Positions 1 through 64,000 of a stretch of DNA of 64,000 nucleotides are shown one piece after another. The DNA is from Lachnospiraceae bacterium MC2017 (lineage in GTDB: Bacteria; Bacillota; Clostridia; Lachnospirales; Lachnospiraceae), in NCBI GenBank assembly GCA_000701625.1, contig JNJK01000006.1:124001-188000 (forward strand), in the 5' to 3' direction. Every line of letters begins with the position of its first letter. Position 1 is the stretch's first letter. Below the pieces are notes generated by a model. It did not search any database and was not told where the DNA came from. It worked only from the letters and a program-made list of their open reading frames with translations. The position numbers were made by a program, and so were the translations under genes.

Positions 1-1
1 T

Positions 2-106
2 GCATTGACAAGTAAGGATGCAAGCCAGAACAGACTTATCAATGCTGTGAAAGCAAGAATTGGAGAGAGAAATGAGAGCAGAGGAGATGTTTGTAAAGTA
101 TCGTGA
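2..106 (+). CDS. C-terminal end of a probable phage helicase (partial)
   Basis: An open frame runs in from the left edge and stops at TGA 104-106, overlapping the next gene by about 35 bases. The visible 34 residues include ALTSKDASQNRLINAVKARI, which resembles the extreme C-terminus of SNF2-type helicases found in the early region of Firmicutes prophages. The rest lies outside the window, so the assignment rests on tail similarity and position only. Confidence 0.4.
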   Translation, partial: ALTSKDASQNRLINAVKARIGERNESRGDVCKVS

Positions 107-560
107 ATTGATAGAAGAACGGAGCCTGACGACATATCAGCTGGCTCATTTCCAGGGAGTAAAAGAAGATGATCTGATCGAAGCCTTGTCACTAGCCCAT
201 GCTGATAATGAAGATGCAGTCCAGACAAGTAATACATCGGATAAGACAGCAAGGATAGCTTTGTGCATCAAGGATATTTCAAACAGGGAGAATGATGAGT
301 GGTATCGATTTTTGGTGCAGCGATACCAGGAACTTGATGATGAGATCAGCTTCTTCGAGCACTGCCTAAAGAGACTTGGCGATAAGAAATACAACATTGT
401 CATGGAGATCTTGAAAGGGGAGCTTACGTATGATCAGATAGCGGAGGCAAATGGCGTAGCAAGGACTACGGTGTGCAATTACAGGAAAGCTGCCATTGAT
501 GAGATCGATAAACAATATAACCTGAAGGAAAGCCAGGAGATAGCGTTTATGCTGAGCTGA
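72..560 (+). CDS. Phage sigma-like transcription regulator
   Basis: A 162-residue protein whose C-terminal half (about residues 95-150) reads as a sigma-70 region 4-like helix-turn-helix: the segment LTYDQIAEANGVARTTVCNY has the spacing of a two-helix DNA reader. The N-terminal half is acidic and helical. I start it at ATG 72 because GGAG at 63-66 is well placed; a TTG at 60 is in frame but has no site. Proteins of this kind sit at the junction of the early and late regions of Firmicutes prophages, where they are thought to switch on late genes (ArpU/RinA-like role). Its position just before HNH, terminase and head genes fits that role, which is inferred. Confidence 0.75.
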   Translation: MRAEEMFVKYRELIEERSLTTYQLAHFQGVKEDDLIEALSLAHADNEDAVQTSNTSDKTARIALCIKDISNRENDEWYRFLVQRYQELDDEISFFEHCLKRLGDKKYNIVMEILKGELTYDQIAEANGVARTTVCNYRKAAIDEIDKQYNLKESQEIAFMLS

Positions 561-664
561 TAAAACTGTATAGGATAAAGAGCAAAAGAGCTATTGAAAA
601 AGAAAGGGATAAACTGTAAAAATGTATACATCCCGCATTTGCTGTTACAGAAAGAGGTTATTAA

Positions 665-2461
665 ATGAAATCTAAGGGTGGTGCAATACTTGCAGCTATT
701 GTTGCTATTACTGCGTGCTGTTTTATTGAATTAAATGTAAATGCATATGCAGAAGAAATTGAATTATTTCCAGCAACATCATCAAATGATATTGTTGCTC
801 AAATTTCTGAAGATGGGGAAGCAGTCATAACTGAAAATCATTCTACTGAAGGTGGAATAGTATATAGCGTGGATAGTGATAATAATGCTGTTATTACTGG
901 CTACACTGGTACCGCTACAAAAGTTGAAATTCCTGATAGTATTGATGGACACAAAGTTATTGGGATAGGCTATACAGCTTTTTTAGACAAAACGAGTATA
1001 AGTGAAGTTGTTTTACCAAATACTATTACTAAGATTGAAGATTATGCGTTTTATAACTGTTCAGCTCTTGAAAAAATAAATTTACCAGGATCTCTGAAAA
1101 AGATAGGGGATTATGCTTTCGCTAAATGTAGTATTTCTAGCATAGACTTACCAAATAGTCTTGAAAGCATAGGAATGTATGCGTTCTCAGAATGTGCACA
1201 GATTAAAAGCATAAAACTTCCTGCGGCGATTACGCAAATAAAAAACGGTGCTTTTAACAAATGTGAGGCACTTGAAACTGTTGATTGGACAGCACAGAAC
1301 ATAACTTCTATTGGGGATTATGCGTTCAATCAGTGTTATTCCTTGAAAAATATTGATCTGACAAATACGACAAATTTAACTACTATAGGTGATCTAGCTT
1401 TTTCTCTTTGCAGATCACTTTCGAGTATAGAGTTTCAGAACGTAAAAACAATAGGAAACACTGCATTTAGTGGATGTGATTCGTTGGAGGAAGTGTGGCT
1501 TTCAAATAATGTGACGTCTGTTGGGTTAGGTGCATTTAGCAGTTGTTCAAATTTAGCTAAATTCAAGTTTTCAAGCGCGATGACGGATATACCGCAAGAA
1601 ATGTTGGTTTCGAATGATAAATTGAGATATGTTTATATTCCTAAATCTATAAAAACATTTTGGTTTAATGCGTTAGCGGTGCGTGATTTTGAAAGAAGCT
1701 CATATAGATATATTTTTTATTCTGGTACGGAAGATGAATGGAACAAAATAAACAAGTATGCGTATGGCTCATACAAGGGTAGCATTATTTATAATAGCTC
1801 AATGGAGAATTATATTAATGCTTCTGGGTCAAATCATTCAGCTGAAGAGGAACCAGAAAATCCTGTTGATCCAAATGAACCAGGAAATCCAAGTAATCCG
1901 GAAGACCCAAATGAACCAGGAAATCCAAGTAATCCGGAAGACCCAAATAACCCAGGTTATGATCCGTCGGATTCAATACCTAAAGTAGGAAATTATGTCA
2001 TCAAGAACTATGGAGAATATAGAATCACATATGCACCTCATGCTTCTTTTAATGGCAAAAAGCTTTCTGTTAAAAATTTTGGAACAATGTATGTTTCTTA
2101 CGGTGGATATAGGTACAGCGTAAAGAAAATAAAAATTAATCGGAAAAAGAATAAAATTCAAATTACAGGGTTAAATAAGGTCTACAAGAAAGATAAAAGT
2201 TATAAGATCGCACAAAAAGCTATAAAAAGTCTTACATCAGGCGATATGGGACTGGACTATTATTACAGTCCATATACTGTAACTAATAATTCAAGTGTTT
2301 TTGTGACTTTTAAGAAGGATAATAAAATAAAATCAGTTATCGTTGTTATTGACGATAAGAAATATAAATGTAAAAAAACTGAATATGCGTATGATGAAGC
2401 TACGCATACACTCACGTTTAATAGTGATAATCTACAAGGGTCATATGTTGTTGGTCAGTAA
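665..2461 (+). CDS. Secreted BspA-type leucine-rich repeat protein
   Basis: A 598-residue secreted protein. Residues 1-30 form a signal peptide (hydrophobic core AAIVAITACCF, likely cut near NAYA-EE). Residues about 75-340 are a run of BspA/Treponema-type LRR_5 repeats with the recurring pattern 'IGDYAF..C..L..I.LP'. A proline/asparagine-rich linker with an exact 36-bp DNA repeat follows, then a lysine- and tyrosine-rich C-terminal domain that I do not recognise. No LPXTG motif is visible. LRR_5 proteins usually sit at the cell surface and bind host or matrix ligands. It has a good site (AGAGG, 7 bases before ATG). It lies inside the phage, between regulator and late genes, and is visibly more AT-rich than its neighbours, so it looks like a cargo (moron) gene. 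Confidence 0.85.
   Translation: MKSKGGAILAAIVAITACCFIELNVNAYAEEIELFPATSSNDIVAQISEDGEAVITENHSTEGGIVYSVDSDNNAVITGYTGTATKVEIPDSIDGHKVIGIGYTAFLDKTSISEVVLPNTITKIEDYAFYNCSALEKINLPGSLKKIGDYAFAKCSISSIDLPNSLESIGMYAFSECAQIKSIKLPAAITQIKNGAFNKCEALETVDWTAQNITSIGDYAFNQCYSLKNIDLTNTTNLTTIGDLAFSLCRSLSSIEFQNVKTIGNTAFSGCDSLEEVWLSNNVTSVGLGAFSSCSNLAKFKFSSAMTDIPQEMLVSNDKLRYVYIPKSIKTFWFNALAVRDFERSSYRYIFYSGTEDEWNKINKYAYGSYKGSIIYNSSMENYINASGSNHSAEEEPENPVDPNEPGNPSNPEDPNEPGNPSNPEDPNNPGYDPSDSIPKVGNYVIKNYGEYRITYAPHASFNGKKLSVKNFGTMYVSYGGYRYSVKKIKINRKKNKIQITGLNKVYKKDKSYKIAQKAIKSLTSGDMGLDYYYSPYTVTNNSSVFVTFKKDNKIKSVIVVIDDKKYKCKKTEYAYDEATHTLTFNSDNLQGSYVVGQ
1871..1942 (+). repeat. Two exact 36-bp tandem repeats in the proline-rich linker
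   Basis: Two identical 36-bp units (1871-1906 and 1907-1942) plus a partial third encode PNEPGNPSNPED twice. They sit in the linker of the BspA-like protein and could vary in copy number by slippage. Confidence 0.9.
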
Positions 2462-2509
2462 AGCAAATAGAGTAGGTTCTACTGCGATGTAGAAAAAGCA
2501 CTAGCATAT

Positions 2510-2553
2510 TTGTACTAAAATTGTGCTGAACTTGTGCTAACCTTGGGCTGACA
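2510..2553 (+). repeat. Four 11-bp direct repeats (iteron-like)
   Basis: Four units in perfect 11-bp phase: TTGTACTAAAA, TTGTGCTGAAC, TTGTGCTAACC and TTGGGCTGACA. The period is about one helical turn, as in arrays bound by a protein on one DNA face. They lie just before the HNH gene in the gap between early and late phage modules, so a late-regulator or packaging-protein site is possible. Confidence 0.6.
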
Positions 2554-2598
2554 TCAACATTTTCAGGTAGTATTATTAAGATGCGAAGAATTAACAGA

Positions 2599-2673
2599 GG
2601 CTGTACGGATTCCCACCGTATGGCCTTTTCTTTTGCCCTGCGGTACGGTTTTTCTCTCCTTTCACCGTACCGC
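2599..2673. other. Pair of related inverted repeats before the HNH gene
   Basis: GGCTGTACGG (2599-2608) can pair with CCGTATGGCC (2616-2625). A perfect 10-bp inverted repeat GCGGTACGGT/ACCGTACCGC lies at 2640-2649 and 2664-2673. Both share the core GTACGG. No T-tract follows, so a protein-binding or packaging site is more likely than a terminator. Confidence 0.5.
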
Positions 2674-2694
2674 GTGAAATAGGAGGTTGATGAA

Positions 2695-3054
2695 ATGCCA
2701 ATGAGACCGAGTACACCGTGTAAGCATCCCGGATGCGCGGCACTGGTTCCGTATGGACAGAGTTACTGTGAAAAGCATAAGGCGCAACATACAAGTGAAA
2801 GAGCGGGAGCTGCTGGACGTGGATACGATGCACGTTGGCGCAGGGAGTCGAAGAGGTTTCTTAGAGCTCACCCATTGTGTATCAGGTGCTTTGAGGAGAA
2901 GAAGATAACGAAGGCAACTGTTGTGGATCATGTGATTCCACATCGTGGTGACGAGAGGCTCTTTTGGGACCAGAACAACTGGCAGGCATTGTGTAAGCAT
3001 CATCATGATGTGAAGACGATGACCGAGGATCGGTACCAGGTTTATAAATATTGA
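2695..3054 (+). CDS. Phage HNH endonuclease
   Basis: A 119-residue HNH nuclease. The catalytic beta-beta-alpha-metal motif is at residues about 80-112: DH (HNH first His), then the central Asn of QNNWQ, then CKHHHD. N-terminal cysteines (CKHPGC, YCEKH) and CIRC probably bind zinc. RBS AGGAGG is 9 bases before ATG 2695. In HK97-type Firmicutes phages this nuclease lies next to cos and the terminase genes and helps the terminase cut DNA during packaging. Here it is unusual that TerS is about 6.4 kb downstream, with an accessory block in between. Confidence 0.9.
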   Translation: MPMRPSTPCKHPGCAALVPYGQSYCEKHKAQHTSERAGAAGRGYDARWRRESKRFLRAHPLCIRCFEEKKITKATVVDHVIPHRGDERLFWDQNNWQALCKHHHDVKTMTEDRYQVYKY

Positions 3055-3186
3055 TTTACCCCAGGGTATACTTTCGTGAAAAAATCTGGGGTAGGGGGGT
3101 AAATATCCCTAAAGCCAGTAAATATGCGGACCGCCGCCCCCTCTTTTGCGAATTTTCGCAAAATTCTTATAGGGGTATCATAACGG
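3055..3186. other. Possible cos (packaging) region
   Basis: The 130 bp after the HNH gene hold G- and C-runs (CCCCAGGG, GGGGTAGGGGGG, CCGCCGCCCCC) and the inverted repeat GCGAATTTTCGC. G/C-run sequence right after an HNH gene is where cos sites lie in related phages. The cut site itself cannot be read from sequence alone. Confidence 0.4.
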
Positions 3187-3234
3187 ATGGCCCGTAATAA
3201 AGCGGATATAAGAAAACAAAGGAATAGCAAGTAG
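3187..3234 (+). pseudogene. 5' relic of a terminase small subunit gene
   Basis: A 15-codon frame, MARNKADIRKQRNSK then TAG, resembles the first residues of many phage terminase small subunits and sits exactly where TerS would follow HNH/cos. A full-length TerS is present at 9502. I infer that the native TerS was interrupted here when the 3.3-9 kb block arrived, but the match is short. Confidence 0.35.
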
Positions 3235-3236
3235 GT

Positions 3237-3274
3237 AGCTTTCGTGAACTTTTATAGTCACGAGGGCTTTTTTA
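3237..3274 (+). terminator. Terminator-like hairpin
   Basis: AGCTTTCGTGA pairs with TCACGAGGGCT (two G-U pairs) and is followed by TTTTTT. It lies just upstream of the ribosome-binding site of the next gene, as do similar hairpins before TerS, portal and holin. Confidence 0.6.
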
Positions 3275-3293
3275 TTTGAAATGAGGTGTAACG

Positions 3294-3764
3294 ATGACTA
3301 AGTCACAGGAGGAGCAGATCCGGCTCTTACGAGAGCAGGGGATTGGTTATCGGAACATCGGCAATATCGTACACCTGTCGCGTGATGCAGTCAGGAATTA
3401 CTGCAGAACGCATAATCTTTCCGGGTATCGGGAAGCGGTGAAGTTAAACATCAAAAGGATGATGATGGATAAATCGGTGTGCTCATATTGCGGTGCTCCG
3501 ATTAAGCAGGAACATACAGGAAGGCGTAAGCGCTTCTGTTCTGATAAATGTAGGCTGAAATGGTGGAGCCAGAATAGGGACCAGATAAAAAAGAAGTCAA
3601 CTGCAATGTATGAGTTTCATTGCCAGTACTGCGGGAAGCTGTTCACGGCTTATGGAAATAAAAAGAGACTTTATTGTTCTCATAAATGCTATATACGAGA
3701 TCGATTTTGGAGTGTATCAGATGACTTCTTTGAAGATGAAGAAGAGATGTATCTGATGAGTTAA
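3294..3764 (+). CDS. HTH and double zinc-ribbon protein
   Basis: A 156-residue protein. Residues 1-45 form a helix-turn-helix of the transposase/sigma type (EQGIGYRNIGNIVHLSRDAV). Two cysteine clusters follow: CSYC with FCSDKC (about 61-86) and CQYC with YCSHKC (about 108-130). The C-terminus is acidic. The layout suggests sequence-specific DNA or RNA binding, with no catalytic motif. A paralogue lies at 28853 beside the recombinases and a truncated copy at 45734, so the family travels with this mobile DNA. RBS GAGGTG precedes ATG 3294. The function is unknown. Confidence 0.7.
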   Translation: MTKSQEEQIRLLREQGIGYRNIGNIVHLSRDAVRNYCRTHNLSGYREAVKLNIKRMMMDKSVCSYCGAPIKQEHTGRRKRFCSDKCRLKWWSQNRDQIKKKSTAMYEFHCQYCGKLFTAYGNKKRLYCSHKCYIRDRFWSVSDDFFEDEEEMYLMS

Positions 3765-3776
3765 TGGAGGAAGTAG

Positions 3777-5018
3777 ATGGAGTTTCGTAAGATCAAGATC
3801 GCTGAGCTTATTCCGGCGACTTATAATCCGAGAAAGGCACTTAAGCCTGGTGATAAAGAGTATGAAAAAATCAAAAACAGCATCCGGGAATTTGGTTACT
3901 GTGAGCCGGTTATAGTAAATACAGATATGACGATTATCGGCGGGCATCAGAGAGTAACGGTTCTTAAGGACCTGGGATATGATGAGATCGACTGTATTGT
4001 AATCGATATTGATAAGACAAAGGAAAAGGCTCTAAACATCGCTCTTAATAAGATCACCGGTGAATGGAATAAGGAATTGCTGGCAGATTTGATTGCAGAC
4101 CTTCAGGCATCAGACTTCAACGTGGAGTTTACGGGCTTTGAGCCACCGGAGATTGATCAGCTCATGAGCCAGGTACACGATAAGGATGTTACGGAGGATG
4201 ACTTTGACGTTGATGAGGAGCTGAAGAAGCCTACCGTATCACAGCCGGGAGACTTATGGGTTCTTGGAAGGCATAGGTTACTTTGTGGTGATAGCACCTT
4301 GCCGGAAAGTTACGATACTTTGATGGATGGCAAGAAGGCGAACCTAGTTGTAACTGATCCTCCATATAACGTTGATTATGAAGGCAGCGCAGGCAAGATC
4401 AAGAACGATTCTATGTCAGAGGATCAGTTTGAAAAGTTCCTTTTTGCTGTATATGTTAACCTGGAGCAGCACATGGAAAACGATGCCTCGATATATGTAT
4501 TTCATAGCGATAGTCATGGACTGGCCTTTAGGAAAGCATTCGAAGAGGCTGGTTTTTATTTGTCCGGATGTTGTATCTGGAAGAAGCAGTCGCTAGTTCT
4601 TGGAAGGAGCCCGTATCAGTGGATTCATGAACCGATTCTTTTTGGCTGGAAAAAGGGCGGATCTCATAAGTGGTATGCGGATAGGTCCCAGACTACAGTG
4701 TGGGAGTATGACAAGCCCAAGAAAAATGATCTGCATCCGACGATGAAGCCGATTGCACTGGTGGCATATCCTATAAAGAACTCATCTGTAGCGAACTGTA
4801 TTGTACTTGATCCGTTTGGAGGTTCAGGCAGTACGCTGATTGCTTGTGAGCAGACAAACAGAATCTGCCACACGATAGAGCTTGATCCAAAGTTCGTGGA
4901 TGTCATTGTACATAGGTACGTTGAGCAGGTTGGCGGCTCTGATGGAGTTCGTCTAATCCGAGATGGAAAAGAGCTCACATTGGCAGATGTAGAAAATGTT
5001 ATAAATACTGAGAATTAG
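3777..5018 (+). CDS. ParB-domain DNA methyltransferase (phage)
   Basis: A 413-residue fusion. Residues 1-95 are a ParB/sulfiredoxin-like domain (IIGGHQR at 53-59). Residues 160-405 are an amino-methyltransferase with catalytic motif DPPY at 194-197 and, further on, the AdoMet-binding FGGSG loop at about 347-351. The motif order (catalytic before AdoMet site) is that of class beta N6-adenine/N4-cytosine enzymes. Such fusions are common orphan methylases in Firmicutes phages, probably shielding phage DNA from host restriction. It starts 12 bases after the HTH/zinc gene, in one operon. The target sequence cannot be inferred. Confidence 0.9.
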   Translation: MEFRKIKIAELIPATYNPRKALKPGDKEYEKIKNSIREFGYCEPVIVNTDMTIIGGHQRVTVLKDLGYDEIDCIVIDIDKTKEKALNIALNKITGEWNKELLADLIADLQASDFNVEFTGFEPPEIDQLMSQVHDKDVTEDDFDVDEELKKPTVSQPGDLWVLGRHRLLCGDSTLPESYDTLMDGKKANLVVTDPPYNVDYEGSAGKIKNDSMSEDQFEKFLFAVYVNLEQHMENDASIYVFHSDSHGLAFRKAFEEAGFYLSGCCIWKKQSLVLGRSPYQWIHEPILFGWKKGGSHKWYADRSQTTVWEYDKPKKNDLHPTMKPIALVAYPIKNSSVANCIVLDPFGGSGSTLIACEQTNRICHTIELDPKFVDVIVHRYVEQVGGSDGVRLIRDGKELTLADVENVINTEN

Positions 5019-5054
5019 CTTGATATAAGCGCCCCGTAGAGTGATGTATAGTAC
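5019..5054 (+). promoter_or_regulatory. Repeated promoter-like element, copy 1
   Basis: TTGATA at 5020-5025, 17 bases, then GATGTA at 5043-5048, with GTAGAGTGAT across the 3' half. It starts immediately after the methylase stop codon and ends 36 bases before ATG 5091. Three further copies are at 6434, 8196 and 29479. Confidence 0.65.
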
Positions 5055-5090
5055 AGCAACAGAAACCACATCATGAACGGAGGCGCAGGA

Positions 5091-5888
5091 ATGAAGATTT
5101 TATTTTTTGAGCAGGACAGAAAAGAGTTCATAAAGCTCTTGGCAGAAAAGATAGGTGTTGAGTCAAAGTACCTTGGAGCACCGAATTTTTCATACCAGGT
5201 CGGCCCCTACATTGTAAATAGGGATGGAACGATGGAAGTGGAAGACAGCGAAGCGGACATAGCGCTTTTAAGAGAATTAAGTGTTCAGGGACTTATCGAT
5301 AACTCCTGGGATGAAGAGCGGGAAGTGATAGATGTAAGCCTGCCGGTACTTGAGTATGATGGAATATCACTCACAAACCTTTTGAAAATGATATACAACC
5401 GATCAGAGATCATCAGCAAGGCGGTGGGAAGCTTGGGTGCATTTGAGATTGATGAAGAGCTTCTCATAAGGATCGCGAAGGAAGAACCAGATACAAGAGA
5501 GAGATTCTTGGAGCTTTGGGAAGAAGGGAATGGAAACGCCTGCTGTAAGGGCCTTGAGATAGATGATGAAAAGATTCATTTTTCAGGTTTTCCGATGACA
5601 GCAGATCCAGATACGGTCAAAGCATACACGGATCTTGCTTCCCTGATCTGCCAGATGGCAAAAAAACAAAAGCGAGCCAACTTTGGAAAAGTGGATTCAC
5701 CAAATGAAAAGTATTCTTTCAGGGTTTGGCTTATCCGAATGGGAATGAACGGTGATGAATACAGCGAAAGCAGAAGGATTCTTCTTTCGAGACTTTCCGG
5801 AAACGGAGCCTTTCGCACAAAAGAGCAGGCAGAGATCGCAAAAGAAAAGCTCAGAGCAGCAAGAAGCCAGACAAAGGGGGTGGAGTGA
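5091..5888 (+). CDS. Uncharacterised cassette protein ('virulence-related' type)
   Basis: A 265-residue acidic cytoplasmic protein with no signal peptide or membrane segment. I start it at ATG 5091 (GGAGG 7 bases upstream) rather than ATG 5073. I know proteins of this kind only as 'virulence-related' in clostridial mobile elements; no activity is established. The last 65 residues or so are clearly homologous to the end of the amidoligase at 6504: both carry the pattern KY..R.WL.R.G..G.E(Y/F)...R..L.R..G...FR. It is the first gene after promoter copy 1 and is spaced one base from the DUF4314 gene. Confidence 0.6.
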   Translation: MKILFFEQDRKEFIKLLAEKIGVESKYLGAPNFSYQVGPYIVNRDGTMEVEDSEADIALLRELSVQGLIDNSWDEEREVIDVSLPVLEYDGISLTNLLKMIYNRSEIISKAVGSLGAFEIDEELLIRIAKEEPDTRERFLELWEEGNGNACCKGLEIDDEKIHFSGFPMTADPDTVKAYTDLASLICQMAKKQKRANFGKVDSPNEKYSFRVWLIRMGMNGDEYSESRRILLSRLSGNGAFRTKEQAEIAKEKLRAARSQTKGVE

Positions 5889-5889
5889 C

Positions 5890-6300
5890 ATGGGATCATT
5901 TGGAATACCAGACGAAATCATCGCGAGCAGAAAAGAACAGTACCCGGTTGGTGCAAGGGTAGAGCTTATTTGCATGAAAGATCCTTATGTTCATCTTGCT
6001 CCTGGAGAGCAGGGAACGGTTACCGGAGTAGATGATATCGGCACGATCCATGTGAAATGGGACTGTGGTAGTGGATTGGGAGTTGCATACGGTGAAGATG
6101 AATGCAGGAGCCTTTGCCCGGACTTTTCTAAAAGGGTCCGGGATGGAATCCTGGCAGTAAGGGATACCGGTAAGACAAACATGTTTGATACCAACGCGGT
6201 GCAGGTGATCGCAAGTGGAATGGAATTTCATGAAACCGTGATTTTTATAGAAGAGCATAAAAAAGAATACTGTACCTTCATTATGACCGGCCATGTGTGA
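5890..6300 (+). CDS. DUF4314-DUF5049 fusion protein
   Basis: A 136-residue protein joining two small domains of unknown function. Residues about 12-75 match DUF4314, an SH3-like barrel (PVGARVELICMKDP, then GEQGTVTGVDDIGTIHVKW). Residues about 82-136 match DUF5049 (DGILAVRDTGKTNMFDTNAV, ending in EEHKKEYCTFIMTG). Both domains are common in conjugative elements and phages of Clostridia, usually beside amidoligase genes. It overlaps the upstream operon region (ATG one base after the previous stop). No enzymatic motif is seen, so an adaptor or binding role is a guess. Confidence 0.75.
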   Translation: MGSFGIPDEIIASRKEQYPVGARVELICMKDPYVHLAPGEQGTVTGVDDIGTIHVKWDCGSGLGVAYGEDECRSLCPDFSKRVRDGILAVRDTGKTNMFDTNAVQVIASGMEFHETVIFIEEHKKEYCTFIMTGHV

Positions 6301-6433
6301 CGAGCGCATGGCCATAATACTATAAATTTTTGGTAGCATCGGTCATGAAAGCACTGAGGGATATTGGAATATGTTTGTAAGATAATGTGCAATTCTTCGG
6401 GTCATATTTGTGTGTTTTATTGTTCGAGTAAAC

Positions 6434-6469
6434 GTTGATGTTATCGGCCTTCAGAGTGATATATGTACA
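6434..6469 (+). promoter_or_regulatory. Repeated promoter-like element, copy 2
   Basis: TTGATG at 6435-6440, 17 bases, GATATA at 6458-6463, with CAGAGTGAT in the 3' half. It ends about 35 bases before the amidoligase start. Confidence 0.65.
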
Positions 6470-6503
6470 TGCAAAAAGCAAAGCACATTCGGGAGGCGAA
6501 AAG

Positions 6504-7451
6504 ATGGACGCAAAGGTTGAAAGAAGAATAAAAAACATGAAAGAGCAGACCTTCGGAGTTGAAGTCGAGATGAACAACATAAAAAGAAAATCCGCAGCAA
6601 CGATCGCAGCCGGATTTTTTGGAACAAACAGATTCGAATATACCGACTCACGAAACGGTTACAGAACTTGGAGCGCATGGGATGAGCAGGGAAGAGAATG
6701 GAAATTCCAAAGAGACTGTTCAATAAGCGGTCCGGATGAAGAAAAATGCGAAATGGTAACGCCGATCCTTAGATACGAAGACATGGATCAGCTGCAGCGC
6801 CTTATAAGAGTTTTAAGACACGCCGGAGCAAAGAGCGATGCATCAAGGGGATGCGGAGTTCACATCCACATAGGAGCCAGCGGACATACACCTAAGACCT
6901 TAAGAAATTTGGCGAACTTAATGGCAAGCCACGAAAGCCTTATTGCGACAGCCCTGAAAATTGATCGGAATAGAATGGCAGATTACTGCAGAACAGTAAA
7001 CCCGAATTTTATAAAGGAGCTGAACAAGAAAAAGCCTGAAACGATGGCGAAACTTGCGGACATCTGGTATACGCAGAACGGCGCAGACTACGACAGGAGC
7101 GGCCATTACAATCAGAGCAGATACCACATGCTGAACTTACACGCAACCTTTACAAAGGGAACCATAGAATTCAGGCTTTTCCAATTCGACAAGCCTGCAA
7201 ACGGAAAAAAGAACGGGCTTCATGCCGGACAGCTAAAAGCATACATTCAGCTTTGCTTGGCACTTAGCCAGATGGCAAAGGATCTTAAATCAGCAAGCCC
7301 AAAGGAGCAGCAGAAAGAAAATCCGAAGTACGCAATGAGAACTTGGCTCCTTCGCCTGGGATTTGTTGGCGAAGAATTCAAAACCGCAAGGGAATTTCTT
7401 ACAAGAAACCTTCCGGGGGATACCGCATTTAGGAACGGAAGAACTGCATAA
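6504..7451 (+). CDS. Amidoligase family protein
   Basis: A 315-residue enzyme of the Amidoligase_2 family (glutamine synthetase/GCS-like fold), which joins a carboxylate to an amine using ATP. Visible active-site signatures are GVEVEMN at 18-24 (metal-binding acidic residues), GCGVHIHIG at 116-124 and IEFRLFQFD at 221-229. GGGAGG (6491-6496) fixes the start at ATG 6504. About 65 C-terminal residues match the end of the protein at 5091. In known neighbourhoods these ligases pair with gamma-glutamylcyclotransferase-like enzymes, thought to add and remove an amide-linked group on a protein or metabolite. The next gene here is exactly such a partner. The substrate is unknown. Confidence 0.85.
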   Translation: MDAKVERRIKNMKEQTFGVEVEMNNIKRKSAATIAAGFFGTNRFEYTDSRNGYRTWSAWDEQGREWKFQRDCSISGPDEEKCEMVTPILRYEDMDQLQRLIRVLRHAGAKSDASRGCGVHIHIGASGHTPKTLRNLANLMASHESLIATALKIDRNRMADYCRTVNPNFIKELNKKKPETMAKLADIWYTQNGADYDRSGHYNQSRYHMLNLHATFTKGTIEFRLFQFDKPANGKKNGLHAGQLKAYIQLCLALSQMAKDLKSASPKEQQKENPKYAMRTWLLRLGFVGEEFKTAREFLTRNLPGDTAFRNGRTA

Positions 7452-7491
7452 GAAGGGAGGGGCGCAAGCCCTTCCTGAAAAGGAGAGAACG

Positions 7492-7932
7492 ATGAAAAGG
7501 TATTATTTGGCATACGGAAGTAACCTGAATATTGAACAGATGCAATGGCGATGTCCGACCGCAAAGGTTGTCGGGACGGTGGTTTTGCCGGATTATGAAC
7601 TGCTATTCAAAGGAAGCATGACAGGCGCCTACCTTACCATTGAGAAAAAGGAAAATTCGAGCGTACCGATGGCGGTTTGGGAAGTTGAAGCAGAAGACGA
7701 GAAAGCTCTGGATCGGTATGAAGGGTATCCACATTTTTATTACAAAAAGGACCTGGAGCTAACAAACGAAGAAAAAAGAATAAAGGCATTTGTATATATC
7801 ATGCATGAGGATATGGCGTTAGGGCTTCCGACAAAAGCCTATGTCGAGACCTGCCTTGCGGGATACAAAGCATTCGGCTTTGATAAGAAAATTTTGCTTG
7901 AGGCGATTGAAAAAAGTGGAAAGGGGATTTGA
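7492..7932 (+). CDS. Gamma-glutamylcyclotransferase-like (AIG2) protein
   Basis: A 146-residue protein of the GGCT/AIG2 fold. The signature YGSNLN (residues 5-10) forms the substrate-binding loop. The conserved catalytic glutamate corresponds to E79 or the nearby E in LDRYEGYP, a typical GGCT motif. Enzymes of the fold release 5-oxoproline from gamma-glutamyl amides. RBS AGGAG precedes ATG 7492. It lies 40 bases after the amidoligase, so the pair probably makes and breaks an amide linkage. This pairing is established for the family; its role in this phage is inference. Confidence 0.8.
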   Translation: MKRYYLAYGSNLNIEQMQWRCPTAKVVGTVVLPDYELLFKGSMTGAYLTIEKKENSSVPMAVWEVEAEDEKALDRYEGYPHFYYKKDLELTNEEKRIKAFVYIMHEDMALGLPTKAYVETCLAGYKAFGFDKKILLEAIEKSGKGI

Positions 7933-7934
7933 GT

Positions 7935-8144
7935 ATGAAGTCAGGAGAAAGAACTAAAAGGATATGCCCGATTTGTGGGCGCGAATATACCGCAGTGCCG
8001 GCTACTTCAAGAATAGATAACGTAACGCCCATATGCCCGGAATGCGGAGCGAGGCAGGGACTTGAAAGCATGGGGGTAAAGAGAAAAGAGCAGGACGAGA
8101 TTCTTGAGATAATTAACAGGTATTATGACATGAAGAAGGCATAA
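7935..8144 (+). CDS. Small zinc-ribbon protein
   Basis: A 69-residue protein with two CxxC knuckles, CPIC (residues 13-16) and CPEC (about 35-38), forming one zinc ribbon, followed by a short helical tail. ATG 7935 is used because AAGGGG lies 8 bases upstream; it begins 2 bases after the previous stop. It belongs to the amidoligase operon. It has no further motif and its role is unknown. Confidence 0.65.
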   Translation: MKSGERTKRICPICGREYTAVPATSRIDNVTPICPECGARQGLESMGVKRKEQDEILEIINRYYDMKKA

Positions 8145-8195
8145 AATACACAGTCAAAAAGCACATAATTTGTGTAGATTATAAGCGCCAGATTG

Positions 8196-8231
8196 CTTGA
8201 TATAAGATCCGCGTAGAGTGATATATACATC
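8196..8231 (+). promoter_or_regulatory. Repeated promoter-like element, copy 3
   Basis: TTGATA at 8197-8202, 17 bases, GATATA at 8220-8225, with GTAGAGTGAT in the 3' half. It ends 36 bases before ATG 8267, the same distance as copy 1. Confidence 0.65.
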
Positions 8232-8266
8232 AACAAAAAACACACACCGAAACGGAGGAAAGCAAA

Positions 8267-8509
8267 ATGGCAAAGGTAAAGGTAGACTTCAGACAGGTTG
8301 AGGAACTCATCGACAAGGAAATCGAGGAACTTGAAAAAGAATACGACTTAGACGACAGGGACATAGCAGAAATCAGGAAAGAGATTTACACAGCAAACGG
8401 CTGGTACGGAGATCCTTTCAAGGAAGAAGAGGAAGAGGAGGAAGACGAAACCTACTACCCGAAAGAAACGCTTGCAAGCCTGGGATTCACCTGCTGGGAT
8501 TTCCTTTAA
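8267..8509 (+). CDS. Small acidic hypothetical protein
   Basis: An 80-residue, strongly acidic protein with a run of glutamates near residue 53 and a helical N-terminal half (ELIDKEIEELEKEYDLDD). It has its own copy of the repeated promoter element and a GGAGG site 8 bases before ATG. I recognise no family. The last gene of the accessory cassette, it precedes a hairpin and a convergent gene. Confidence 0.6.
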   Translation: MAKVKVDFRQVEELIDKEIEELEKEYDLDDRDIAEIRKEIYTANGWYGDPFKEEEEEEEDETYYPKETLASLGFTCWDFL

Positions 8510-8516
8510 GAAAGGA

Positions 8517-8534
8517 GGGGAGGGAAACCTCCCC
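8517..8534. terminator. GC-rich hairpin between convergent genes
   Basis: GGGGAGG and CCTCCCC form a perfect 7-bp stem with a GAAA tetraloop. It separates the convergent genes at 8267 and 8555 and could end transcription in both directions, although no strong T-tract follows on the plus strand. Confidence 0.5.
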
Positions 8535-8554
8535 ATTAAAAGGTCTCATGAGCA

Positions 8555-8836
8555 TTAATCATAGCCGAGTTTCCATTGCATGTTGTTTGGAAAGAAGTAA
8601 AGCCTTACGAATTTTTTATAACCTAAAACGTCAATTTTGCATTCGAATATAGAAGTATCCTTTGTAACGTAAAGCCCGTCTTTAGTATTGTAAGCACCAG
8701 TAATATCACTGAGACGGTAGTTCTTTATAGTGAAACGCTGGTAGACACCATCCTCGTCAAGTATCTGAAACTTGATGGGGATGATTGTTCCATCAGATTT
8801 ATGCTCGCAAATTACATCAACTTTATTTATAACCAT
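8555..8836 (-). CDS. Small uncharacterised protein, phage cargo
   Basis: A 93-residue protein encoded against the phage operons. ATG at 8836 is chosen because GGAG lies 8 bases upstream on the minus strand. The sequence has a beta-rich look with the pattern IPIKFQILDEDGVYQRFTI, resembling a common family of roughly 80-90 residue Firmicutes proteins of unknown function. A promoter with a perfect TATAAT precedes it. Own promoter plus opposite strand between structural operons is the usual sign of a moron expressed from the prophage. Confidence 0.6.
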   Translation of the reverse strand: MVINKVDVICEHKSDGTIIPIKFQILDEDGVYQRFTIKNYRLSDITGAYNTKDGLYVTKDTSIFECKIDVLGYKKFVRLYFFPNNMQWKLGYD

Positions 8837-8873
8837 AATAAAAACTCCAAACACTAGTTCTAGAAACAAAATT

Positions 8874-8902
8874 ATTATAACTCGAATAAATGTTTGCGTA
8901 AA
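8874..8902 (-). promoter_or_regulatory. Promoter of the minus-strand cargo gene
   Basis: Read on the minus strand: -35 TTTACG (8897-8902), 17-base spacer, -10 TATAAT (8874-8879). Transcription would start about 30 bases before the gene at 8836. Confidence 0.6.
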
Positions 8903-9035
8903 GGGTAGATATAAATGTGTTTCAAAATGTGCAAACCTAAGGAGAATCGTCGATGTTCTCCTTTACGTTTGTCGTGGTGTATATGAAAAGAAAACGTATA
9001 TTTGATAAAGGAACAAAAACAAGGAGGTAAGAGTC

Positions 9036-9395
9036 ATGCATTTAAATGAGAATACTGAACATTCATCAAATCAGATACGAACAGTGGCTGATTTAGTATT
9101 AGGGTGGGGAATATTCATATCGATTATTTCAGCGATTGCCATTTTTATTGTGATGTATACGACAATCAAAAATATGGTCGTGACGATAATTGCTGCTTGC
9201 ATTTCCTTACTCATAATATTTTTTGGTAATTATGTCGTGTATGTATTTATATCTTCTTACGCAACTTTTATCGAAAACTCAGATCGAACTGAAGTTATTG
9301 AGGCTCTTGACCGGGTGTGTGATGCGATCAGGGGAGTAGATAATACAATTGATTCTACAGCAAATGATGACACACAAGAAGATGATGCTGAATGA
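9036..9395 (+). CDS. Small membrane protein
   Basis: A 119-residue protein with two hydrophobic segments (about residues 20-43, GWGIFISIISAIAIFIVMY, and 50-75) and an acidic C-terminus ending DDTQEDDAE. GGAGG lies upstream of ATG 9036. It stands alone, flanked by the divergent cargo gene and by a terminator at 9405. No family is recognised. Membrane location is inferred from hydrophobicity; superinfection exclusion would be one possible role for such a phage gene. Confidence 0.55.
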   Translation: MHLNENTEHSSNQIRTVADLVLGWGIFISIISAIAIFIVMYTTIKNMVVTIIAACISLLIIFFGNYVVYVFISSYATFIENSDRTEVIEALDRVCDAIRGVDNTIDSTANDDTQEDDAE

Positions 9396-9406
9396 GATAT
9401 GAAAGG

Positions 9407-9433
9407 GCTGGATCTAGTGGTCCAGCTTTTTTT
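9407..9433 (+). terminator. Terminator after the membrane protein gene
   Basis: GCTGGA (9407-9412) and TCCAGC (9421-9426) form the stem, followed by TTTTTTT. Confidence 0.8.
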
Positions 9434-9457
9434 GTTAGTCAAATAGAAATTTTGGGG

Positions 9458-9484
9458 CAGCCGAGAGGCTGTTTTTTTTTTTTA
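9458..9484 (+). terminator. Terminator-like hairpin before TerS
   Basis: CAGCC, loop GAGA, GGCTG, then a run of about 13 T. It ends only some 18 bases before the TerS start codon. Confidence 0.7.
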
Positions 9485-9501
9485 TTGGGAGAGTGATAAG
9501 A

Positions 9502-9981
9502 ATGGCAACAAGAGGTAGAAAGCCAAAACCTACAGCAGTGAAGGTTTTGGAAGGAAATCCTGGGAAGAGACAATTAAATATTAACGAGATCAAGCCGGCC
9601 CAGGCAAAGCCTCCGAAATGCCCATCATGGCTCGAAGAGGAAGCGAAGGCAGAATGGAAGCGATTAGGTAAGAACCTGTTTGAACTGGGGATTTTAACGG
9701 ATCTTGATGTGGCAGCATTTTCATCTTACTGTCAGGCCTATGCACGATGGAGAGAAGCTGAGGAATTTATCTCACAGCATGGTTCACTGGTAAAAACTCC
9801 GTCTGGATACTGGCAGCAGGTTCCACAGGTTTCGATAGCTCATCAGAACCAGAAAATAATGATGCAGGCGGCTGCCGAGTTTGGATTAACACCTTCTGCA
9901 AGAAGCAGAATTATTGCAGGGGATAGCAAGAAAGCCGAAGTTGATGAGATGGAGTTCCTTCTGCTGAACGGAGGTGCCTGA
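9502..9981 (+). CDS. terS: Phage terminase small subunit, P27 family
   Basis: A 159-residue P27-type terminase small subunit, the DNA-recognition part of the packaging motor. The N-terminus MATRGRKPKPTAVKVLEGNP is characteristic of the family, and residues 45-150 form the helical domain. ATG 9502 is used with GGGAG ten bases upstream; GTG 9493 is in frame but too close to that site. Its stop overlaps the TerL start. It binds the packaging site and hands DNA to TerL. A 15-codon relic of what may be another TerS lies at 3187. Confidence 0.9.
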   Translation: MATRGRKPKPTAVKVLEGNPGKRQLNINEIKPAQAKPPKCPSWLEEEAKAEWKRLGKNLFELGILTDLDVAAFSSYCQAYARWREAEEFISQHGSLVKTPSGYWQQVPQVSIAHQNQKIMMQAAAEFGLTPSARSRIIAGDSKKAEVDEMEFLLLNGGA

Positions 9982-11528
9982 TGTTTGATGAGGCAAAAGC
10001 TCAGCGGGCCATAAAGTTTATTCAGAATTTGAAGCATACAAAGGGACGCTGGCATGGTAAGAATTTTGATCTCCTTCCCTGGCAGGAAGAAATAATCCGG
10101 ACGATTTTTGGAACTGTAAAAGAAAATGGTTATCGTCAGTACAATACCTGCTATTGTGAAATCCCGAAGAAGAACGGGAAAAGCGAGATAGCAGCTGCGA
10201 TTGCGTTATTTTTAACCTGTGGAGATATGGAGTGGGCAGCAGAAGTGTATGGCTGCGCAAGTGATCGTCAGCAGGCCAGCATCGTATTTGACGTTGCAGT
10301 CGATATGGTTGACCAGTGCCCAGCGCTTAAGAAAAGAATAAAGCCGATCATGTCGGTAAAACGACTGGTGTATCAGCCAACAAATTCATATTACCAGGTG
10401 CTGTCGGCGGAGGCTTATACAAAGCATGGTCTGAACGTTCATGGAGTTATCTTTGATGAGCTGCATTCGCAGCCGACACGAGAGCTATTTGACGTAATGA
10501 CGAAGGGCTCCGGTGATGCGCGTACCCAGCCTTTATACTTTCTAATCACGACTGCAGGTACAGATAGAAATTCGATCTGTTATGAGCAGCATCAGAAAGC
10601 GGAGGATATCCTTGCAGGAAGGAAAAATGATCCAACGTTCTATCCTGTTATATACGGACTTCCGGATGATGCAGACTGGGGAGATGAGAAGAACTGGTAT
10701 ATAGCGAATCCTTCTCTGGGGGAGACCATTGATATTGAAAAGGTCAGAAATGCATACCAGTCTGCGAAGGAAAATCCTGCGGAAGAGAACCTGTTTCGTC
10801 AGCTCCGATTAAACCAGTGGGTTAAGCAAAGTTGTAGGTGGATGCCTATGGACCGTTGGGACGAGTGTGCTTTTGCTGTAGATCCGGAAGAGCTAGTTGG
10901 ACGAGAGTGCTATGGAGGACTCGATTTATCATCTACATCGGATATAACAGCTTTTGTTCTGGTGTTCCCGCCTCGGACAGAGGATGAGAAATACATCGTA
11001 ATGCCATTTTGCTGGATACCGGAGGACAACATGAAGCTTAGAATTCGAAGGGATCATGTTCCGTATGATACCTGGGCTAAGACTGGAGACCTCCAGACAA
11101 CGGAGGGAAATGTAATACACTACGGTTTCATTGAGAAATTTATAGATGATCTTGGTAAGAAATATCATATCCTAGAGATCGCTTTTGACCGGTGGGGTGC
11201 AACGCAGATGGTTCAGGATTTGGAGGACCTGGGATTTACAGTAATACCTTTTGGTCAGGGTTATAAGGATATGTCGCCTCCAACAAAGGAGCTTATGAAG
11301 CTAGTTCTTGAAGGAAGGATAGCGCATGGCGGGCATCCGGTACTTCGATGGATGATGGATAACGTCTTTGTTAGACAGGATCCTGCTGGAAACATAAAAA
11401 TGGATAAAGAGAAAAGTACAGAAAAGATCGATGCAGCAGTAGCTCTGGTTATGGCTCTTGATAGGGCGATTAGAAACATGGGCTCTACTGAGAGCGTTTA
11501 TGATAGCCGGGGGCTGATCGTTTTTTAA
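9981..11528 (+). CDS. terL: Phage terminase large subunit
   Basis: A 515-residue packaging ATPase-nuclease. The N-terminal ATPase shows a Walker A-like IPKKNGKS at 61-68 and Walker B VIFDE at 156-160 with the following H. The C-terminal RNase H-like nuclease begins near GLDLSSTSDIT (about 311-321). It translocates DNA into the prohead and cuts it. Its ATG overlaps the TerS stop by one base, so the pair is translationally coupled. Length is normal for the family. Confidence 0.95.
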   Translation: MFDEAKAQRAIKFIQNLKHTKGRWHGKNFDLLPWQEEIIRTIFGTVKENGYRQYNTCYCEIPKKNGKSEIAAAIALFLTCGDMEWAAEVYGCASDRQQASIVFDVAVDMVDQCPALKKRIKPIMSVKRLVYQPTNSYYQVLSAEAYTKHGLNVHGVIFDELHSQPTRELFDVMTKGSGDARTQPLYFLITTAGTDRNSICYEQHQKAEDILAGRKNDPTFYPVIYGLPDDADWGDEKNWYIANPSLGETIDIEKVRNAYQSAKENPAEENLFRQLRLNQWVKQSCRWMPMDRWDECAFAVDPEELVGRECYGGLDLSSTSDITAFVLVFPPRTEDEKYIVMPFCWIPEDNMKLRIRRDHVPYDTWAKTGDLQTTEGNVIHYGFIEKFIDDLGKKYHILEIAFDRWGATQMVQDLEDLGFTVIPFGQGYKDMSPPTKELMKLVLEGRIAHGGHPVLRWMMDNVFVRQDPAGNIKMDKEKSTEKIDAAVALVMALDRAIRNMGSTESVYDSRGLIVF

Positions 11529-11560
11529 AGGTACTTGTACTTTTTGTAATCAGCGTGCTT

Positions 11561-11917
11561 TTATGCAACATCTATGCAATCATCTGCGCAGTCTTCAGTT
11601 GGATAGCGATCGGCATACTTCTTTACAAGTTTCTCAAAGAAGCTATCCTTTCGACCGTAAAGGAAATTACGCTTTTTTGTGATGTAGTCATCGTTGTCGA
11701 CGATTGCAAGAACGGCATCGAGAACTGTTCCGAATGCATAGAAGAGTTTGTACCTATTATCGGATTTCATGTAAAGAGCGCAGCCATCTATGCGTTTATC
11801 AATTAGCCATAAGGTTCTTGTTCTCTTTGAGATGAGCTCAAAACGATGAGTGCCATCCTTGACAGTTTTAAAACAGGGCATAGTTAATAATTCATAATCA
11901 GTTTCTGTAAAGTACAT
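11561..11917 (-). CDS. Uncharacterised cargo protein, minus strand
   Basis: A 118-residue cytoplasmic protein running against the phage operon between TerL and portal. AGGAG 7 bases upstream supports ATG 11917. It has no recognised motif; a hydrophobic stretch near GTVLDAVLAIV and a cysteine-containing acidic tail (EDCADDCIDVA) are visible. A strong promoter lies about 150 bases upstream, so it probably has a long leader and is expressed from the prophage independently of lytic genes. Confidence 0.6.
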   Translation of the reverse strand: MYFTETDYELLTMPCFKTVKDGTHRFELISKRTRTLWLIDKRIDGCALYMKSDNRYKLFYAFGTVLDAVLAIVDNDDYITKKRNFLYGRKDSFFEKLVKKYADRYPTEDCADDCIDVA

Positions 11918-12064
11918 AATTTGACTCCTAAAAAGTAGTGCTTTTCGTAAAAACGTAGTACGAAAAAATTTGTAGATACACGTTGGAAAACTTGCCAGAG
12001 AGTGGCTTGATTTGAGTTTTCGAATAGCTTTGATTTAGCTCCAGACGGGCTAAAGACAACGGAT

Positions 12065-12093
12065 ATACTATGATGAATGATTCGATAAGTCAA
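12065..12093 (-). promoter_or_regulatory. Promoter of the minus-strand cargo gene at 11917
   Basis: On the minus strand: -35 TTGACT (12088-12093), exact 17-base spacer, -10 TAGTAT (12065-12070). The predicted leader to the start codon is about 140 bases. Confidence 0.65.
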
Positions 12094-12124
12094 TAGGCAT
12101 ATTGTTTTTTAGAAGATACATGGT

Positions 12125-12148
12125 GCGCCTTAAAGGGGCGCTTTTTTT
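12125..12148 (+). terminator. Terminator-like hairpin before portal
   Basis: GCGCC (12125-12129) pairs with GGCGC (12137-12141), extended by G-U pairs, and is followed by seven T. It lies about 30 bases before the portal gene. Confidence 0.7.
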
Positions 12149-12180
12149 GACCCTAAATTTAGGAGAAAGCAGGTGAAAAT

Positions 12181-13509
12181 ATGGGAATTTTAAGTGGAAT
12201 ATTCAGGCAAAGGGATGCTCCAAAAAATATGACAGCTGGAAGTGCGTATAGCTTTTTCCTTGGTCAGAGTGCAGCAGGAAAGAGAGTTAATGAGAGAACT
12301 GCAATGCAGACCTCTGCGGTGTATGCGTGTGTGAGGGTAATAGCGGAGTCAGTTGCGAGCCTTCCGCTCCATCTTTATCGACTTGATGGTGTGGGTGGTA
12401 AGGAAAAGGCAATGGATCATCCGTTGTATTACCTGCTACATAATGAACCAAATATCGAAATGACTGCATATTCATTTTTCGAAGCAGCACTTACGCATTT
12501 GCTACTTTGGGGAAATTTTTATGCTCAGATTATCCGTAACGGTATGGGAGACGTGGTTGGTATCTACCCGCTTATGCCAGATCGGATGAATGTTGATCGT
12601 GACGAAAAGGGCCAGCTTTATTACGAATACACAGTAAGTAAAGACGATGCTCCAACGAATAAGGGATCGTCAGTGATCTTAAGCCCGGAGGAGGTTCTTC
12701 ACGTTCCGGGGCTTTCATTTGATGGTCTGGTTGGATATTCGCCAATCGCTATGGCGAAGAACGCAATCGGTCTTGGTATTGCTGCAGAGGAGTATGGTAG
12801 CCGTTTCTATGCAAACGGAGCAGCACCAAGTGGAGTGCTGGAGCATCCGGGAACACTTAAGGACCCGTCGAAGGTAAGAGAAAGTTGGAATGAGACCTTC
12901 GGAGGATCATCAAACTCACATAAGGTTGCTGTTCTTGAAGAGGGCATGAAATACACGCCTATATCTATAAATCCGAGTGAAGCGCAGTTCCTTGATACGA
13001 GGAAGTTTCAGGTAACAGAGATTTGCCGGATTTTCAGGGTTCCGCCTCACATGGTTGCTGATCTTGATAGATCGACATTTTCAAATATAGAGCAGCAGTC
13101 ACTTGAGTATGTCATGTACACCTTAAGGCCCTGGCTCACAAGGTTAGAGCAGTCAATGACAAGGAAACTCCTAAGAGAGGATGAAAGAAAGGCATACATA
13201 ATCAAGTTCAACGTTGACGGATTACTCCGTGGTGATTATCAGAGCAGGATGCAGGGCTATGCAATAGCGAGGCAGAATGGTTGGATGTCAGCTAACGATA
13301 TTCGTGAGCTTGAGAACCTCGACATGATACCGGAGGAGCTTGGAGGTGATCTCTATCTCATAAACGGAAACATGACAAAACTAGAGGATGCAGGAGCTTT
13401 TGCATCCGGGAAGGAAAATAAAGATGAAGAAGTTCTGGAACTGGAAGAACAGAAAGGTTCTGAACCAGGAAACAGGGGCAGAGGAGGCAGAAAGAACACT
13501 CTGCCTTAA
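12181..13509 (+). CDS. Phage portal protein, HK97 type
   Basis: A 442-residue portal protein of the HK97/Phage_portal family, which forms the dodecameric ring through which DNA enters and leaves the capsid. Typical features are the N-terminal AMQTSAVYACVRVIAESVAS segment, the central YSPIAMAKNAI stretch and QVTEICRIFRVPPHMV. The C-terminal 40 residues are polar and overlap the start of the protease gene by 86 bases, a common arrangement for portal and protease. Length is normal. Confidence 0.95.
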   Translation: MGILSGIFRQRDAPKNMTAGSAYSFFLGQSAAGKRVNERTAMQTSAVYACVRVIAESVASLPLHLYRLDGVGGKEKAMDHPLYYLLHNEPNIEMTAYSFFEAALTHLLLWGNFYAQIIRNGMGDVVGIYPLMPDRMNVDRDEKGQLYYEYTVSKDDAPTNKGSSVILSPEEVLHVPGLSFDGLVGYSPIAMAKNAIGLGIAAEEYGSRFYANGAAPSGVLEHPGTLKDPSKVRESWNETFGGSSNSHKVAVLEEGMKYTPISINPSEAQFLDTRKFQVTEICRIFRVPPHMVADLDRSTFSNIEQQSLEYVMYTLRPWLTRLEQSMTRKLLREDERKAYIIKFNVDGLLRGDYQSRMQGYAIARQNGWMSANDIRELENLDMIPEELGGDLYLINGNMTKLEDAGAFASGKENKDEEVLELEEQKGSEPGNRGRGGRKNTLP

Positions 13510-14224
13510 CGGTACGATAGCGGAGGAATCATGGTTTGATGATGACGTTACACCGAAGCTATTCAAGGATGAGCTGGAATCAGGAGGCGGGAATATCACG
13601 GTTCTCATAAATAGCCCTGGTGGTGATTGCATTGCGGCAGCGCAGATCTACAACATGCTCTCATCGTACAACGGCAAAGTTACGGTCAAGATCGATGGTA
13701 TTGCAGCATCGGCAGCAAGCGTTATTGCAATGGCTGGTGATGAAGTTCTGGTGAGTCCGGTATCAATGATTATGATTCATAATCCGGCAACGGTGGCATT
13801 CGGAGATCATACAGATATGCAGAAAGCTATCGATATGCTGGACGGTGTAAAGAATTCAATCATTAATGCGTATGTTGCAAAGACCGGCATGTCTAGAGCA
13901 AAGTTATCGCATCTTATGGATGAAGAAACCTGGATGGACGCAACGAAGGCTGTGGAGCTTGGTTTTGCGGATGACATTGTAAAAAGAAAAACTGAAGAAA
14001 GTGAAGATGAAAGCACTGAAACGGAAGTAACAGATAATTCCGCTCCAGTGCTTTTTTCACGCCATCGTTCAGAGATGGTGCTGCAGAACAGGCTGGAAGA
14101 GCACTACGGCAAAAAGAAGCCTTTTGTGAAGCCTGAGCTTGCAGAGATAGAGCCGCCAGTAAACGTAGGGCGTAGTGCTGATGAAATCAGGTCGCGCTTA
14201 AACATCATGAAGAGATTTATTTGA
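13424..14224 (+). CDS. ClpP-like prohead maturation protease
   Basis: A 266-residue capsid-maturation protease of the ClpP/S14 fold. The first beta strands end in INSPGGDC, the nucleophile lies in the segment GIAASAASVIAMAGDE (Ser followed by AS) and the catalytic His is in SMIMIHNP. The start is ATG 13424, with AGGA upstream, inside the portal gene. It should remove the N-terminal delta domain of the capsid protein encoded next. The C-terminal 60 residues beyond the fold are acidic, then basic. Confidence 0.92.
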   Translation: MKKFWNWKNRKVLNQETGAEEAERTLCLNGTIAEESWFDDDVTPKLFKDELESGGGNITVLINSPGGDCIAAAQIYNMLSSYNGKVTVKIDGIAASAASVIAMAGDEVLVSPVSMIMIHNPATVAFGDHTDMQKAIDMLDGVKNSIINAYVAKTGMSRAKLSHLMDEETWMDATKAVELGFADDIVKRKTEESEDESTETEVTDNSAPVLFSRHRSEMVLQNRLEEHYGKKKPFVKPELAEIEPPVNVGRSADEIRSRLNIMKRFI

Positions 14225-14236
14225 GGAGGTCACAAG

Positions 14237-15421
14237 ATGACAGTTAAGGAACTTATTGAAAAGAGAGCAAAGGTCTGGGAAGCAGCTAAGAATTTCGTTG
14301 ATACCCATGAGGATAATAACGGTAACCTTTCTGCTGAAGACAGCGCTACATATGAGCGTATGGAGAATGAAATCAATGAACTCACAAACTCCATTGAAAG
14401 ACAGCAGAGAGCGGAGAGAATCGAGCAGGAGCTTTCAAAGCCTGTGAATACTCCGATTAAGGCAAGACCTGCTGCGGGTAATGATACGGAGGAGAAGAAG
14501 GGTAGAGCATCTGATGAGTATAAGAAGGCGATGCTCAATGCAATGCGTTCAAACTTCAGACAGATTTCTGACGTGCTGCAGGAAGGTGTAGATTCTGACG
14601 GTGGTTATCTTGTACCGGAAGAATACGACAAGAGACTCATTGATGTACTTGAGGAAGAGAACATCATGAGAGGTCTTGCAACAAAGATCACTACATCTGG
14701 TCAGCATAAGATCAATATCGCAGCAACAAAGCCGGCTGCTGCATGGATTGAGGAGAAGGGCGAGCTTACCTTCGGTGATGCAACCTTCGATCAGATCTTC
14801 ATGGATGCGTATAAGCTGCATGTAGCTATCAAGGTTACAGAGGAGCTTCTTTACGATAGCGCATTCAATCTGGAGAGTTACATCATCACTCAGTTTGGAC
14901 GTGCACTTGGTAATGCTGAGGAAGATGCATTCCTGAATGGTGATGGTAAGGGTAAGCCGGTAGGTATCTTTGCTAAGACTGGTGGGGGTCATGTACTTTC
15001 AACACTCAGCGCAGCACTTAAGGCAGACGATATGCTGGATCTTGTGTATGGCCTGAAGAGACCGTACAGAAAGAAGGCATCATTCATCATGAACGATGCG
15101 ACTCTTGCAATCATCAGAAAGCTCAAGGATAACAATGGAGCTTATATCTGGCAGCCTTCATATCAGGCAGGTGAGCCGGACAGAGTGCTTGGATATACAG
15201 TGCATACTTCTGCATTCGCACCGACTGATGCGATTTCATTCGGTGATTACAGTTATTACAACATCGGTGATCGCGGAACCCGCTCATTTGCTGAGCTTAG
15301 AGAACTTTTTGCTGGCAATGGCATGATTGGTTACGTCGCTAAGGAACGTGTCGATGGAAAGCTCATTCTTCCGGAGGCGATCCAGATCATGAAGATGAAG
15401 GCAGATAAGACAGCAGGCTGA
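14237..15421 (+). CDS. Major capsid protein, HK97 fold
   Basis: A 394-residue HK97-type major capsid protein. Residues 1-105 form a charged coiled-coil scaffolding (delta) domain; the mature domain begins around the RQISDVLQEGVDSDGGYLVP segment. Later elements include the E-loop region and the A-domain motif GDYSYYNIGDRG. No separate scaffold gene is present, as expected when the delta domain does that job. RBS GAGGAGG lies just before ATG. Confidence 0.95.
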   Translation: MTVKELIEKRAKVWEAAKNFVDTHEDNNGNLSAEDSATYERMENEINELTNSIERQQRAERIEQELSKPVNTPIKARPAAGNDTEEKKGRASDEYKKAMLNAMRSNFRQISDVLQEGVDSDGGYLVPEEYDKRLIDVLEEENIMRGLATKITTSGQHKINIAATKPAAAWIEEKGELTFGDATFDQIFMDAYKLHVAIKVTEELLYDSAFNLESYIITQFGRALGNAEEDAFLNGDGKGKPVGIFAKTGGGHVLSTLSAALKADDMLDLVYGLKRPYRKKASFIMNDATLAIIRKLKDNNGAYIWQPSYQAGEPDRVLGYTVHTSAFAPTDAISFGDYSYYNIGDRGTRSFAELRELFAGNGMIGYVAKERVDGKLILPEAIQIMKMKADKTAG

Positions 15422-15444
15422 GAAAGCAGAAAGGAGCCGGATAG

Positions 15445-15711
15445 ATGGCAGTGACACTGGAGGAAATGAAAAACTACCTGCGCATTGACCAGGACGAGGA
15501 TGATTCGCTTATTGAAAACCTTATATCCGGCTCTGAAAAGCTCTGTAAGGATATCTTGAGAGAAGACGATCCGGATGAGGACAGTATTTTCAGGACGGCA
15601 GTTCTTTATGCTGTGGCATATCTTTATGAACACCGGGAAGAAGCCAATCATACGGAACTCATGAGGACGCTCAGAGACCTGCTTTCGACAGGAAGAAAGG
15701 CGGTGTTCTGA
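15445..15711 (+). CDS. Head-tail connector protein (gp6-like)
   Basis: An 88-residue protein of the phage gp6/YqbG-like connector family: MAVTLEEMKNYLRIDQDEDD at the N-terminus and an all-helical body with AYLYEHREE. It attaches under the portal ring as the first head-completion protein. It follows the capsid gene by 23 bases and its stop overlaps the start of the next gene. Confidence 0.88.
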   Translation: MAVTLEEMKNYLRIDQDEDDSLIENLISGSEKLCKDILREDDPDEDSIFRTAVLYAVAYLYEHREEANHTELMRTLRDLLSTGRKAVF

Positions 15712-16079
15712 TGAAGCCAGTTAATATTGGACGTATGGGACAAAGGATCGAGTTTTGCCGTATGGAGGAAACGGAGGATGCAATGGGGCAGACCATTGTG
15801 TCTCCGGTACCTTTCCTTAAAGTGTGGGCTGATATCAGTGAGAAGAACGGGGCTGAGCGAAGTGTTGCTGACAAACTCAGAGCCGAGAACTATTTCAAGA
15901 TAACGGTCAGATATATAGAAGGCATTACAACAGATATGTTGGTGCTTTGGAAAGGGCGGTTACTTGAGATTAAGTCAGCTATAAACCTTTACGAAAGGAA
16001 TAAAGTTCTGGAACTTGAATGTACAGAGTATCCGGAGAAGGAGGATAGCGATGGACGAGATGACAGTAACGGGGCTTGA
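15711..16079 (+). CDS. Head closure / head-tail joining protein
   Basis: A 122-residue protein of the SPP1 gp16/Phage_H_T_join family. The beta-barrel pattern RIEFCRMEETEDAMGQ, VWADISEKNG and ILEIKSAINL is typical. It forms the stopper ring that retains packaged DNA until ejection. Its ATG overlaps the previous stop, and its own end overlaps the next gene by 29 bases. Confidence 0.88.
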   Translation: MKPVNIGRMGQRIEFCRMEETEDAMGQTIVSPVPFLKVWADISEKNGAERSVADKLRAENYFKITVRYIEGITTDMLVLWKGRLLEIKSAINLYERNKVLELECTEYPEKEDSDGRDDSNGA

Positions 16080-16470
16080 CGAGCTTAAGGGTGAGCTGGA
16101 ACTTGCTGTTCATAAGTATCCGGATATGGCAGAAATATCCCTTAAAAAGATGGGAAATCGCCTGAAAAGAGAAGTCATAAAGCAGACGAGAGCGGTTGTA
16201 AAAGAACATAGTAAAAAGCTAGTGAAAGGTTATAAGGTTGGCCGTGTTCAGGGCTATGGAATGGGGATGTATGTTGAGTTTGCAGGAACAGCGCCGCATT
16301 TCCATCTGGTGGAAAACGGTCATAGACTTATTGGCCCCAATGGTGAAGACAAAGGATATGTTCAAGGAAAGCATATGGTAGCTACAGTTGCAGCATCGTA
16401 TGACTCGACCATGGGTGTAGAACTCGAAAAGATGACAGATACGATACTTAGGATGTGCAGTATTTCATGA
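16051..16470 (+). CDS. HK97 gp10-like tail component
   Basis: A 139-residue protein of the HK97 gp10/minor tail protein family, with a central AEFAGTAPHFHLVENGHR-like stretch (the HLVENGH motif is characteristic). ATG 16051 is set by GAGGA upstream. It belongs to the neck, between the head closure ring and the tail terminator. The next gene starts inside its stop codon. Confidence 0.85.
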   Translation: MDEMTVTGLDELKGELELAVHKYPDMAEISLKKMGNRLKREVIKQTRAVVKEHSKKLVKGYKVGRVQGYGMGMYVEFAGTAPHFHLVENGHRLIGPNGEDKGYVQGKHMVATVAASYDSTMGVELEKMTDTILRMCSIS

Positions 16471-16907
16471 TAAATACAGTAGACATAAAAAAGGCGGTCA
16501 TAGCATTACTCAGGAATAAATATCCTGAGGCAAAGTGTTATGGAGCCGATGTGAAGGAAGGCTTAAGAAAGCCGGCATTTAATATACAGCTTATCCCGTC
16601 AGACATAAGTGGAAGCAACTATTCGACATTTAGCTCGGTATATCTTTGCACCATAACCTATTTCCAAAAGAAGGTATCTGAGGTTGATATGCTTTCGGTG
16701 GCATCAGAGGTGCATAGGCTATTTGGTCGTAAACTCCAGGTAAAGGATCGTCATTTAAATGTATCTTCATTTCGGTATGATCTCACAGGTGAAAACGGAG
16801 ATCTTCTTCAGATGAGTGTCGAGTTTGAATTCCTCGATGCCTGGGAAAGAGCTAAAGAGCCAGAAGTTGCAAGAAGGATAAGCGTTGAAAGTGAAGCGGA
16901 GGTATAA
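16467..16907 (+). CDS. Phage tail terminator-type protein (DUF6838)
   Basis: A 146-residue protein resembling the DUF6838 family found at this exact place in Firmicutes myoviruses. It opens with NTVDIKKAVIALLRNKYPEA and has mixed alpha/beta sequence consistent with tail-terminator fold. ATG 16467 overlaps the upstream TGA (ATGA), so translation is coupled. It should cap the tail and bind the neck. Family assignment is by pattern and position. Confidence 0.75.
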   Translation: MINTVDIKKAVIALLRNKYPEAKCYGADVKEGLRKPAFNIQLIPSDISGSNYSTFSSVYLCTITYFQKKVSEVDMLSVASEVHRLFGRKLQVKDRHLNVSSFRYDLTGENGDLLQMSVEFEFLDAWERAKEPEVARRISVESEAEV

Positions 16908-16912
16908 AGGAC

Positions 16913-17974
16913 ATGGGAATGCCCGGAATAAATATAAGTTTTAGCGAGGTGGCGGCTACAGCCATAAGGCGTGGTGAGAGAGGTGTGATCGGTATGATTC
17001 TTAAAGGTACGGTCCCCTCGAAAAATCCGGTGGAAGTGTATTCGGTAAAGGATATACCTTCCACCTTTTCTAATGCAAACAAGGAGCAGCTGCAGCTTGC
17101 ACTTGCAGGATATGTGAATGCCCCGAGGAAGATTGTGGCGTATTGCATCGGGGCATCTGCGGAAGATTATACGGAGGCCCTGGACTGGTTCGAGGTGAAT
17201 AAGTTTGATTATCTTGTCATTCCTACGGTCGAGACTGACGGAAAGACAAAGGAGATCGCTTCCTGGATCAAGAGCCTTAGAGGTGAAGGCAAGAGAGTGA
17301 AAGCTGTACTTCCGAATAGCCCTTCAGACAGCGAAGGAATCATAAACTACACAACTGAAGCAGTAACAGCAGATGGTGTGACTTATACGGCAGAGCAGTA
17401 TTGCTCAAGAATTGCCGGTATCATTGCCGGAACTCCTCTTACTATTGCATGTACGTATGCTCCGCTTTCAGAGCTTACGGATTGCACCAGGCTTAAGAAG
17501 GACGATATGGATAAGGCGGTTGATGCCGGTGAATTCATTGTTTTCTTTGATGGCGTGAAGGTTAAGGTGGCAAGAGGAGTTAATTCCCTTGTTATGACAA
17601 CTGACACAAAGGGGGCTCAGTTCAAAAAGATCAAGATCGTAGAAGCTATGGATATGATCCATGATGATATCAAAACTACAGCTGAGGATTCATACCTCGG
17701 TAAGTATGCGAACAGCTACGACAATAAGTGTCTGCTCATATCTGCGATTAACGGGTACTTCAGTAAGTTGATTGCTGACGGAATCCTTTCATCAGCAGAG
17801 GTCGGAATCGATGTAAACGCGAACCGAATCTACCTTGAGTCAAAGGGAGAGGATGTGAAGTCGCTTAATGATGATGAGATAAAGACACATGATACCGGCG
17901 ACCAGGTATTTCTTTATGCTAAGGTCAAGATTCTTGATGCTATCGAGGAAATCACTCTTCCGATAAGCATTTGA
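16913..17974 (+). CDS. Phage tail sheath protein
   Basis: A 353-residue tail sheath subunit (XkdK type). It opens with GMPGINISFSE and ends in the conserved DAIEEITLPISI strand that interlocks sheath subunits. Its presence shows a contractile tail. It follows the terminator gene by five bases and precedes the tube gene, as in all PBSX-like clusters. Length is somewhat short compared with many sheaths but complete at both ends. Confidence 0.93.
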   Translation: MGMPGINISFSEVAATAIRRGERGVIGMILKGTVPSKNPVEVYSVKDIPSTFSNANKEQLQLALAGYVNAPRKIVAYCIGASAEDYTEALDWFEVNKFDYLVIPTVETDGKTKEIASWIKSLRGEGKRVKAVLPNSPSDSEGIINYTTEAVTADGVTYTAEQYCSRIAGIIAGTPLTIACTYAPLSELTDCTRLKKDDMDKAVDAGEFIVFFDGVKVKVARGVNSLVMTTDTKGAQFKKIKIVEAMDMIHDDIKTTAEDSYLGKYANSYDNKCLLISAINGYFSKLIADGILSSAEVGIDVNANRIYLESKGEDVKSLNDDEIKTHDTGDQVFLYAKVKILDAIEEITLPISI

Positions 17975-17989
17975 TCAGGGAGGATGTAA

Positions 17990-18424
17990 ATGAACAGCTA
18001 TGCACCTGAAAGGGTAATAAACGGAACCTTTGGAGAGGTATGGGTTAACAGCACATATATGGCTGAGGCTACAGCACTTGAAGCAAAGGTTTCTATCGAT
18101 AAGACAGAGGTAAACCAGACTGGAACACTTGCAAAAGGATATAAGATTACAGGAATCGACTGTAAGGGGACACTTAAGCTCAATAAGGTGTCCTCTTTTT
18201 TCATTAGCCTGTTATCTGAGAATCTGAAAAAGGGCAAGGTTACACCGGTAACGATTATCACAAAGCTCGCAGATCCGGATTCGTTTGGAGCTGAGAGAGT
18301 GCAGCTTGATAACTGTACATTTGATGAACTTACGCTTGCATCATGGGAAGTGAAGAAGCTCGGTGAAGAGTCTATACCGTTCACGTTCACTTCATGGCAG
18401 GTACTGGACAGCATAAACGTGTGA
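17990..18424 (+). CDS. xkdM: Phage tail tube protein
   Basis: A 144-residue tail tube subunit of the XkdM family. Typical features are RVINGTFGEVWVNSTYMAEA near the start, and the beta pattern of the rest ending SWQVLDSINV. It polymerises inside the sheath to form the DNA channel. It lies 16 bases after the sheath gene with a GGAGG site. Confidence 0.92.
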   Translation: MNSYAPERVINGTFGEVWVNSTYMAEATALEAKVSIDKTEVNQTGTLAKGYKITGIDCKGTLKLNKVSSFFISLLSENLKKGKVTPVTIITKLADPDSFGAERVQLDNCTFDELTLASWEVKKLGEESIPFTFTSWQVLDSINV

Positions 18425-18441
18425 GAAAGGAAGAGATATAG

Positions 18442-18852
18442 ATGGCAAATTTGGTAGAAGAGTTACTTAAGGCAGACGCGAAGAAGGCGGATGAGCTTTC
18501 AACAGCGATTGTTAAGTCGAAGAGGCTTGCAAAGATCCTGGGTTCCGAAGGCGACGTGGAGATTACAGTTAGAGAGATTCCGGCAAGAAGAATCAATGAC
18601 ATCGTATCTATGCAGTTTGATCGTAAGGGGCGTTTTGACATCAGTAAATCATTTGATGCCAAGGCGCTCTGCTGCGTTGAGGGTATTGTTGAGCCGGACA
18701 TCAAGGATAAGAACTTGGCAGCTCACTTTGGCTGTGCAACTCCGAAGGATCTTGTAATAAAGCTCTTTGGAAGTGAGATCACAGCAATCTCTGATAAGAT
18801 CACAGTACTGTCCGGAGTAGAGGCAGATACAGAGGATGAGATAAAAAACTGA
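18442..18852 (+). CDS. xkdN: Tail assembly chaperone, short form
   Basis: A 136-residue XkdN-like tail assembly chaperone. It is the zero-frame product, ending DEIKN at TGA 18850-18852. Such proteins coat the tape measure while the tube forms. The last two codons, AAA AAC, belong to a classical slippery heptamer, so this gene very probably also makes a longer frameshift form. Confidence 0.85.
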   Translation: MANLVEELLKADAKKADELSTAIVKSKRLAKILGSEGDVEITVREIPARRINDIVSMQFDRKGRFDISKSFDAKALCCVEGIVEPDIKDKNLAAHFGCATPKDLVIKLFGSEITAISDKITVLSGVEADTEDEIKN

Positions 18853-19028
18853 TAGTAGCGGACAGGGACGTATCGATTATGTACTACCTGTTTCGCTACC
18901 ATCATTGGAATCCTAAAGACTACGTTGAAATGGGATATGGCGCTAGGACAGTTATAGCAGCGTTTGTAGCCCAGGAATCATCAGAAAAACGGAAAGAGTA
19001 CGAGGAGGTGATGAACAGTGGCAAATAA
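18442..19028 (+). CDS. Tail assembly chaperone, -1 frameshift form
   Basis: If ribosomes slip -1 on A AAA AAC (18843-18849), reading continues through CTG ATA GTA and stays open for 59 residues to TAA 19026-19028, giving about 195 residues. The added part has a chaperone-T look (MYYLFRYHHWNPKDYVEMGY) and its reading frame has no convincing start site of its own. It overlaps the tape measure start at 19018. Paired G and G-T proteins are an established feature of long-tailed phages; the event here is predicted, not shown. Confidence 0.75.
18843..18849 (+). promoter_or_regulatory. Slippery heptamer A AAA AAC for -1 frameshifting
   Basis: The heptamer fits X XXY YYZ in the correct zero-frame phase (codons AAA 18844 and AAC 18847), immediately before the stop codon of the short chaperone. 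Confidence 0.8.
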
Positions 19029-21234
19029 GACGGTTGATGTAACTTTGCGTTTTATCGATAAGTTTACATCACCAATGAAAGGTGCAATCGGAAGTCTCGA
19101 AACTCATGCGCGTCAGTATAAGCGTATGGGTAAAGAGATCGAAGGCACTGGAAAAAGTATAGCTGCTGTTGGAAAGACACTCACTACCTCGGTTACCGTA
19201 CCAATAGTAGGGCTTGGAGCGGCGGCAGTAAAGACTGCAGCTGACTTTGAAGCTGGTATGAGTAAGGTTCAGTCAATATCTGGAGCATCCTCTGACGAGA
19301 TGGGAAAACTTGCTGAAAAGGCAAGAGAGATGGGAGCTAAGACAAAGTTCTCAGCATCTGAGTCAGCGGATGCTTTTTCTTATATGGCGATGGCCGGCTG
19401 GAAAACTCAGGATATGCTCGATGGTATTGAAGGCATTATGTATCTCGCCGGTGCATCGGGAGAGGATCTTGCTCAGACATCAGATATAGTAACGGACGCA
19501 CTTACAGCATTTGGAATGAAGGCATCAGATACAAACATGTTTGTAGATGTACTTGCAAAGACAGCATCGAACGCAAACACAGATGTAGCAAAGATGGGTG
19601 AGACATTCCAGTACGTAGCTCCGGTAGCTGGAGCACTTGGATATGATGTGAAAGATGTTTCTGTTGCTATCGGTCTTATGGCAAACAGTGGTATTAAGGC
19701 ATCATCAGCCGGAACTTCTCTTAGAGCACTTCTTTCAAACCTTGCAAAACCCTCAAAGGAAGTTGCAACAGCTATGGATGCGTTAGGTATAAGCCTTACG
19801 GATAGCAGCGGCGAAATAAAGGATTTCTCGGTACTTATGGAGGAGATGCGAGGAGCCTTTTCAGGGCTTACAGAGGCGCAGAAAGCCCAGTACGCTTCTT
19901 CCCTTGCGGGTAAGACCGGTATGTCAGGTCTTCTTGCAATCGTGAATGCTTCCCAGAGTGACTTCGATAAGTTGACAGAGTCGATACAAAACTCCAATGG
20001 TGCTGCTAAGGAAATGTATGATGTGGCGAATGATAACCTGGCAGGGCAGCTTACTGTAATAAAGTCATCACTTGAATCTATCGCTATAACGTTTGGAAAT
20101 AAGCTGATGCCATATGTGAAGATGGGAGTTACATTCCTTCAGTCGCTTGCAGATAAGTTTTCTGGACTTAGCGATCAGACTGTAGGTTTCATTGTAAAGG
20201 CGGCAGCAATAGCAGCGGCAGTAGGGCCTATGCTTCTGGCATTTGGAAAGGTTGTAATGGTTGTCGGCAAGGTTGTGAGCATTGCAGGAAAACTTGGAAT
20301 GGCGATCAAAACGGCAGGAGGAGTTATGGCGCTTATTACTTCTCCCGCAGGCATCGTTGTTATAGCTCTTATGGCGATTGTTGCAGCAGGTGTTCTTATC
20401 GTAAAGAACTGGGACACGATCAAAGCTGCAGCTATGAATGTCTGGGATTTTATAAAAGGTGTTTTTTCAGATATCGGGTTTTCAGCAGAGGAGTTCGGTA
20501 GCAAGTTTGATGGGATAAAGTCGGGATTTATGTCGATAGCCTCATCTTTTCAGGAATTTTGGAGTGTTGTATCTCCGTACATCATGAAATATGGAGAGCT
20601 TATGAAATTGGTGTATGGTGTGCAGTTCGCAGCTATCATTGGTGCAGCTACCGGATACATTTCATCGTTTGCTTCATCTGTAATGGAGATGGCGTCTGGC
20701 ATGATGCAGGCATTCAGAGGTGTTTTGGACTTTTTGACAGGTGTCTTTACGGGAAACTGGTCTAAAGCCTGGAACGGCGTGAAGGATATCTTTAGTGGTG
20801 TGTTTAAGTCACTAGCCGCACTTGCGAAAGCTCCCCTTAACGCTGTGATTTCTATAATTAACGGAGCTATTGCTGGTATTAATAAGCTCGGAATCGATAT
20901 CCCAGACTGGGTACCGGTGCTTGGCGGTAAGAAATTCACTATAAATATCCCGAAGATTCCTATGCTGTATCGCGGTACTGATAACTGGATTGGTGGTCCG
21001 GCGATGATACATGATCGGGGTGCTGAGATTATCGATCTTCCGAAAGGAACGAGAGTTATTCCGCATGATAAGAGCTTGGAGATGGCAAAGGCTAGCGGTT
21101 CTAAAAACATACAGATAACAATAGCAAGACTTGCTGACAGCATCATAGTTCGTGAACAGGGAGACATTGAAGCCATAGCGGATATGCTTGCGGCAAAACT
21201 TGAAGAAACTGCAATGAACATGGGAGTTGTATGA
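19018..21234 (+). CDS. Phage tail tape measure protein
   Basis: A 738-residue tape measure protein of the TP901 core family. An N-terminal coiled region is followed by the conserved core (ATEFE-like AADFEAGMSKVQSISGAS, then FQYVAPVAGALGYDVKDV). Alanine-rich hydrophobic segments follow at about 390-465, and a C-terminal GPAMIHDRGAEIIDLPKGT motif common in these proteins. The start is GTG 19018 with GGAGG nine bases upstream. It sets tail length, and its size fits a tail of roughly 110 nm by the usual rule of thumb (inference). Confidence 0.93.
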   Translation: MANKTVDVTLRFIDKFTSPMKGAIGSLETHARQYKRMGKEIEGTGKSIAAVGKTLTTSVTVPIVGLGAAAVKTAADFEAGMSKVQSISGASSDEMGKLAEKAREMGAKTKFSASESADAFSYMAMAGWKTQDMLDGIEGIMYLAGASGEDLAQTSDIVTDALTAFGMKASDTNMFVDVLAKTASNANTDVAKMGETFQYVAPVAGALGYDVKDVSVAIGLMANSGIKASSAGTSLRALLSNLAKPSKEVATAMDALGISLTDSSGEIKDFSVLMEEMRGAFSGLTEAQKAQYASSLAGKTGMSGLLAIVNASQSDFDKLTESIQNSNGAAKEMYDVANDNLAGQLTVIKSSLESIAITFGNKLMPYVKMGVTFLQSLADKFSGLSDQTVGFIVKAAAIAAAVGPMLLAFGKVVMVVGKVVSIAGKLGMAIKTAGGVMALITSPAGIVVIALMAIVAAGVLIVKNWDTIKAAAMNVWDFIKGVFSDIGFSAEEFGSKFDGIKSGFMSIASSFQEFWSVVSPYIMKYGELMKLVYGVQFAAIIGAATGYISSFASSVMEMASGMMQAFRGVLDFLTGVFTGNWSKAWNGVKDIFSGVFKSLAALAKAPLNAVISIINGAIAGINKLGIDIPDWVPVLGGKKFTINIPKIPMLYRGTDNWIGGPAMIHDRGAEIIDLPKGTRVIPHDKSLEMAKASGSKNIQITIARLADSIIVREQGDIEAIADMLAAKLEETAMNMGVV

Positions 21235-21247
21235 GGTGAGTATGGAG

Positions 21248-21823
21248 ATGTATATATCAGACGGGAGCTTAACTATTCAGCTTCCGGTGTTACCCTCTGA
21301 GTTTTCAATACAGACATCGCATCATCTTGAAGAAGTAAATATACAGGAGCTGGGAGATGTAATTCTTATTGGAAAACGGAAACTTGATAGTGTAACGATA
21401 AGTTCTATTTTTCCTGCACAGGAATATCCATTCATGCATGGTAAGTTCAGAAAGCCATATGATATTTGTGCTGATATAAGAAGATGGGAAGATAACGGGG
21501 CCGTACTTCAGCTTCAGATAACTGGGGCTCAGTACGGCACTTCTGTTGTTATCGAGTCATTTTCATACGGAGAGTCAGATGGTACAGGTGATGTGAGTTT
21601 TTCCATAGTTTTTAAGGAATATAGACAGCTAAGTACCGCTCGTGTGACTAAAAACATGAAGCAGCAGACGTATGTATGCCAGAAGGGAGATACCTTTTAT
21701 TCGATTGCTCGTATGTTTACCGGAAACAGTGCAAATGCTGAAGCGATCGCAAGGATGAATGGAATGAAGGTATCGGCAAGGCTAAAGAAGGGAAAGAGGA
21801 TAATAGTGTCTTATGAAGGTTAG
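21248..21823 (+). CDS. LysM-containing baseplate protein (XkdP-like)
   Basis: A 191-residue protein resembling XkdP. The N-terminal 135 residues form a tail-protein domain; a LysM domain (about 142-188) starts TYVCQKGDTFYSIARMF and would bind peptidoglycan. AGGTGA at 21234-21239 best fits ATG 21248, although ATG 21242 is possible. It overlaps the next gene by 11 bases. It probably helps the baseplate engage the cell wall. Confidence 0.85.
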   Translation: MYISDGSLTIQLPVLPSEFSIQTSHHLEEVNIQELGDVILIGKRKLDSVTISSIFPAQEYPFMHGKFRKPYDICADIRRWEDNGAVLQLQITGAQYGTSVVIESFSYGESDGTGDVSFSIVFKEYRQLSTARVTKNMKQQTYVCQKGDTFYSIARMFTGNSANAEAIARMNGMKVSARLKKGKRIIVSYEG

Positions 21824-22754
21824 ATGGAATGATGAGTTTATAACGGATTTTGTTTCATCGGTAACGTGGAGTGGATCTGCGTCACAGGCAAGTAGGACGT
21901 TATCTTTTACGGTTGCAAACAGCCCTTATGACGTGAGTTTTCAAAAATTAAACATAGCGCTGGGAGATCTCATATATTTTTATGACGAAGGAAAGTGCCT
22001 GTTTGTTGGAGTTATAACTGATATGACAAGAACCGGACAGATAGGATCACTCACATATACAGCAAAGGACTTCATGCATTATCTTCTTCGAAGCACTGGT
22101 GCCTATGTGTTTAAGCATTCAAAGCCTGAGGCCATAACAGAAAAGGTGTGTCGGGATATACAGATAAAGACAGGAACACTTGCAAAGACTGGGAAAAATA
22201 TAAAGTCGCTTATTATAGAAAATGACAGCTATTACAACATCATATTGAAAGCTTACGCGAAAGCAGCGCAGAAGCATGGGGAAGCCTATATGCCGGTTAT
22301 GGATGGCATAAGGCTTTCTGTCATTTTAAAGGGTGAATTCTCTGGAATTACTTTGGATAGTGTATCTGATCTTACATCATCTTCATACAGTCAGACCACA
22401 TCGGACATGGTAAACAGGGTCTGGATAGTAAATAACAAAAATAAGATGACTGGCCATGTGAAGGATACAGACTCGATTAATCGCTACGGTATATATCAGT
22501 CTATTTACAAGAAGGAAAAAGGTGTAAATGCAAAGAAGGCTGCAAAAAAGCTGCTTACCGGGATTACATCATCAGCATCTGTGGAAGCTATTGGAAATGT
22601 TGCATGTGTCAGCGGTTACGCAATCAATATCCGGGATAATGCATCTGGTCTTATAGGGAGATTTTATATCGATAGTGACAGTCATAAATATGAGAACGGT
22701 ACGCATACCATGTCGTTGCAGCTTGCCTTTGAAAACAAGATGGAGGAAGTCTGA
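21813..22754 (+). CDS. xkdQ: Baseplate hub protein (XkdQ-like)
   Basis: A 313-residue protein of the XkdQ/YqbQ family, equivalent to the gpD/gp27 hub that links tube and baseplate. The beta-rich N-terminus WNDEFITDFVSSVTWSG and the later TSDMVNRVWIVNNKNKM segment fit. It overlaps neighbours on both sides by a few bases, indicating a tightly coupled operon. Confidence 0.88.
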   Translation: MKVRWNDEFITDFVSSVTWSGSASQASRTLSFTVANSPYDVSFQKLNIALGDLIYFYDEGKCLFVGVITDMTRTGQIGSLTYTAKDFMHYLLRSTGAYVFKHSKPEAITEKVCRDIQIKTGTLAKTGKNIKSLIIENDSYYNIILKAYAKAAQKHGEAYMPVMDGIRLSVILKGEFSGITLDSVSDLTSSSYSQTTSDMVNRVWIVNNKNKMTGHVKDTDSINRYGIYQSIYKKEKGVNAKKAAKKLLTGITSSASVEAIGNVACVSGYAINIRDNASGLIGRFYIDSDSHKYENGTHTMSLQLAFENKMEEV

Positions 22755-22990
22755 TGAACGCTTATGAAAAGATTATAAAGAGAATGCGATCTGAAGGTGG
22801 GAAGAATACGGTGTATCCTTTGAAACTTGGTGAGGTTTTGTCAGGTAAGAAGATTAGCCTCGGTAATATCAAGCTGGATAGTTCACTGTATGTGCTTCTT
22901 GATAGTGTCGGCAGCATTTCCAAGGGGGACACAGTGCTTATTGCAGCGCTTTCTAATGAAGAGTATGTCGTACTCGGAAAGGTGAAGTGA
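22754..22990 (+). CDS. Small baseplate protein (DUF2577, XkdR-like)
   Basis: A 78-residue DUF2577 protein, the XkdR equivalent: N-terminal helix then a small beta barrel (LKLGEVLSGKKISLGNIKLD and GDTVLIAALSNEEYVVLGKV). It starts inside the stop codon of the hub gene. Proteins at this place lie near the baseplate hub. Confidence 0.82.
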   Translation: MNAYEKIIKRMRSEGGKNTVYPLKLGEVLSGKKISLGNIKLDSSLYVLLDSVGSISKGDTVLIAALSNEEYVVLGKVK

Positions 22991-23385
22991 TGTTTCCGTT
23001 TGATATAGATGAAAAGAATCTGGAAGATAGCCAGAACAAGATCTTTAAGGAATATGAAATAAACTTCAAAACAGGCCAGCTTACCGGAAGAACGGTAACC
23101 GGAGTGGAAGCGATCAAAGTGTGGGCATGGCTTGCTCTTAAGACCGCAAGATACAGATTCCAGCAATACTCATGGAACTATGGAAGTGAGCTTGATGATC
23201 TAATCGGGAACGGATACGCCGGAGAGCATGTGGAGTCTGAGGTTAAGCGTATGGTTACGGATTGTCTGAAGGCAAATAAGCACATAAAAGGGATCAGGGA
23301 TTTCACTTGTAGTTTTGAGGATGGAAAAATTACAGCAGCTTTTACGATCATAACGGATTACGGGGAGGCAGATATAAGTGTTTGA
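22990..23385 (+). CDS. xkdS: Baseplate wedge protein (DUF2634, XkdS-like, gp25 type)
   Basis: A 131-residue protein of the DUF2634/XkdS family, related to the T4 gp25 wedge that seeds sheath assembly. The signature GVEAIKVWAWLALKTARYRF is clear, followed by the helical QYSWNYGSELDDLIG. ATG 22990 overlaps the previous TGA. Confidence 0.88.
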   Translation: MFPFDIDEKNLEDSQNKIFKEYEINFKTGQLTGRTVTGVEAIKVWAWLALKTARYRFQQYSWNYGSELDDLIGNGYAGEHVESEVKRMVTDCLKANKHIKGIRDFTCSFEDGKITAAFTIITDYGEADISV

Positions 23386-24436
23386 GGATAGAACGTATGA
23401 AAACATCATGAAAGAAATGATGTCGGAAATGCCTGATGACATAAATACAGAAGAGGGATCTCTTATATTCAATGCTTGTGCAAAGCAGGCATTGAAACTG
23501 GAAGAGGCATATCTTTCTATGGCATACATTTACGATAACATGCTTCCGGACACCCAGGATGAAGAGCATCTCATCAGATATTCAAAGGAACGTGGAGTTG
23601 AGATAAAGAAAGCCACACATGCAATACTTCTCGGGGTTTTTAATCAGGAGATAGAGACTGGAACACGCTTCACCCTAAATGACATGGACTACACGGTGGT
23701 GGAATGTATTGGTGGCTTCAACTATAGGCTTGAGTGTGAGGAGGAAGGTACAGTGGGAAACACCTCATTTGGAGAGCTCGATCCTGTTGACTATGTTGAT
23801 GAGTGGCAGGGCGGACAGATAACAAAAGTGCTGGTGCCTGGAGTGAATCGTGAGGACACGGAGGTTTTCCGGCAGAGGGTTTTCGATACCTTTACCACAA
23901 AGGCTTTCGGAGGCAACAGGGCTGACTATATCCGTTTCTTTAACGAGATGGATGAGGTTGGAAGCATAAAGGCCGAAAGACGTGATATGGCGGCAACATG
24001 TATAGATGTCTATTTCACCGACAGGGATTTCAGAGTTCCATCTACGGTTGTTGTTTCATCTGTACAGGAAAAGGTAGATCCGGAATCATCCCAGGGTGAT
24101 GGAAACGGACGCGCACCGATAGGACATAAGGTTATGGTACATCCTGTAATTGGTGTGACTATAGATATAGAGACAAAGATTACATTTGAAAATGGTTATT
24201 CATACGATGCTGTGAAATCGTACATAGATAGTAAGGTAAGTGAGTACTTTAGTGAACTTCGTGCAAAGTGGAGTGATTCTGAGAACCTCACGGTAAGGAT
24301 TTCACAGCTTGAGTCAAGGATTCTTTCGGTTGATGGAATTGCTGATATCTCCGGTAGCAAACTTAACGGAAAAGATGAGAACTATGTGCTTGGAACGTAT
24401 GAGATACCGCTGGAAGGAGAATTCAATGCAGTTTAA
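23378..24436 (+). CDS. xkdT: Baseplate J / gp47-like protein
   Basis: A 352-residue baseplate J protein (XkdT, T4 gp6 relative), the main wedge component. It has the typical N-terminal IMKEMMSEMPDDINTEEGSL, the central GGNRADYIRFFNEMDEVGSI (J-protein core) and the GRAPIGHKVMVHPV strand. It starts at GTG 23378 with GGGGAGG nine bases before it and overlaps the wedge gene by 8 bases. Confidence 0.93.
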   Translation: MFEDRTYENIMKEMMSEMPDDINTEEGSLIFNACAKQALKLEEAYLSMAYIYDNMLPDTQDEEHLIRYSKERGVEIKKATHAILLGVFNQEIETGTRFTLNDMDYTVVECIGGFNYRLECEEEGTVGNTSFGELDPVDYVDEWQGGQITKVLVPGVNREDTEVFRQRVFDTFTTKAFGGNRADYIRFFNEMDEVGSIKAERRDMAATCIDVYFTDRDFRVPSTVVVSSVQEKVDPESSQGDGNGRAPIGHKVMVHPVIGVTIDIETKITFENGYSYDAVKSYIDSKVSEYFSELRAKWSDSENLTVRISQLESRILSVDGIADISGSKLNGKDENYVLGTYEIPLEGEFNAV

Positions 24437-24947
24437 CACACCAGAGGTTGTTGCCGGAATAAGGGATATTTCAGAAATTTACAAAATGAATGATACCGTT
24501 GGAAGCTGTATTGATGAAGAGATAAAAAGTCTTGAGGATGACATTTTCATTGAAAGCTGCGGTGAACAGAAGCTGGGGCGTATTGAAAAGCTGCTAGGAA
24601 TATGTCCAAAAGACACTGACGGAATGGAAATGAGGCGGTTTGCTGTCATGACCGGAATCAGTGACAGGAAGACCTACAACATGGACGGATTGAAAAGAAA
24701 GATAGAGGCACTATGCGGTAAGGATAATTACAGGCTTTATCTTGACTTTCCAAGTGCACTAGTTCATTTATCACTGACTCTTGCAGCAAAGAACTGCTAT
24801 GAATCCGTTATGGATATGCTTGATGAACAGCTTCCGCTTAACATGGCGATTGAAGGAGAAATCCTGTACCACACATACGAAGCATTGAAATCATATACAT
24901 ACGGTGAACTTGCGGATTATGAATGTGGGCAGATAAGGGAGATCTGA
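24426..24947 (+). CDS. Tail protein DUF2313 (YmfQ-like, gpI type)
   Basis: A 173-residue protein of the YmfQ/DUF2313 family that joins baseplate to tail fibre. AAGGAG six bases before ATG 24426 sets the start. It has the family's layout: N-terminal helices, then a mixed domain with EKLLGICPKDTDGMEMRR. The ATG of the fibre gene overlaps its TGA. Confidence 0.85.
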   Translation: MQFNTPEVVAGIRDISEIYKMNDTVGSCIDEEIKSLEDDIFIESCGEQKLGRIEKLLGICPKDTDGMEMRRFAVMTGISDRKTYNMDGLKRKIEALCGKDNYRLYLDFPSALVHLSLTLAAKNCYESVMDMLDEQLPLNMAIEGEILYHTYEALKSYTYGELADYECGQIREI

Positions 24948-26422
24948 TGAAATACACACAAAACTATAAGCTAAATAAGCCAGACAGTACTGATAAGTTT
25001 GATATTGATCATTTCAACTCGAACTTTGACAAGATAGATTCGGAAATGAAGAATGCAGCAAACGGACTGAATTATGTTAAAAAGGCGATCACTTCAAATC
25101 CGGACGGGACGGGGGCCATTGATCTCACGATAGGAACCAGGGATGGGGAGAAGGGCGATTTGTCTGTAGCCATAGGCGAAAAAGTAATGGCCACAGGAAA
25201 AGGCGCTATTGCAGCCGGGGTTGGAAGTAATGCAAGCGGTGCATTCAGTCATGCTGAAGGAACATTTTATGTGGAAAGACTTAGGGAAAGCCTAAAGATA
25301 ACAGACGTTGAACAGAACGCCGTTGTTATTGCTTCTATAAAGGGTATAGAGAATGGAGAGGTAGATCTTGAAGAGTGGCTTTCGGAATCAAAGGTTTATA
25401 TTGTTTCGCAGAATGTGAATTACGACGATCCTGAAAGTATCTTAAGCACTACTAAGAAAATAGAAGTTGATAGATATGTAACGGCATCAGAAGGATATCG
25501 CTTCAAAGCTGATAAAGAAAGTCATTCGTTAAAAGCCGGAGACAAGGTGTATCTTATTAGGCTTTTTGAAACAAAGAGCATAGGAAATTATTCTCATGCA
25601 GAAGGTATGGGAACCTGTTCTGATGGTGAGGCATCACATGCAGAGGGAATACACACGTCAGCAATTGGAAACGCAGCACACAGCAGTGGTCTTAAGAGTA
25701 TTGCATCCGCTAGTGGAGGATTTGCGCATGGATCTGGAGTGATAGCGGATAATGGTTATTCGGTAGCCTTTGGTGTATATAATGCGCACATGAAGGGAGG
25801 GGCTACGCCCTATCAGGGAAGAGGAACAGCTTTTGTAATAGGAAATGGACTGGAAGATTCACGTTCAAATGCGCTTTCACTGAGCTACGATGGAGTACTG
25901 AAAACAGCTTCAACTATGACAGCATCTACTTCGGCGGATTATGCTGAGTATTTCGAATGGAAAGATGGTAATTCAGAAAACGAGGATAGAGTCGGATATT
26001 TTGTAACGCTTGATGGAAATATGATAAGGAAAGCTACAGATCAGGATGATTATGTCCTAGGCGTGGTTTCTGGAAGTCCATGCATTCTTGGAAATGGTGA
26101 TTGTGATGTATGGAATGGAAGGCTCATAAGGGATGACTTCAGGAGAGTAATCATGGAAGAGGACAGCGATGGAGGTCATGCAAAGATAAATCCGGAATAT
26201 GACAATACACGTAATTATAAAAACAGAGCAGACAGACCTGAATGGTCAGCGGTAGGAATGCTTGGAATTCTACCCGTCAGACAGGATGGAACCCTTAAGG
26301 TGAACGGCTATGCCACTGTAAATCTTGATGGAATGGCAACTGAGTGTGACAGATCAGTCAAAAACGCCTACAGGGTAATAAATATAAAATCTGCGGAAGT
26401 CGCAGAAATAATTTTTCGTTAA
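24947..26422 (+). CDS. Phage appendage protein with YadA-like repeats and G2 self-cleaving domain
   Basis: A 491-residue tail appendage. After an attachment region (about 1-45) come trimeric adhesin-head repeats (AIGEKVMATGKGAIAAGVGS and SHAEG motifs at about 70-105 and 215-275). The C-terminal 150 residues match the peptidase G2 domain of phage neck appendages: TSADYAEYFEWKDG at its start, VLGVVSGSP and GMLGILPVR later. In that family a Ser/Asp pair cuts the C-terminal chaperone off after trimerisation. It probably binds host glycans. A strong terminator follows. Confidence 0.85.
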   Translation: MKYTQNYKLNKPDSTDKFDIDHFNSNFDKIDSEMKNAANGLNYVKKAITSNPDGTGAIDLTIGTRDGEKGDLSVAIGEKVMATGKGAIAAGVGSNASGAFSHAEGTFYVERLRESLKITDVEQNAVVIASIKGIENGEVDLEEWLSESKVYIVSQNVNYDDPESILSTTKKIEVDRYVTASEGYRFKADKESHSLKAGDKVYLIRLFETKSIGNYSHAEGMGTCSDGEASHAEGIHTSAIGNAAHSSGLKSIASASGGFAHGSGVIADNGYSVAFGVYNAHMKGGATPYQGRGTAFVIGNGLEDSRSNALSLSYDGVLKTASTMTASTSADYAEYFEWKDGNSENEDRVGYFVTLDGNMIRKATDQDDYVLGVVSGSPCILGNGDCDVWNGRLIRDDFRRVIMEEDSDGGHAKINPEYDNTRNYKNRADRPEWSAVGMLGILPVRQDGTLKVNGYATVNLDGMATECDRSVKNAYRVINIKSAEVAEIIFR

Positions 26423-26424
26423 AG

Positions 26425-26446
26425 ACAGCCTTCGGGCTGTTTTTTT
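26425..26446 (+). terminator. Terminator after the appendage gene
   Basis: ACAGCC (26425-26430), loop TTCG, GGCTGT (26435-26440), then seven T. It separates the tail operon from the lysis genes. Confidence 0.9.
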
Positions 26447-26474
26447 AATACACATTTTTATAAGGAGGCTCGAA

Positions 26475-26897
26475 ATGAAAGAGTTATGGAACGTAGCACA
26501 GTGTGCATTTGCAGCAATGGGAGGAGCGATTGGTTCGGTGTTAGGGGGCTTTGATGGATTTCTTTATGCATTGATACTCTTTGTAGTGATCGACTATGTG
26601 TCGGGAATCTTTGTTGCGGTAAGTAACGGAATACTCTCAAGTTCAGTTGGATTCAGGGGAATTGCAAAGAAGGTACTGCTTTTCTTTCTTGTAGCAGTGT
26701 CCACCAGCATTGACCGTCATGTTCTTCAGACCGGAGAGGTCGTAAGGACAGCGGTCATTTTCTTTTATTTATCAAATGAGGGCGTTTCGATTCTTGAAAA
26801 TGCTACCAGGTTAGGGCTGCCGGTACCGGAAAAGTTGAAGAAGGTCCTGGAGCAGATCAAGGAGGGGAATGATGACGGAGAAAAAGAGGTTCATTGA
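26475..26897 (+). CDS. Phage holin
   Basis: A 140-residue holin of the toxin-secretion/phage lysis family (Holin_4, Cph1 type). Three hydrophobic segments (about 10-30, 34-52 and 65-85) and the motif FVVIDYVSGIFVA are typical. It should form membrane lesions that release the endolysin encoded next. GGAGG precedes ATG 26475. Its end overlaps the endolysin start. Confidence 0.92.
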   Translation: MKELWNVAQCAFAAMGGAIGSVLGGFDGFLYALILFVVIDYVSGIFVAVSNGILSSSVGFRGIAKKVLLFFLVAVSTSIDRHVLQTGEVVRTAVIFFYLSNEGVSILENATRLGLPVPEKLKKVLEQIKEGNDDGEKEVH

Positions 26898-27552
26898 GCT
26901 TATTGGCAGCGCGGCTGTAGCAGCGTATGGGGAGTATAAGATACTTCCCTCGCTTGCTATAGCGCAGGCTATTCTTGAAAGTAACTGGGGAAAGAGCGGT
27001 CTTTCGAAGGATTGCTATAACTTTTTCGGGATGAAATGGAGAGTCGGTTGTGGCTGTGATTATAAGGAATATTCGACAAAGGAGCAGAAACCGGATGGCA
27101 GCTACTACACCATAAAAGCTAGGTTCAGAAAATATAGTAGCGTTGAGGAAGGAATCCAGGGGTATTATAAGTTCCTTTCCGGATATAAGCGTTATCACAA
27201 TCTTATAGGTGTGACAGATGCAGACACTGTATGTGATCTCATCCGGGCTGATGGCTGGGCGACTTCTCTAAAGTATGCCGAAAATCTGAAGAAGATGATC
27301 AGGACATACAGCCTGACGGATTACGACAAGAAAGTGATCGGTAAGTCGTCGTTCACAAAAATGAAGGCTATGGTTAGGATAAGTAATCTTCGGATCAGAA
27401 GCGGCCCGGGAACAGACTATGCCTGGACGGGAAAATACTGCGAAAAAGGATATAACAATATCTTAGAAACAAAACCGGGAAAAGGCTCAGTTAAAGGCTG
27501 GGGAAAGCTAGAAGATGGAAGCGGTTGGATTTCGATGGATTATGCAAAATAG
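26872..27552 (+). CDS. Endolysin: glucosaminidase with SH3-like domain
   Basis: A 226-residue lysin. Residues about 8-145 are an N-acetylglucosaminidase (LytG/FlgJ-like) domain with the catalytic Glu in AQAILESNWGKSG and the FFGMKW motif. Residues about 160-226 form an SH3-like wall-binding domain (ISNLRIRSGPGTDYAWTG). Adjacent ATG codons at 26869 and 26872 are both possible behind GGAGGG. Paired with the overlapping holin gene, it lyses the cell at the end of the phage cycle. Confidence 0.92.
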   Translation: MTEKKRFIELIGSAAVAAYGEYKILPSLAIAQAILESNWGKSGLSKDCYNFFGMKWRVGCGCDYKEYSTKEQKPDGSYYTIKARFRKYSSVEEGIQGYYKFLSGYKRYHNLIGVTDADTVCDLIRADGWATSLKYAENLKKMIRTYSLTDYDKKVIGKSSFTKMKAMVRISNLRIRSGPGTDYAWTGKYCEKGYNNILETKPGKGSVKGWGKLEDGSGWISMDYAK

Positions 27553-27647
27553 AAATAATTGAAGTAGAATAGCGCAAATACTATACTATAGTATATGCTG
27601 CAGTTTGGGGAATAAGAGTGTTTATTTTCATAGTGGAGGTAACACCA

Positions 27648-27905
27648 ATGCCTAAAGATGATAAAAGAAACATTGAAGAACTAAAAAAAATTAAAGGTTG
27701 TATCAGACAATCCGCCGATATTCAAGATATTGCAAATAGGGGATTTGAAGCGCTCAAAAACACGTTGTCCCCCGCAGATATGATGGAATTTCTATCTTAT
27801 GTCGCCGTTAATGCCAGGATTGCTGATCTTGATGGAAGACTTAACAACGATAATGCAGATTCAGCTACTATGACTTATGAAGATATCATAAAAATATTTA
27901 GTTGA
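27648..27905 (+). CDS. Small hypothetical protein after the lysis module
   Basis: An 85-residue helical, mildly acidic protein with no known motif; it includes FEALKNTLSPADMMEFLSY. GGAGGT lies 7 bases before ATG 27648. It is the last rightward gene of the phage late region, before the reverse-oriented brnA fragment. Function unknown. Confidence 0.5.
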   Translation: MPKDDKRNIEELKKIKGCIRQSADIQDIANRGFEALKNTLSPADMMEFLSYVAVNARIADLDGRLNNDNADSATMTYEDIIKIFS

Positions 27906-27935
27906 ATAAGATAAGAAGCTAGAATAGATAAGGTA

Positions 27936-28112
27936 TTAGCTCTGTCGATAATATTTTGGATTTGCAGGTCTAAACTCATGGAGTTCGTCGTCTGTAAGAT
28001 TTGGAGCATCATCAGTGAAGGTTACGGGCTTTTTTGAAGCAGCCTTTATTTCTTCAAGCTGTTCTTTAGTAGGGAAGTCTTCTGGGTTCAGTTTCATTGA
28101 TTCTGTAGCCAT
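27936..28112 (-). pseudogene. Truncated orphan BrnA antitoxin fragment
   Basis: A 58-codon frame nearly identical to residues 1-54 of the intact BrnA at 45211 (shared KEQLEEIKAASKKPVTFTDD and DELHEFRPANPKYYR). It stops where the DNA-binding ribbon-helix-helix domain should begin, and no BrnT gene is upstream. Its RBS GGAGG is intact, so a short BrnT-binding-type peptide could still be made, though decay is the simpler view. Confidence 0.8.
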
Positions 28113-28213
28113 TGTAGATCCTCCTTTCACGAGGAGATAAGTAAAGTTTTTATCTCAGTATGAAAAATAGTAATCGCCATAGGATTACAAGATAGAACTA
28201 AACTAATGATAGT

Positions 28214-28259
28214 AAGAGGATAACTTCGTAGTCAATGACTGAAGTTATCCTCTTTTTTC
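28214..28259. terminator. Strong terminator, right flank of the brnA fragment
   Basis: AAGAGGATAACTTC (28214-28227) pairs with GAAGTTATCCTCTT (28241-28254), with further AGTC/GACT pairing in the loop, followed by T-run TTTTTT. Confidence 0.85.
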
Positions 28260-28261
28260 GT

Positions 28262-28350
28262 TTTAAATATATTTTCTAAGAAGCAAGTCAGTCTGCGGAT
28301 TGTCACCAGCGAAGAATATGTGTGATGAAAACTACCGAAATCTTTTATTA
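28262..28350 (-). pseudogene. 3' fragment of a GNAT acetyltransferase gene
   Basis: The minus strand encodes FSSHIFFAGDNPQTDLLLRK and a stop, matching the last 27 residues of the intact GNAT protein at 56637 (FSSHTFCVGDDPQTDLLMRK). An in-frame stop lies just upstream. It is a relic, and evidence that this flank shares ancestry with the 56-kb region. Confidence 0.75.
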
Positions 28351-28439
28351 GGGTGGCAGCTCCTTTTATAAGTTACGTCGATTACAGCTAGCTGTAATAT
28401 GCACATGCTATTATGTTAGTAATTTCAAGGAGGATGCTT

Positions 28440-28625
28440 ATGACAAGAGCTACTTATGAGCCTACAGGTGAAGAGTGCTGGATAAACATGGACTATGTTA
28501 TTGATGCTTATCCGCTGGGGAATAAGATGAGGCTTTATACTATAGATAGAGAAAGAGGTTCATATCTTGTAAATAGAGAGGCGTTTGAATTTGAGCAGGC
28601 GTTTGCAAATCAGCTTAAATTTTGA
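28440..28625 (+). CDS. Small hypothetical protein
   Basis: A 61-residue protein with a beta-rich look (CWINMDYVIDAYPLGNKMRL). AAGGAGG six bases before ATG 28440 chooses this start over ATG 28413. No family recognised. It stands between the GNAT relic and a structured non-coding stretch, upstream of the HTH/zinc gene. Confidence 0.5.
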   Translation: MTRATYEPTGEECWINMDYVIDAYPLGNKMRLYTIDRERGSYLVNREAFEFEQAFANQLKF

Positions 28626-28659
28626 AATGACAGTAAATAAATAATAAAAACTAGGGAAA

Positions 28660-28760
28660 GATAATATTGACCGATGTTACAGCTTTAAGTTGTAACCGAC
28701 GAAGAGTAGCCAGGAAATATGCGATATAAGCGTATATTTTCTGGCTATATTTTTTTATCA
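28660..28760 (+). ncRNA. Candidate structured RNA ending in a terminator
   Basis: GTTACA (28676 onward) pairs with TGTAAC, followed by a linker CGACGAAGAG and then a long terminator stem TAGCCAG (28707-28713) with CTGGCTA (28741-28747), inner A/T pairs, and a seven-T run. No reading frame covers it. It could be a small RNA, a leader attenuator of the HTH/zinc gene, or simply a terminator. Confidence 0.4.
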
Positions 28761-28777
28761 AAAAAATAGCAGAATAT

Positions 28778-28967
28778 CCCGGAATTTACTCCGTCAAATC
28801 CCCTTAGTAAAGATAGAAGGCAGAACCTTCGAACGATAGGAGGAATTTTACAATGACAGACAAGCAGAAAAACCAGATTGCTGTATATAGAGGGCAGGGG
28901 CTTGGATATTCCGTGATAGCTCAGATGATGGGGTTATCAATTAATACTATTAAGACACATTGCAGGA
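28778..28967 (+). repeat. 190-bp block duplicated at 45659-45848
   Basis: The two copies match at 189 of 190 positions by direct reading (T/G difference 4 bases before CAATG). The block covers a leader with the hairpin GAAGG/CCTTC, the ribosome-binding site and the first 115 bases of the HTH/zinc gene. Confidence 0.95.
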
Positions 28968-29263
28968 GGTATGGGCTTGGTGGGAAACGTGCATTTGAAG
29001 ATCAGGGAGATATAACTATTTCTGCATGTGAAAATTGTGGGAAACCAGTACAGCAGAAGAAGGGAAGAAAGAAGAAACGTTTTTGCTGTGACAGATGTAG
29101 AAATGCCTGGTGGAATGCACACTTGGAGTTAGTGAATAGGAAAGCCAATTATGAGTGTACATGCGAAAAGTGCGGAAAGAAATTCATTTCGTATGGAAAT
29201 AAGGATAGGAAGTATTGTAGCCATGAGTGTTATATCGAAGATCGTTTCGGAGGTGAGTACTAA
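28853..29263 (+). CDS. HTH and double zinc-ribbon protein, recombinase-linked copy
   Basis: A 136-residue paralogue of the protein at 3294. It has the same layout: helix-turn-helix (GLGYSVIAQMMGLSINTIKT), CENC/FCCDRC cluster and CEKC/YCSHEC cluster. RBS AGGAGG precedes ATG. Its stop is directly coupled to the SHOCT-like gene, and the recombinases follow, so it probably belongs to the integration module as DNA-binding accessory or regulator. Its 5' end recurs in truncated form at 45734. Confidence 0.7.
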   Translation: MTDKQKNQIAVYRGQGLGYSVIAQMMGLSINTIKTHCRRYGLGGKRAFEDQGDITISACENCGKPVQQKKGRKKKRFCCDRCRNAWWNAHLELVNRKANYECTCEKCGKKFISYGNKDRKYCSHECYIEDRFGGEY

Positions 29264-29478
29264 TGCAGGTAACAAAGACAAACACTCCTGCGCTTAATAC
29301 TCCGGCAAGAGCGATGACTATTGAGGCTATGCAGCAGGATTTTGAGTATGAAATGGCAGAAAAGATCACGAAGGCGCTTCTCGATAACGGGCTTATATCT
29401 GAGGATGAACGGGAAAGGATATCCGCATTAAACCGGGAAAAATTCACCCCTTTTTATCGCGATATTATGGAGAAATAA
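29263..29478 (+). CDS. SHOCT-like small protein
   Basis: A 71-residue protein. The C-terminal half (EMAEKITKALLDNGLISEDE, then RERISALNREKF) resembles a SHOCT-type short helical domain often found on or beside large serine recombinases of Firmicutes. It overlaps the HTH/zinc gene by one base and directly precedes the recombinase promoter element. A role in directionality control is plausible but inferred. Confidence 0.65.
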   Translation: MQVTKTNTPALNTPARAMTIEAMQQDFEYEMAEKITKALLDNGLISEDERERISALNREKFTPFYRDIMEK

Positions 29479-29514
29479 CTTGATATATGTGGCATCAAGA
29501 GTGATGAATAGTAT
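29479..29514 (+). promoter_or_regulatory. Repeated promoter-like element, copy 4
   Basis: TTGATA at 29480-29485, 17 bases, GATGAA at 29503-29508, with CAAGAGTGAT in the 3' half. It begins right after the SHOCT-like stop codon and ends 24 bases before the first recombinase. Confidence 0.6.
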
Positions 29515-29537
29515 CGACCTAATACGGAGGTGAGACG

Positions 29538-31103
29538 GTGATAAGGATAACGAAAATAGAATCTACACCGAGCTTTGTTAGACAGAAAAAGGTCCGGGTT
29601 GCCGCTTACGCCAGAGTCTCAACAGATAGTGATGAGCAGCTTTTAAGTCTTGAAACTCAAAAGGAACATTATGAGTCCTTTATTAAGGAGCATCAGGGCT
29701 GGGAATATGCAGGTCTGTATTTTGACGAGGGTATTAGCGGTACCAAGATCGAAAGGCGGGATGGTCTCCTTAAACTTCTTAAGGATTGCGAGGAAGGTAA
29801 AATCGATCGAGTTATTACAAAGTCCATCAGCCGTTTTTCAAGAAACACAACCAATACACTGGAAATGGTCAGGAAACTTTCTAAGCTTGGCATTTATATC
29901 TTTTTTGAGAAAGAGAACATCGACACAGAACACATGAGTTCGGAACTCATGCTTTCAATTCTAAGCTCAATCGCAGAAAGCGAGTCTAGGTCCATTTCGG
30001 AAAATAGTAAGTGGTCAGTAAAGAGACGGTTTGAAGAAGGAAAATTTATTATTTCGTATCCGCCTTATGGATATACAAAGGTTGGAGAAAAGATTGTAGT
30101 AGTGCCTGAGGAAGCTGAAGTTGTAAAAGAAATTTTCAGAATGGCTCTTTCAGGTGTAGGCTCTTACGGAATAGCAAATACTCTTAACGAAAAAGGCATA
30201 AAAACCAAAAGGAATCGACGCTGGGGAGAATCAACGGTGCTTGAGATTCTTAAAAATGAGAAATACACAGGTGATGCGATTTTTCAAAAGACTTTTACGG
30301 ATGATGGATTTAATCGGCATATAAATTATGGCGAAGAAAACATGTATTTATGTAAAAATCACCACGAAGCAATCATAAGCCATGAGACATTTGACATGGT
30401 AGGGAAGGCGATGACCAGGCGGGGGCAAGAAAAAGGAAATAGCGAGAATACTGATAAGTACCAAAATAGATATTCGCTTTCTGGAAAGATTATCTGTGGT
30501 GAGTGTGGATCGACTTTTAAGAGAAGAAGCCACTACAAACCCAGTGGAGATTATATTGCCTGGACCTGCAAAGGACATCTTGCTGACAAGGATTCCTGCA
30601 GCATGCTTTATGTAAAAGACGCTCACATAAAGCTAGCTTTTGTGAGGATGATGAATAAGCTGCAAGTGGGGTGGAAACATATGATGAGGCCATTCGTGGA
30701 TGGACTTAGGGGATTTAACAACATTGATAGGCTTCATCAGATAAATGACTTGGAATCACGAATTGAAAGAAATGATGGACAGCAGCGGGTGCTTGTAAGC
30801 CTTTTGAGTTCTGGTTACATCGAACCGGAAGTTTATCACGCGGAGCATAACGCACTGACTCAAGAAGCTGATTCCCTTATGAAGGAAAAGCAGCAGCTTT
30901 CCCAAAGTATAAGCGGTGACATGACCCATCTAACTGAGGCTGAAAAGCTACAAAGGTTTTTAGCGAAAAAGGTAGATATTACGGAATATGATGAAGAGAT
31001 TTTCACTGAGTATGTTGAAAGCATAACAGTTCAAAATAGGAAAACGTTTACCTTCAATATGAAATGCGGACTAAAGTTGACAGAAAGTGTGGCGCTAGAA
31101 TGA
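29538..31103 (+). CDS. Large serine recombinase 1
   Basis: A 521-residue large serine recombinase. The catalytic domain spans residues 18-165 with nucleophile Ser28 in AYARVSTDS and SISRFSRN supplying conserved arginines. A Recombinase domain follows, then a zinc ribbon with CGEC (about 318) and paired cysteines (WTCKG, DSC), a coiled coil and a C-terminal part. It has its own promoter element. It probably integrates or excises the prophage or element together with the two next genes; the GTG/ATG start at 29538 follows GGAGG. Confidence 0.92.
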   Translation: MIRITKIESTPSFVRQKKVRVAAYARVSTDSDEQLLSLETQKEHYESFIKEHQGWEYAGLYFDEGISGTKIERRDGLLKLLKDCEEGKIDRVITKSISRFSRNTTNTLEMVRKLSKLGIYIFFEKENIDTEHMSSELMLSILSSIAESESRSISENSKWSVKRRFEEGKFIISYPPYGYTKVGEKIVVVPEEAEVVKEIFRMALSGVGSYGIANTLNEKGIKTKRNRRWGESTVLEILKNEKYTGDAIFQKTFTDDGFNRHINYGEENMYLCKNHHEAIISHETFDMVGKAMTRRGQEKGNSENTDKYQNRYSLSGKIICGECGSTFKRRSHYKPSGDYIAWTCKGHLADKDSCSMLYVKDAHIKLAFVRMMNKLQVGWKHMMRPFVDGLRGFNNIDRLHQINDLESRIERNDGQQRVLVSLLSSGYIEPEVYHAEHNALTQEADSLMKEKQQLSQSISGDMTHLTEAEKLQRFLAKKVDITEYDEEIFTEYVESITVQNRKTFTFNMKCGLKLTESVALE

Positions 31104-31516
31104 CGCACATACCATACGGATACAAAATCGAAAGCGGAACTGCTTCATTCAATGATGATGCTGTGTTGATCAGGAAGCTGTTTACCAATTTCATCGAGTG
31201 CAAATCAATGAGAGCTGCTGCAAAAGCAGCCGGGTTAAATAAAACACATTCTGTAATAGGAAGGATCCTAAGAAATGGGGTTTATCTTGGAACTGATTTT
31301 TACCCACAGCTCATTGATTATGAGACATTTACTAAGGCGCAGGAGATACGAAATACCAACGTAAAGAGCCAAAAACGGCCCCACTGCTATAGAACAGATA
31401 CACAGATTCCTAAATCATTTAGGTTCAAGATCGGCAAGGTGGAAAAGAAATACGATGATCCATATTTGCAGGCACAATTCGTATATAGCCAGATAGGAGA
31501 AGAGCGCAATGAATAA
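31100..31516 (+). CDS. Recombinase-domain protein lacking the catalytic domain
   Basis: A 138-residue protein that matches only the central DNA-binding Recombinase domain of large serine recombinases (THIPYGYKIESGTASFNDDA, then NGVYLGTDFYPQLIDYETF). No serine nucleophile domain precedes it: ATG 31100 overlaps the previous stop (ATGA). It is intact and coupled on both sides, overlapping the next gene by 8 bases, so it looks like a real accessory subunit rather than a relic. Confidence 0.75.
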   Translation: MTHIPYGYKIESGTASFNDDAVLIRKLFTNFIECKSMRAAAKAAGLNKTHSVIGRILRNGVYLGTDFYPQLIDYETFTKAQEIRNTNVKSQKRPHCYRTDTQIPKSFRFKIGKVEKKYDDPYLQAQFVYSQIGEERNE

Positions 31517-33086
31517 AAACGTAATACTAATCCCGGCCAGAAAGCGCAAAGGGAACAGTGTGGCAAAAGAAGTAGATAAGCCGAAACTCAAGGTTGCAGC
31601 ATACTGTAGAGTAAGTACTGACAGCGATGAACAGGCTGGTAGTTATGAAGTACAGGTTGAACACTACACTGATTATATCAGTCGTAATAATAAGTGGGAG
31701 TTGGCGGGCATTTACGCTGATGAAGGTATTTCCGGTACTAATACAAAAAAGCGGGAAGGCTTCAATGAGATGATTGATGATTGTATGAAAGGAAAGATCG
31801 ACTTGGTTATTACAAAGTCCATCAGCCGCTTTGCCAGAAATACCTTAGACTGCCTCAAGTATGTAAGAAAGCTCAGGGATAAGAATATAGCAATCATTTT
31901 TGAAAAGGAAAACATTAATACATTAGAAGCCAGCGGGGAGCTTCTTCTTACCATCATGGCTTCCCTTGCACAGCAGGAGTCACAATCCTTAAGCCAGAAT
32001 GTGAAACTTGGATTACAATTCAGGTATCAAAACGGTGATGTGCAAGTTAATACAAACCATTTTCTGGGATACACTAAGGATAAAGATGGAAAACTAATTA
32101 TTGATAAAAAAGAAGCCGTAATAATTCGCAGAATTTATAGAGAATATTTAGAAGGCGCCAGTATTAGAGATATTGCTAAAGGTTTGGAAAGGGACAAGAT
32201 AAAAACCGGTGGAAAGAGATACAAATGGCATTTTAGTACAGTTCATGGAATTCTTACGAATGAAAAATACATCGGGGACGCTCTTTTACAAAAAACAATT
32301 ACAACAGATTTTATTGAAAAAACCAGAATAAAGAATGATGGTTCATATCCAGAGTATCCACAGTATTATGTGACGGGAAATCATGAAGCTATTATTCCCA
32401 GGGATATTTTCACTCAGGTGCAAGAAGAGATAGCTCGGAGAGCGAACATGTCTAGTGGAAATGGAAAAAGGAAGCGACTCTATTCTAGCAGATATGCTCT
32501 TAGCAGCCTTTGTACATGCTCCAGATGCGGTGATATTTACAGACGTGTCGCCTGGAATAACAGAGGAAAACGGTCAAATGTATGGCGTTGTTGTACGAGA
32601 GTGGAAAGTGGACCTAAAGCGTGCGATGCGCCTACAATCCCGGAGAGTGAACTTCAGGAAGCGACAATTAAAGCGATCAATCAATTGCTTAAGTGTTCGC
32701 CTTCGATGATCAAGACTTTACTGGATAATGTGCGAGAGACAATTGTTGATGATAATAGCTGTGAGCTCGAAACCTTGGATGAATTGCTGAAGGTAAAGCA
32801 AACGGAACTTGTAAAGTTAACACAGGCAAAGAAGGATTATTCTGATCTGCTGGATGAGATGGATATACTGCAAGAAAAGAGGCAGAAGCTCTTAGTTGAA
32901 AGGGCTGAAAGGGAAGGTGTCAAAAGAAGATTAAGTGAACTGGAACTATTCATCAAAGTGACCAGCAGGGAGATTACAGAATATGACGAAGCATTAGTCC
33001 GAAAATATATCAAGGAAATAAAAATATACGATTATAGGTTTCAGGTTTTCTTTAAAGCCGGAATTGATTTGGATATTACAAGATAA
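31509..33086 (+). CDS. Large serine recombinase 2
   Basis: A 525-residue large serine recombinase, only partly similar to recombinase 1. Nucleophile Ser36 lies in AYCRVSTDSD; SISRFARN follows. The zinc ribbon includes CTCSRCGDIY and later WRCC; a coiled coil lies near 420-480. A fragment of the same C-terminal region (VRETIVDD pattern) occurs at 38032. The tandem of two recombinases and a small one recalls paired ccr-type systems, where both large proteins are needed for movement. Here that is inference. Confidence 0.92.
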   Translation: MNKNVILIPARKRKGNSVAKEVDKPKLKVAAYCRVSTDSDEQAGSYEVQVEHYTDYISRNNKWELAGIYADEGISGTNTKKREGFNEMIDDCMKGKIDLVITKSISRFARNTLDCLKYVRKLRDKNIAIIFEKENINTLEASGELLLTIMASLAQQESQSLSQNVKLGLQFRYQNGDVQVNTNHFLGYTKDKDGKLIIDKKEAVIIRRIYREYLEGASIRDIAKGLERDKIKTGGKRYKWHFSTVHGILTNEKYIGDALLQKTITTDFIEKTRIKNDGSYPEYPQYYVTGNHEAIIPRDIFTQVQEEIARRANMSSGNGKRKRLYSSRYALSSLCTCSRCGDIYRRVAWNNRGKRSNVWRCCTRVESGPKACDAPTIPESELQEATIKAINQLLKCSPSMIKTLLDNVRETIVDDNSCELETLDELLKVKQTELVKLTQAKKDYSDLLDEMDILQEKRQKLLVERAEREGVKRRLSELELFIKVTSREITEYDEALVRKYIKEIKIYDYRFQVFFKAGIDLDITR

Positions 33087-33333
33087 TAATTAGCGGGAAA
33101 GATTCTTCTGCATTTATGCATGATACAGAAATGGATGTAAGGTGAAAAATACCACGGTGCTGGATCGTAGAAAAGGCTATAATTTTGCTACGAATGACGA
33201 GGCTAATATTGAGATATTTCGTACATGATGAAATAGGCACCTTTTGAATAAGTGAACGGATTCAAAAATAAAACGAAATAAATTCAAAAAAATAATTGAC
33301 GCGTATCATTATGCGTGTTAACGAAATGTATTC

Positions 33334-33362
33334 TTGAAAAATAAAGATCTTTTTTGTACTAT
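33334..33362 (+). promoter_or_regulatory. Promoter of the 33.4-kb small RNA
   Basis: TTGAAA (33334-33339), exact 17-base spacer, TACTAT (33357-33362). The start of transcription is expected near 33369. Confidence 0.75.
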
Positions 33363-33368
33363 AGTTAT

Positions 33369-33462
33369 AGAAAGCCCCGTTGATAACGGTTAAGCCTTGA
33401 GCTTTGTTGATAATGGAGGGGCATAATTATAGAGAGATCTGAATATCAGGTCTCTCTTTTTT
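33369..33462 (+). ncRNA. Probable small non-coding RNA of about 94 nt
   Basis: A consensus promoter and a terminator bracket about 94 nt with no reading frame. A closing stem GCCCC (33374-33378)/GGGGC (33418-33422) encloses two copies of GTTGATAAYGG (33379-33389 and 33406-33416), the first able to fold as CCGTT-GAT-AACGG. The terminator is AGAGAGA (33431-33437)/TCTCTCT (33451-33457) with an inner CTGA/TCAG pair and T-run. I do not recognise an Rfam family. It could be a trans-acting RNA or a terminated riboswitch leader of the receptor gene 290 bp downstream. Confidence 0.6.
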
Positions 33463-33754
33463 ATTGTTTATAAAAAAGAGATGAAAACACTCCATGATGG
33501 CACCGTCAACGGTACATGTATCAGGAGAAACATCTGATCTTATTGAAGAAGTACAAGGTTAATGAAAAAGATACTATCTGTTGAAATAGGATGCAGCTGT
33601 AAATCCACAGGAATGTTCTGGAAAATTTATCATGAACGATTTTGTCATAAAAACTTAAAAAACATATTCAAATGTCGATATATTTGAGAGAGAGAAAGCG
33701 TGTCTGCGATTTTTTGCAGCGATATGAGGCGGTCGGCGTGAAAGAGAGGGCAAA
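33463..33754 (+). other. Gene-free stretch before the chemotaxis receptor
   Basis: About 290 AT-rich bases between the small RNA terminator and the receptor start. I see no reading frame with a ribosome-binding site and no clear promoter. The receptor's own RBS (GAGAGGG) is at the right end. Confidence 0.5.
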
Positions 33755-35782
33755 ATGGGTAGAAAAGAGAATAATGATGAAAGAAAAGTTAAAAGATCAA
33801 TCAATTTTAAATTGGTAGTCACAATTATACCAATGATTGTGATCAGCATGGCATTAATAGTTGCGGTAATATTTATCCGCGGTAATGATGTTATCCGAGA
33901 TCTTTTGTACACATCTCTTCAGAATGAAGTTTCTACTGATGCCGGTGAAGTGAATAAATCTCTGAATTCAACTTTCTACTATATAAATGGAATATCAGAT
34001 ACAGTTGAATATCTTGATTTTAAGAGTGATGATGAGATATTGAGTTATCTGAATACAACACTTGATCGCTACGGAACATGTCCCACAGGTGTTTATCTTG
34101 CTACGGAAGATGACAAATACTATAATCCCACAGGATTTGTGCCTTCAAAACCGGTTACTACATCCGACTGGTATCAGCAGGGTATCGGATACAATGATAC
34201 CTATTTCTATTACTATGATGAGCCGTATTTTGACAGTTATTCAGGGGATTTGTGTGCAACTGTTATTCGTCATGTGCACTTAAAAGACGGAAGAGAAGGT
34301 GTCATTGCTGCAGATATAATGATGTCATCGTTGCAGGAATTTCTGAATAATGTACAGGTATATGATAACGGTGGAGCAATGCTTGTGACATCGAAGGGAA
34401 TGATACTTTCATACAAGGATGATCCAAGTGTTTGCGGCCAGAATCTTTCAGACCAGACGGATGCATTTTTGCAGCATATCACATCTCTTTTAACAGCGGA
34501 GGATGACAGCGGGCAGAGTGTTGAAACTGCAAAGGGCAGATATCTGGCATTCGTTCATACTGTAGATGGAACGGACTGGAAAGTAATAGCATACGCAAAG
34601 GTTAGTGACGTGTATGGAAATATTTACAGGATGATAACGGTTATTGCAGTGCTGTTGCTCATTGTGTTAGCGATAATAATCGTAGTATTGTTGAAGACTT
34701 TGTCCGATCTTATAAAGAAACCGGTAGCCGCACTTACGGAAAATATTGCTCTTGTTTCTGCAGGTGATTTTACTGCAGATATTCATGACGGCGGTAATGA
34801 TGAAATTGCCTATATGAACAATTCAATGGGAGATTTTGTCAGAAACATGAGGCATTCTCTCAGCGACATTCATAGTGTGACAGAAAGACTGGTAAGTGAT
34901 GCGAAAAGCTCGGAAGAAACGGCGAAGGACCTAAAATCAGCGGCCGGAGAGCAATCTGAGTCGATGGATCAGATCAGGGCGAATGTTTCGAATATGGCAG
35001 ATGCAGTTACGGAGGTTGCGGAAAACGCCACATCGTTAGCTCAGACTGTTACTGACATGGTAACTAATGAACAGGAAATTGAAAAATCCATGAAAGAACT
35101 GGTTGTAAAGGCTGATAACGGTCAGAAGGATATGAAGAATGTTGCAACCGGTATGGACAACGTGATGAAATCCATGTCTGACATGAATGAGGCGGTAATG
35201 GGAGTAGACAGTGCTGCCCAGGAAATTAATCAGATAATAGATCTCATTAATTCTATATCCAGCCAGACAAATCTTCTTTCACTCAATGCTTCCATTGAGG
35301 CGGCCAGAGCAGGAGAAGCCGGAAAGGGTTTTGCGGTTGTTGCAACTGAGATAGGACAATTGGCAAATAACAGTGCGGAAGCTACAAAGCAAATTGCAGA
35401 GATCATACAGGATATGACTGGAAAGGTGCATTCTCTTTCAGAAAAAGCAGAAGCAAATACAAAGCTTATAAATAATAATGCAGCATCTGTTGAAGGGGCG
35501 GCCGAAATATTCCTGATGATTACGGAAGAGTTGAGCAACACGTCAAATACTTTGTCCGAGATGGCTGTTAAGATGGAAAATGTCAATGATGTAGCTACGA
35601 ATCTTGCGTCTGTTTCCGAAGAACAGTCGGCATCTACTCAGGAAATTTCTGCTACAGTAGAAAGAGTATCCGAGAGTGCGAGAGCAGTTGCGGAGGCAAG
35701 CGGAATAGTATCCGATTCGGCAAATTCCGTATCTACGGCGGTTGACACCATAGGAGAACAGGTGGAGAAATTTAAGATATAA
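33755..35782 (+). CDS. Methyl-accepting chemotaxis protein with Cache sensor
   Basis: A 675-residue transmembrane chemoreceptor. Layout: TM1 about 19-41, an extracellular dCache-type sensor (about 45-280) rich in aromatic residues ([14 protein letters not shown]), TM2 about 288-312, HAMP, then the signalling domain with the conserved hairpin tip ([20 protein letters not shown]). It would relay a small-molecule signal to CheA/CheW. GAGAGGG precedes the ATG. It is single-gene and ends at a strong bidirectional terminator. It appears to be host chromosome beside the recombinases. Confidence 0.93.
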
Positions 35783-35882
35783 TTTTAATTATAAAAACAT
35801 ATATTCTTGCGTGTAAATGTCAGGAATCCGCATTTCAATGCTTTGTTTACGGGATTTTTGAATGATAAGTTCAAAAAAACAT

Positions 35883-35928
35883 AAAATCCTGCAGTCGGAT
35901 CAATATAGCCGGACTGCAGGATTTTGTT
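35883..35928. terminator. Bidirectional terminator after the receptor
   Basis: AAAATCCTGCAGTC (35883-35896) pairs perfectly with GACTGCAGGATTTT (35912-35925); A- and T-tracts flank both sides. Confidence 0.9.
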
Positions 35929-35972
35929 ATGCGGAGCACTTAGCGAGGTATTTTCGAGCCTAGCGTAACTTG

Positions 35973-36285
35973 TTAAGCATCTCTGAAATCACTTGGGGAT
36001 ATGCCGCAGTTTTTCTTAAATACTTTACTGAAATAATTGCCGTTACTGAATCCTAAATGGAATGCAATATCGTCTATGGTCATGTCATTTGTCTTCAAAA
36101 GCCGCTTTGCTTCTTCCAGTTTTAACTGCATTATATACGAAAAAAGATTGTATCCCGTTTCTTTTTTTTTTGAAGAGTCTTGAGAGGTGTTCCTTACTCA
36201 CAAAGAATTTCTGAGCCACGTCATTTAGGGAAATATCTGACAGATAGTTCTTGTTTATAAATTCTATAGCATCATTAACAAGCTT
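35973..36285 (-). pseudogene. AraC-type HTH half of a broken YesN-like regulator
   Basis: The minus strand reads as a C-terminal AraC-family DNA-binding domain: KLVNDAIEFINKNYLSDISL at its start and FHLGFSNGNYFSKVFKK near its end, then stop. The frame is shifted at a run of ten A (plus-strand T at 36172-36181), where nine would keep it open. It is joined head to head with the receiver half at 36286. Confidence 0.8.
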
Positions 36286-36795
36286 GTGCGTGACGCAATA
36301 AAAATGCTGGGAAACTGGGATATTTTTGAAATCAACGAGATATATGAGGCAGCCAATGCCGAGACAGGACTTCAGATAATCCTTGAAAAAAAGCCCGATA
36401 TAATCATTACTGACATGAAAATGCCGGTAATGGACGGAACTGCATTGCTTAGAAAACTTGAAGAACTTAAAATTCCCGGAAAAATAATCATTATCAGCGG
36501 CTTCAGCGATTATGCCTATACTCGTCTTGCCATTAAATCGGGAGCCATTGATTATATTCTAAAACCCATAGACGCCCAGGATCTGAATAATGCTCTTGCA
36601 GAAGCAGTTTCCCAATTGGAAAAAGATTCAACCGAAAATAATTATCCATGCAAGGATGAGTCCGGTACCGTCATCCCACCCACTACCTCAAGTAAGACTG
36701 ATATCATCGATTATAATTGCTTTGTACATTTTGTTGTCCCTCTTATATTGGTTCAGTTTCTTACAGGTAAAGTTATTTTAATATTCGTACCCTGA
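36286..36795 (+). pseudogene. Receiver half of a broken YesN-like regulator
   Basis: About 120 residues of a response-regulator receiver domain with phospho-acceptor Asp in IIITDMKMPVMDG and the KP motif in YILKPIDA. The first strand with the acidic pair is missing: reading in frame upstream gives KLVRDAIKMLG directly at the junction. The tail after residue 140 is not a normal continuation. Together with 35973-36285 it is one regulator cut and inverted at the palindrome ACAAGCTTGT. Confidence 0.8.
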
Positions 36796-37056
36796 TTTTT
36801 ATGACTGTCTATGATGAAGGAACTTTCGTCACCATAGATCAGTAGGCTAATGGAGTATAAGAGAAGAAATTTTTCACTGACATTCTTAAAATTCATCCCG
36901 TATAATTGATGATGAGTTATTTAACTTATACTTAGTAAATTCGCCGGAGGCACGAGATTCATGAAATTTGCTATGTTACTGTGGAGTTTTGGATTTTTTG
37001 AGTAACTACCATATCTTTTAAATAACAGAATTAATGAAGCAAAGGAGATAATAGAT

Positions 37057-37563
37057 ATGGAATTTAATAAAGTTATTCAGAAGAGAGAGTCTGTTCGTAA
37101 GTACAGCAACACAAAGCCAACAGAAGACCAGGTGAAGTATATTCTGGAAGCGGGGCGCTTAGCACCGACAGCTTTTAATAAACAACCACAGCGAGTATAT
37201 ATTCTAAAAAGTGAAGAAGCTCTTCAGAGGATGGACAGTGTTCATCCATGCCGTTATGGAGCACCGATGGTAATTCTAGTATGTTCCGATAAAAATGCTG
37301 CAAGTAATTTTCAGGGTGGAAATAGCTATTTGACAGATGGTGTTATTGCAGCAACACATATGATGCTGGCAGCAACAGATATAGGATTGGATACATGTTG
37401 GGCGGGAGTGAATGATGTTATTAAAACACAGAAGGTTTTTGACCTGCCAAAAAACATCTATCCTATTTGTTTTCTGGATTTGGGATTTCGCGCTAGCGAT
37501 TTCAAAGGTGTATCTAGCGATAAAAAAAGAAATCCAATTGATTCAATGGTAACTATTTTATAA
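37057..37563 (+). CDS. Nitroreductase family protein 1
   Basis: A 168-residue FMN-dependent nitroreductase-fold protein. The N-terminal VIQKRESVRKYSNTKPT and EAGRLAPTAFNKQP segments bind FMN phosphate, and GLDTCWAGVND is the usual helix after the active site. AAAGGAG precedes ATG. It is complete in length for the short subfamily. Such enzymes reduce nitro or quinone compounds with NAD(P)H; the physiological substrate is not evident. Two other family members, one broken, lie at 46205 and 50115. Confidence 0.9.
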   Translation: MEFNKVIQKRESVRKYSNTKPTEDQVKYILEAGRLAPTAFNKQPQRVYILKSEEALQRMDSVHPCRYGAPMVILVCSDKNAASNFQGGNSYLTDGVIAATHMMLAATDIGLDTCWAGVNDVIKTQKVFDLPKNIYPICFLDLGFRASDFKGVSSDKKRNPIDSMVTIL

Positions 37564-37816
37564 AAAATTGCGGCGTAGCCTTAGGGCGATTGAAAAGCAG
37601 GAGTCATAACCTGCCGCCGTATTTACTCCTGTAGAGGAGTATAGCGGAAGATTCCGCATTAATTAATGCAGCGCTGTGCCGGAAAAGTCACTGCAGAAGA
37701 CATCCGGCTTACAACTGAATATGGAACTTATTACAAGGGTAATTAACGAGAGTCACGGCCTGATCAGCCATGGCTCTTTTTTAATTCCCGTAACTACAAA
37801 CAATCAATTTTTTTAA
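37564..37816 (+). other. Gene-free stretch with phage-like tail fragment
   Basis: No complete gene. A short frame ending near 37744 (EDIRLTTEYGTYYKGN) resembles the tail of some structural protein. An imperfect terminator-like hairpin AGAGTCACGGC/GCCATGGCTCT with TTTTTT lies at 37749-37783. Confidence 0.35.
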
Positions 37817-38022
37817 TCACAAGGAGGATTTTATTATGGCATTTTTCAACTCAGCAGTACTGTCTTTCTTTGCTTTCAAATCTTGAATAGGCGTGCCCGT
37901 AAAAACAAAGATAAGCGCATTTTTAAATGTATTCTTTATATCTACAAGCATGTCTCCGAAAGTAGACCGGTGACATTCATCAATAATGATAACGATTCTT
38001 TTACGCTGTATTATCTTTAAAT
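37817..38022 (-). pseudogene. HsdR (type I restriction) fragment
   Basis: The minus strand encodes RKRIVIIIDECHRSTFGDML and later FVFTGTPIQ, the DEAD-box (DECH) and motif III region of a type I restriction endonuclease motor. Only about 65 residues remain; both ends are lost. No HsdM or HsdS is nearby. Confidence 0.8.
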
Positions 38023-38031
38023 CAGCTTCTA

Positions 38032-38148
38032 TGCTGGATAATGTGCGAGAAACAATTGTTGATGATAACACTGGTGAGCTCGAGACCTTGAATGAATTGC
38101 TAAAGGTAAAGCAAGTGGTAATTGTAAAGTTAACACAGGCAAAAATCA
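38032..38148 (+). pseudogene. Serine recombinase C-terminal fragment
   Basis: About 39 codons (LDNVRETIVDDN then LNELLKVKQ) match the C-terminal coiled-coil region of recombinase 2 at 32718-32838 with scattered differences. It adjoins the HsdR relic head to head, marking an old recombination junction. Confidence 0.85.
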
Positions 38149-38403
38149 AACATACGTCCCGTTGTGGAAACAAAGAGAAAATGCAAACAAGAAATAATAG
38201 CAAACGTGACTTCAGGATATATAATTTTAGAAGATGATTAAGGTGGTGTTCAAAAAATTGAGCAACCGTTAAAGAGTTTGTGCCCCTATTCCTTCACTTA
38301 TCATTGGCGTTAAGACGGACGTAAAGCCGTTATTTGCCACTGCGAAGTTATAGTTTTGCTCACAAAAAAGAGTAAATATAAGAGATAAAAAACATTGAGT
38401 TTA

Positions 38404-38459
38404 AGGCTTATTCAGGCACTACTGTTAGAGGGTAGAGCCTGAATAAGTCTTTCTTTTTT
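38404..38459 (+). terminator. Terminator with 14-bp stem
   Basis: AGGCTTATTCAGGC (38404-38417) pairs with GCCTGAATAAGTCT (38437-38450), then a T-rich tract. A similar hairpin with the same GGCTTATT/AATAAGCC base is at 56575-56635. Confidence 0.8.
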
Positions 38460-38581
38460 AGAGAAAATTGTCTTTGTGGGAACTGGTCAATGATGGAGGT
38501 GATACTATGTTTGGTTTTAAAGAAAATAGATATGGATAAGGCGAGAGAAGAAATGCTGATGAAGAAGTATGAAACAACTGT

Positions 38582-38608
38582 ATGATGTAAAAAAAATTTT
38601 TACATCAT
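38582..38608. promoter_or_regulatory. Operator palindrome of the XRE/ImmA operon
   Basis: ATGATGTAAAAA and TTTTTACATCAT form a perfect 12-bp inverted repeat around AAA. It lies about 60 bases before the regulator gene, with a TATAAT-like box between. It is probably the operator of the operon's own HTH protein. Confidence 0.65.
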
Positions 38609-38668
38609 TATGGATTATATAACAAAAATGATTATAATAGAGTTATAAAAGGGAAGGAGGTCATCATA

Positions 38669-39034
38669 ATGAGGTTTGATGAATTATTTGAACAGAGAAG
38701 TCTGGTGGCTTCTAAACTTAAGAATTGTATAAGGGATAAGGGGTATACAAAGATTTCTTTTGCAAGTAAGGCAGATATTTCACGGCCCACTTTGGACAAA
38801 CTGCTCGAAGGTGCTGTTGACAGTAAAACCACATTTGATCGTCATATGCAGAAAGTGTTAAATGTGCTTGGCATGACGGCGGAAGAACTGATACTATACC
38901 GCTCGGCATCATCCAAAACTGTGACTGCGGTTTATTCAGAAAATGCACCGGCAGGGCATGAAATGAGTGATCTTGCTAAGAAACAGTATAGTCTGCTTAT
39001 GGATGTAGTCGATCTCTGTGCAATTTATTATTAA
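38669..39034 (+). CDS. XRE-like transcription regulator
   Basis: A 121-residue protein whose residues 10-65 form a helix-turn-helix (KISFASKADISRPTLDKLLE), followed by a short variable tail. GGAGG precedes ATG. It begins a three-gene operon with a metallopeptidase and a PIN-like protein. By analogy with ImmR/ImmA and related pairs, it is probably the repressor and the target of the peptidase next door; this is inference. The palindrome at 38582 is the likely binding site. Confidence 0.75.
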   Translation: MRFDELFEQRSLVASKLKNCIRDKGYTKISFASKADISRPTLDKLLEGAVDSKTTFDRHMQKVLNVLGMTAEELILYRSASSKTVTAVYSENAPAGHEMSDLAKKQYSLLMDVVDLCAIYY

Positions 39035-39046
39035 TGGAGCAAAAAA

Positions 39047-39832
39047 ATGAGTGAATTGATAACTGCTTCTAATATAGAAAAGGTTGTTCAAAAGAATAAG
39101 GAAATATCGGAAGAAGTGTCTGCCCAGGTCGATCAGTTATTGTCAAATGATTCTTTGATGAAAGTCGCTTCAGTTCCACAGCTTGCATTACAAATACTTA
39201 GAGGATATGGCCTTGTTCAGATGCCCATAGAGGATAAGTTTTTAAGCGGAGCTATCTACGTAAAGAATGGGAAATTAGTTCCGGTCCTCAATACTGCTTT
39301 GCCGCGGGCTAATCAGTATTTTGCTGCATGGCATGAGATTTATCATCTCATGTTTGACAGAGTTTCATTTGATCATTTTATCGAAACGGATAATACGCTT
39401 GAAGAAAGAAAAGCGGAATATTTTGCTGCATCTATGCTTTTGAATGGGGTGGACAGATTTTTCGCTGGTCTTTCGGAAATGGAATTTTTGTCAAAAGTAT
39501 TTTGCTGCATGTCAGCGTTTCAGTCGCCATATAAAGCAGTACTTGTTTCTTTATATGAATATGCTGATCAAACAAGTGATGATGAAATAAAAAATCAGGT
39601 AACAGATGTGTTTGATCTACAGATAGAGGATATGCCTCATAGATTCAGATCTCTTGGGCTTGATGATAGTCTTGTGATGCCATCAAATGTGATCAATACA
39701 TCTTATCTTAACGAAAAAATAGAGGAAAACAGAGAAGCTAATCCGGAACTGGATTATCATGAGGACAATGCAGCTTTTTTAAGAAGCGTCCTAAAAGAAA
39801 CAGAACTGATTTCCGGAAAAGGTGAAAAATGA
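39047..39832 (+). CDS. ImmA/IrrE family metallopeptidase
   Basis: A 261-residue zinc peptidase. The HExxH motif is HEIYH at 96-100, and the third ligand is the Glu in EERKAEYFAASML (about 125). Such proteases cut a partner repressor or antitoxin when triggered by stress or DNA damage. The gene starts 12 bases after the XRE gene and overlaps the PIN-like gene by 4 bases, so the three are one unit. The C-terminal 80 residues are acidic and unassigned. Confidence 0.85.
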   Translation: MSELITASNIEKVVQKNKEISEEVSAQVDQLLSNDSLMKVASVPQLALQILRGYGLVQMPIEDKFLSGAIYVKNGKLVPVLNTALPRANQYFAAWHEIYHLMFDRVSFDHFIETDNTLEERKAEYFAASMLLNGVDRFFAGLSEMEFLSKVFCCMSAFQSPYKAVLVSLYEYADQTSDDEIKNQVTDVFDLQIEDMPHRFRSLGLDDSLVMPSNVINTSYLNEKIEENREANPELDYHEDNAAFLRSVLKETELISGKGEK

Positions 39833-40185
39833 TAATTACCCCCGTCACTGAAATAGATAAAAAGCATATTGCCATTTTGGATACTTCATCAATATCGTTT
39901 ATGCAGGGGTTGAGAGATAAGGGTATAGAATTGGATACGATTCTAAAAGACTATGATCTTATGCTCATACCGGAATGGGTTATGGCAGAGGTTAGTGATG
40001 CAAAAGGCAGGGCGGCTTTTCTTCAGGAACTCATTGATAAAGGATATCCAATAATGAGTATAGCAGAAGAGGATTATTCGAGATTGTCCGAATACGAGGA
40101 GGGAAATTTATATCAAATAGTCTTGGCATCTACATATTTGTTGGCAAGGATTCGCAGCTATATATATCATCAAGTAACTGTGTAG
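39829..40185 (+). CDS. PIN-like protein, truncated
   Basis: A 118-residue protein that begins like a PIN nuclease: AILDTSSISFM places the first acidic residue, and IPEWVMAEVSD the second. PIN domains usually need two more acidic residues near the C-terminus; here the sequence ends abruptly (RIRSYIYHQVTV) where an IS200 relic begins. It is therefore probably inactive. ATG overlaps the peptidase stop. In intact relatives it would be the RNase effector of the operon, by inference. Confidence 0.6.
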   Translation: MIITPVTEIDKKHIAILDTSSISFMQGLRDKGIELDTILKDYDLMLIPEWVMAEVSDAKGRAAFLQELIDKGYPIMSIAEEDYSRLSEYEEGNLYQIVLASTYLLARIRSYIYHQVTV

Positions 40186-40195
40186 TTATAAAGGC

Positions 40196-40498
40196 GTTGA
40201 GATAATAGAGGGACATTTAATGCCGGATCATATACACATGTTGGTGAGCATTCCACCGAAGATGAGTGTATCGTCGTTTATGGGATAACTGAAGGGTAAA
40301 AGTGCACTTATGATATACGATAGACATGCAAACTTGAAATATAAGTTTGGAAATCGTCACTTTTGGGCAGAAGGATACTATGTAAGTACGGTAGGATTGA
40401 ATGAAGCCACAATAAGAAAGTACATTCAGGAACAGGAAAAGCACGATATAGCCATGGATAAACTGAGTGCAAACCACCCGTTGGACGGGTGGTTCTGA
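40196..40498 (+). pseudogene. tnpA: IS200/IS605 tnpA relic with right-end hairpin
   Basis: Y1-transposase sequence (GHLMPDHIHMLVSIPPKMS, with the HuH histidines) that lacks its 5' part and has an in-frame TAA at 40286. It continues afterwards through FGNRHFWAEGYYVSTVG to a normal end. The perfect hairpin AACCACCCG/CGGGTGGTT at 40472-40494 is the typical IS200-type right end. The element has cut off the PIN-like gene. Confidence 0.88.
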
Positions 40499-40589
40499 TG
40501 ATAGGATATTGACAAAAAGCAATCATGCTGCTACACTGATGATAGGATAAATTAAAAATAACATCATATACTCTGCGGAGGATGAAGTA

Positions 40590-40906
40590 TTGAACATAGA
40601 TCAGAAAGACATAGAGCAGTATCTTTTCGAGGTGAAGGAAGCTGTTGAAAAGGATAGAGGCAAAAGCCAAAGATATAATATTGAGCCTTACTGCAATGGA
40701 TTTTTCGGAGATCCTGCAGAATGAGCATAAAGGTTATGAACATGAAAAGCTGTATGTATTTGGCAAGGATGTAATCCTTTTGGAGAGGAATGGAACAGAA
40801 GAAAAAAGTATCTCTGTATATCAAGTTTAACAAGCTGGAGAACTGCTTCGTGATCGTCATTTCGTTCCATGAACAGAAATATCCGCTTACATACTATTTC
40901 AGATAA
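40590..40906 (+). pseudogene. Broken toxin gene paired with the Panacea antitoxin
   Basis: Fragments in three frames read MNIDQKDIEQYLFEVKEAVE, then AKDIILSLTAMDFSEILQNE, then KFNKLENCFVIVISFHEQKY. Together they look like one small toxin of the MqsR-type partner of YgiT/Panacea antitoxins. There is a deletion near 40655 and a shift near 40820, so no full protein can be made. GGAGG and TTG start remain. Confidence 0.7.
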
Positions 40907-40933
40907 TCAGGAGGCAAATCGGAGGTGACCATT

Positions 40934-41944
40934 ATGACAGAGAAGGGAAGAAGAGATTTCTGCATAGAGTGCAGGAAAGAGACCGAGTACCTTTTGCAGA
41001 AGAAGGACATCGTGAAGAATATAAGGGATAAGGAATATACCTTTGCAATTACTGTGGCTGTCTGCACAGAATGCGGGGAAGAAATGAGTATTCCGGGTCT
41101 TATTGATAAGAATGTTCAGGAAATCGATGAGCAGTACAGGACGGCAGAGGGGCTTGTATCGATTGATGATATCGAAAGGCTGATGAAGATCTATAAGATT
41201 GGAAAGGCTCCGTTGTCCTTGGCGCTTGGGTTCGGAGAGGTGACGATTCCGAGATACCTAGAAGGACAGGTGCCTTCCAAAGAGTATTCGGATATCATGA
41301 AAGCAGCGCTTTCATCTCCGGCATACATGAAGCAGAAGCTCATGGAGAACAGGGAGAAGCTGACGGATGCGGCATACAGGAAAGCTTTTACCGCGGCAGA
41401 AAGCATAGAAAGCCTGTTTTCCGTATCAGATAAGATGCTCCGGGTGATCGCATATATCTTTGAAAAGCTGGAGGAGGTAACGCCTCTCATGCTTCAGAAG
41501 CTGCTTTACTTTATCCAGGGAGTGTATTCCGCATTATATGGAAGACCAATCTTTGAAGAGGATTGCAGGGCTTGGGTACACGGTCCGGTCTATCCGGAGG
41601 TATATGAGCTGTTTCGGGATTTCAAATATAATCCGATCGATGATGCGCGGTTCGCGCTTCTGGAAGGAACAGAGGATGCCCTGACGGATGACGAGAAACG
41701 TGTAATTGACCTTGTTGTGAATACGTTTGGGATGTATGGCGGAAAGGTACTGGAGAGGATCACACATAATGAGGATCCGTGGATGGAAGCGAGAAAAGGA
41801 TATGGAGACAGCATTCCTTCCAGTGAGCTTCTGCCGAAAGAACGGATCATGAAGTATTATATCCTTATAAACCAGAAATACGGCATAGACACGGAGGACG
41901 GTCTTCGGACATATATCCATGACATGCTTGATAAAGCATCATGA
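40934..41944 (+). CDS. Panacea (SocA/DUF4065) antitoxin with MqsA-like N-terminus
   Basis: A 336-residue three-part antitoxin. Residues 5-60 hold a YgiT/MqsA-type zinc finger (CIEC and CTEC pairs). Residues about 70-120 are an HTH (PLSLALGFGEVTIPRYLEGQ). Residues about 190-320 are the Panacea/DUF4065 domain (TPLMLQKLLYFIQGVYSALY, WVHGPVYPEVYELF). This domain is known to neutralise many unrelated toxins. ATG 40934 has GGAGG 8 bases upstream. The upstream toxin is broken, so the antitoxin is now an orphan. Confidence 0.88.
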   Translation: MTEKGRRDFCIECRKETEYLLQKKDIVKNIRDKEYTFAITVAVCTECGEEMSIPGLIDKNVQEIDEQYRTAEGLVSIDDIERLMKIYKIGKAPLSLALGFGEVTIPRYLEGQVPSKEYSDIMKAALSSPAYMKQKLMENREKLTDAAYRKAFTAAESIESLFSVSDKMLRVIAYIFEKLEEVTPLMLQKLLYFIQGVYSALYGRPIFEEDCRAWVHGPVYPEVYELFRDFKYNPIDDARFALLEGTEDALTDDEKRVIDLVVNTFGMYGGKVLERITHNEDPWMEARKGYGDSIPSSELLPKERIMKYYILINQKYGIDTEDGLRTYIHDMLDKAS

Positions 41945-41981
41945 TCCATAATAATTGAATCCGGTTTATAAAATCAGAGCA

Positions 41982-42017
41982 TAAGGCTCAGAAGAGTTAA
42001 ATCTTCTGGGTCTTATT
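41982..42017 (+). terminator. Terminator after the Panacea gene
   Basis: AAGGCTCAGAAGA pairs with TCTTCTGGGTCTT and a T-run follows. A second hairpin, GAGAGGG/TCCCTC, lies at 42033-42060. Confidence 0.8.
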
Positions 42018-42138
42018 TTTTGCTTTTTTCTCTGAGAGGGGTTTAAAAGATCCCTCTTTCTTTGACTGGGATTTTAGTGTTACGGTATGTGATAAGTATC
42101 TAGGCACTCTGCGTATAAGTTAATGGTGGAATAAATTT

Positions 42139-42170
42139 TGGGGTGTCACATAAATTGCGGCACCCCATTG
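42139..42170. terminator. Hairpin after the hydrogenase-like gene
   Basis: GGGGTGTC and GGCACCCC form a 7-8-bp stem just past the stop codon of the minus-strand gene at 42187. The following bases are A/T-rich but not a clean T-run. Confidence 0.5.
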
Positions 42171-42186
42171 ACATTACTATGTATTT

Positions 42187-44151
42187 TCAGCTCATCTTGA
42201 TCAGGTCTTCTAATACATTCTTAACTCTGACTATAGTCTCCTGAATATGGACAGTTGACGATGACATTTCCTCAGTAGATGCAGCCAGATTCTGAGTCAT
42301 TTTATTTATCTCATCGATCTCAGCTGCAAGCTTTTCTGACTCACTCATTATCTCTACTACAGCCTTATCAATGTTAGCCTGATTTGATGTACTGTTGTTG
42401 GCTGTTTCTCTGGAGTTTGCGGCAAGAGAACTGATTTCCGATGCCACAACTGCAAAGCCTCTTCCGGCTTCTCCTGCTCTTGCTGCTTCAATAGAGGCAT
42501 TAAGAGAAAGGAGATTTGTGCTGTTGGCAATCTCAACGACTTTCCGGCTGTCATTTCCCAGCTGATCAATCATGGATCTGATCTTTTCCATGGATTCATT
42601 GAGCTGCTCGGTGAAATGGACAACACCTGATATTTTTCCGGCAATATTGATGGAGTCACTGGCGTTGGAATCATTTCCGGCAACCATTCCTGCTATTGCT
42701 TCATTTATTTCCTCAAACTTGGAATTTATATCAGCAATGGCGTTAACAAGTCTGTTATGTACTTCGGCTTCCTCGGCACGCTGTTGTTCAACTTCCTGTG
42801 TAAGACGCTCGGCAATTTTAACTTTCTGCTGCACCAGATCTTTCTGGTAATGGATACAGTTTTCCTTTACATTGAAGCCGTTAAATATTGCCGTTGACAT
42901 ATCACGGCAGGTATCGTATCCGCAGCAAGTACAATCGATCTCTTTGGACGTCTTGGTAAGTTTGCCCATGGATTTGTAAATCTCGTCCCTTTGAGTTTCG
43001 CTTGGCTCCTTGTAGCATACTGTCTTTGACCTGTCAGTATATTTCCGAAGATAATCTTCCAGATTTAGTTTTTTAAACTGCTTATTTAGATTAGCAAGGC
43101 GTTTTGCAGGTGAATCAGGTCGTGACCAGGCATCGCCTCTTTTATTCTTCTTGGACTTTTCTTTTATCCGGATCAGATTGTAAAGCGCGTCGTCTGTTTC
43201 GCTCATTTTTGAATCTACAGCAGTTCCGCAGATACATCCATTTTCACAATTCAAAGCATCTATAAATACGAACGGAGTCTGGTTATCCTTTATGCGCTTC
43301 TTATTTTTCTGAAGCCACTCATACATTCGCTTTTCGCCCTCGATCTGGCGAACTGCGACATCGTCTCCAAGAAACCAGTAAACATTTTCCTTAAGACCAC
43401 CGGGGGTTGGATAAATGGAACCAAGACCATACTCAATTTCGTCGGAAGCGTCCGGACCTGAAATTTTATTGGCTTTAACATAATCCATAAGGTGTTCAAA
43501 AGTTACATTATACTGAACGAGCCCTGCATTGTTAGGATCTTCTATTTCAAGCTTCTTGGCTATACATGGCGAAATAAAGGCAAGCTTATCTTTTAAGCCC
43601 AGAACTTTTCTGCAATAAATAGCACCACACATGAGGGGCGATTGTACAGGAAAGAGCTTTGGAATAAGCTCCGGTGTGTAGTTCTCAATATATCGTACGA
43701 CCGCAGGACATGGCTGCGAGATGCCGCCGACAAAGTTGTATTTCTGTATATAATTAAGGTATCCCCATGTGGTTATATCAGCACCAAAGGAAATTGATAT
43801 GATCCTGTTTACTCCGAGTTTTTTTAAGCCTCCAAGGACTGAGCCATATTCCCTGGGATAATTTGCCAAAAAAGCAGGAGCTATCAGAAGCGAGATTTTT
43901 TCTCCCTTTTTAAGGTCTTCAAAGAATTTATCTGTGTCATCGTTAAACTTTCTTGCACCGTGTTTACAAGCATCAATACATGCTCCGCATGAAACACAGT
44001 ATTCGGCATTTACGTGAATTGTCCTGTCCTCGTTGGTTTCGCCTTCAACGGACATGCAGGCACCCATGGCGGGGCAGGCATTTACACATTTATTACACCC
44101 AATGCACTGATCGGTGGTGTAAACCAGAGATTCAATAGAACCGTTATTCAT
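42187..44151 (-). CDS. [FeFe]-hydrogenase-like chemotaxis transducer
   Basis: A 654-residue soluble fusion. Residues 15-70 carry two [4Fe-4S] ferredoxin motifs ([12 protein letters not shown] and [12 protein letters not shown]). Residues about 80-330 match the catalytic large subunit of iron hydrogenases, keeping cysteines in [15 protein letters not shown] and NCENGCICG, counterparts of the H-cluster loops. Then an Fe-S domain ([12 protein letters not shown], about 405) and, at 460-654, a methyl-accepting signalling domain with the tip [19 protein letters not shown]. It lacks membrane segments. It probably senses H2 or redox state and signals to CheA; whether it is catalytic is open. Confidence 0.85.
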
Positions 44152-44428
44152 TGAAGACCTCCGTTTCTGTCATTAGATCATTCGATAAAACGCAAATGGA
44201 AAATGTACAACTATACGATTCTTATATCGGAGCAAAATAAAGGATTTCTTAAAGTTAGTACTTACTTTTTAGACAAAAATCACTTTTTGGCTATTTTGTA
44301 TATGCTGGCTGCATCATCTTTTTTATAATTGGCATGGCGAATTATCTTCAGATCTCCTAAGGGGTATGAGTTAGGATGCTATAATCAAAATATTAAAAAA
44401 TGTCTTTCCTTATGATAGAAAGAAGGAA
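44152..44428. other. AT-rich intergenic stretch
   Basis: About 275 AT-rich bases between divergently arranged loci. I see no gene or clear hairpin; the promoter of the hydrogenase-like gene should lie here on the minus strand. Confidence 0.4.
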
Positions 44429-44434
44429 ATGCAT

Positions 44435-44911
44435 ATGAATCATTTTTTAACAGATGAACTATTTAAGGATTTAGAGACAGGAGTACTTAATCCGTTTTTG
44501 AAACTTGTGCATGAAGACACGACACTTGACATGGAGTTTCGATGTGATGAGGTGTCCATATACTACCGTGGCGGAAAGCTTTATATAAAGACCAGATGGA
44601 CTATCATATCGCAAAAACTAACGCTCCATCAACTGAAGCTCAGGCAAAACAGAGGATTGTATTAGAGAATAATATTTTGGGTAAAAAGAGCGATACTACC
44701 GGAGATTGGATATGTTATGTTCAGATTTGGCAAGAAAATGCCAGACCGGTATTTACCAATAAGCCGGTATGCAGAGTTGTAATTATGTGTAAAAGTTTGA
44801 AATACATTGATATGAAGAATTGGAAAGCAACTTGCGCGGCATCCGGTTACTGGATGCCGCGTTTACGTTATGGAAACACGATTTCTCAAGCTGAGTTTTT
44901 TTTTATTTTTT
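44435..44911 (+). pseudogene. Broken gene of unknown family
   Basis: A first frame (FLTDELFKDLETGVLNPFLK, then VSIYYRGGKLYIK) starts at ATG 44435 after AAGGA. It shifts near 44590 into a second frame (DYHIAKTNAPSTEAQAKQRI) that runs to 44911. The parts look like one Lachnospiraceae protein family of unknown function with an internal deletion. The tail after about 44700 may be unrelated sequence. Confidence 0.5.
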
Positions 44912-45211
44912 GACTATAATTCCCATTTCTGCAGCGCCCTTCCAAAGAGCTTCATTGATCCTTGTCTGATAGCCCTTTCCGGTGGATTTAAATGCATCAA
45001 CAAGCATAGAATCCAGGCGTAGAGAGATAAGCTCCTTATTTGGACGATAATATTTTGGATTTGCAGGTCTAAACTCATGGAGTTCGTCGTCTGTAAGCTT
45101 TGGAGCATCATCTGTGAAGGTTACGGGCTTTTTTGAAGCAGCTTTTATTTCTTCAAGCTGTTCTTTAGTAGGCTGGTCCCCAGGGTTCAGATTCATCGTT
45201 ACAGTAGCCAT
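44903..45211 (-). CDS. brnA: BrnA antitoxin
   Basis: A 102-residue antitoxin. The N-terminal half is the BrnT-binding arm (KPVTFTDDAPKLTDDELHEF). The C-terminal half is a ribbon-helix-helix (ELISLRLDSMLVDAFKSTGK) that dimerises and binds the operon promoter. It overlaps the 3' end of brnT by 47 bases, so the two are translated together. A 5' copy without the DNA-binding part is at 27936. Confidence 0.9.
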   Translation of the reverse strand: MATVTMNLNPGDQPTKEQLEEIKAASKKPVTFTDDAPKLTDDELHEFRPANPKYYRPNKELISLRLDSMLVDAFKSTGKGYQTRINEALWKGAAEMGIIVKK

Positions 45212-45476
45212 TGTAGATTCTCCTTTCCTGTGCAGTGGCGACTCTTGCAGATATCAAGCGGATTTCATCGTTGATTCGTTCTTCATAGGCAACGAATATA
45301 ACATCATTAATTTTGCCTATGGTCTGCCATCTGTTTTCAAGTGTGTTGTTATTCGCGGATAAATCCGGACGTTCAATCCGATAAGGATCGTTAAAAACAT
45401 ACGCTGCAGTACTTAAGTGTATGCCATGAATGTTATAGTTTATCGCGTCCTTATTATCATCCCATGTAAATATCAT
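45165..45476 (-). CDS. brnT: BrnT ribonuclease toxin
   Basis: A 103-residue RelE-fold mRNA interferase. It has the typical BrnT start MIFTWDDNKDAINYNIHGI, the central FVAYEE strand and the RLISARVATAQERRIY signature with catalytic Arg and His-type positions. Start 45476 is set by GGAAGG on the minus strand. Toxin first, antitoxin second is the normal order for brnTA. The last 15 residues read through the start of brnA, making it slightly longer than usual. Confidence 0.9.
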   Translation of the reverse strand: MIFTWDDNKDAINYNIHGIHLSTAAYVFNDPYRIERPDLSANNNTLENRWQTIGKINDVIFVAYEERINDEIRLISARVATAQERRIYNGYCNDESEPWGPAY

Positions 45477-45504
45477 ATTGTAGTACCTTCCTGTAGCTAC
45501 GATT

Positions 45505-45533
45505 ATAATATCACTTTTGGGTAATATATTCAA
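45505..45533 (-). promoter_or_regulatory. brnTA promoter
   Basis: On the minus strand: TTGAAT (45528-45533), 17-base spacer, TATTAT (45505-45510). It ends about 29 bases before the brnT start. Confidence 0.7.
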
Positions 45534-45553
45534 ATCTGTAAAGGATAATGATC

Positions 45554-45590
45554 AGCTCAGATGGAGAAATCCGTCTGGGCTTAGTTTTTA
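45554..45590 (+). terminator. Terminator upstream of the duplicated block
   Basis: AGCTCAGATGGA (45554-45565), loop GAAA, TCCGTCTGGGCT (45570-45581), then a T-rich tract. Confidence 0.75.
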
Positions 45591-45658
45591 TATAAATAAT
45601 ACGCTTTTAGGCGTTATAGAGGTAATATCCAGTAAACCTAAAAATTTTTTTATAAAAC

Positions 45659-45848
45659 CCCGGAATTTACTCCGTCAAATCCCCTTAGTAAAGATAGAAG
45701 GCAGAACCTTCGAACGATAGGAGGAATTTGACAATGACAGACAAGCAGAAAAACCAGATTGCTGTATATAGAGGGCAGGGGCTTGGATATTCCGTGATAG
45801 CTCAGATGATGGGGTTATCAATTAATACTATTAAGACACATTGCAGGA
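45659..45848 (+). repeat. 190-bp block duplicated from 28778-28967
   Basis: One mismatch in 190 positions. It breaks off at ...TTGCAGGA, exactly where the ACGX peptide sequence starts. Confidence 0.95.
45734..45848 (+). pseudogene. 5' fragment of the HTH/zinc protein gene
   Basis: Encodes the first 38 residues of the protein at 28853, including the full helix-turn-helix, with intact AGGAGG. It then runs into foreign sequence and both zinc clusters are lost. Confidence 0.9.
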
Positions 45849-46040
45849 TGGAACGAGAACACTGCAGGAAGCGCTTGCGGAGCATCCGACAAGCCGGCAG
45901 CATGTGGCGCATCTGAGAAACCAGCAGCTTGCGGAGCAGGAGATAAACCTGCTGAAACACCGGCAGCATGCGGCGCAGCAGATAAGCAGGAAGAGAAAAC
46001 GGCAGCTTGTGGAAGTGCATGTGGTGCGGGGGATAAATAA
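45846..46040 (+). pseudogene. ACGX-repeat RiPP precursor, 5' end missing
   Basis: One frame reads GWNENTAGSACGASDKPAAC, then a series of ACGA, ACGA, ACGA, ACGA, ACGS, ACGA units separated by DK/EK-P linkers, ending at TAA 46038. This matches ACGX-repeat peptides, which are targets of a radical-SAM/SPASM maturase in Lachnospiraceae. The leader is lost at the junction with the HTH/zinc fragment. A terminator and a radical-SAM start follow, as expected for the locus. Confidence 0.75.
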
Positions 46041-46057
46041 GAAAGATGATTCCTGTT

Positions 46058-46093
46058 GATCCTCCGGCACTTAAAGGCCGGGGGATCCTTTTT
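46058..46093 (+). terminator. Terminator between RiPP precursor and maturase start
   Basis: GATCCTCCGGC (46058-46068) pairs with GCCGGGGGATC (46077-46087), then CTTTTT. A terminator here, between abundant precursor and scarce enzyme, is usual for RiPP operons. Confidence 0.85.
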
Positions 46094-46140
46094 AGAAATT
46101 ATTAGCTAGTGGTTCATTCACGATACGGAGGAATACGGAT

Positions 46141-46245
46141 ATGAAGCCATACTTTTCTTTTCAATGGCATATAACAGATGAATGCGATCAGAGATGTAAA
46201 CATTGCTACATCTGTATCGAAGGAGCAGCCCAGTGTCATCGATGA
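46141..46245 (+). pseudogene. Radical-SAM maturase, N-terminal fragment
   Basis: ATG 46141 after GGAGG opens MKPYFSFQWHITDECDQRCK then HCY, giving the CxxxCxxC cluster motif of radical-SAM enzymes. After about 23 codons the sequence crosses into a nitroreductase gene in another frame and ends at TGA 46243. The maturase body and SPASM domain are gone. Confidence 0.8.
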
Positions 46246-46564
46246 TCCGACAATGAAGGACGGATTTTATGGAGCACCGACGGTTATAGCAATATTTTCG
46301 CAGGAAAATTTCCTGTTTAAGACCGCGGATGCTTTCTGTATGGCGGAAAACATAGTGCTGCAGGCTACAGAACTGGGTATTGCGTCCTGTATCATCTCCA
46401 GGGGTGAAGAGACTTTTGACAGTGAAGAAGGTCGTGCGCTTATGAAAGAATGGGGCGTTCCCGATAATTATGTATGTCAGGGCTTTGTGATCCTCGGATA
46501 TATCGACGGAGAACAACCGGTCAGCAAGCCGAGAAAGACCGGAAGAGTACAGATTATTGAATAA
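46205..46564 (+). pseudogene. Nitroreductase, C-terminal part (truncated)
   Basis: About 120 residues of a nitroreductase-fold protein (MKDGFYGAPTVIAIFSQENF, then ELGIASCIISRGEET). It lacks the N-terminal FMN-binding arginine segment. An ATG at 46178 is in frame, but the codons before about 46205 coincide with radical-SAM sequence, so expression is doubtful. It precedes the Sir2 fragment and DUF1848 gene. Confidence 0.7.
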
Positions 46565-46576
46565 GAAGGTGATGGT

Positions 46577-46957
46577 ATGGAACAGGCAGAAAAGAGAAAA
46601 TATCTGATAGAAACACTTTTGGCTGAACAGCCGGGATATAGAGATATGGAAATCCCTGATGAATCCGGGGAACAGAAACGACTTCTCAGAAGCCTGTTTA
46701 ATGTGCGCATGCCCGGGAGGATCAACGAGGATTTTCTGAACAGTCATAACGGAAAGATACTGTATTTGGAACTTGGAGTAGGTTATAATACTCCCGGTAT
46801 CATCAAGTATCCTTTCTGGCAGATGACTGCAGACAATCCGGATGCTGTCTATGCCTGCGTAAATTTCGGTGAAGCAGTCTGTCCTGAGGATATCATGGCG
46901 CAGGCCATTTGCATCGATGGGGATATCGGTACTGTGATTGATGAATTGAGGATGTGA
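46577..46957 (+). pseudogene. C-terminal fragment of a Sir2-family protein
   Basis: A 126-residue frame that resembles only the C-terminal part of Firmicutes macrodomain-linked Sir2 (SirTM-type) proteins: KYLIETLLAEQPGYRDMEIP and KILYLELGVGYNTPGIIKYP. The NAD-binding Rossmann core and zinc knuckle are absent. It has a passable site (AAGGTG) and an ATG, so a short protein may be made. It is spaced 4 bases from the DUF1848 gene. Confidence 0.6.
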
Positions 46958-46961
46958 TTTC

Positions 46962-47897
46962 ATGATCATAAATACGGGCATGCGCACGGACATACCGGCG
47001 TTCTACCATGAATGGCTGATAAACAGAATAAAAGAAGGCTTTGTGTTGGTACGCAATCCCTATAACCCTTCACAGGTGACAAGATACAGTCTGTTTCCCG
47101 AGGTTGTGGATCTGTTTGCATTCTGTACAAAGAATCCTGCACCGATGCTGCCTCATATGGATGTGTTAAAACCTTACGGCCAATACTGGTTTGTTACCAT
47201 CACGCCGTATTGGAGAGATATCGAACCCAATGTGCCGAATAAGCAGAAAGTGATGGAAGACTTTAAGAAGCTTTCTGATATGGTTGGCATAGACAGCGTT
47301 GGATGGAGATATGATCCCATCTTTGTGGATGAAAAACATTCCGTGGAATGGCATATTGATCAGTTTGAGCAGATGACTGCAACACTGTCAGGATATACGA
47401 AGACCTGTGTAATCAGCTTCATTGATATCTATAAGAAGGTGGAGCGTAACTTTCCGGAAGCAAGAGAGGTTTTTAAGAAGGACAGACTGACGATCGGAAA
47501 AGCTTTTATCGAGATTGCGAAAAGGCATGATATGATCATCAGACCGTGTGCTGAGGGAAATGATCTTGCAGCATATGGTGCAGACTGCTACGGATGTTTG
47601 ACAGTAAAGATTTTCGAGACTGCTCTCAATGCAAGGCTTGATGTCCCTAAGCGGAGCAGGAATCAGAGGAACAATGAATGTGCCTGCCTTTTGGGTACAG
47701 ATATTGGAGCATATGATACTTGCGGTCATCTTTGCAGGTACTGTTATGCTAATGCGAATGCGGTACTTGTGCGAGAGAATATGAAGAAGCACAATCCAAA
47801 GTCGCCATTTCTGATCGGAAACAGTCTGCCTGGCGATGTGATCCATGAGGCAGAGCAGAAAAGTTGGCTGGATATGCAGATGAGGCTGGAGATATGA
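46962..47897 (+). CDS. DUF1848 protein with radical-SAM-like cysteine motif
   Basis: A 311-residue DUF1848 protein. The N-terminal pattern MRTDIPAFYHEWLINRIKEG and VRNPYNPSQVTRYSLFPEVV, and the central GWRYDPIFVD, are typical. A C-terminal CGHLCRYCYANA gives CxxxCxxC, the ligand set of a [4Fe-4S] cluster, placed at the end rather than the start of the protein. The reaction is unknown. It follows the Sir2 and nitroreductase fragments in one apparent former operon and seems complete. Confidence 0.82.
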   Translation: MIINTGMRTDIPAFYHEWLINRIKEGFVLVRNPYNPSQVTRYSLFPEVVDLFAFCTKNPAPMLPHMDVLKPYGQYWFVTITPYWRDIEPNVPNKQKVMEDFKKLSDMVGIDSVGWRYDPIFVDEKHSVEWHIDQFEQMTATLSGYTKTCVISFIDIYKKVERNFPEAREVFKKDRLTIGKAFIEIAKRHDMIIRPCAEGNDLAAYGADCYGCLTVKIFETALNARLDVPKRSRNQRNNECACLLGTDIGAYDTCGHLCRYCYANANAVLVRENMKKHNPKSPFLIGNSLPGDVIHEAEQKSWLDMQMRLEI

Positions 47898-47978
47898 TGG
47901 TATATTATTTCTGAATTTGGTTCTAGAGGCTAGCTATAGGGGCTGTTAATAATCAAGCCCCTATTAAATTTGGTAGAA

Positions 47979-48374
47979 TTAGCTGTGTTTTATTTTCTTT
48001 TTCCCTCGCCCATTTCCTTTAACCGGTTTGCAGAGATCAGAGTAGCGTTGCAATATGTCGGTAAAGGCCTTGAATTCATATGGATCCATTTTTGTAAAAT
48101 TGATTTTGAAAAGTTTGCTGTACATAACAATCTGAGCCTGCGTAGCATTGTCGGCAGTCTTTAGTTCTTCAAACGAGTCAAGGATATCATCAACAGGAGT
48201 AGTCACATCACCGGTTTCTGTGTCTTTATTATGTTCATCCCTTATATCTTTTGCAATTGTTACTACGTCATTTCCTAGGAGATTGTTAAAGTAATTATCT
48301 TCGGAAATAGAAGCTGCCTTTAAAGTCTTCATGTAATGATCTTCATCGGAAATGCCTTTGTTTTTATTTCTCAA
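47979..48374 (-). CDS. Hypothetical third gene of the DUF3990 operon
   Basis: A 131-residue charged, helical protein with a lysine-rich tail (GNGRGKKKIKHS). The frame opens at TTG 48374, overlapping the XRE gene by 11 bases; no clear RBS is seen, so coupling or a later ATG (48332) is possible. No family recognised. Its place suggests a third component of the toxin-antitoxin operon. Confidence 0.45.
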   Translation of the reverse strand: MRNKNKGISDEDHYMKTLKAASISEDNYFNNLLGNDVVTIAKDIRDEHNKDTETGDVTTPVDDILDSFEELKTADNATQAQIVMYSKLFKINFTKMDPYEFKAFTDILQRYSDLCKPVKGNGRGKKKIKHS

Positions 48375-49005
48375 GAAGGCTTTCTATGCTGCAGCCGAGT
48401 ACTTTGGAGATTCGGTAGAGTGCATCGGCACTCGCCTTGTTGATATCCTTGTTTCGTTGTTCATACATTTGAATCGAACGGAGCGTGACACCAGATCGCT
48501 TTGCGAGCTCGGCCTGTGTACAACCATAAGAACTGCGGATGCGTTTCAAGTTTGTGTCCTTGAAATGCTCTCGCATCTTTTCATCTGCGATGTCCACAAA
48601 TTTAGTGATATCTGCTTCATGAAGCGTATAGTACATGTTTGTCAGGTCTTCGTAGGAGAGGACATTGAAGATATCTCTGTAGCTTCTCGCGGAAAACCAC
48701 TGATAGTAGCAGACCGCCCAGCCAATCCAGTATTCCCGTGAACGCCCTAAGTGTTCTTGGGGCTCGGAGTTAAGCTGTTTACCAGTTGATTCGAGTACAA
48801 CATCGACTGCAATCTCAATCCCGCTTTTTCCAGCAAGGTATGCAGGCTCGCCGTTTTCCATCCGTCTGCTTACAGAACTAGCAGAAAAAAGCTTTATGAA
48901 GTCTGCACCAGGAATGTGGCAGGTGTTTATTGCGTAATCGAAAGCGTCTCCAAGCGAGGATTGTGCTTTACTAAGATATATTTCTTGGTATGCGCGGGTC
49001 ATCAT
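48364..49005 (-). CDS. XRE-family antitoxin/regulator of the DUF3990 pair
   Basis: A 213-residue protein. Residues about 1-140 are a helical domain with YWIGWAVCYYQWFSARSYRD, and the C-terminus (about 150-213) is an XRE helix-turn-helix (CTQAELAKRSGVTLRSIQMY). The start is ATG 49005, eight bases after GGAGG; it overlaps the toxin-like gene by 35 bases. In such pairs the HTH protein is the antitoxin and operon repressor; the palindrome at 49686 is its likely operator. Roles are inferred. Confidence 0.78.
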   Translation of the reverse strand: MMTRAYQEIYLSKAQSSLGDAFDYAINTCHIPGADFIKLFSASSVSRRMENGEPAYLAGKSGIEIAVDVVLESTGKQLNSEPQEHLGRSREYWIGWAVCYYQWFSARSYRDIFNVLSYEDLTNMYYTLHEADITKFVDIADEKMREHFKDTNLKRIRSSYGCTQAELAKRSGVTLRSIQMYEQRNKDINKASADALYRISKVLGCSIESLLEK

Positions 49006-49660
49006 TTGAAACACCTCCTCTGATGATATCCTGGATATACAGGCCATCTGATTCTTCTTCCAGAATATCCAGATAGGTTTGGTTTGCTTCGTCGTCTCTG
49101 GATTTGCGGAGGACGTAGTACATGTCCTTTTCTGCAAGCTCAAAGCCTTCGTATATGATCTTTGAAAACGCGAACTTTGACTTGATGACGATCTGTTCTC
49201 CGAGCTTCCCCAGCTGCATAGCGCGTGACAGCTGTTCGACGGTAATCGTGTTATTTAGAAAAGCCTCTGCGTAGTCGAAATAGGAGTCGTCCGCTCTGTA
49301 CCCTGTGATCAGGTCATAAGCGTTTACGTTGATTCCGAAGTGCTCAATCAGGTATTGTTTTGCTCGCCTTGCGACGGGGGTCTTGATGCTGAACAGACGG
49401 TGCTCCACGAGAACAGCCACCCAATTGAGAATCGTGTAATCTGGGCTGTTCAGGTTCAGGATATTCAGAAACTCTGTGTCCAAGGTGTAACGGTTAGCAA
49501 ATCCGTCATTCAGCGAAGAGACGGCCCATTCCTTTGCTAGGTCGATGCTCTCGGTGCAGTAGAATCCCAGGCCGAAGTCGTTATTCTTTTTGCCTAGTCC
49601 GAAGGTGGGAACCTCTATGATTTGCTTTGAACCATGATAGACAGCAATTAGTTTATCCAT
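48971..49660 (-). CDS. DUF3990 protein, predicted ADP-ribosyltransferase-like toxin
   Basis: A 229-residue DUF3990 protein. The N-terminus VYHGSKQIIE followed by DFGLGFYCTESIDLAKEWAV is the family signature and resembles the NAD-binding R/H-G and aromatic strands of ADP-ribosyltransferases. The family has been predicted to hold ART-fold toxins. GGAGGG seven bases upstream fixes ATG 49660. Encoded directly before an HTH protein and after an operator palindrome, it looks like the toxin of a type II pair. Activity is untested. Confidence 0.75.
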   Translation of the reverse strand: MDKLIAVYHGSKQIIEVPTFGLGKKNNDFGLGFYCTESIDLAKEWAVSSLNDGFANRYTLDTEFLNILNLNSPDYTILNWVAVLVEHRLFSIKTPVARRAKQYLIEHFGINVNAYDLITGYRADDSYFDYAEAFLNNTITVEQLSRAMQLGKLGEQIVIKSKFAFSKIIYEGFELAEKDMYYVLRKSRDDEANQTYLDILEEESDGLYIQDIIRGGVSNDDPRIPRNIS

Positions 49661-49685
49661 TGTGAAACCCTCCATCTGATTTCAC

Positions 49686-49705
49686 TATATCACTAAGGTG
49701 ATATA
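49686..49705. promoter_or_regulatory. Operator palindrome of the DUF3990/XRE operon
   Basis: TATATCAC-TAAG-GTGATATA, a perfect 8+4+8 inverted repeat 25 bases before the toxin start. A minus-strand TATTAT box overlaps its outer edge, so a bound repressor would block RNA polymerase. Confidence 0.75.
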
Positions 49706-49726
49706 ATATCAAACAACAGATTCGAC

Positions 49727-49906
49727 ATGTTGGAGAAAAAGTTAAAATGTGGGAGGGAAACCTTCCTTGCTGAAAAATGCAGCAATCGCTCTACCGTAAA
49801 AAAGAAACAAGAGACCTTTTCAGGACAAGAAATTAGTATAGCAGAAAATGATGAAAAAATATTATACGGTGGCAATGTGACCCTGATACACGTGCAGGAG
49901 ACATGA
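49727..49906 (+). CDS. Possible small relic frame
   Basis: A 59-residue frame (ending in NDEKILYGGNVTLIHVQET) without a ribosome-binding site. The sequence looks protein-like rather than random and may be the tail of a lost gene. The rest of 49661-50114 holds only the operator and a terminator. Confidence 0.25.
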   Translation: MLEKKLKCGRETFLAEKCSNRSTVKKKQETFSGQEISIAENDEKILYGGNVTLIHVQET

Positions 49907-50007
49907 TAGTTAGGTATCTTAAGACGCCAATCAGTGCTATATCATCAATATGGAGAGCTAGATCGGTAGGCTTTGTGTGTTTATTTGATTTAGTAAAAAG
50001 TGTAAGT

Positions 50008-50051
50008 AAAACAGGCTTTTTTCAGTGTGGAGAAGAGCCTGTTTTCTTTTT
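50008..50051 (+). terminator. Terminator before nitroreductase 3
   Basis: AAAACAGGCT (50008-50017) pairs with AGCCTGTTTT (50036-50045), then CTTTTT. Confidence 0.8.
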
Positions 50052-50114
50052 GTGATATGATGATAATGGAGTTGAGCATTTAGCAATGGGCTTAGTGAAT
50101 ATGGGGAACTAAAC

Positions 50115-50645
50115 ATGACTGTTATCAGTGCGATCAAAAATAGGCGTAGTTACCGTGGAAAGTATAAACCTGATTCTGTTTCGAGAGAGAATCTGACTAA
50201 AATAATGGAAGCTGGTCTCGCTGCACCATCGGGCTGTAACAAACAGACCACCAGCCTGATATGTGTGGATGACATCGAGATATTGAGACAGATCCACGCC
50301 GTGATCGATCCGCCAATTGCAAAGACAGCGCCGGCTCTCATTTGCGTTCTGACACAGAGAATTCCAGCCTATCGTGACAAATGCTTTGCGGTTCAGGACT
50401 ACTCTGCAGCTATAGAGAATATGCTGCTTGCCATTGAGGAACTGGGCTATCGTAGTTGCTGGTATGAAGGACACATCACTGACGATGACAGGATTTGCGA
50501 TAAGATAGCTGATATTTTGAATGTTCCAGATGGATACGAGCTGGTATGTGTCCTTCCTGTTGGTATAGCTGAGGAAGAACCTGTAATCCCTGTCAAAAAA
50601 GATTTCGAAGAACGTGCATGGTTTAACTCGTTTATGGGAAATTGA
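50115..50645 (+). CDS. Nitroreductase family protein 3
   Basis: A 176-residue nitroreductase-fold flavoenzyme. The FMN-binding N-terminus (IKNRRSYRGKYKPDSV, EAGLAAPSGCNKQTTS) and ELGYRSCWYEG helix are intact. It is complete and unlike nitroreductase 1 in detail. It lies alone between two terminators. Substrate unknown. A 51-bp repeat begins 25 bases after its stop. Confidence 0.9.
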   Translation: MTVISAIKNRRSYRGKYKPDSVSRENLTKIMEAGLAAPSGCNKQTTSLICVDDIEILRQIHAVIDPPIAKTAPALICVLTQRIPAYRDKCFAVQDYSAAIENMLLAIEELGYRSCWYEGHITDDDRICDKIADILNVPDGYELVCVLPVGIAEEEPVIPVKKDFEERAWFNSFMGN

Positions 50646-50669
50646 CAATAATTACTGCGCACAAGTAAG

Positions 50670-50720
50670 AAGGTACTATATAATCCCGTATAAGATTGTG
50701 ATAGGTTTGAATTAGGCAAG
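50670..50720 (+). repeat. 51-bp repeat, copy A
   Basis: Matches 56526-56576 at 49 of 51 positions. Starts AAGGTACTATATAATCCC and ends GAATTAGGCAAG. Confidence 0.9.
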
Positions 50721-50845
50721 ACCCAAATGAATTAGTTGATAATCTTGACCCATGTTTAAGAGAATATCCTTTTGTAAGACTTGGGATGACTCTTAGGGAG
50801 TATGATGAAGAAAAGAAATATTGGCGTAAGCATATAGGTCAGTAG
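50720..50845 (+). pseudogene. C-terminal fragment of an unknown protein
   Basis: A 41-codon frame without a start (NLDPCLREYPFVRLGMTLRE, then a stop). It directly follows the 51-bp repeat and ends in a terminator. It reads as protein, but I cannot name the family. Confidence 0.4.
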
Positions 50846-50872
50846 AGAATAAAACTCTGCTGACCATTTTTT
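50837..50872 (+). terminator. Terminator
   Basis: GGTCAGTAGAG (50837-50847) pairs with CTCTGCTGACC (50855-50865), then A and seven T. Confidence 0.85.
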
Positions 50873-50875
50873 TAC

Positions 50876-50923
50876 TTGACAAGCTAATGGGCATTAGCTA
50901 GACTATGGCTAACAGTTATTAGC
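50876..50923 (+). promoter_or_regulatory. Promoter with two TetR operators, damaged regulator copy
   Basis: TTGACA (50876-50881), 17 bases, TAGACT (50899-50904). Operator GCTAATGGGCATTAGC fills the spacer (50883-50898), and GCTAACAGTTATTAGC (50908-50923) lies at the start site. The same layout occurs at 55150. Confidence 0.8.
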
Positions 50924-50939
50924 GGGATTGGAGGAATCC

Positions 50940-51162
50940 ATGTCTACCAAAGAGAAAATATTGGATGCGGCATTAACGTTATTTGCAGAGAATGGATACG
51001 ATGTAAAGGATTTCCTTCACAATACGTGATCCCATAATTCGCAAGACACGGATGCTTCTTGTCCAGGAACAGTTCAGGAATGAAAGGATTTCCGAGGCTA
51101 CAACCAAGCATCAGCTGGACGGGATACAGAGGATGTTTGCAAAGATTATCAAAGGGGATTAA
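50940..51162 (+). pseudogene. TetR regulator with internal deletion
   Basis: The first 21 codons (STKEKILDAALTLFAENGYD) are those of the intact TetR at 55214. Then sequence equal to its residues about 97-142 follows in a shifted frame (DPIIRKTRMLLVQEQFRNER). The helix-turn-helix is deleted, so no repressor is made. The promoter and operators upstream are intact. Confidence 0.9.
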
Positions 51163-51203
51163 AACATAGATTGTCCCTACGGAATCTGGGGGGATGAAGA
51201 ACA

Positions 51204-51620
51204 ATGGATAGAATAAGCGGAAAACTGACGATATATTTTGAAGATCCGTTCTGGGTGGGTATTTTTGAGAGAATTGAAAACAGAAAACTGTCAGTAGCTA
51301 AAGTGACATTTGGCGGGGAACCGAAGGATTACGAGGTCTTGGAGTTTATAAATTGGAACTATTATCATCTGCAGTTTAGTCCGGCGGTTGAAACGGTTGT
51401 AAAGGATACGAAGAAGAACCCTAAAAGGGCACAGCGTGATGCGAAAAAACAGACATTGGAGACGGGCATAGGCACTAAATCGCAGCAGGCACTCAAATTA
51501 CAACAAGAACAGAATAAGCAGGAACGGAAAGTCAGAAGCCGTGAACAAAGGGAAGCGGAGAGCCAGCGCCTGTTTGAACTGAAACAGATGAAGAAGAAGG
51601 AAAAGCACAGGGGGCATTGA
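51204..51620 (+). CDS. yjdF: YjdF family protein (DUF2992)
   Basis: A 138-residue YjdF protein: N-terminal KLTIYFEDPFWVGIFERIEN, then GEPKDYEVLEFI, and a long basic C-terminal helix (KNPKRAQRDAKKQT onward). Function is unknown in the family; in Bacilli it is often controlled by an azaaromatic-sensing riboswitch, but none fits here. It lies 41 bases after the broken TetR gene and probably shares the TetR-operator promoter at 50876. GGGGGG/GG-rich RBS precedes ATG. Confidence 0.88.
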   Translation: MDRISGKLTIYFEDPFWVGIFERIENRKLSVAKVTFGGEPKDYEVLEFINWNYYHLQFSPAVETVVKDTKKNPKRAQRDAKKQTLETGIGTKSQQALKLQQEQNKQERKVRSREQREAESQRLFELKQMKKKEKHRGH

Positions 51621-51820
51621 CCGGAGATCATCCGAAATACCTGGGCTGGGTAGCGCTCGAACGCGTACTGAATCAAAAACCGAGAGTGTAATTTCAAAAA
51701 TTCAAAATTGTCGGGCTGATAATAAGCAAAACCGAAAGACATTCCGTTTAACTCTACTTTCCGTAGGTACCGTTATCAGAAAAACTGATTTACAATCTGT
51801 GCATGGAGGTGAAAACGAAT

Positions 51821-52492
51821 ATGAACCAATATGTTACAGGCGCAGTGATTAAGGAACTGCGGGAAAAGAACAGGATGACACAGCTTCAGCTGGCGGAAAA
51901 GCTGGGAGTAAGCGATAAAAGTGTTTCAAAATGGGAAACTTCGAGAGGGCTTCCAGATATTACCCTGCTGGAGCCTATTGCGGAGGCATTCAGCATATCG
52001 GTGACGGAGCTGATATCAGGCAATACCATTCATAATGCGAACGTATCGGCAAATATGCTGCGGTCAAAGTTTTATGTCTGCCCGGTCTGTGGGAATGTAA
52101 TACACAGCATGGGCGAAGCGGCGATTCATTGTCACGGCATCCAGCTTATGCCTTTAGAGGCGGAACAACCAGATGAGCATCATATGATATTCATCGAGCG
52201 TGTTGAGGATGAGTATTATGTGCGAATCGACCACAGCATGACAAAGGAGCATTATATTTCTTTTGTTGCGGCGGCTTCATCCGATGATATGCAGATGCGC
52301 ACGCTCTATCCGGAAGGGAATGCTGAAGCAAGATTTAAGATAAGGGGAGTCAGAAGAATCTTCTTTTATTGCAATCGTGATGGTCTGTTTTCGATTGATC
52401 CGGTAAAGGGCATTGATGACAAAGAAAGCGGATACGATGATTCGCAGGAACGCAGGGAACAGGAGAAGGCGGCAGATATGCTGTTTGGATAG
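51821..52492 (+). CDS. XRE regulator fused to a desulfoferrodoxin-like domain
   Basis: A 223-residue protein. Residues about 5-60 are an XRE helix-turn-helix (TQLQLAEKLGVSDKSVSKWE). After a linker, a rubredoxin-like CPVCGN pair and the later DEHHMIFIERVEDEYYVRID and HSMTKEHYISF segments resemble the desulfoferrodoxin/neelaredoxin fold, with several histidines for iron. It may sense superoxide or redox state; this is inference. Start 51821 has GGAGGTG nine bases upstream. Confidence 0.8.
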   Translation: MNQYVTGAVIKELREKNRMTQLQLAEKLGVSDKSVSKWETSRGLPDITLLEPIAEAFSISVTELISGNTIHNANVSANMLRSKFYVCPVCGNVIHSMGEAAIHCHGIQLMPLEAEQPDEHHMIFIERVEDEYYVRIDHSMTKEHYISFVAAASSDDMQMRTLYPEGNAEARFKIRGVRRIFFYCNRDGLFSIDPVKGIDDKESGYDDSQERREQEKAADMLFG

Positions 52493-52505
52493 GAGGCAGT
52501 CGGTT

Positions 52506-52704
52506 ATGGACAATACAACGGCTAAAGTGAGCTGCTTTGCAGGGGCATATCACTTTGAGAACAATAAAACTCATTGACAACGATACCGCTTATCAGGAAA
52601 TCCCGAAGTTCTGGGACGAAATCTGCGAGAAGTATGCGGCAAATGTTTATGCCGGAATGCTTAACTCGGATAAAATGAATGAACATTATTCATTGACATC
52701 CTGA
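52506..52704 (+). pseudogene. Two fused gene fragments
   Basis: A 23-codon frame (MDNTTAKVSCFAGAYHFENN) resembles the start of a class I methyltransferase. It is followed in another frame by KLIDNDTAYQEIPKFWDEIC and AANVYAGMLNSDKMN, like the effector-binding (GyrI-type) part of AraC-like regulators. Neither is complete; the end overlaps the promoter at 52693. Confidence 0.5.
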
Positions 52705-52721
52705 AACTTCTGTGTTAATAT
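52676..52721 (+). promoter_or_regulatory. TetR promoter and operator
   Basis: TTGACA (52693-52698), 17 bases, TAATAT (52716-52721). TGAATGAA-CATTA-TTCATTGA (52676-52696) overlaps the -35 box and shares half-sites with the operator at 53381, which suggests autoregulation. Confidence 0.75.
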
Positions 52722-52754
52722 GCAGAAAGTGAAACACAGTAAGGAAGGATGTAC

Positions 52755-53330
52755 ATGAGAACCGTAAAAGACCCGGACACCAGAAAGCAGGAGATTCTAT
52801 CGGGAGCTCTTTTGGTATTTGCCCGAAAAGGATATGATAAGACCACGATTTCCGATATAGCAAGGGAACTGGGAATCTCACAGGGACTTTGTTACAGATA
52901 CTATGCATCAAAAGAAGAGATATATGATGCAGCAGTTGAAGAGTATGCGGATATTATCGTGAGAGCTAACTTGAAGAGATTTGACAGCAAGGGCAAAACT
53001 TTGAAAGAGAAAATCCGGTCATTTTCTGGAAGTCTGAAAGAGTACCGTGAGCCTGAGAAGGATAACGAGCTTTTATATAGTCTCTTCCATAGTGAGGGAA
53101 GTCAGAAGATGCATGATCAGCTTATGATAAAGACAGCAGCTAAGCTGGTACCTCATATTAAGAAGGAGCTGGAGAAGGCCCGGGATGCCGGTGAAATAAA
53201 GATATCGGATATAGATGCCCTAGCCTACTTTTTTGTTTACGGGCAGCTGGGAATGTTACTTGAGCATGGAAGTGAAAAGGATTGCGGTAAAAGAATAAAG
53301 GATACATTAATTGAAATATTGAATTTGTAA
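52755..53330 (+). CDS. TetR/AcrR family regulator
   Basis: A 191-residue TetR repressor. The helix-turn-helix is at about 25-50 (TISDIARELGISQGLCYRYY), followed by the ligand-binding helical domain. ATG 52755 has AAGGAAGG 6 bases upstream. It lies before a flavodoxin and a MATE-type transporter gene with a matching operator in front, so it probably represses both as well as itself. The inducer is unknown. Confidence 0.88.
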   Translation: MRTVKDPDTRKQEILSGALLVFARKGYDKTTISDIARELGISQGLCYRYYASKEEIYDAAVEEYADIIVRANLKRFDSKGKTLKEKIRSFSGSLKEYREPEKDNELLYSLFHSEGSQKMHDQLMIKTAAKLVPHIKKELEKARDAGEIKISDIDALAYFFVYGQLGMLLEHGSEKDCGKRIKDTLIEILNL

Positions 53331-53380
53331 GACACCCCCCCTGATACAATTGTTTCAGGGGTAAAAATAAAAAATATAAA

Positions 53381-53397
53381 TGAATGAAATTCATTCA
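53381..53397. promoter_or_regulatory. Operator of the flavodoxin-MATE operon
   Basis: TGAATGAAATTCATTCA, a perfect 8+1+8 palindrome 17 bases before the flavodoxin start. Its half-site TGAATGAA is the same as in the tetR promoter. Confidence 0.75.
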
Positions 53398-53414
53398 GAG
53401 AAAGGGAAACAATT

Positions 53415-53870
53415 ATGAAGACAATAATTATCTATGAATCAAAGCACCATGGTAATACAAAGAAGGTCTGTGACCGCGTGGCAGCAGAATGTCAAGTGGA
53501 ACTAATAGAGGCCGGGAGCGTGGGAGCGGATTTCAACTGGGAGGATTATGACCTGATGGGCTTTGCATCGGGGATAGCATATTCCAAGTTTTACGATTCG
53601 GTAAGCCGTGTGGCAGAACAGATTCCAGCGGGGAAGGGGACTTTCTTTATCTATACCTGTGCAAAGAACGATAAGGATTTTGCCGCTAAGATTAAGAAGG
53701 TCGTAGAAGAGCGAGGAGCCAAGTGCCTTGGAACATACGGATGTCGTGGTTTTAACACATATGGACCATTAAAGTTGATCGGAGGAATGAATAAGTCCAA
53801 TCCCAATGAGGATGAGCTTAAGGCAGCAGTAGAATTTGTAAAGAAGGTGGAAAAGACTTATGAAAAGTAA
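53415..53870 (+). CDS. Flavodoxin-family protein
   Basis: A 151-residue flavodoxin-like protein. The FMN phosphate loop is IIYESKHHGNTKKV (residues 4-17), and the isoalloxazine loops are GFASGIAYSKFYDS and YTCAKNDK. It is a small electron carrier or quinone-reductase-type protein. It overlaps the MATE-like gene by 11 bases, so the two are co-translated under the TGAATGAA operator. RBS GGGAAAC is weak. Confidence 0.88.
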   Translation: MKTIIIYESKHHGNTKKVCDRVAAECQVELIEAGSVGADFNWEDYDLMGFASGIAYSKFYDSVSRVAEQIPAGKGTFFIYTCAKNDKDFAAKIKKVVEERGAKCLGTYGCRGFNTYGPLKLIGGMNKSNPNEDELKAAVEFVKKVEKTYEK

Positions 53871-54543
53871 AGTAGATTTTATAAACGAAAACACAACAAG
53901 AGCTCTAATGAAGCTCTTTATACCCCTTATGCTTGCCATGACACTTACCATGGCATACAGCATGGTTGACAGCCTGTGGGTAGGAAATCTCCTGGGGGAG
54001 GCAGGTATGTCTGCACTAACGGCAAGTACAGCTATTGTCCTTATTATGAATTCCTTATCAATGGCTGTTACCTCTATAGTCGGTCAATGTAAGGGCGCAG
54101 GTCGTATAGACCGGGCCGGTGATTATTGTAAAAAAGCCATGCTTACAGGGGGAGTTCTGATTGGCTTGGTAAGCGCCCTTGTCATCTGCACAAGTCCCAT
54201 ACTTAGCGGATGCTTCGGCCAGGGAGCAGAGGTTGGCGTTATAGTTGCAGAGTTTTTCCATATTGTCAGCATCGGATACGTATTATATATGCTTACAAGC
54301 TGTATTCAGGGATATATTACTGGAATTGGAAGACCGGAGAGGGCTATGCTGTTGCTTATTGCGTATTACATTATATTCAGGGTGCTGCCAGCTTTGATGC
54401 TAAAGCATATATTCGGACTGTCGGGAATATGGTTTGCTTTTCTTGTAAGCCACATTTTGGCGTGTGTATTGGCCTTTGTATTGCTGCAGATCAGTGATAA
54501 GATATTCTTGAAGCCGGTGAAAAAACTATATTCCGGGGCATGA
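53860..54543 (+). CDS. MATE efflux protein, shortened
   Basis: A 227-residue membrane protein of the MATE family with about six hydrophobic segments. The start (LFIPLMLAMTLTMAYSMVDS) is a normal MATE N-terminus, and the end (LSGIWFAFLVSHILACVLAF) looks like the C-terminal helices. Full MATE transporters have 12 segments and about 450 residues, so this is probably an internal deletion joining both ends. Activity as a transporter is doubtful. Confidence 0.75.
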   Translation: MKSKVDFINENTTRALMKLFIPLMLAMTLTMAYSMVDSLWVGNLLGEAGMSALTASTAIVLIMNSLSMAVTSIVGQCKGAGRIDRAGDYCKKAMLTGGVLIGLVSALVICTSPILSGCFGQGAEVGVIVAEFFHIVSIGYVLYMLTSCIQGYITGIGRPERAMLLLIAYYIIFRVLPALMLKHIFGLSGIWFAFLVSHILACVLAFVLLQISDKIFLKPVKKLYSGA

Positions 54544-54652
54544 CACGAATCGTATCGCCCATGTGACGGCACGATTCTTTCTGCTTTTCATATCCTTTGA
54601 TATTTTGAAAACAGCCGGAAGGAAATTTTTCAAAGGAAAGGAATTAGAAAAA

Positions 54653-54937
54653 ATGAGAAACAGAAAAACTTGCTTTTTAACAGGGGGCACTTTTATAGCA
54701 TTGTTTGCATTATTAACCTTGCTTATTATGACAATTGATGTTCAGCCCGTAGGTCAAAATGGAACAAATATTGGTTTTGCAACATTCAATACCGGATTTC
54801 ATGCGCTGACTGGAGCAAACATGACACTGTATACAATCACAGACTGGCTTGGACTGGCAATCTGTGATGAGAATACAGATGAAATAGAGAGGGCAAAGAG
54901 CCTTGGATTTACACCATCGCACCAGGATGATACATGA
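54653..54937 (+). pseudogene. PAP2 phosphatase N-terminal fragment fused to other sequence
   Basis: The first 70 codons (FALLTLLIMTIDVQPVGQNG, then GFATFNTGFHALTG) match the N-terminus of a PAP2-family membrane phosphatase, including the first transmembrane segment. From about residue 72 (CDENTDEIERAKSLGF) the sequence belongs to another gene. Catalytic motifs are absent. Confidence 0.65.
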
Positions 54938-55083
54938 TAAAAATAGAGACGAAAAGGCTACTCCTGTATCCGATATCAGATGAGGAAATGCAGAAAGTTA
55001 TAGATGACGAGAAAGATCCGGATATGAAAAAGGCATATTCCGAGATGCTTCAAGGCTGCCTTGATAACCCGGAAAATCAATAA
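54934..55083 (+). pseudogene. GNAT acetyltransferase N-terminal fragment
   Basis: A 49-codon frame, MIKIETKRLLLYPISDEEMQ, is the usual opening of a GNAT acetyltransferase, but it ends at TAA 55081 before the acetyl-CoA site. ATGA overlap with the upstream frame. Confidence 0.65.
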
Positions 55084-55149
55084 GTATCGGGCAATACAAC
55101 AACCTACCGTGACCTGTCGATATAGTGTCGGCAGGTCCATATTTTTTGC

Positions 55150-55197
55150 TTGACGAGCTAATAGGTATTAGCTATAATAAGGCTAATGAATGTTAGC
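55150..55197 (+). promoter_or_regulatory. TetR promoter with operator filling the spacer
   Basis: TTGACG (55150-55155), 17 bases, TATAAT (55173-55178). The operator GCTAATAGGTATTAGC occupies 55157-55172 exactly between the boxes; a second, GCTAATGAATGTTAGC, is at 55182-55197. Confidence 0.88.
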
Positions 55198-55213
55198 GGA
55201 TTGGAGGGGAGTC

Positions 55214-55798
55214 ATGTCAACCAAAGAGAAAATACTGGATGCGGCATTAACATTATTTGCAGAGAATGGATATGATGGAACAAGTGTAGAGCAGATTGCA
55301 AACATTGTCGGGATTAAGGCTCCGTCCCTCTATAAGCATTATAAGGGAAAAGAGGATATCTTAAATGCACTGATTGATTCTGCGGAAGCACGGTACGATG
55401 AAATGTTTGGGTCTGAAAACCATATCGGTAGGATTCCTGAGAGCCGGGAAGAATTTATAAAGGCGACTATGGGAAGAGTCTCATTTACAATGAGAGATCC
55501 GATGATCCGCAAGATAAGGATGCTTCTTGTTCAGGAACAGTTCAGAAACGAGAGGATTTCCGAGGTCACGACAAAACATCAATTGTATGGAATACAGAGG
55601 ATGTTCGCAAAGATCATCAAGGGGATGATGGATGAGGGGATAGTCGTAGAGGATGATCCGGAGCTGCTTGCGGTAGAACTTACCGCACCGGCTGTTCTGC
55701 AGATCGCAAGGTCAGATCGACAGCCACAGTGTGAGGAAGAATATCTGGAGTGCATCGAAAGGCATATTCAGCATTTCTGCGATGTATATATGAAATAG
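55214..55798 (+). CDS. TetR/AcrR family regulator, intact copy
   Basis: A 194-residue TetR repressor. The helix-turn-helix is about 23-47 (SVEQIANIVGIKAPSLYKHY); the rest is the helical ligand pocket. RBS GGAGGGG. Promoter and twin operators upstream show strong autoregulation. Its damaged paralogue at 50940 has almost the same operators ahead of yjdF, so this protein may also control yjdF in trans. No transporter gene follows it. Confidence 0.9.
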   Translation: MSTKEKILDAALTLFAENGYDGTSVEQIANIVGIKAPSLYKHYKGKEDILNALIDSAEARYDEMFGSENHIGRIPESREEFIKATMGRVSFTMRDPMIRKIRMLLVQEQFRNERISEVTTKHQLYGIQRMFAKIIKGMMDEGIVVEDDPELLAVELTAPAVLQIARSDRQPQCEEEYLECIERHIQHFCDVYMK

Positions 55799-55931
55799 TG
55801 AGCAAAGTGGCGGCCGTGCTTGCATGAGCTGACATTTTGTGAACGAAAACACGGAGCCGTCAGGCGATGAGGGACGTCCCATGTGATAAAACAACTAACA
55901 GTTTGTGGTGTTGACGTATCTTGTAATTGAT

Positions 55932-56039
55932 TTTAGTAAAGCAGATGAAAATTCTGTTGCCTCAAATGAAGATGTTCTTGCCATATCTAAAAGACTTCTT
56001 GCCCAAAATAAGGAAGCTTATGAGGAGCTTGCTAAATGA
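55932..56039 (+). pseudogene. Phd-type antitoxin, C-terminal fragment
   Basis: DFSKADENSVASNEDVLAIS, ending NKEAYEELAK and stop, has the toxin-binding tail character of Phd antitoxins, and a Doc-like frame starts inside its stop (ATGA). The DNA-binding N-terminus is missing. Confidence 0.6.
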
Positions 56040-56185
56040 AAAGATTAAGCAAAGAGCAGATTTTGATGCTTCATTCTCAGTTGATTGAAGTGTCAGGTGG
56101 AAGTGATGGGGTAAGACTTGGATATGGTCTGATAAAAAATCATTGCATGATAGATGGCAATAATAGTAATAAATACGAGCGGTGA
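56036..56185 (+). pseudogene. Doc toxin with internal deletion
   Basis: MKRLSKEQILMLHSQLIEVS is the normal Doc (Fic-fold kinase) N-terminus. After SGGSDGV it jumps to RLGYGLIKNHCMIDGN, just short of the catalytic Fic motif, and ends 7 codons later. The intervening 40 or so residues and the C-terminus are lost. Confidence 0.75.
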
Positions 56186-56317
56186 GGCGATTGTCTTGTC
56201 GCTTTTTGTTTGAGCAGCTGTGGGAGTTTTGATTGGCAAGCAACAGGTTTGATTGTATTGATTGATTGAAATTCGGCAGAAAATTAAAATGCCGAAAATA
56301 AATCAAATGGAATCGAA

Positions 56318-56437
56318 GTGGAAAAGATGGTGGGCACAGCGATACTTCCTGAAGATCAGAAGATCTTTTCCATGCAGGAACTTAAGGAAAAAGGATTCTC
56401 ACAGTATAAGGTCAGTAAGCTGGTCAGCGAAAAATGA
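56318..56437 (+). pseudogene. Unidentified fragment joined to a PIN-gene 5' end
   Basis: A 39-codon frame (EDQKIFSMQELKEKGFSQYK) with an HTH-like feel ends at 56437. The next bases (ATGATAATTA...CCGTCACTG) equal the start of the PIN-like gene at 39829 for about 25 positions, so another relic of that gene begins here. Confidence 0.45.
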
Positions 56438-56525
56438 TAATTAACCCCGTCACTGGTGGATATTGTCGTAGATCATCTGAATGCCCTGCTTGCCAAGTGC
56501 TTCAAGGGCTGCACCAAGTCCTGAA

Positions 56526-56576
56526 AAGGTACTATATAATCCCATATAAGATTGTGGTAGGTTTGAATTAGGCAAG
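56526..56576 (+). repeat. 51-bp repeat, copy B
   Basis: Two differences from 50670-50720. It runs straight into the terminator-like hairpin at 56575. Confidence 0.9.
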
Positions 56577-56635
56577 GCTTATTTAAGCACAACGCTAGAA
56601 GGTAGATTTGTTGTGAATAAGCCTTTCTTTTTTGC
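56575..56635 (+). terminator. Terminator-like hairpin beside the GNAT gene
   Basis: AAGGCTTATT pairs with AATAAGCCTT, with an inner CACAAC/GTTGTG stem, followed by TCTTTTTT. It resembles the hairpin at 38404. Confidence 0.7.
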
Positions 56636-56636
56636 T

Positions 56637-57149
56637 TTAAATATCTTTTCTCATAAGTAAGTCAGTCTGAGGATCGTCACCAACGCAGAATGTGTGTGAT
56701 GAAAACTGTTTAAATCCCTTATTAGCATAGAATTTTTTTGCTGTTTCATTGTGTTCCCATACACCAAGCCATATCCATGAGCAATTCCACTCAATAGCCT
56801 TTTGCTGGGCAAGTTCCATAAATATTGAGCCGATACCTTTTCCTTTAGCATGCTTTGCGATGTAAATTCGCTGAATTTCCAAAGAACCATCAAAGCCTTC
56901 TTCAGTTTGTGCGGAATCTTTATTAAGTTTTAAATAACCCAATATATTGCCGTTATCATCCGAAGCTAGGTATGTGACAGAGTCGGGGGTTAGTAGCTCA
57001 TCTGTAAGGACCGGAATGGAGTATGCTTCATCAAGATACTGATTCAGGTTTTCGGGAGTATTTGTATCTTCGAATGTTTCAGTAAATGTGAGCCGGCAGA
57101 TATAATTCAGTTTTTTTACATCATCAACGGTACATTCGTAAATATTCAT
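56637..57149 (-). CDS. GNAT family N-acetyltransferase
   Basis: A 170-residue GNAT enzyme that moves acetyl from acetyl-CoA to an amine. The acetyl-CoA pyrophosphate loop is in RIYIAKHAKGKGIGSIFMEL (Q/RxxGxG/A), about residues 92-111; WLGVWEHNETAKKFYANKGF is the conserved C-terminal part. ATG 57149 follows GGAGG. Its last 27 codons recur as a relic at 28262. The substrate is unknown. Confidence 0.9.
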   Translation of the reverse strand: MNIYECTVDDVKKLNYICRLTFTETFEDTNTPENLNQYLDEAYSIPVLTDELLTPDSVTYLASDDNGNILGYLKLNKDSAQTEEGFDGSLEIQRIYIAKHAKGKGIGSIFMELAQQKAIEWNCSWIWLGVWEHNETAKKFYANKGFKQFSSHTFCVGDDPQTDLLMRKDI

Positions 57150-57414
57150 TGTATCCTCCAAATAGTAAAAAACGCCATCCGGAATACCTTCAAAGACCTA
57201 ATGGTATACCAGATGACGGGATTCTGACTACCCGGTGGCAGTCAGCGTCATAATTTGTAATTTGTGATATTATGAACATAAAAAGAAACGAGCAAGTCTT
57301 GTCAGGCTGATGCCTTACCCAGTAAAAAACCCATTACTTAATCTCCACCTTAAAGAATTTAGTCGTAATTGTCAATAAAAAATAGGGATATACTTATTTG
57401 AGGAAAGCAATCAC
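57150..57414. other. Intergenic stretch with inverted repeats
   Basis: Two hairpins are visible: ATACC/GGTAT with outer CATC/GATG (57172-57216) and CTGACT/AGTCAG (about 57226-57247). No gene is seen. Promoters for the divergent GNAT and alkyltransferase-like genes should lie here. Confidence 0.4.
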
Positions 57415-58062
57415 ATGAAAACACGAAATGAAGCTTTGGAATACGGATTGTCTTTTGCGGATACATATCAGGATGCGCCTTTTCATGATCCGAATTGGCA
57501 ATTGGTCAGATATAAATTGAATAATAAAGCATTTCTTTGGACGTATGAAAGAGATGGATATATCAATCTTAATGTAAAGGTTGATCCGGATAAGGCATTC
57601 TTTTGGCGTAGGATTCATAAGTCGGTTATCCCGGGATATCATCAAAATAAGGATCACTGGAACACGATCATTCTTGATGGCAGTATTCCGGATGAGGATA
57701 TTCGACTTATGATCGAAGAGAGCTATGATCTGATAAGTGATTGTCCTTCAAAGAGGATTTATGAAGCGGTAAAAAAGATTCCTTATGGTCATGTTGCTAC
57801 TTATGCGCAGGTTGCAGAGATCGCAGGTGACAGGAAGATGGCACGGGCAGTTGGTAATGCGCTTCACAAAAATCCCGATCCCGACAATATCCCTTGTTTT
57901 CGAGTTGTTAATTCTAAGGGAGAACTGGCAGGAGAGTTTGCTTTTGGTGGAGCAGGAGCACAGGCAAAGCTACTGGAAGCAGAAGGAATAAGAATTATTG
58001 ATGGAAAAGTAGATCTGAGCCGATATCAGTGGAAGACTATTAATGTTACAGTTCAGACGTAA
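57415..58062 (+). CDS. MmcQ/YjbR domain fused to a DNA alkyltransferase-like domain
   Basis: A 215-residue fusion. Residues 1-105 are an MmcQ/YjbR (CyaY-like fold) domain (NWQLVRYKLNNKAFLWTYER). Residues 112-205 match the methylated-DNA-cysteine methyltransferase C-terminal domain (KIPYGHVATYAQVAEIAGD, ARAVGNALHKNP). The active-site motif is PCFRV with Cys161; the usual PCHR histidine is Phe. It may repair O6-alkylguanine or act as an alkyltransferase-like flagging protein. It overlaps the upstream spacing of the esterase gene by 29 bases before ATG 58091. Confidence 0.88.
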   Translation: MKTRNEALEYGLSFADTYQDAPFHDPNWQLVRYKLNNKAFLWTYERDGYINLNVKVDPDKAFFWRRIHKSVIPGYHQNKDHWNTIILDGSIPDEDIRLMIEESYDLISDCPSKRIYEAVKKIPYGHVATYAQVAEIAGDRKMARAVGNALHKNPDPDNIPCFRVVNSKGELAGEFAFGGAGAQAKLLEAEGIRIIDGKVDLSRYQWKTINVTVQT

Positions 58063-58090
58063 ACGGAGCATTTACTGCGGAGATGAAAAA

Positions 58091-58756
58091 ATGACAGTTG
58101 AAGGAAAGCACATTTATATATATGGGGAAAAGGATATCCTGATACCGCTTGTCACAATAAATACGTTTCATGGTGATGGAAGCGACGTTTATACGGCGCT
58201 GAAAGGCATGACTGATAAAAAAATATGCCTCGCAGTGATCAGTGATATTGATTGGAATAAAGAAATGTCGCCATGGGAGTGCCCGCCTTTAAGAAAAAAT
58301 GATAGTCCTTTTACGGGTGGAGCAGATGATTATCTGAAAAAACTTGTACATAAGATCATACCTGCAATAAAAGATGAGCTAAAGTATGAACCGAAAGAAA
58401 TCGTGATCGCAGGATATTCTCTGGCAGGATTATTTGCTATTTACAGTTTGTATAAGACGGATGTCTTCAGTGCGGCAGTAAGCGCATCGGGATCTATGTG
58501 GTTTCCGAATTTTAATGAATATACAGAAAAAAATGAATTATGCAAAAAGCCCGTAAAAGTGTATTTTTCCCTTGGAGATAAAGAGGCAAAAACCAAAAAT
58601 TTGCTTTTAGCAAAGGTTGAGAAGAATACGTCCGATATATTTAATAGGTTCTGCAATTTGGGCATAGATACGGTATTTGAAATGAATCCCGGAAATCATT
58701 TCAAAGATGCCGAAGTGCGTCTTGCCAAAGGTATCGCATGGATACTAAGCTACTGA
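58091..58756 (+). CDS. Alpha/beta-hydrolase (esterase D-like)
   Basis: A 221-residue hydrolase. The nucleophile elbow is GYSLAG with Ser110; the downstream histidine is likely in NPGNHFKDA (about 204). The pattern FSAAVSASGSMWFPNF after the elbow is typical of esterase D/Fes-like proteins. No signal peptide. GCGGAG lies 9 bases before ATG 58091. It follows the alkyltransferase-like gene by 28 bases and probably shares its transcript. Substrate unknown. Confidence 0.82.
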   Translation: MTVEGKHIYIYGEKDILIPLVTINTFHGDGSDVYTALKGMTDKKICLAVISDIDWNKEMSPWECPPLRKNDSPFTGGADDYLKKLVHKIIPAIKDELKYEPKEIVIAGYSLAGLFAIYSLYKTDVFSAAVSASGSMWFPNFNEYTEKNELCKKPVKVYFSLGDKEAKTKNLLLAKVEKNTSDIFNRFCNLGIDTVFEMNPGNHFKDAEVRLAKGIAWILSY

Positions 58757-58782
58757 AAACCTGTTAACCCGGAGGTGAAGGT

Positions 58783-61599
58783 GTGAAGAAAACAGTGATC
58801 ATAATTATCGACCTTGTAATAATGATGTTGATACTTTTCTTCATAATTCAGTATACCAATGCAAAAATGCGCGAAAGCAATGAGAACGTTACTGCGGCTT
58901 TCGAGAAAATGACTGTCACTGCAGAGCAGATCATCACGAATTACCTTGAGGATGAGCAGCATCTTTGTGATATCTGGGCCAATTTTATCAATCGTTCCGC
59001 TGAAGCAGGATCGCCCATGACTGCAGAGGAAGCAATCTCTTTTATCAGAAAGGCAAAAATCTCTCCAAGTATCTATGGACATCTGATATTCCCTGAAGAA
59101 TCATCTAAAAGCGGCATATCTACTCACTCAAGTTCGAAGGACCCGGATGATTATTCGGTTTCATATCGAAATATAAATCTTTTTGAAAATCTTGATAATA
59201 TCAGCAGAGAAGACGGAGTTGTCAGCCTGACAAGGGCATATACGAATCCTCAGAATGGGGTGCAGTCAATTGCGTTTATGAATTTCGTAACTATACGGGA
59301 TGAGACAACCGGAGAACTTAAAGAAGCGCTTCTGATGCGTGTGGAACCGGTAAGTGTGCTTGAGGATAAGCTTGTTTTTTTGAGAGGAGAATATGACAAC
59401 GTGGAGATCGCGCTCATTAACAAGAATGGAGAATATCTGGTTCACGGTAAATCGCTGAAAAATTCCAATTTTTTTGAATATTATAAGTCTTATAACGATG
59501 CAGAAATTGCAGATTATAACAAAATGACAGATAAGGTCACGTCTGAAACAGGAACTATGACGATGATCAACTCAAAAGGAGAGGGATGTGTAATAGCATA
59601 TACTCCTTTGAAATCAATGGATACGTGGTTCCTTCTGGCATATATACCGGCAGTAGAACTTGAGTCGACCAATACGGTAGTGGACTGGATGCTGCTCGGA
59701 ATGGTGACCTTGGGATTGATGCTGCTTCTTGTATTCAATTATCTGGTACTTATGGTATATAACAGGAAGCTGGCAGAAGCTGCAGTGGTGGCAAATCAGG
59801 CAAATGAGGCAAAATCACATTTCCTGTCAATAATGTCCCATGACATTCGTACGCCTATGAACGCAATTCTCGGTCTTAATGAAATGGTACTTCGGAACAG
59901 TCAGGATGAAGAAATCGTGGCATATTCCGAAAGCATCAGGACAGCGGGAAAGACTCTTCAGGGATTGATAAATGACATTCTGGATTTCTCAAAAATAGAA
60001 GCCGGAAAAATGGATATTATCAATGTAGACTACAGTTTTGTATCTATGCTCAATGACCTGGTAAATATGGTTCAGGGAAAAGCTGAGGACAAGGGGCTTG
60101 TTTTTAATCTGGACGTTGACAAGAATATTCCGTCTATATTGAATGGAGACGAGATCCGTATCAAACAGGTCATAACCAATATCCTTTCAAATGCTGTTAA
60201 ATACACAAAAGAAGGATCAATTACTTTCAAGGTTGGGTTTGAAAAAGAAAATTATGAATTCATCAGTCTCTCTATAAGTATCAGTGATACAGGTGTAGGT
60301 ATCAAACCCGAAGATATGAATCGGCTGTTTCAGGCTTTTGAACGTATCGAAGAAAATAAAAATAGGAACATAGAAGGAACCGGACTTGGAATGAGCATCG
60401 CACAGAGCTTTCTTAGAATGATGGGAAGTCATATAGAGGTGGAAAGCGAATATGGAAAAGGTTCGACTTTTTCCTTCAAGCTTAAGCAGGGGGTAAAGGA
60501 CTGGAATCCAATAGGCGAATATGAAGAGAGTTTCAAACGTTCTATTTCTGAAAGAATGAAATATCATGAGAGCTTTACTGCACCTGAGGCAAGACTTCTG
60601 GTGGTTGATGATACTCCGGTGAATCTTTCTGTATTCCAAAGTCTTTTAGAACGTACTATGATTCAGATAGATACGGCGATAAGCGGAGATGAAGGCATAG
60701 CATTGTACAAAAAAAGGCACTATGATGTTGTTTTTCTCGATCATATGATGCCTGATAAGGATGGTATCGAGACTCTTAAAGAGATGAAGATGATCACCGA
60801 TACAACGAATACGGGAACGCCTATAGTATGTCTTACTGCCAATGCTATTTCGGGTATGCGTGAAATGTATATAGGAGCAGGTTTTGATGATTATATGACT
60901 AAGCCTATCGATCCGGAACGGCTTGAGGCTATGATACTTTCTTATCTTCCAAAAGAGAAGGTTGCATCGTCCTTGGACGATGATGAGGATGATGATACAA
61001 GCATTCCGAAATTTATATGGGATATTGAGGCGATCAATGTAAATGAAGGCATAATACACTGCGGAAGCCATAAAGCCTATATGACAACGCTTAAAACATA
61101 TCTCGATTCTGCGGCAAAGAATGTTGAAGAAATAGAAAAATACTGGGGAGAAAGAGATATAAAAAATACAACGGTCAAAGTTCATGCGTTAAAAAGTACT
61201 TCCCGTGTGATCGGAGCAAATGAACTTGGTGATCTTGCTGCACATCTTGAAAATGCAGGGGGATCAGGTGACGCAGGAACTCTTGAAAGGGAGCTCATAA
61301 CCCTTTTAACACAGTATAAGGAATTGGTCAGAAAACTAGAGCCTTTACGTGACATAAAGGGGGATGCAGTTGAGGATAATAGACCGGTCATTTCTGAAAA
61401 GGATATGAAAGCGGCGTATAATGATCTTACAGAAGCCTGCTCATCGTTTGATTATGACAGTGTGGTAAGTATAGTTGAATCTCTAAAAGAATACAGATTT
61501 CCGGAGGGGGAGGAAGTTCGCTTTGAAGCCTTAAAAAATGCTGTTGATAATTTTGATTATGACCTGATACCGGAAATTCTAACATGTGAAGAAGGATAA
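58783..61599 (+). CDS. Hybrid sensor histidine kinase (Cache-HisKA-REC-HPt)
   Basis: A 938-residue membrane kinase. TM1 is residues 4-25, an extracellular Cache-type sensor about 30-300, TM2 about 303-327. HisKA follows with His353 in SHDIRTPMN, HATPase with NAVKYTKEG and GTGLGMSIA, a receiver with Asp653 in FLDHMMPDKDG, and an HPt domain with His801 in VHALKST. This is a complete phosphorelay in one chain. It starts at GTG 58783 after GGAGGTG. The next two genes, a binding lipoprotein and a response regulator, probably supply its ligand and its output. Confidence 0.93.
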   Translation: MKKTVIIIIDLVIMMLILFFIIQYTNAKMRESNENVTAAFEKMTVTAEQIITNYLEDEQHLCDIWANFINRSAEAGSPMTAEEAISFIRKAKISPSIYGHLIFPEESSKSGISTHSSSKDPDDYSVSYRNINLFENLDNISREDGVVSLTRAYTNPQNGVQSIAFMNFVTIRDETTGELKEALLMRVEPVSVLEDKLVFLRGEYDNVEIALINKNGEYLVHGKSLKNSNFFEYYKSYNDAEIADYNKMTDKVTSETGTMTMINSKGEGCVIAYTPLKSMDTWFLLAYIPAVELESTNTVVDWMLLGMVTLGLMLLLVFNYLVLMVYNRKLAEAAVVANQANEAKSHFLSIMSHDIRTPMNAILGLNEMVLRNSQDEEIVAYSESIRTAGKTLQGLINDILDFSKIEAGKMDIINVDYSFVSMLNDLVNMVQGKAEDKGLVFNLDVDKNIPSILNGDEIRIKQVITNILSNAVKYTKEGSITFKVGFEKENYEFISLSISISDTGVGIKPEDMNRLFQAFERIEENKNRNIEGTGLGMSIAQSFLRMMGSHIEVESEYGKGSTFSFKLKQGVKDWNPIGEYEESFKRSISERMKYHESFTAPEARLLVVDDTPVNLSVFQSLLERTMIQIDTAISGDEGIALYKKRHYDVVFLDHMMPDKDGIETLKEMKMITDTTNTGTPIVCLTANAISGMREMYIGAGFDDYMTKPIDPERLEAMILSYLPKEKVASSLDDDEDDDTSIPKFIWDIEAINVNEGIIHCGSHKAYMTTLKTYLDSAAKNVEEIEKYWGERDIKNTTVKVHALKSTSRVIGANELGDLAAHLENAGGSGDAGTLERELITLLTQYKELVRKLEPLRDIKGDAVEDNRPVISEKDMKAAYNDLTEACSSFDYDSVVSIVESLKEYRFPEGEEVRFEALKNAVDNFDYDLIPEILTCEEG

Positions 61600-61626
61600 G
61601 ACTTCTTCAGTTACGGAGGAGGCAGT

Positions 61627-62943
61627 ATGACGACTCAAACAACGGGAATTATAAAAAAGATACTGGTGTTGGTTTCTGTTATTTCATTGGTACCGGGGCT
61701 GGTTTCGTGTGGACAAAAAAATGATAAAAATGCAGAATTTATCCCCAGGCTGTCATCCGATACGACATGCCGGATCAAGGTTGCGGGCAGTTATTCAAAT
61801 TTTGAGTCGCTTGAAAGTGAATTTGAGCGTTTCTATGAATATTATCCAAATATAACTCTTAACTATGTTTATCTGGATGATTATGATAACACGATCGACA
61901 GCGCATTGATGAGTGATGAAGCACCGGATATTTATGTAACGGCATCATGGATGCTGGATGATGACAAAATGGCTCCTGTTTTAGAAAATGCGGAGGTTTT
62001 ATCTGATCCGGCGCTTGATATTGATCTGGACTGTATCCGAAAAGGCGCCAGGTGGACATTGGAAAACGGTGATGTCATCATGCTTCCCATATTTACAAGG
62101 TCATACGGAATGCTTGTAAACATGGATATCTTTGAAAAAAACGGGCTTAAGGTTCCGGGAAATTACAGTCAGCTTATAGAGGTCTGTGATAAACTAAAGG
62201 CAGCAGGGTATGACACACCTATTATGGGTGCGAATGGCACTACAGTCGCAGGTATGTACTATTCCTTTGCTTTCCCTTATTTTTGCGATAATGTTTTGAG
62301 TGATCCGGATTCGGTAGAGGCACTTAATTCCATGGACAGTTCGGCAGGCGGGATGATGCGTCCGGCACTTGAGAAGATACAGACTTTTGTGGACTCGGGA
62401 TATTTGGATCCTGCCATTTGTTCTGAGGAGATAGAAGATGATTATAACGCTGTCATCATGCGATTTTTCGAAGGCGATGTACCGATGATGCTTGGCAGCG
62501 GCGATATGGTTTCCGGCACGCAAAAGAGAGAGAGTAAGTCGGAGGCTTTTTTGGCAAAACCTTTTAGATACAAATTTTATGTTGTGCCGTTAGGTGATGA
62601 TGGCGGATATTTCCTTGATTCGGTCAACCTGTTTTTTAGCGTGAATAAAAACAGCAGCAATCTGGATATGACCAATGAATTTATCAGATTCCTTACGAGA
62701 GAAAAAGAACTCGGAAATATGGCTGTGATAAAAAGACTAATTACTCCGGCAAATGATTTTTCGTTGGATGAAGTCTATTCATCTCTGGAGGGTTTCCCTG
62801 AGGAAAAGGCTTTCAGCTACAAGGAGACAGGGTTGAGCGATTCTGTTAATAAAGAGTTTCGCGCGGCTGCATATAAAGTTGCTAACGGAGATATGACGGT
62901 GGATGAGGCGGTGAATGCCTACGGCAGTTTGTGGGATGAATAA
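61627..62943 (+). CDS. Extracellular solute-binding lipoprotein
   Basis: A 438-residue family 1 binding protein. The signal ends in a lipobox (SLVPGLVSC, Cys about 28). The mature part has the usual RIKVAGSYSNFESLESEFER opening and later NVDIFEKNG-like LVNMDIFEKNGLKVPGNYSQ. No permease or ATPase gene follows; instead it stands between a histidine kinase and a response regulator. It may present a sugar-like ligand to the kinase sensor, an inference from context. GGAGGAGG precedes ATG. Confidence 0.9.
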   Translation: MTTQTTGIIKKILVLVSVISLVPGLVSCGQKNDKNAEFIPRLSSDTTCRIKVAGSYSNFESLESEFERFYEYYPNITLNYVYLDDYDNTIDSALMSDEAPDIYVTASWMLDDDKMAPVLENAEVLSDPALDIDLDCIRKGARWTLENGDVIMLPIFTRSYGMLVNMDIFEKNGLKVPGNYSQLIEVCDKLKAAGYDTPIMGANGTTVAGMYYSFAFPYFCDNVLSDPDSVEALNSMDSSAGGMMRPALEKIQTFVDSGYLDPAICSEEIEDDYNAVIMRFFEGDVPMMLGSGDMVSGTQKRESKSEAFLAKPFRYKFYVVPLGDDGGYFLDSVNLFFSVNKNSSNLDMTNEFIRFLTREKELGNMAVIKRLITPANDFSLDEVYSSLEGFPEEKAFSYKETGLSDSVNKEFRAAAYKVANGDMTVDEAVNAYGSLWDE

Positions 62944-62964
62944 TTTCCGCAGAAAGGATGCTGA

Positions 62965-63981
62965 ATGGAAGAGCGCGTAGTCGTTGTAGATGATGATGCG
63001 ATCATATTGAAGAATGCTAACACGGTTCTTTCGGAAGCCGGATTTAAGGTTACATGCCTTAAAAGCGGTCGGCTTTTGCTGGAGTACGTCGTAAGGAATA
63101 AGATCGACATGTTGCTCCTTGATATAAAAATGCCTGAACCCGACGGCTTTGAAACCTTGAAGCTTCTCAGAAAATGGGAAAAAGAAAACGGGATGAAAGA
63201 GATACCGGTGATCTTCTTTACCGCAAATGATGACTGCGAATCGGAAATGCGTGGGTTATCTTTGGGAGCGATGGATTTTATAAGAAAACCTTTTGTTGCA
63301 GAGGTTTTAATCCTTCGCGTGAGACACCTTCTGGATCTTATCAGGCTTCAGCGTGATCTGCATTCAGAGGTTGAGCGTAAGACTAAAGAGATAGAGGGAT
63401 TATCGCTACATGTAGTACATACTCTGGCTGATGCCATCGATGCAAAAGATGCCTATACCAAGGGCCATTCAGGAAGAGTCGCTGAGTATTCCCGGGAAAT
63501 AGCCAAAAGAGCCGGTTATTCAATCGAAAGACAGGAAGAAATATACATGATGGGCCTGCTTCACGATGTCGGAAAGATTGGAGTTCCCGATGCCGTGATA
63601 AATAAACCGGGAAGACTTACGGATGAAGAATTTGAAAAAATAAAAGCGCATCCCGGAAGGGGAGCCAAGATCCTTCAAAATATAGAGGAAATGCCCCAAT
63701 TGGCCATAGGAGCGAGGTGGCACCATGAGCGCTTTGACGGAAGGGGATATCCCGACGGATTATCGGGAGAGGATATTCCTGAAGAAGCAAGGATCATCGC
63801 TGTAGCAGATGCCTATGATGCCATGACCAGTAACAGGAGTTACAGGGACATCATTCCACAGGAAGTGGTCAAAGGCGAGCTGGAGAAAGGTTCGGGAACA
63901 CAGTTTGATCCGCAGTTTGCAGCAATAATGCTTGAAATAATAAAAGAAGATGTCGAATACAAACTTGTGGGTCACAAATAA
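62965..63981 (+). CDS. Response regulator with HD-GYP domain
   Basis: A 338-residue regulator. Residues 4-125 are a receiver with Asp53 in LLLDIKMPEPDG. Residues about 150-335 are an HD-GYP phosphodiesterase: KGHSGRVAEYS, the HD pair His200-Asp201 in LLHDVGKIGVPD, HHERFDGRGYPDG and ADAYDAMTSNRSYR. Such proteins hydrolyse cyclic-di-GMP. It begins 21 bases after the binding-protein gene, so kinase, lipoprotein and regulator form one operon linking an outside signal to cyclic-di-GMP levels. Confidence 0.93.
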   Translation: MEERVVVVDDDAIILKNANTVLSEAGFKVTCLKSGRLLLEYVVRNKIDMLLLDIKMPEPDGFETLKLLRKWEKENGMKEIPVIFFTANDDCESEMRGLSLGAMDFIRKPFVAEVLILRVRHLLDLIRLQRDLHSEVERKTKEIEGLSLHVVHTLADAIDAKDAYTKGHSGRVAEYSREIAKRAGYSIERQEEIYMMGLLHDVGKIGVPDAVINKPGRLTDEEFEKIKAHPGRGAKILQNIEEMPQLAIGARWHHERFDGRGYPDGLSGEDIPEEARIIAVADAYDAMTSNRSYRDIIPQEVVKGELEKGSGTQFDPQFAAIMLEIIKEDVEYKLVGHK

Positions 63982-64000
63982 AAATCCACATCAGTGTAAA

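Follow-up and report, generated by a model that had tools for sequence, protein, structure and literature searches.

A promoter-like element shared by cargo and integrase genes in a lineage of temperate phages

Cargo cassette, recombinase genes and four copies of an element

The window, by which we mean the whole stretch of 64,000 nucleotides analysed from Lachnospiraceae bacterium MC2017, holds an accessory cassette among phage genes, and all features described below lie on its forward strand. The cassette opens with a gene at 5091..5888 (5073 is an alternative start) whose product matches the amidoligase family phrog_2443 (E 2.6e-42) and has no Pfam match. It continues with a DUF4314-DUF5049 protein (5890..6300), an Amidoligase_2 protein (6504..7451, E 2.5e-54) and a gamma-glutamylcyclotransferase (AIG2/GGACT) protein (7492..7932), all three assigned with Pfam, then with a small zinc-ribbon-like protein (7935..8144; phrog_2945, and a weak Pfam match under the cut-off) and a small acidic ORF (8267..8509) for which neither Pfam nor PHROG gives a family. 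The small and large terminase subunits follow at 9493..11528 (PHROG, Pfam). Further on, an HTH/zinc-ribbon protein (28853..29263, phrog_2308 in PHROG) and a SHOCT-like small protein (29263..29478, phrog_2996, E 6.6e-20), whose homologue in locus L152 matches Pfam SHOCT_2, precede three serine recombinase-type ORFs at 29538..33086: the first, 29538-31103, has Resolvase, Recombinase and zinc ribbon domains in Pfam, and the other two, 31064-31516 and 31509-33086, are recombinase-type by reading, tblastn finding relatives in 8 loci for the one and in 43 for the other.

Four copies of a 36-bp element stand before these genes: at 5019..5054 (CTTGATA-N17-GATGTA, matrix score 44.0) upstream of the first cassette gene, at 6434..6469 upstream of the amidoligase gene, at 8196..8231 upstream of the small acidic ORF, an arrangement also seen in the IMG/VR contig L128, and at 29479..29514 upstream of the recombinase genes, the last three being found by both pattern and matrix. 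The first-pass annotation had described four copies that share TTGATR, a 17-base spacer, GATRWA and a fixed AGAGTGAT, and every one of these features is confirmed: the pattern TTGATR-N12-AGAGTGATRWA matches four times in the 64-kb window, at 5020, 6435, 8197 and 29480, against 0.23 matches expected by chance, and none of 100 shuffles of the window reaches four. Allowing up to three mismatches gives six places, two more than the exact copies, against 2.26 expected. The genome search that the annotation had proposed finds in the 4.26 Mb assembly only these four exact copies, and, at up to two mismatches, 25 matches, where the reversed pattern has 5.

From the ends of the copies to the start codons at 5091, 6504, 8267 and 29538 there are 36, 34, 35 and 23 bases, the first-pass annotation having given about 24-36. 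Its remark on the -10, which it did not consider a clean sigma-A box, is borne out: scanning for the sigma-70 consensus picks up no copy of the four, and the class I blocks GATATA/GATGAA (the classes are described below) fail a sigma-A test that asks for A as the second and T as the sixth base of the -10. Rfam has zero matches in the window. The proposed link between the cassette (three copies) and the recombinases (one copy) is supported, and so is the promoter-like look, with its fixed -35/-10 geometry, orientation in the gene's own direction, proximity to starts and presence in many phages.

The element in a phage lineage

Judged by their genes, the phages that carry the element are temperate phages with core genes of the 'Ca. 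Heliusviridae' type. PMC9226167 gives nine core genes for this group (Heliusvirales) and reports that its phages were present in >90% of participants in one study. TerL, portal, Clp protease and major capsid protein are all four matched in Pfam, and DNA polymerase I is present (PF00476, E 1.5e-20). Locus L145 has DUF2800 (PF10926, E 1.7e-165) and, as PF10991 Enc34_ssDNA-bd (E 7.6e-76), what we take to be the former DUF2815. The VRR-NUC nuclease has no Pfam match, a phrog_93 endonuclease (E 2.1e-27) being a candidate for it; the candidate for the SNF2-like helicase is a 444-aa open frame that enters the window just 5' of the gene at 72 and is helicase-like by reading alone.

Searched for in other elements, as the first-pass annotation had advised, the pattern recurs in this lineage, before start codons. 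In 358 loci totalling 4.57 Mb, of which roughly one in three was retrieved by means of the element itself, TTGMTA-N12-AGAG, in which AGAG is part of the search pattern, occurs at 386 distinct sites, against 10 for the reversed pattern. When sites are defined by the 3' half alone, TTGATA, TTGCTA or TTGACT is found at the same offset in 157 of 161, and TTGMTA lies exactly at the expected offset in 146 of 147; the -35 part of the sigma-A test, a TTGACA-like hexamer at 16-18 bases, is likewise passed by 157 of the 161, the spacer to the -10 hexamer first proposed being 17 bases. Downstream, 311 of 338 sites have a Shine-Dalgarno stretch and a start codon, under a loose definition and in an uncontrolled count, and in 307 of the 311 the distance from the -10 is 15-64 bases.

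A test that does not depend on the pattern starts from 79 recombinase genes retrieved by protein: 18 of them have the element, with at most one mismatch, within 150 bases upstream, while at up to three mismatches it is in 0 of 419 control windows. A related box is found in 42 of the remaining 61, in classes made by eye, drawn up after viewing the sequences and covering the 59 of 79 loci that were kept. A phage or contig has between one and six copies of the element, the comparison of classes and copies within prophages taking in 50 of 80 loci; in plasmids, its best match is no better than E 0.8. Across a large set of gut-type phages, this near-identical 30-base sequence precedes the cargo genes and the integrase and is distinct from the ordinary late promoter, so that it has the look of a private start signal for these two sets of genes.

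Three further features were dropped. The trinucleotide ahead of CTTG is a stop codon in 125 of 344 sites, and only 20 of these 125 end frames of at least 50 codons; a 5'-terminal hairpin in the leader has merely a small excess near position 43; and a reading as a direct repeat (TGATATA twice, 21 bases apart) was given up because TTGCTATT and TTGACT variants appeared. In the literature, no title among the matches to AGAGTGATAT concerns a phage promoter, and one match is on phi29 DNA packaging; the strings TTGATATA or AGAGTGATATA also occur in published papers.

The -10 classes and a separate, presumed late promoter

The bases 3' of AGAG fall into few discrete classes, and the -10 block reads GATATAT, GAATAT or TAATAT by class. 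The sigma-A-like TAATAT of classes TT, GT and CT would pass the -10 test by reading; class I, to which all four window copies belong, has no T at either end of its -10 (GATATA). The late promoters of phage SPO1 have a G-initial -10, GATATT, that resembles it, and differ in their -35, in belonging to a lytic phage and in having a dedicated sigma. A single class is found in 69 of 87 multi-site loci (shuffled mean 23.5, maximum 35), and a single superclass in 85 of 87 (shuffled mean 39.8, maximum 52). In G166 and G168 the recombinase box falls outside class I, to which the cassette copies belong. The earlier idea that cargo and mobility genes stand under one switch is thus possible in the window, where all copies share a class, but it is not general, because the cassette and integrase boxes differ in some prophages.

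The product of the gene at 72..560, which the first-pass annotation called sigma-like and named as a possible factor for the element, is an ArpU/RinA-like late regulator (phrog_36, E 3.8e-8). A LRR gene separates it from the presumed late promoter. Four imperfect 11-bp direct repeats at 2512..2555, presumed to be the sites of the regulator, score 0.84 in a whole-period test (maximum 0.80 in 40 shuffles) and 0.92 in a later test (0 of 200 shuffles); the -10, TATTAT at 2571..2576, belongs to a sigma-70 match, CTGACA-17-TATTAT at 2548-2576 (10/12), and the leader has a terminator-like hairpin of 13 pairs at 2596..2628. By six-base words, four 10-11-bp direct repeats adjoin the homologue's own gene in 17 of 30 regulator homologues, and the whole-period test is above shuffles in only 3 of 10 phages (the window's, phi1207.3 and Gva).

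The elements lie at least 4.4 kb downstream of the regulator. In the 190 bases upstream of the four copies the direct-repeat test gives p 0.21-0.46, the late promoter of the window serving as positive control (0 of 200), so that the multiple upstream repeats of the Ltr/RinA type are absent there; over 351 element sites the same test gives 23 at p <=0.05, about chance. According to PMC13123087, late promoters of the Ltr/RinA/ArpU type (phi13 P23, TP901-1 Alt) consist of one promoter with upstream direct repeats and a canonical TATA box. Compared with that description, such a system is also apparent in the present phage, in the protein at 72, the repeats and TATTAT. The element, whose role is predicted, would likewise be an operon promoter of temperate Gram-positive phages, but it comes without such repeats, in one to six copies and with a constant sequence, whereas Ltr-type repeats vary.

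Possible readers of the element

We lean toward a promoter that is common to the lineage, does not depend on the late regulator and provides the cargo cassette and the integrase with a start of their own. The element would form a family of promoters within one lineage of temperate phages, and transcription of the amidoligase/GGCT cargo and of the serine integrase would begin there, while the separate late promoter would presumably obey the ArpU/RinA-like regulator. Host RNA polymerase, with its housekeeping sigma, may read the TTGMTA/TTGACT -35 at the fixed 17-base spacer, and AGAG with the atypical -10 block would make the promoter weak, or dependent on an additional factor. With a housekeeping-type -35 and a non-canonical -10, the reader may be host polymerase alone or with an extra factor; plain host reading of class I is doubtful, since its -10 has no end Ts and AGAGTGATATAT is conserved far beyond housekeeping need. 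We infer the transcription start at the element, the polymerase form that reads it and the timing from sequence.

It is less likely that AGAG and the -10 are read by some conserved factor which the phage encodes and which is distinct from the late regulator, such as an alternative sigma or a protein that appropriates sigma, the classes being its specificities. The small number of discrete classes, their concordance in multi-site loci and the departure of class I from a sigma-A -10 would fit, but shared descent alone could explain the concordance, and each of the prophages G166 and G168 has different classes at its cassette and its recombinase. Moreover, of three candidates none is present in all 47 element records, many of which are fragments: the HTH/zinc-ribbon protein is found in 30, is the neighbour of the recombinase in 5 of 17 loci of class I and has no match in phi1605 and TPDSL_ph1, and the early proteins, sigma-24-like and phrog_2513, are found in 15 (some weakly) and 6. 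An unlikely extension would make of this a second transcription switch beside the late regulator, in which a conserved phage-coded or recruited reader of TTGMTA-N12-AGAG and discrete -10 codes couples cargo and integrase expression, and cargo that passes from one phage to another needs the matching code.

That the late regulator itself reads the element as a late promoter is very improbable. Its family profile matches 38 of 47 element records, against 1 of 7 chance-pattern records, weakly, and the elements lie downstream of the regulator in 38 of 38 records, counted on 101 element rows kept by eye, excluding those of the seven records with the chance pattern and most of the rows that had mismatches elsewhere; but the repeats of the family change from phage to phage, unlike the constant element, and the elements have no repeats of their own. 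The first choice of factor was thus probably wrong. Also improbable is an operator, with a conserved repressor or activator covering -35 to -14 of ordinary promoters: the -35 and AGAG, the latter built into the pattern, are constant and the -10 variable, but no dyad symmetry is visible by eye and no partner was found. A recombination or module-boundary sequence that aids cassette exchange is hardly credible, although the element is found where variable cargo begins or ends and ahead of recombinases; such a role needs no fixed orientation, start-codon proximity or -35-like hexamer.

If the element is a promoter common to cargo and integrase, active prophage genes in gut bacteria can be predicted, cargo genes can be marked from sequence alone, and the reading of a non-canonical -10 across many Firmicutes hosts becomes a directly testable question. 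The role would be of the moron type, with cargo and integrase expressible while the late operon is silent, in the lysogen or early after infection or induction. Morons of temperate phages (PMC7067206, PMC6469090) are accessory genes with their own promoter. The putative promoter of the element, amid phage genes otherwise silent in the lysogen, resembles this; the difference is that here one near-identical putative promoter would serve many unrelated cargo genes and the integrase, lineage-wide.

A moron also has its own terminator and is transcribed in the lysogen; the window has both the element and hairpins. Terminator-like hairpins lie between the cassette region and the terminase genes (9454..9475, in a 985-base stretch) and between the lysis genes and the recombinase unit (28706..28748, 18 pairs and a T-run), both long stretches in which chance finds are common: 36 of 180 random 950-base windows have one, hence these two are not beyond chance. 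A looser scan of 2400-9500 gives 8 hairpins against 5.2 in shuffles. No hairpin was found at the cassette ends of phi1605, TPDSL and phi1207.3 or at the lysis end of Gva. In relatives with short gaps (75-300 bases), a terminator-like hairpin separates cassette from terminase in 5 of 8 and lysis genes from recombinase in 4 of 5, against 2 of 180 random 150-base windows.

Copies of the element and its distribution

The promoter-like element TTGATR-N12-AGAGTGATRWA occurs four times in the window, each time on the + strand and as an exact match: TTGATATAAGCGCCCCGTAGAGTGATGTA at 5020, TTGATGTTATCGGCCTTCAGAGTGATATA at 6435, TTGATATAAGATCCGCGTAGAGTGATATA at 8197 and TTGATATATGTGGCATCAAGAGTGATGAA at 29480. 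The first-pass annotation had reported these four copies, and all of them are found; chance would yield 0.23 exact matches per window. A whole-genome pattern search returns the same four exact matches (n = 4), and with up to two mismatches the genome has 25 matches, against 5 for the reversed pattern. Among 99 genomes, this one and its relatives, four have an exact match, the other three with a single copy each.

The same search, extended to other elements as had been proposed, finds the pattern in phages beyond the window. IMG/VR has at least 120 stretches with the exact pattern; about 20 of those listed are chance-like, since the wider consensus is missing from them and their score on a matrix built from the set is low. 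In INPHARED (2.3 Gb), 115 records match a 47-base consensus at E up to 10, the best 60 of the 115 being listed individually: 79 are Streptococcus phages, including phi1207.3, phi-m46.1 and the Javan series, and the others include Erysipelothrix phi1605, Terrisporobacter TPDSL_ph1, a phage recorded from Gardnerella, and gut phages, two of which, among the matches examined, are labeled Ca. Heliusvirales. Excerpts of PMC9226167 give a nine-gene core list for that lineage. The window's phage has the lineage's core genes for DUF2800, a PF10991 protein, polymerase I, terminase, portal, Clp protease and capsid, together with a helicase-like frame; a nuclease, a further core-type gene, is probable. 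In plasmids (7.3 Gb), 9 records match, all at E 0.8 or worse. A full-text search of the papers available found none describing the element; AGAGTGATAT appears in 20 of them, whose titles do not concern phage promoters; the available portion of PMC3485107 describes a related C. difficile element, and does not contain the word "promoter".

The anatomy of the element was studied in 358 loci (4.57 Mb) drawn from IMG/VR contigs, phage records and the surroundings of recombinase genes in bacterial contigs. The motif TTGMTA-N12-AGAG has 386 distinct sites, against 10 for the reversed pattern. The bases that follow AGAG define classes: TGATxwA, or class I, at 230 sites, TTAATAT at 65, CGAATAT at 45, GTAATAT at 13, CTAATAT at 6, TGAATAT at 1, and others at 26; the total and the proportions are biased, since about one third of the loci were fetched by a class I match. 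The 3' half alone (AGAGTGATATAT) has 161 distinct sites, where the hexamer at the fixed offset is TTGATA (94), TTGCTA (52), TTGACT (11), TTGATG (2), or one of two further hexamers (1 each); of 147 TTGMTA occurrences, 146 lie exactly at the fixed offset. Whether the element might sit apart from gene starts was also checked: a Shine-Dalgarno stretch, loosely defined, and a start lie downstream of 311 of 338 sites, a count made without a control set. Judged by its sequence, the geometry of the element is that of a promoter.

Recombinase and amidoligase genes

Independently of the pattern, 79 recombinase genes with upstream sequence were collected from GTDB genomes by protein similarity. The element, with at most one mismatch, lies within 150 bases upstream of 18 of them; none of 419 control windows from the same loci contains it, even with up to three mismatches. 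In 42 of the other 61 genes, a related box occupies the same position (AGAGGTAATATG, AGAGCGAATATG, AACGCTAATATG, TACGGGAATATAG and similar), and in most of these TTGATA or TTGCTA is found at an unchanged distance; the box classes were drawn up after viewing the sequences. No box was found upstream of the 19 remaining genes, mostly distant homologues. For amidoligase genes (n = 75), a class I box with up to two mismatches precedes 11. In the controls 3 of 331 windows have one, and these three may be copies from nearby. Of the 64 amidoligase genes left, 41 have a CG-, TT- or TG-class box, as judged by eye.

Small SHOCT-like proteins, about 70 residues long (29263-29478 in the window), are encoded directly 5' of the recombinase in 55 of the 56 loci with sufficient upstream sequence (L189-L256), irrespective of box class; they could be directionality factors.

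The four copies had been proposed to put the amidoligase cassette and the recombinases under one switch. In 87 multi-site loci, most of them not long enough to contain cassette and recombinase together, a single class is found in 69 (shuffled mean 23.5, maximum 35), and a single superclass, defined by G or T ahead of the A-rich part, in 85 (shuffled mean 39.8, maximum 52). Such concordance can be the product of shared ancestry and gene conversion. Prophages G166 and G168 have class I at the cassette and GTAATATG or GTAACATG at the recombinase; five Peptoniphilus/Anaerococcus-type prophages have a class I variant at the cassette and TACGGGAAyATAG at the recombinase. One switch is thus no general rule, though it is plausible in the window's phage.

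The late regulator and the reader of the element

The sigma-like protein encoded at 72 had been suggested as the reader. It matches phrog_36 (E 3.8e-8), and proteins encoded at the equivalent position in phi1207.3, Javan100, the Gardnerella-associated phage and G099 match that family as well. In a set of 47 element-bearing records of at least 28 kb, with 101 element rows picked by eye, a profile of the regulator and its homologues matches 38, having missed phi1207.3 and G099, against one weak match in 7 chance-pattern records. Retained elements are downstream of the regulator gene in 38/38 records, and all are on its strand in 37, G118 having one opposite copy. Near copies lie 2.4-9 kb from the regulator gene (about 15 kb in the exception, W08), and far copies, which sit at the recombinase end in records with annotation, about 20-36 kb. 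Among the genes that follow class I copies are those of amidoligase-family proteins, of recombinases and of small terminase-proximal proteins; several of these families are also found behind other classes.

Late promoters of the Ltr/RinA/ArpU type have direct repeats upstream, according to the accessible part of PMC13123087. Around the regulator stop codon, four repeat copies spaced by 10-11 bases are found in 17 of 30 homologues (at most 5% of shuffles) and were not found in the other 13, including the window's phage, in which another gene intervenes. This gene (665-2461), whose LRR-protein product has a signal-like start, looks like cargo; beyond it, on the + strand, lie the repeats GTACTAAAATT-GTGCTGAACTT-GTGCTAACCTT-GGGCTGACATC (2512-2555; 0/200 shuffles as good) and TATTAT, the -10 of a presumed late promoter (2571-2576). 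The repeat words are phage-specific (TTGGCATG, TGGTACG, ACTTCACCC, TTGCGAC, AGTAAAT, GTAGAC; GCACTAAATT type in phi1207.3). No repeats were detected in the 190 bases upstream of the four window elements (p 0.21-0.46), and over 351 element sites, 23 reach p 0.05, about chance level. Since the presumed regulator sites vary between phages while the element is constant, the regulator is unlikely to read it.

Three other candidate proteins are not universal in the 47 records, many of which are fragments: an HTH/zinc ribbon protein is found in 30, a sigma-24-like protein in 15 and phrog_2513 in 6. The element has housekeeping-type -35 variants, and TAATAT, which can pass as a sigma-A -10, is present in its TT, GT and CT classes; this favours the host polymerase as the first-weighted candidate. 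Class I has no such -10 and is strongly conserved, which argues for something more than the host polymerase in that class.

Transcription units and relics

In 15 of 30 loci the regulator stop is followed, within 220 bases, by a terminator-like hairpin; of 136 random windows, 1 has such a hairpin. Short gaps between cassette and terminase have a hairpin in 5 of 8 cases (the Gardnerella-associated phage, Javan105, PV036412, PV036447, Javan261), and none was found in phi1605, TPDSL (100 bases available) or phi1207.3 (without a cassette copy). Between lysis and recombinase genes, 4 of 5 have one (PV036412, TPDSL, phi1207.3, Javan261), the Gardnerella-associated phage being the case where none was found; random 150-base windows have one in 2 of 180. 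The window has hairpins at both gaps, in stretches of nearly 1 kb, and these carry little weight because 36 of 180 random windows of like length have one. The hairpin pattern would suit cassette and integrase units with expression of their own, separate from the late operon, as is the case for morons and for an independently expressed integrase.

The stretch 2512-2628 holds the presumed late promoter and, directly 3' of it, a terminator-like hairpin, ahead of an HNH gene, and L152 and L151 show the same arrangement at the same place, with phage-specific repeats. The regulator also has a weak second match to phrog_79, an antitermination protein Q-like family (E 9e-5), so that it may act by antitermination.

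Segments 45025-45227 and 45654-45848 copy 27926-28128 and 28773-28967 (88% and 98%), and are perhaps remnants of a second, degraded lysis/recombinase border; the window pattern scan found no element match in them. Segment 38029-38143 is an 88% direct repeat of 32716-32830, part of the third recombinase gene, and is perhaps another relic, lying right of the prophage. Upstream of the window, in the prophage's early half, a large ATPase gene (phrog_2801; L145, 2743-10596) adjoins, on reading, an apparent type I restriction system.
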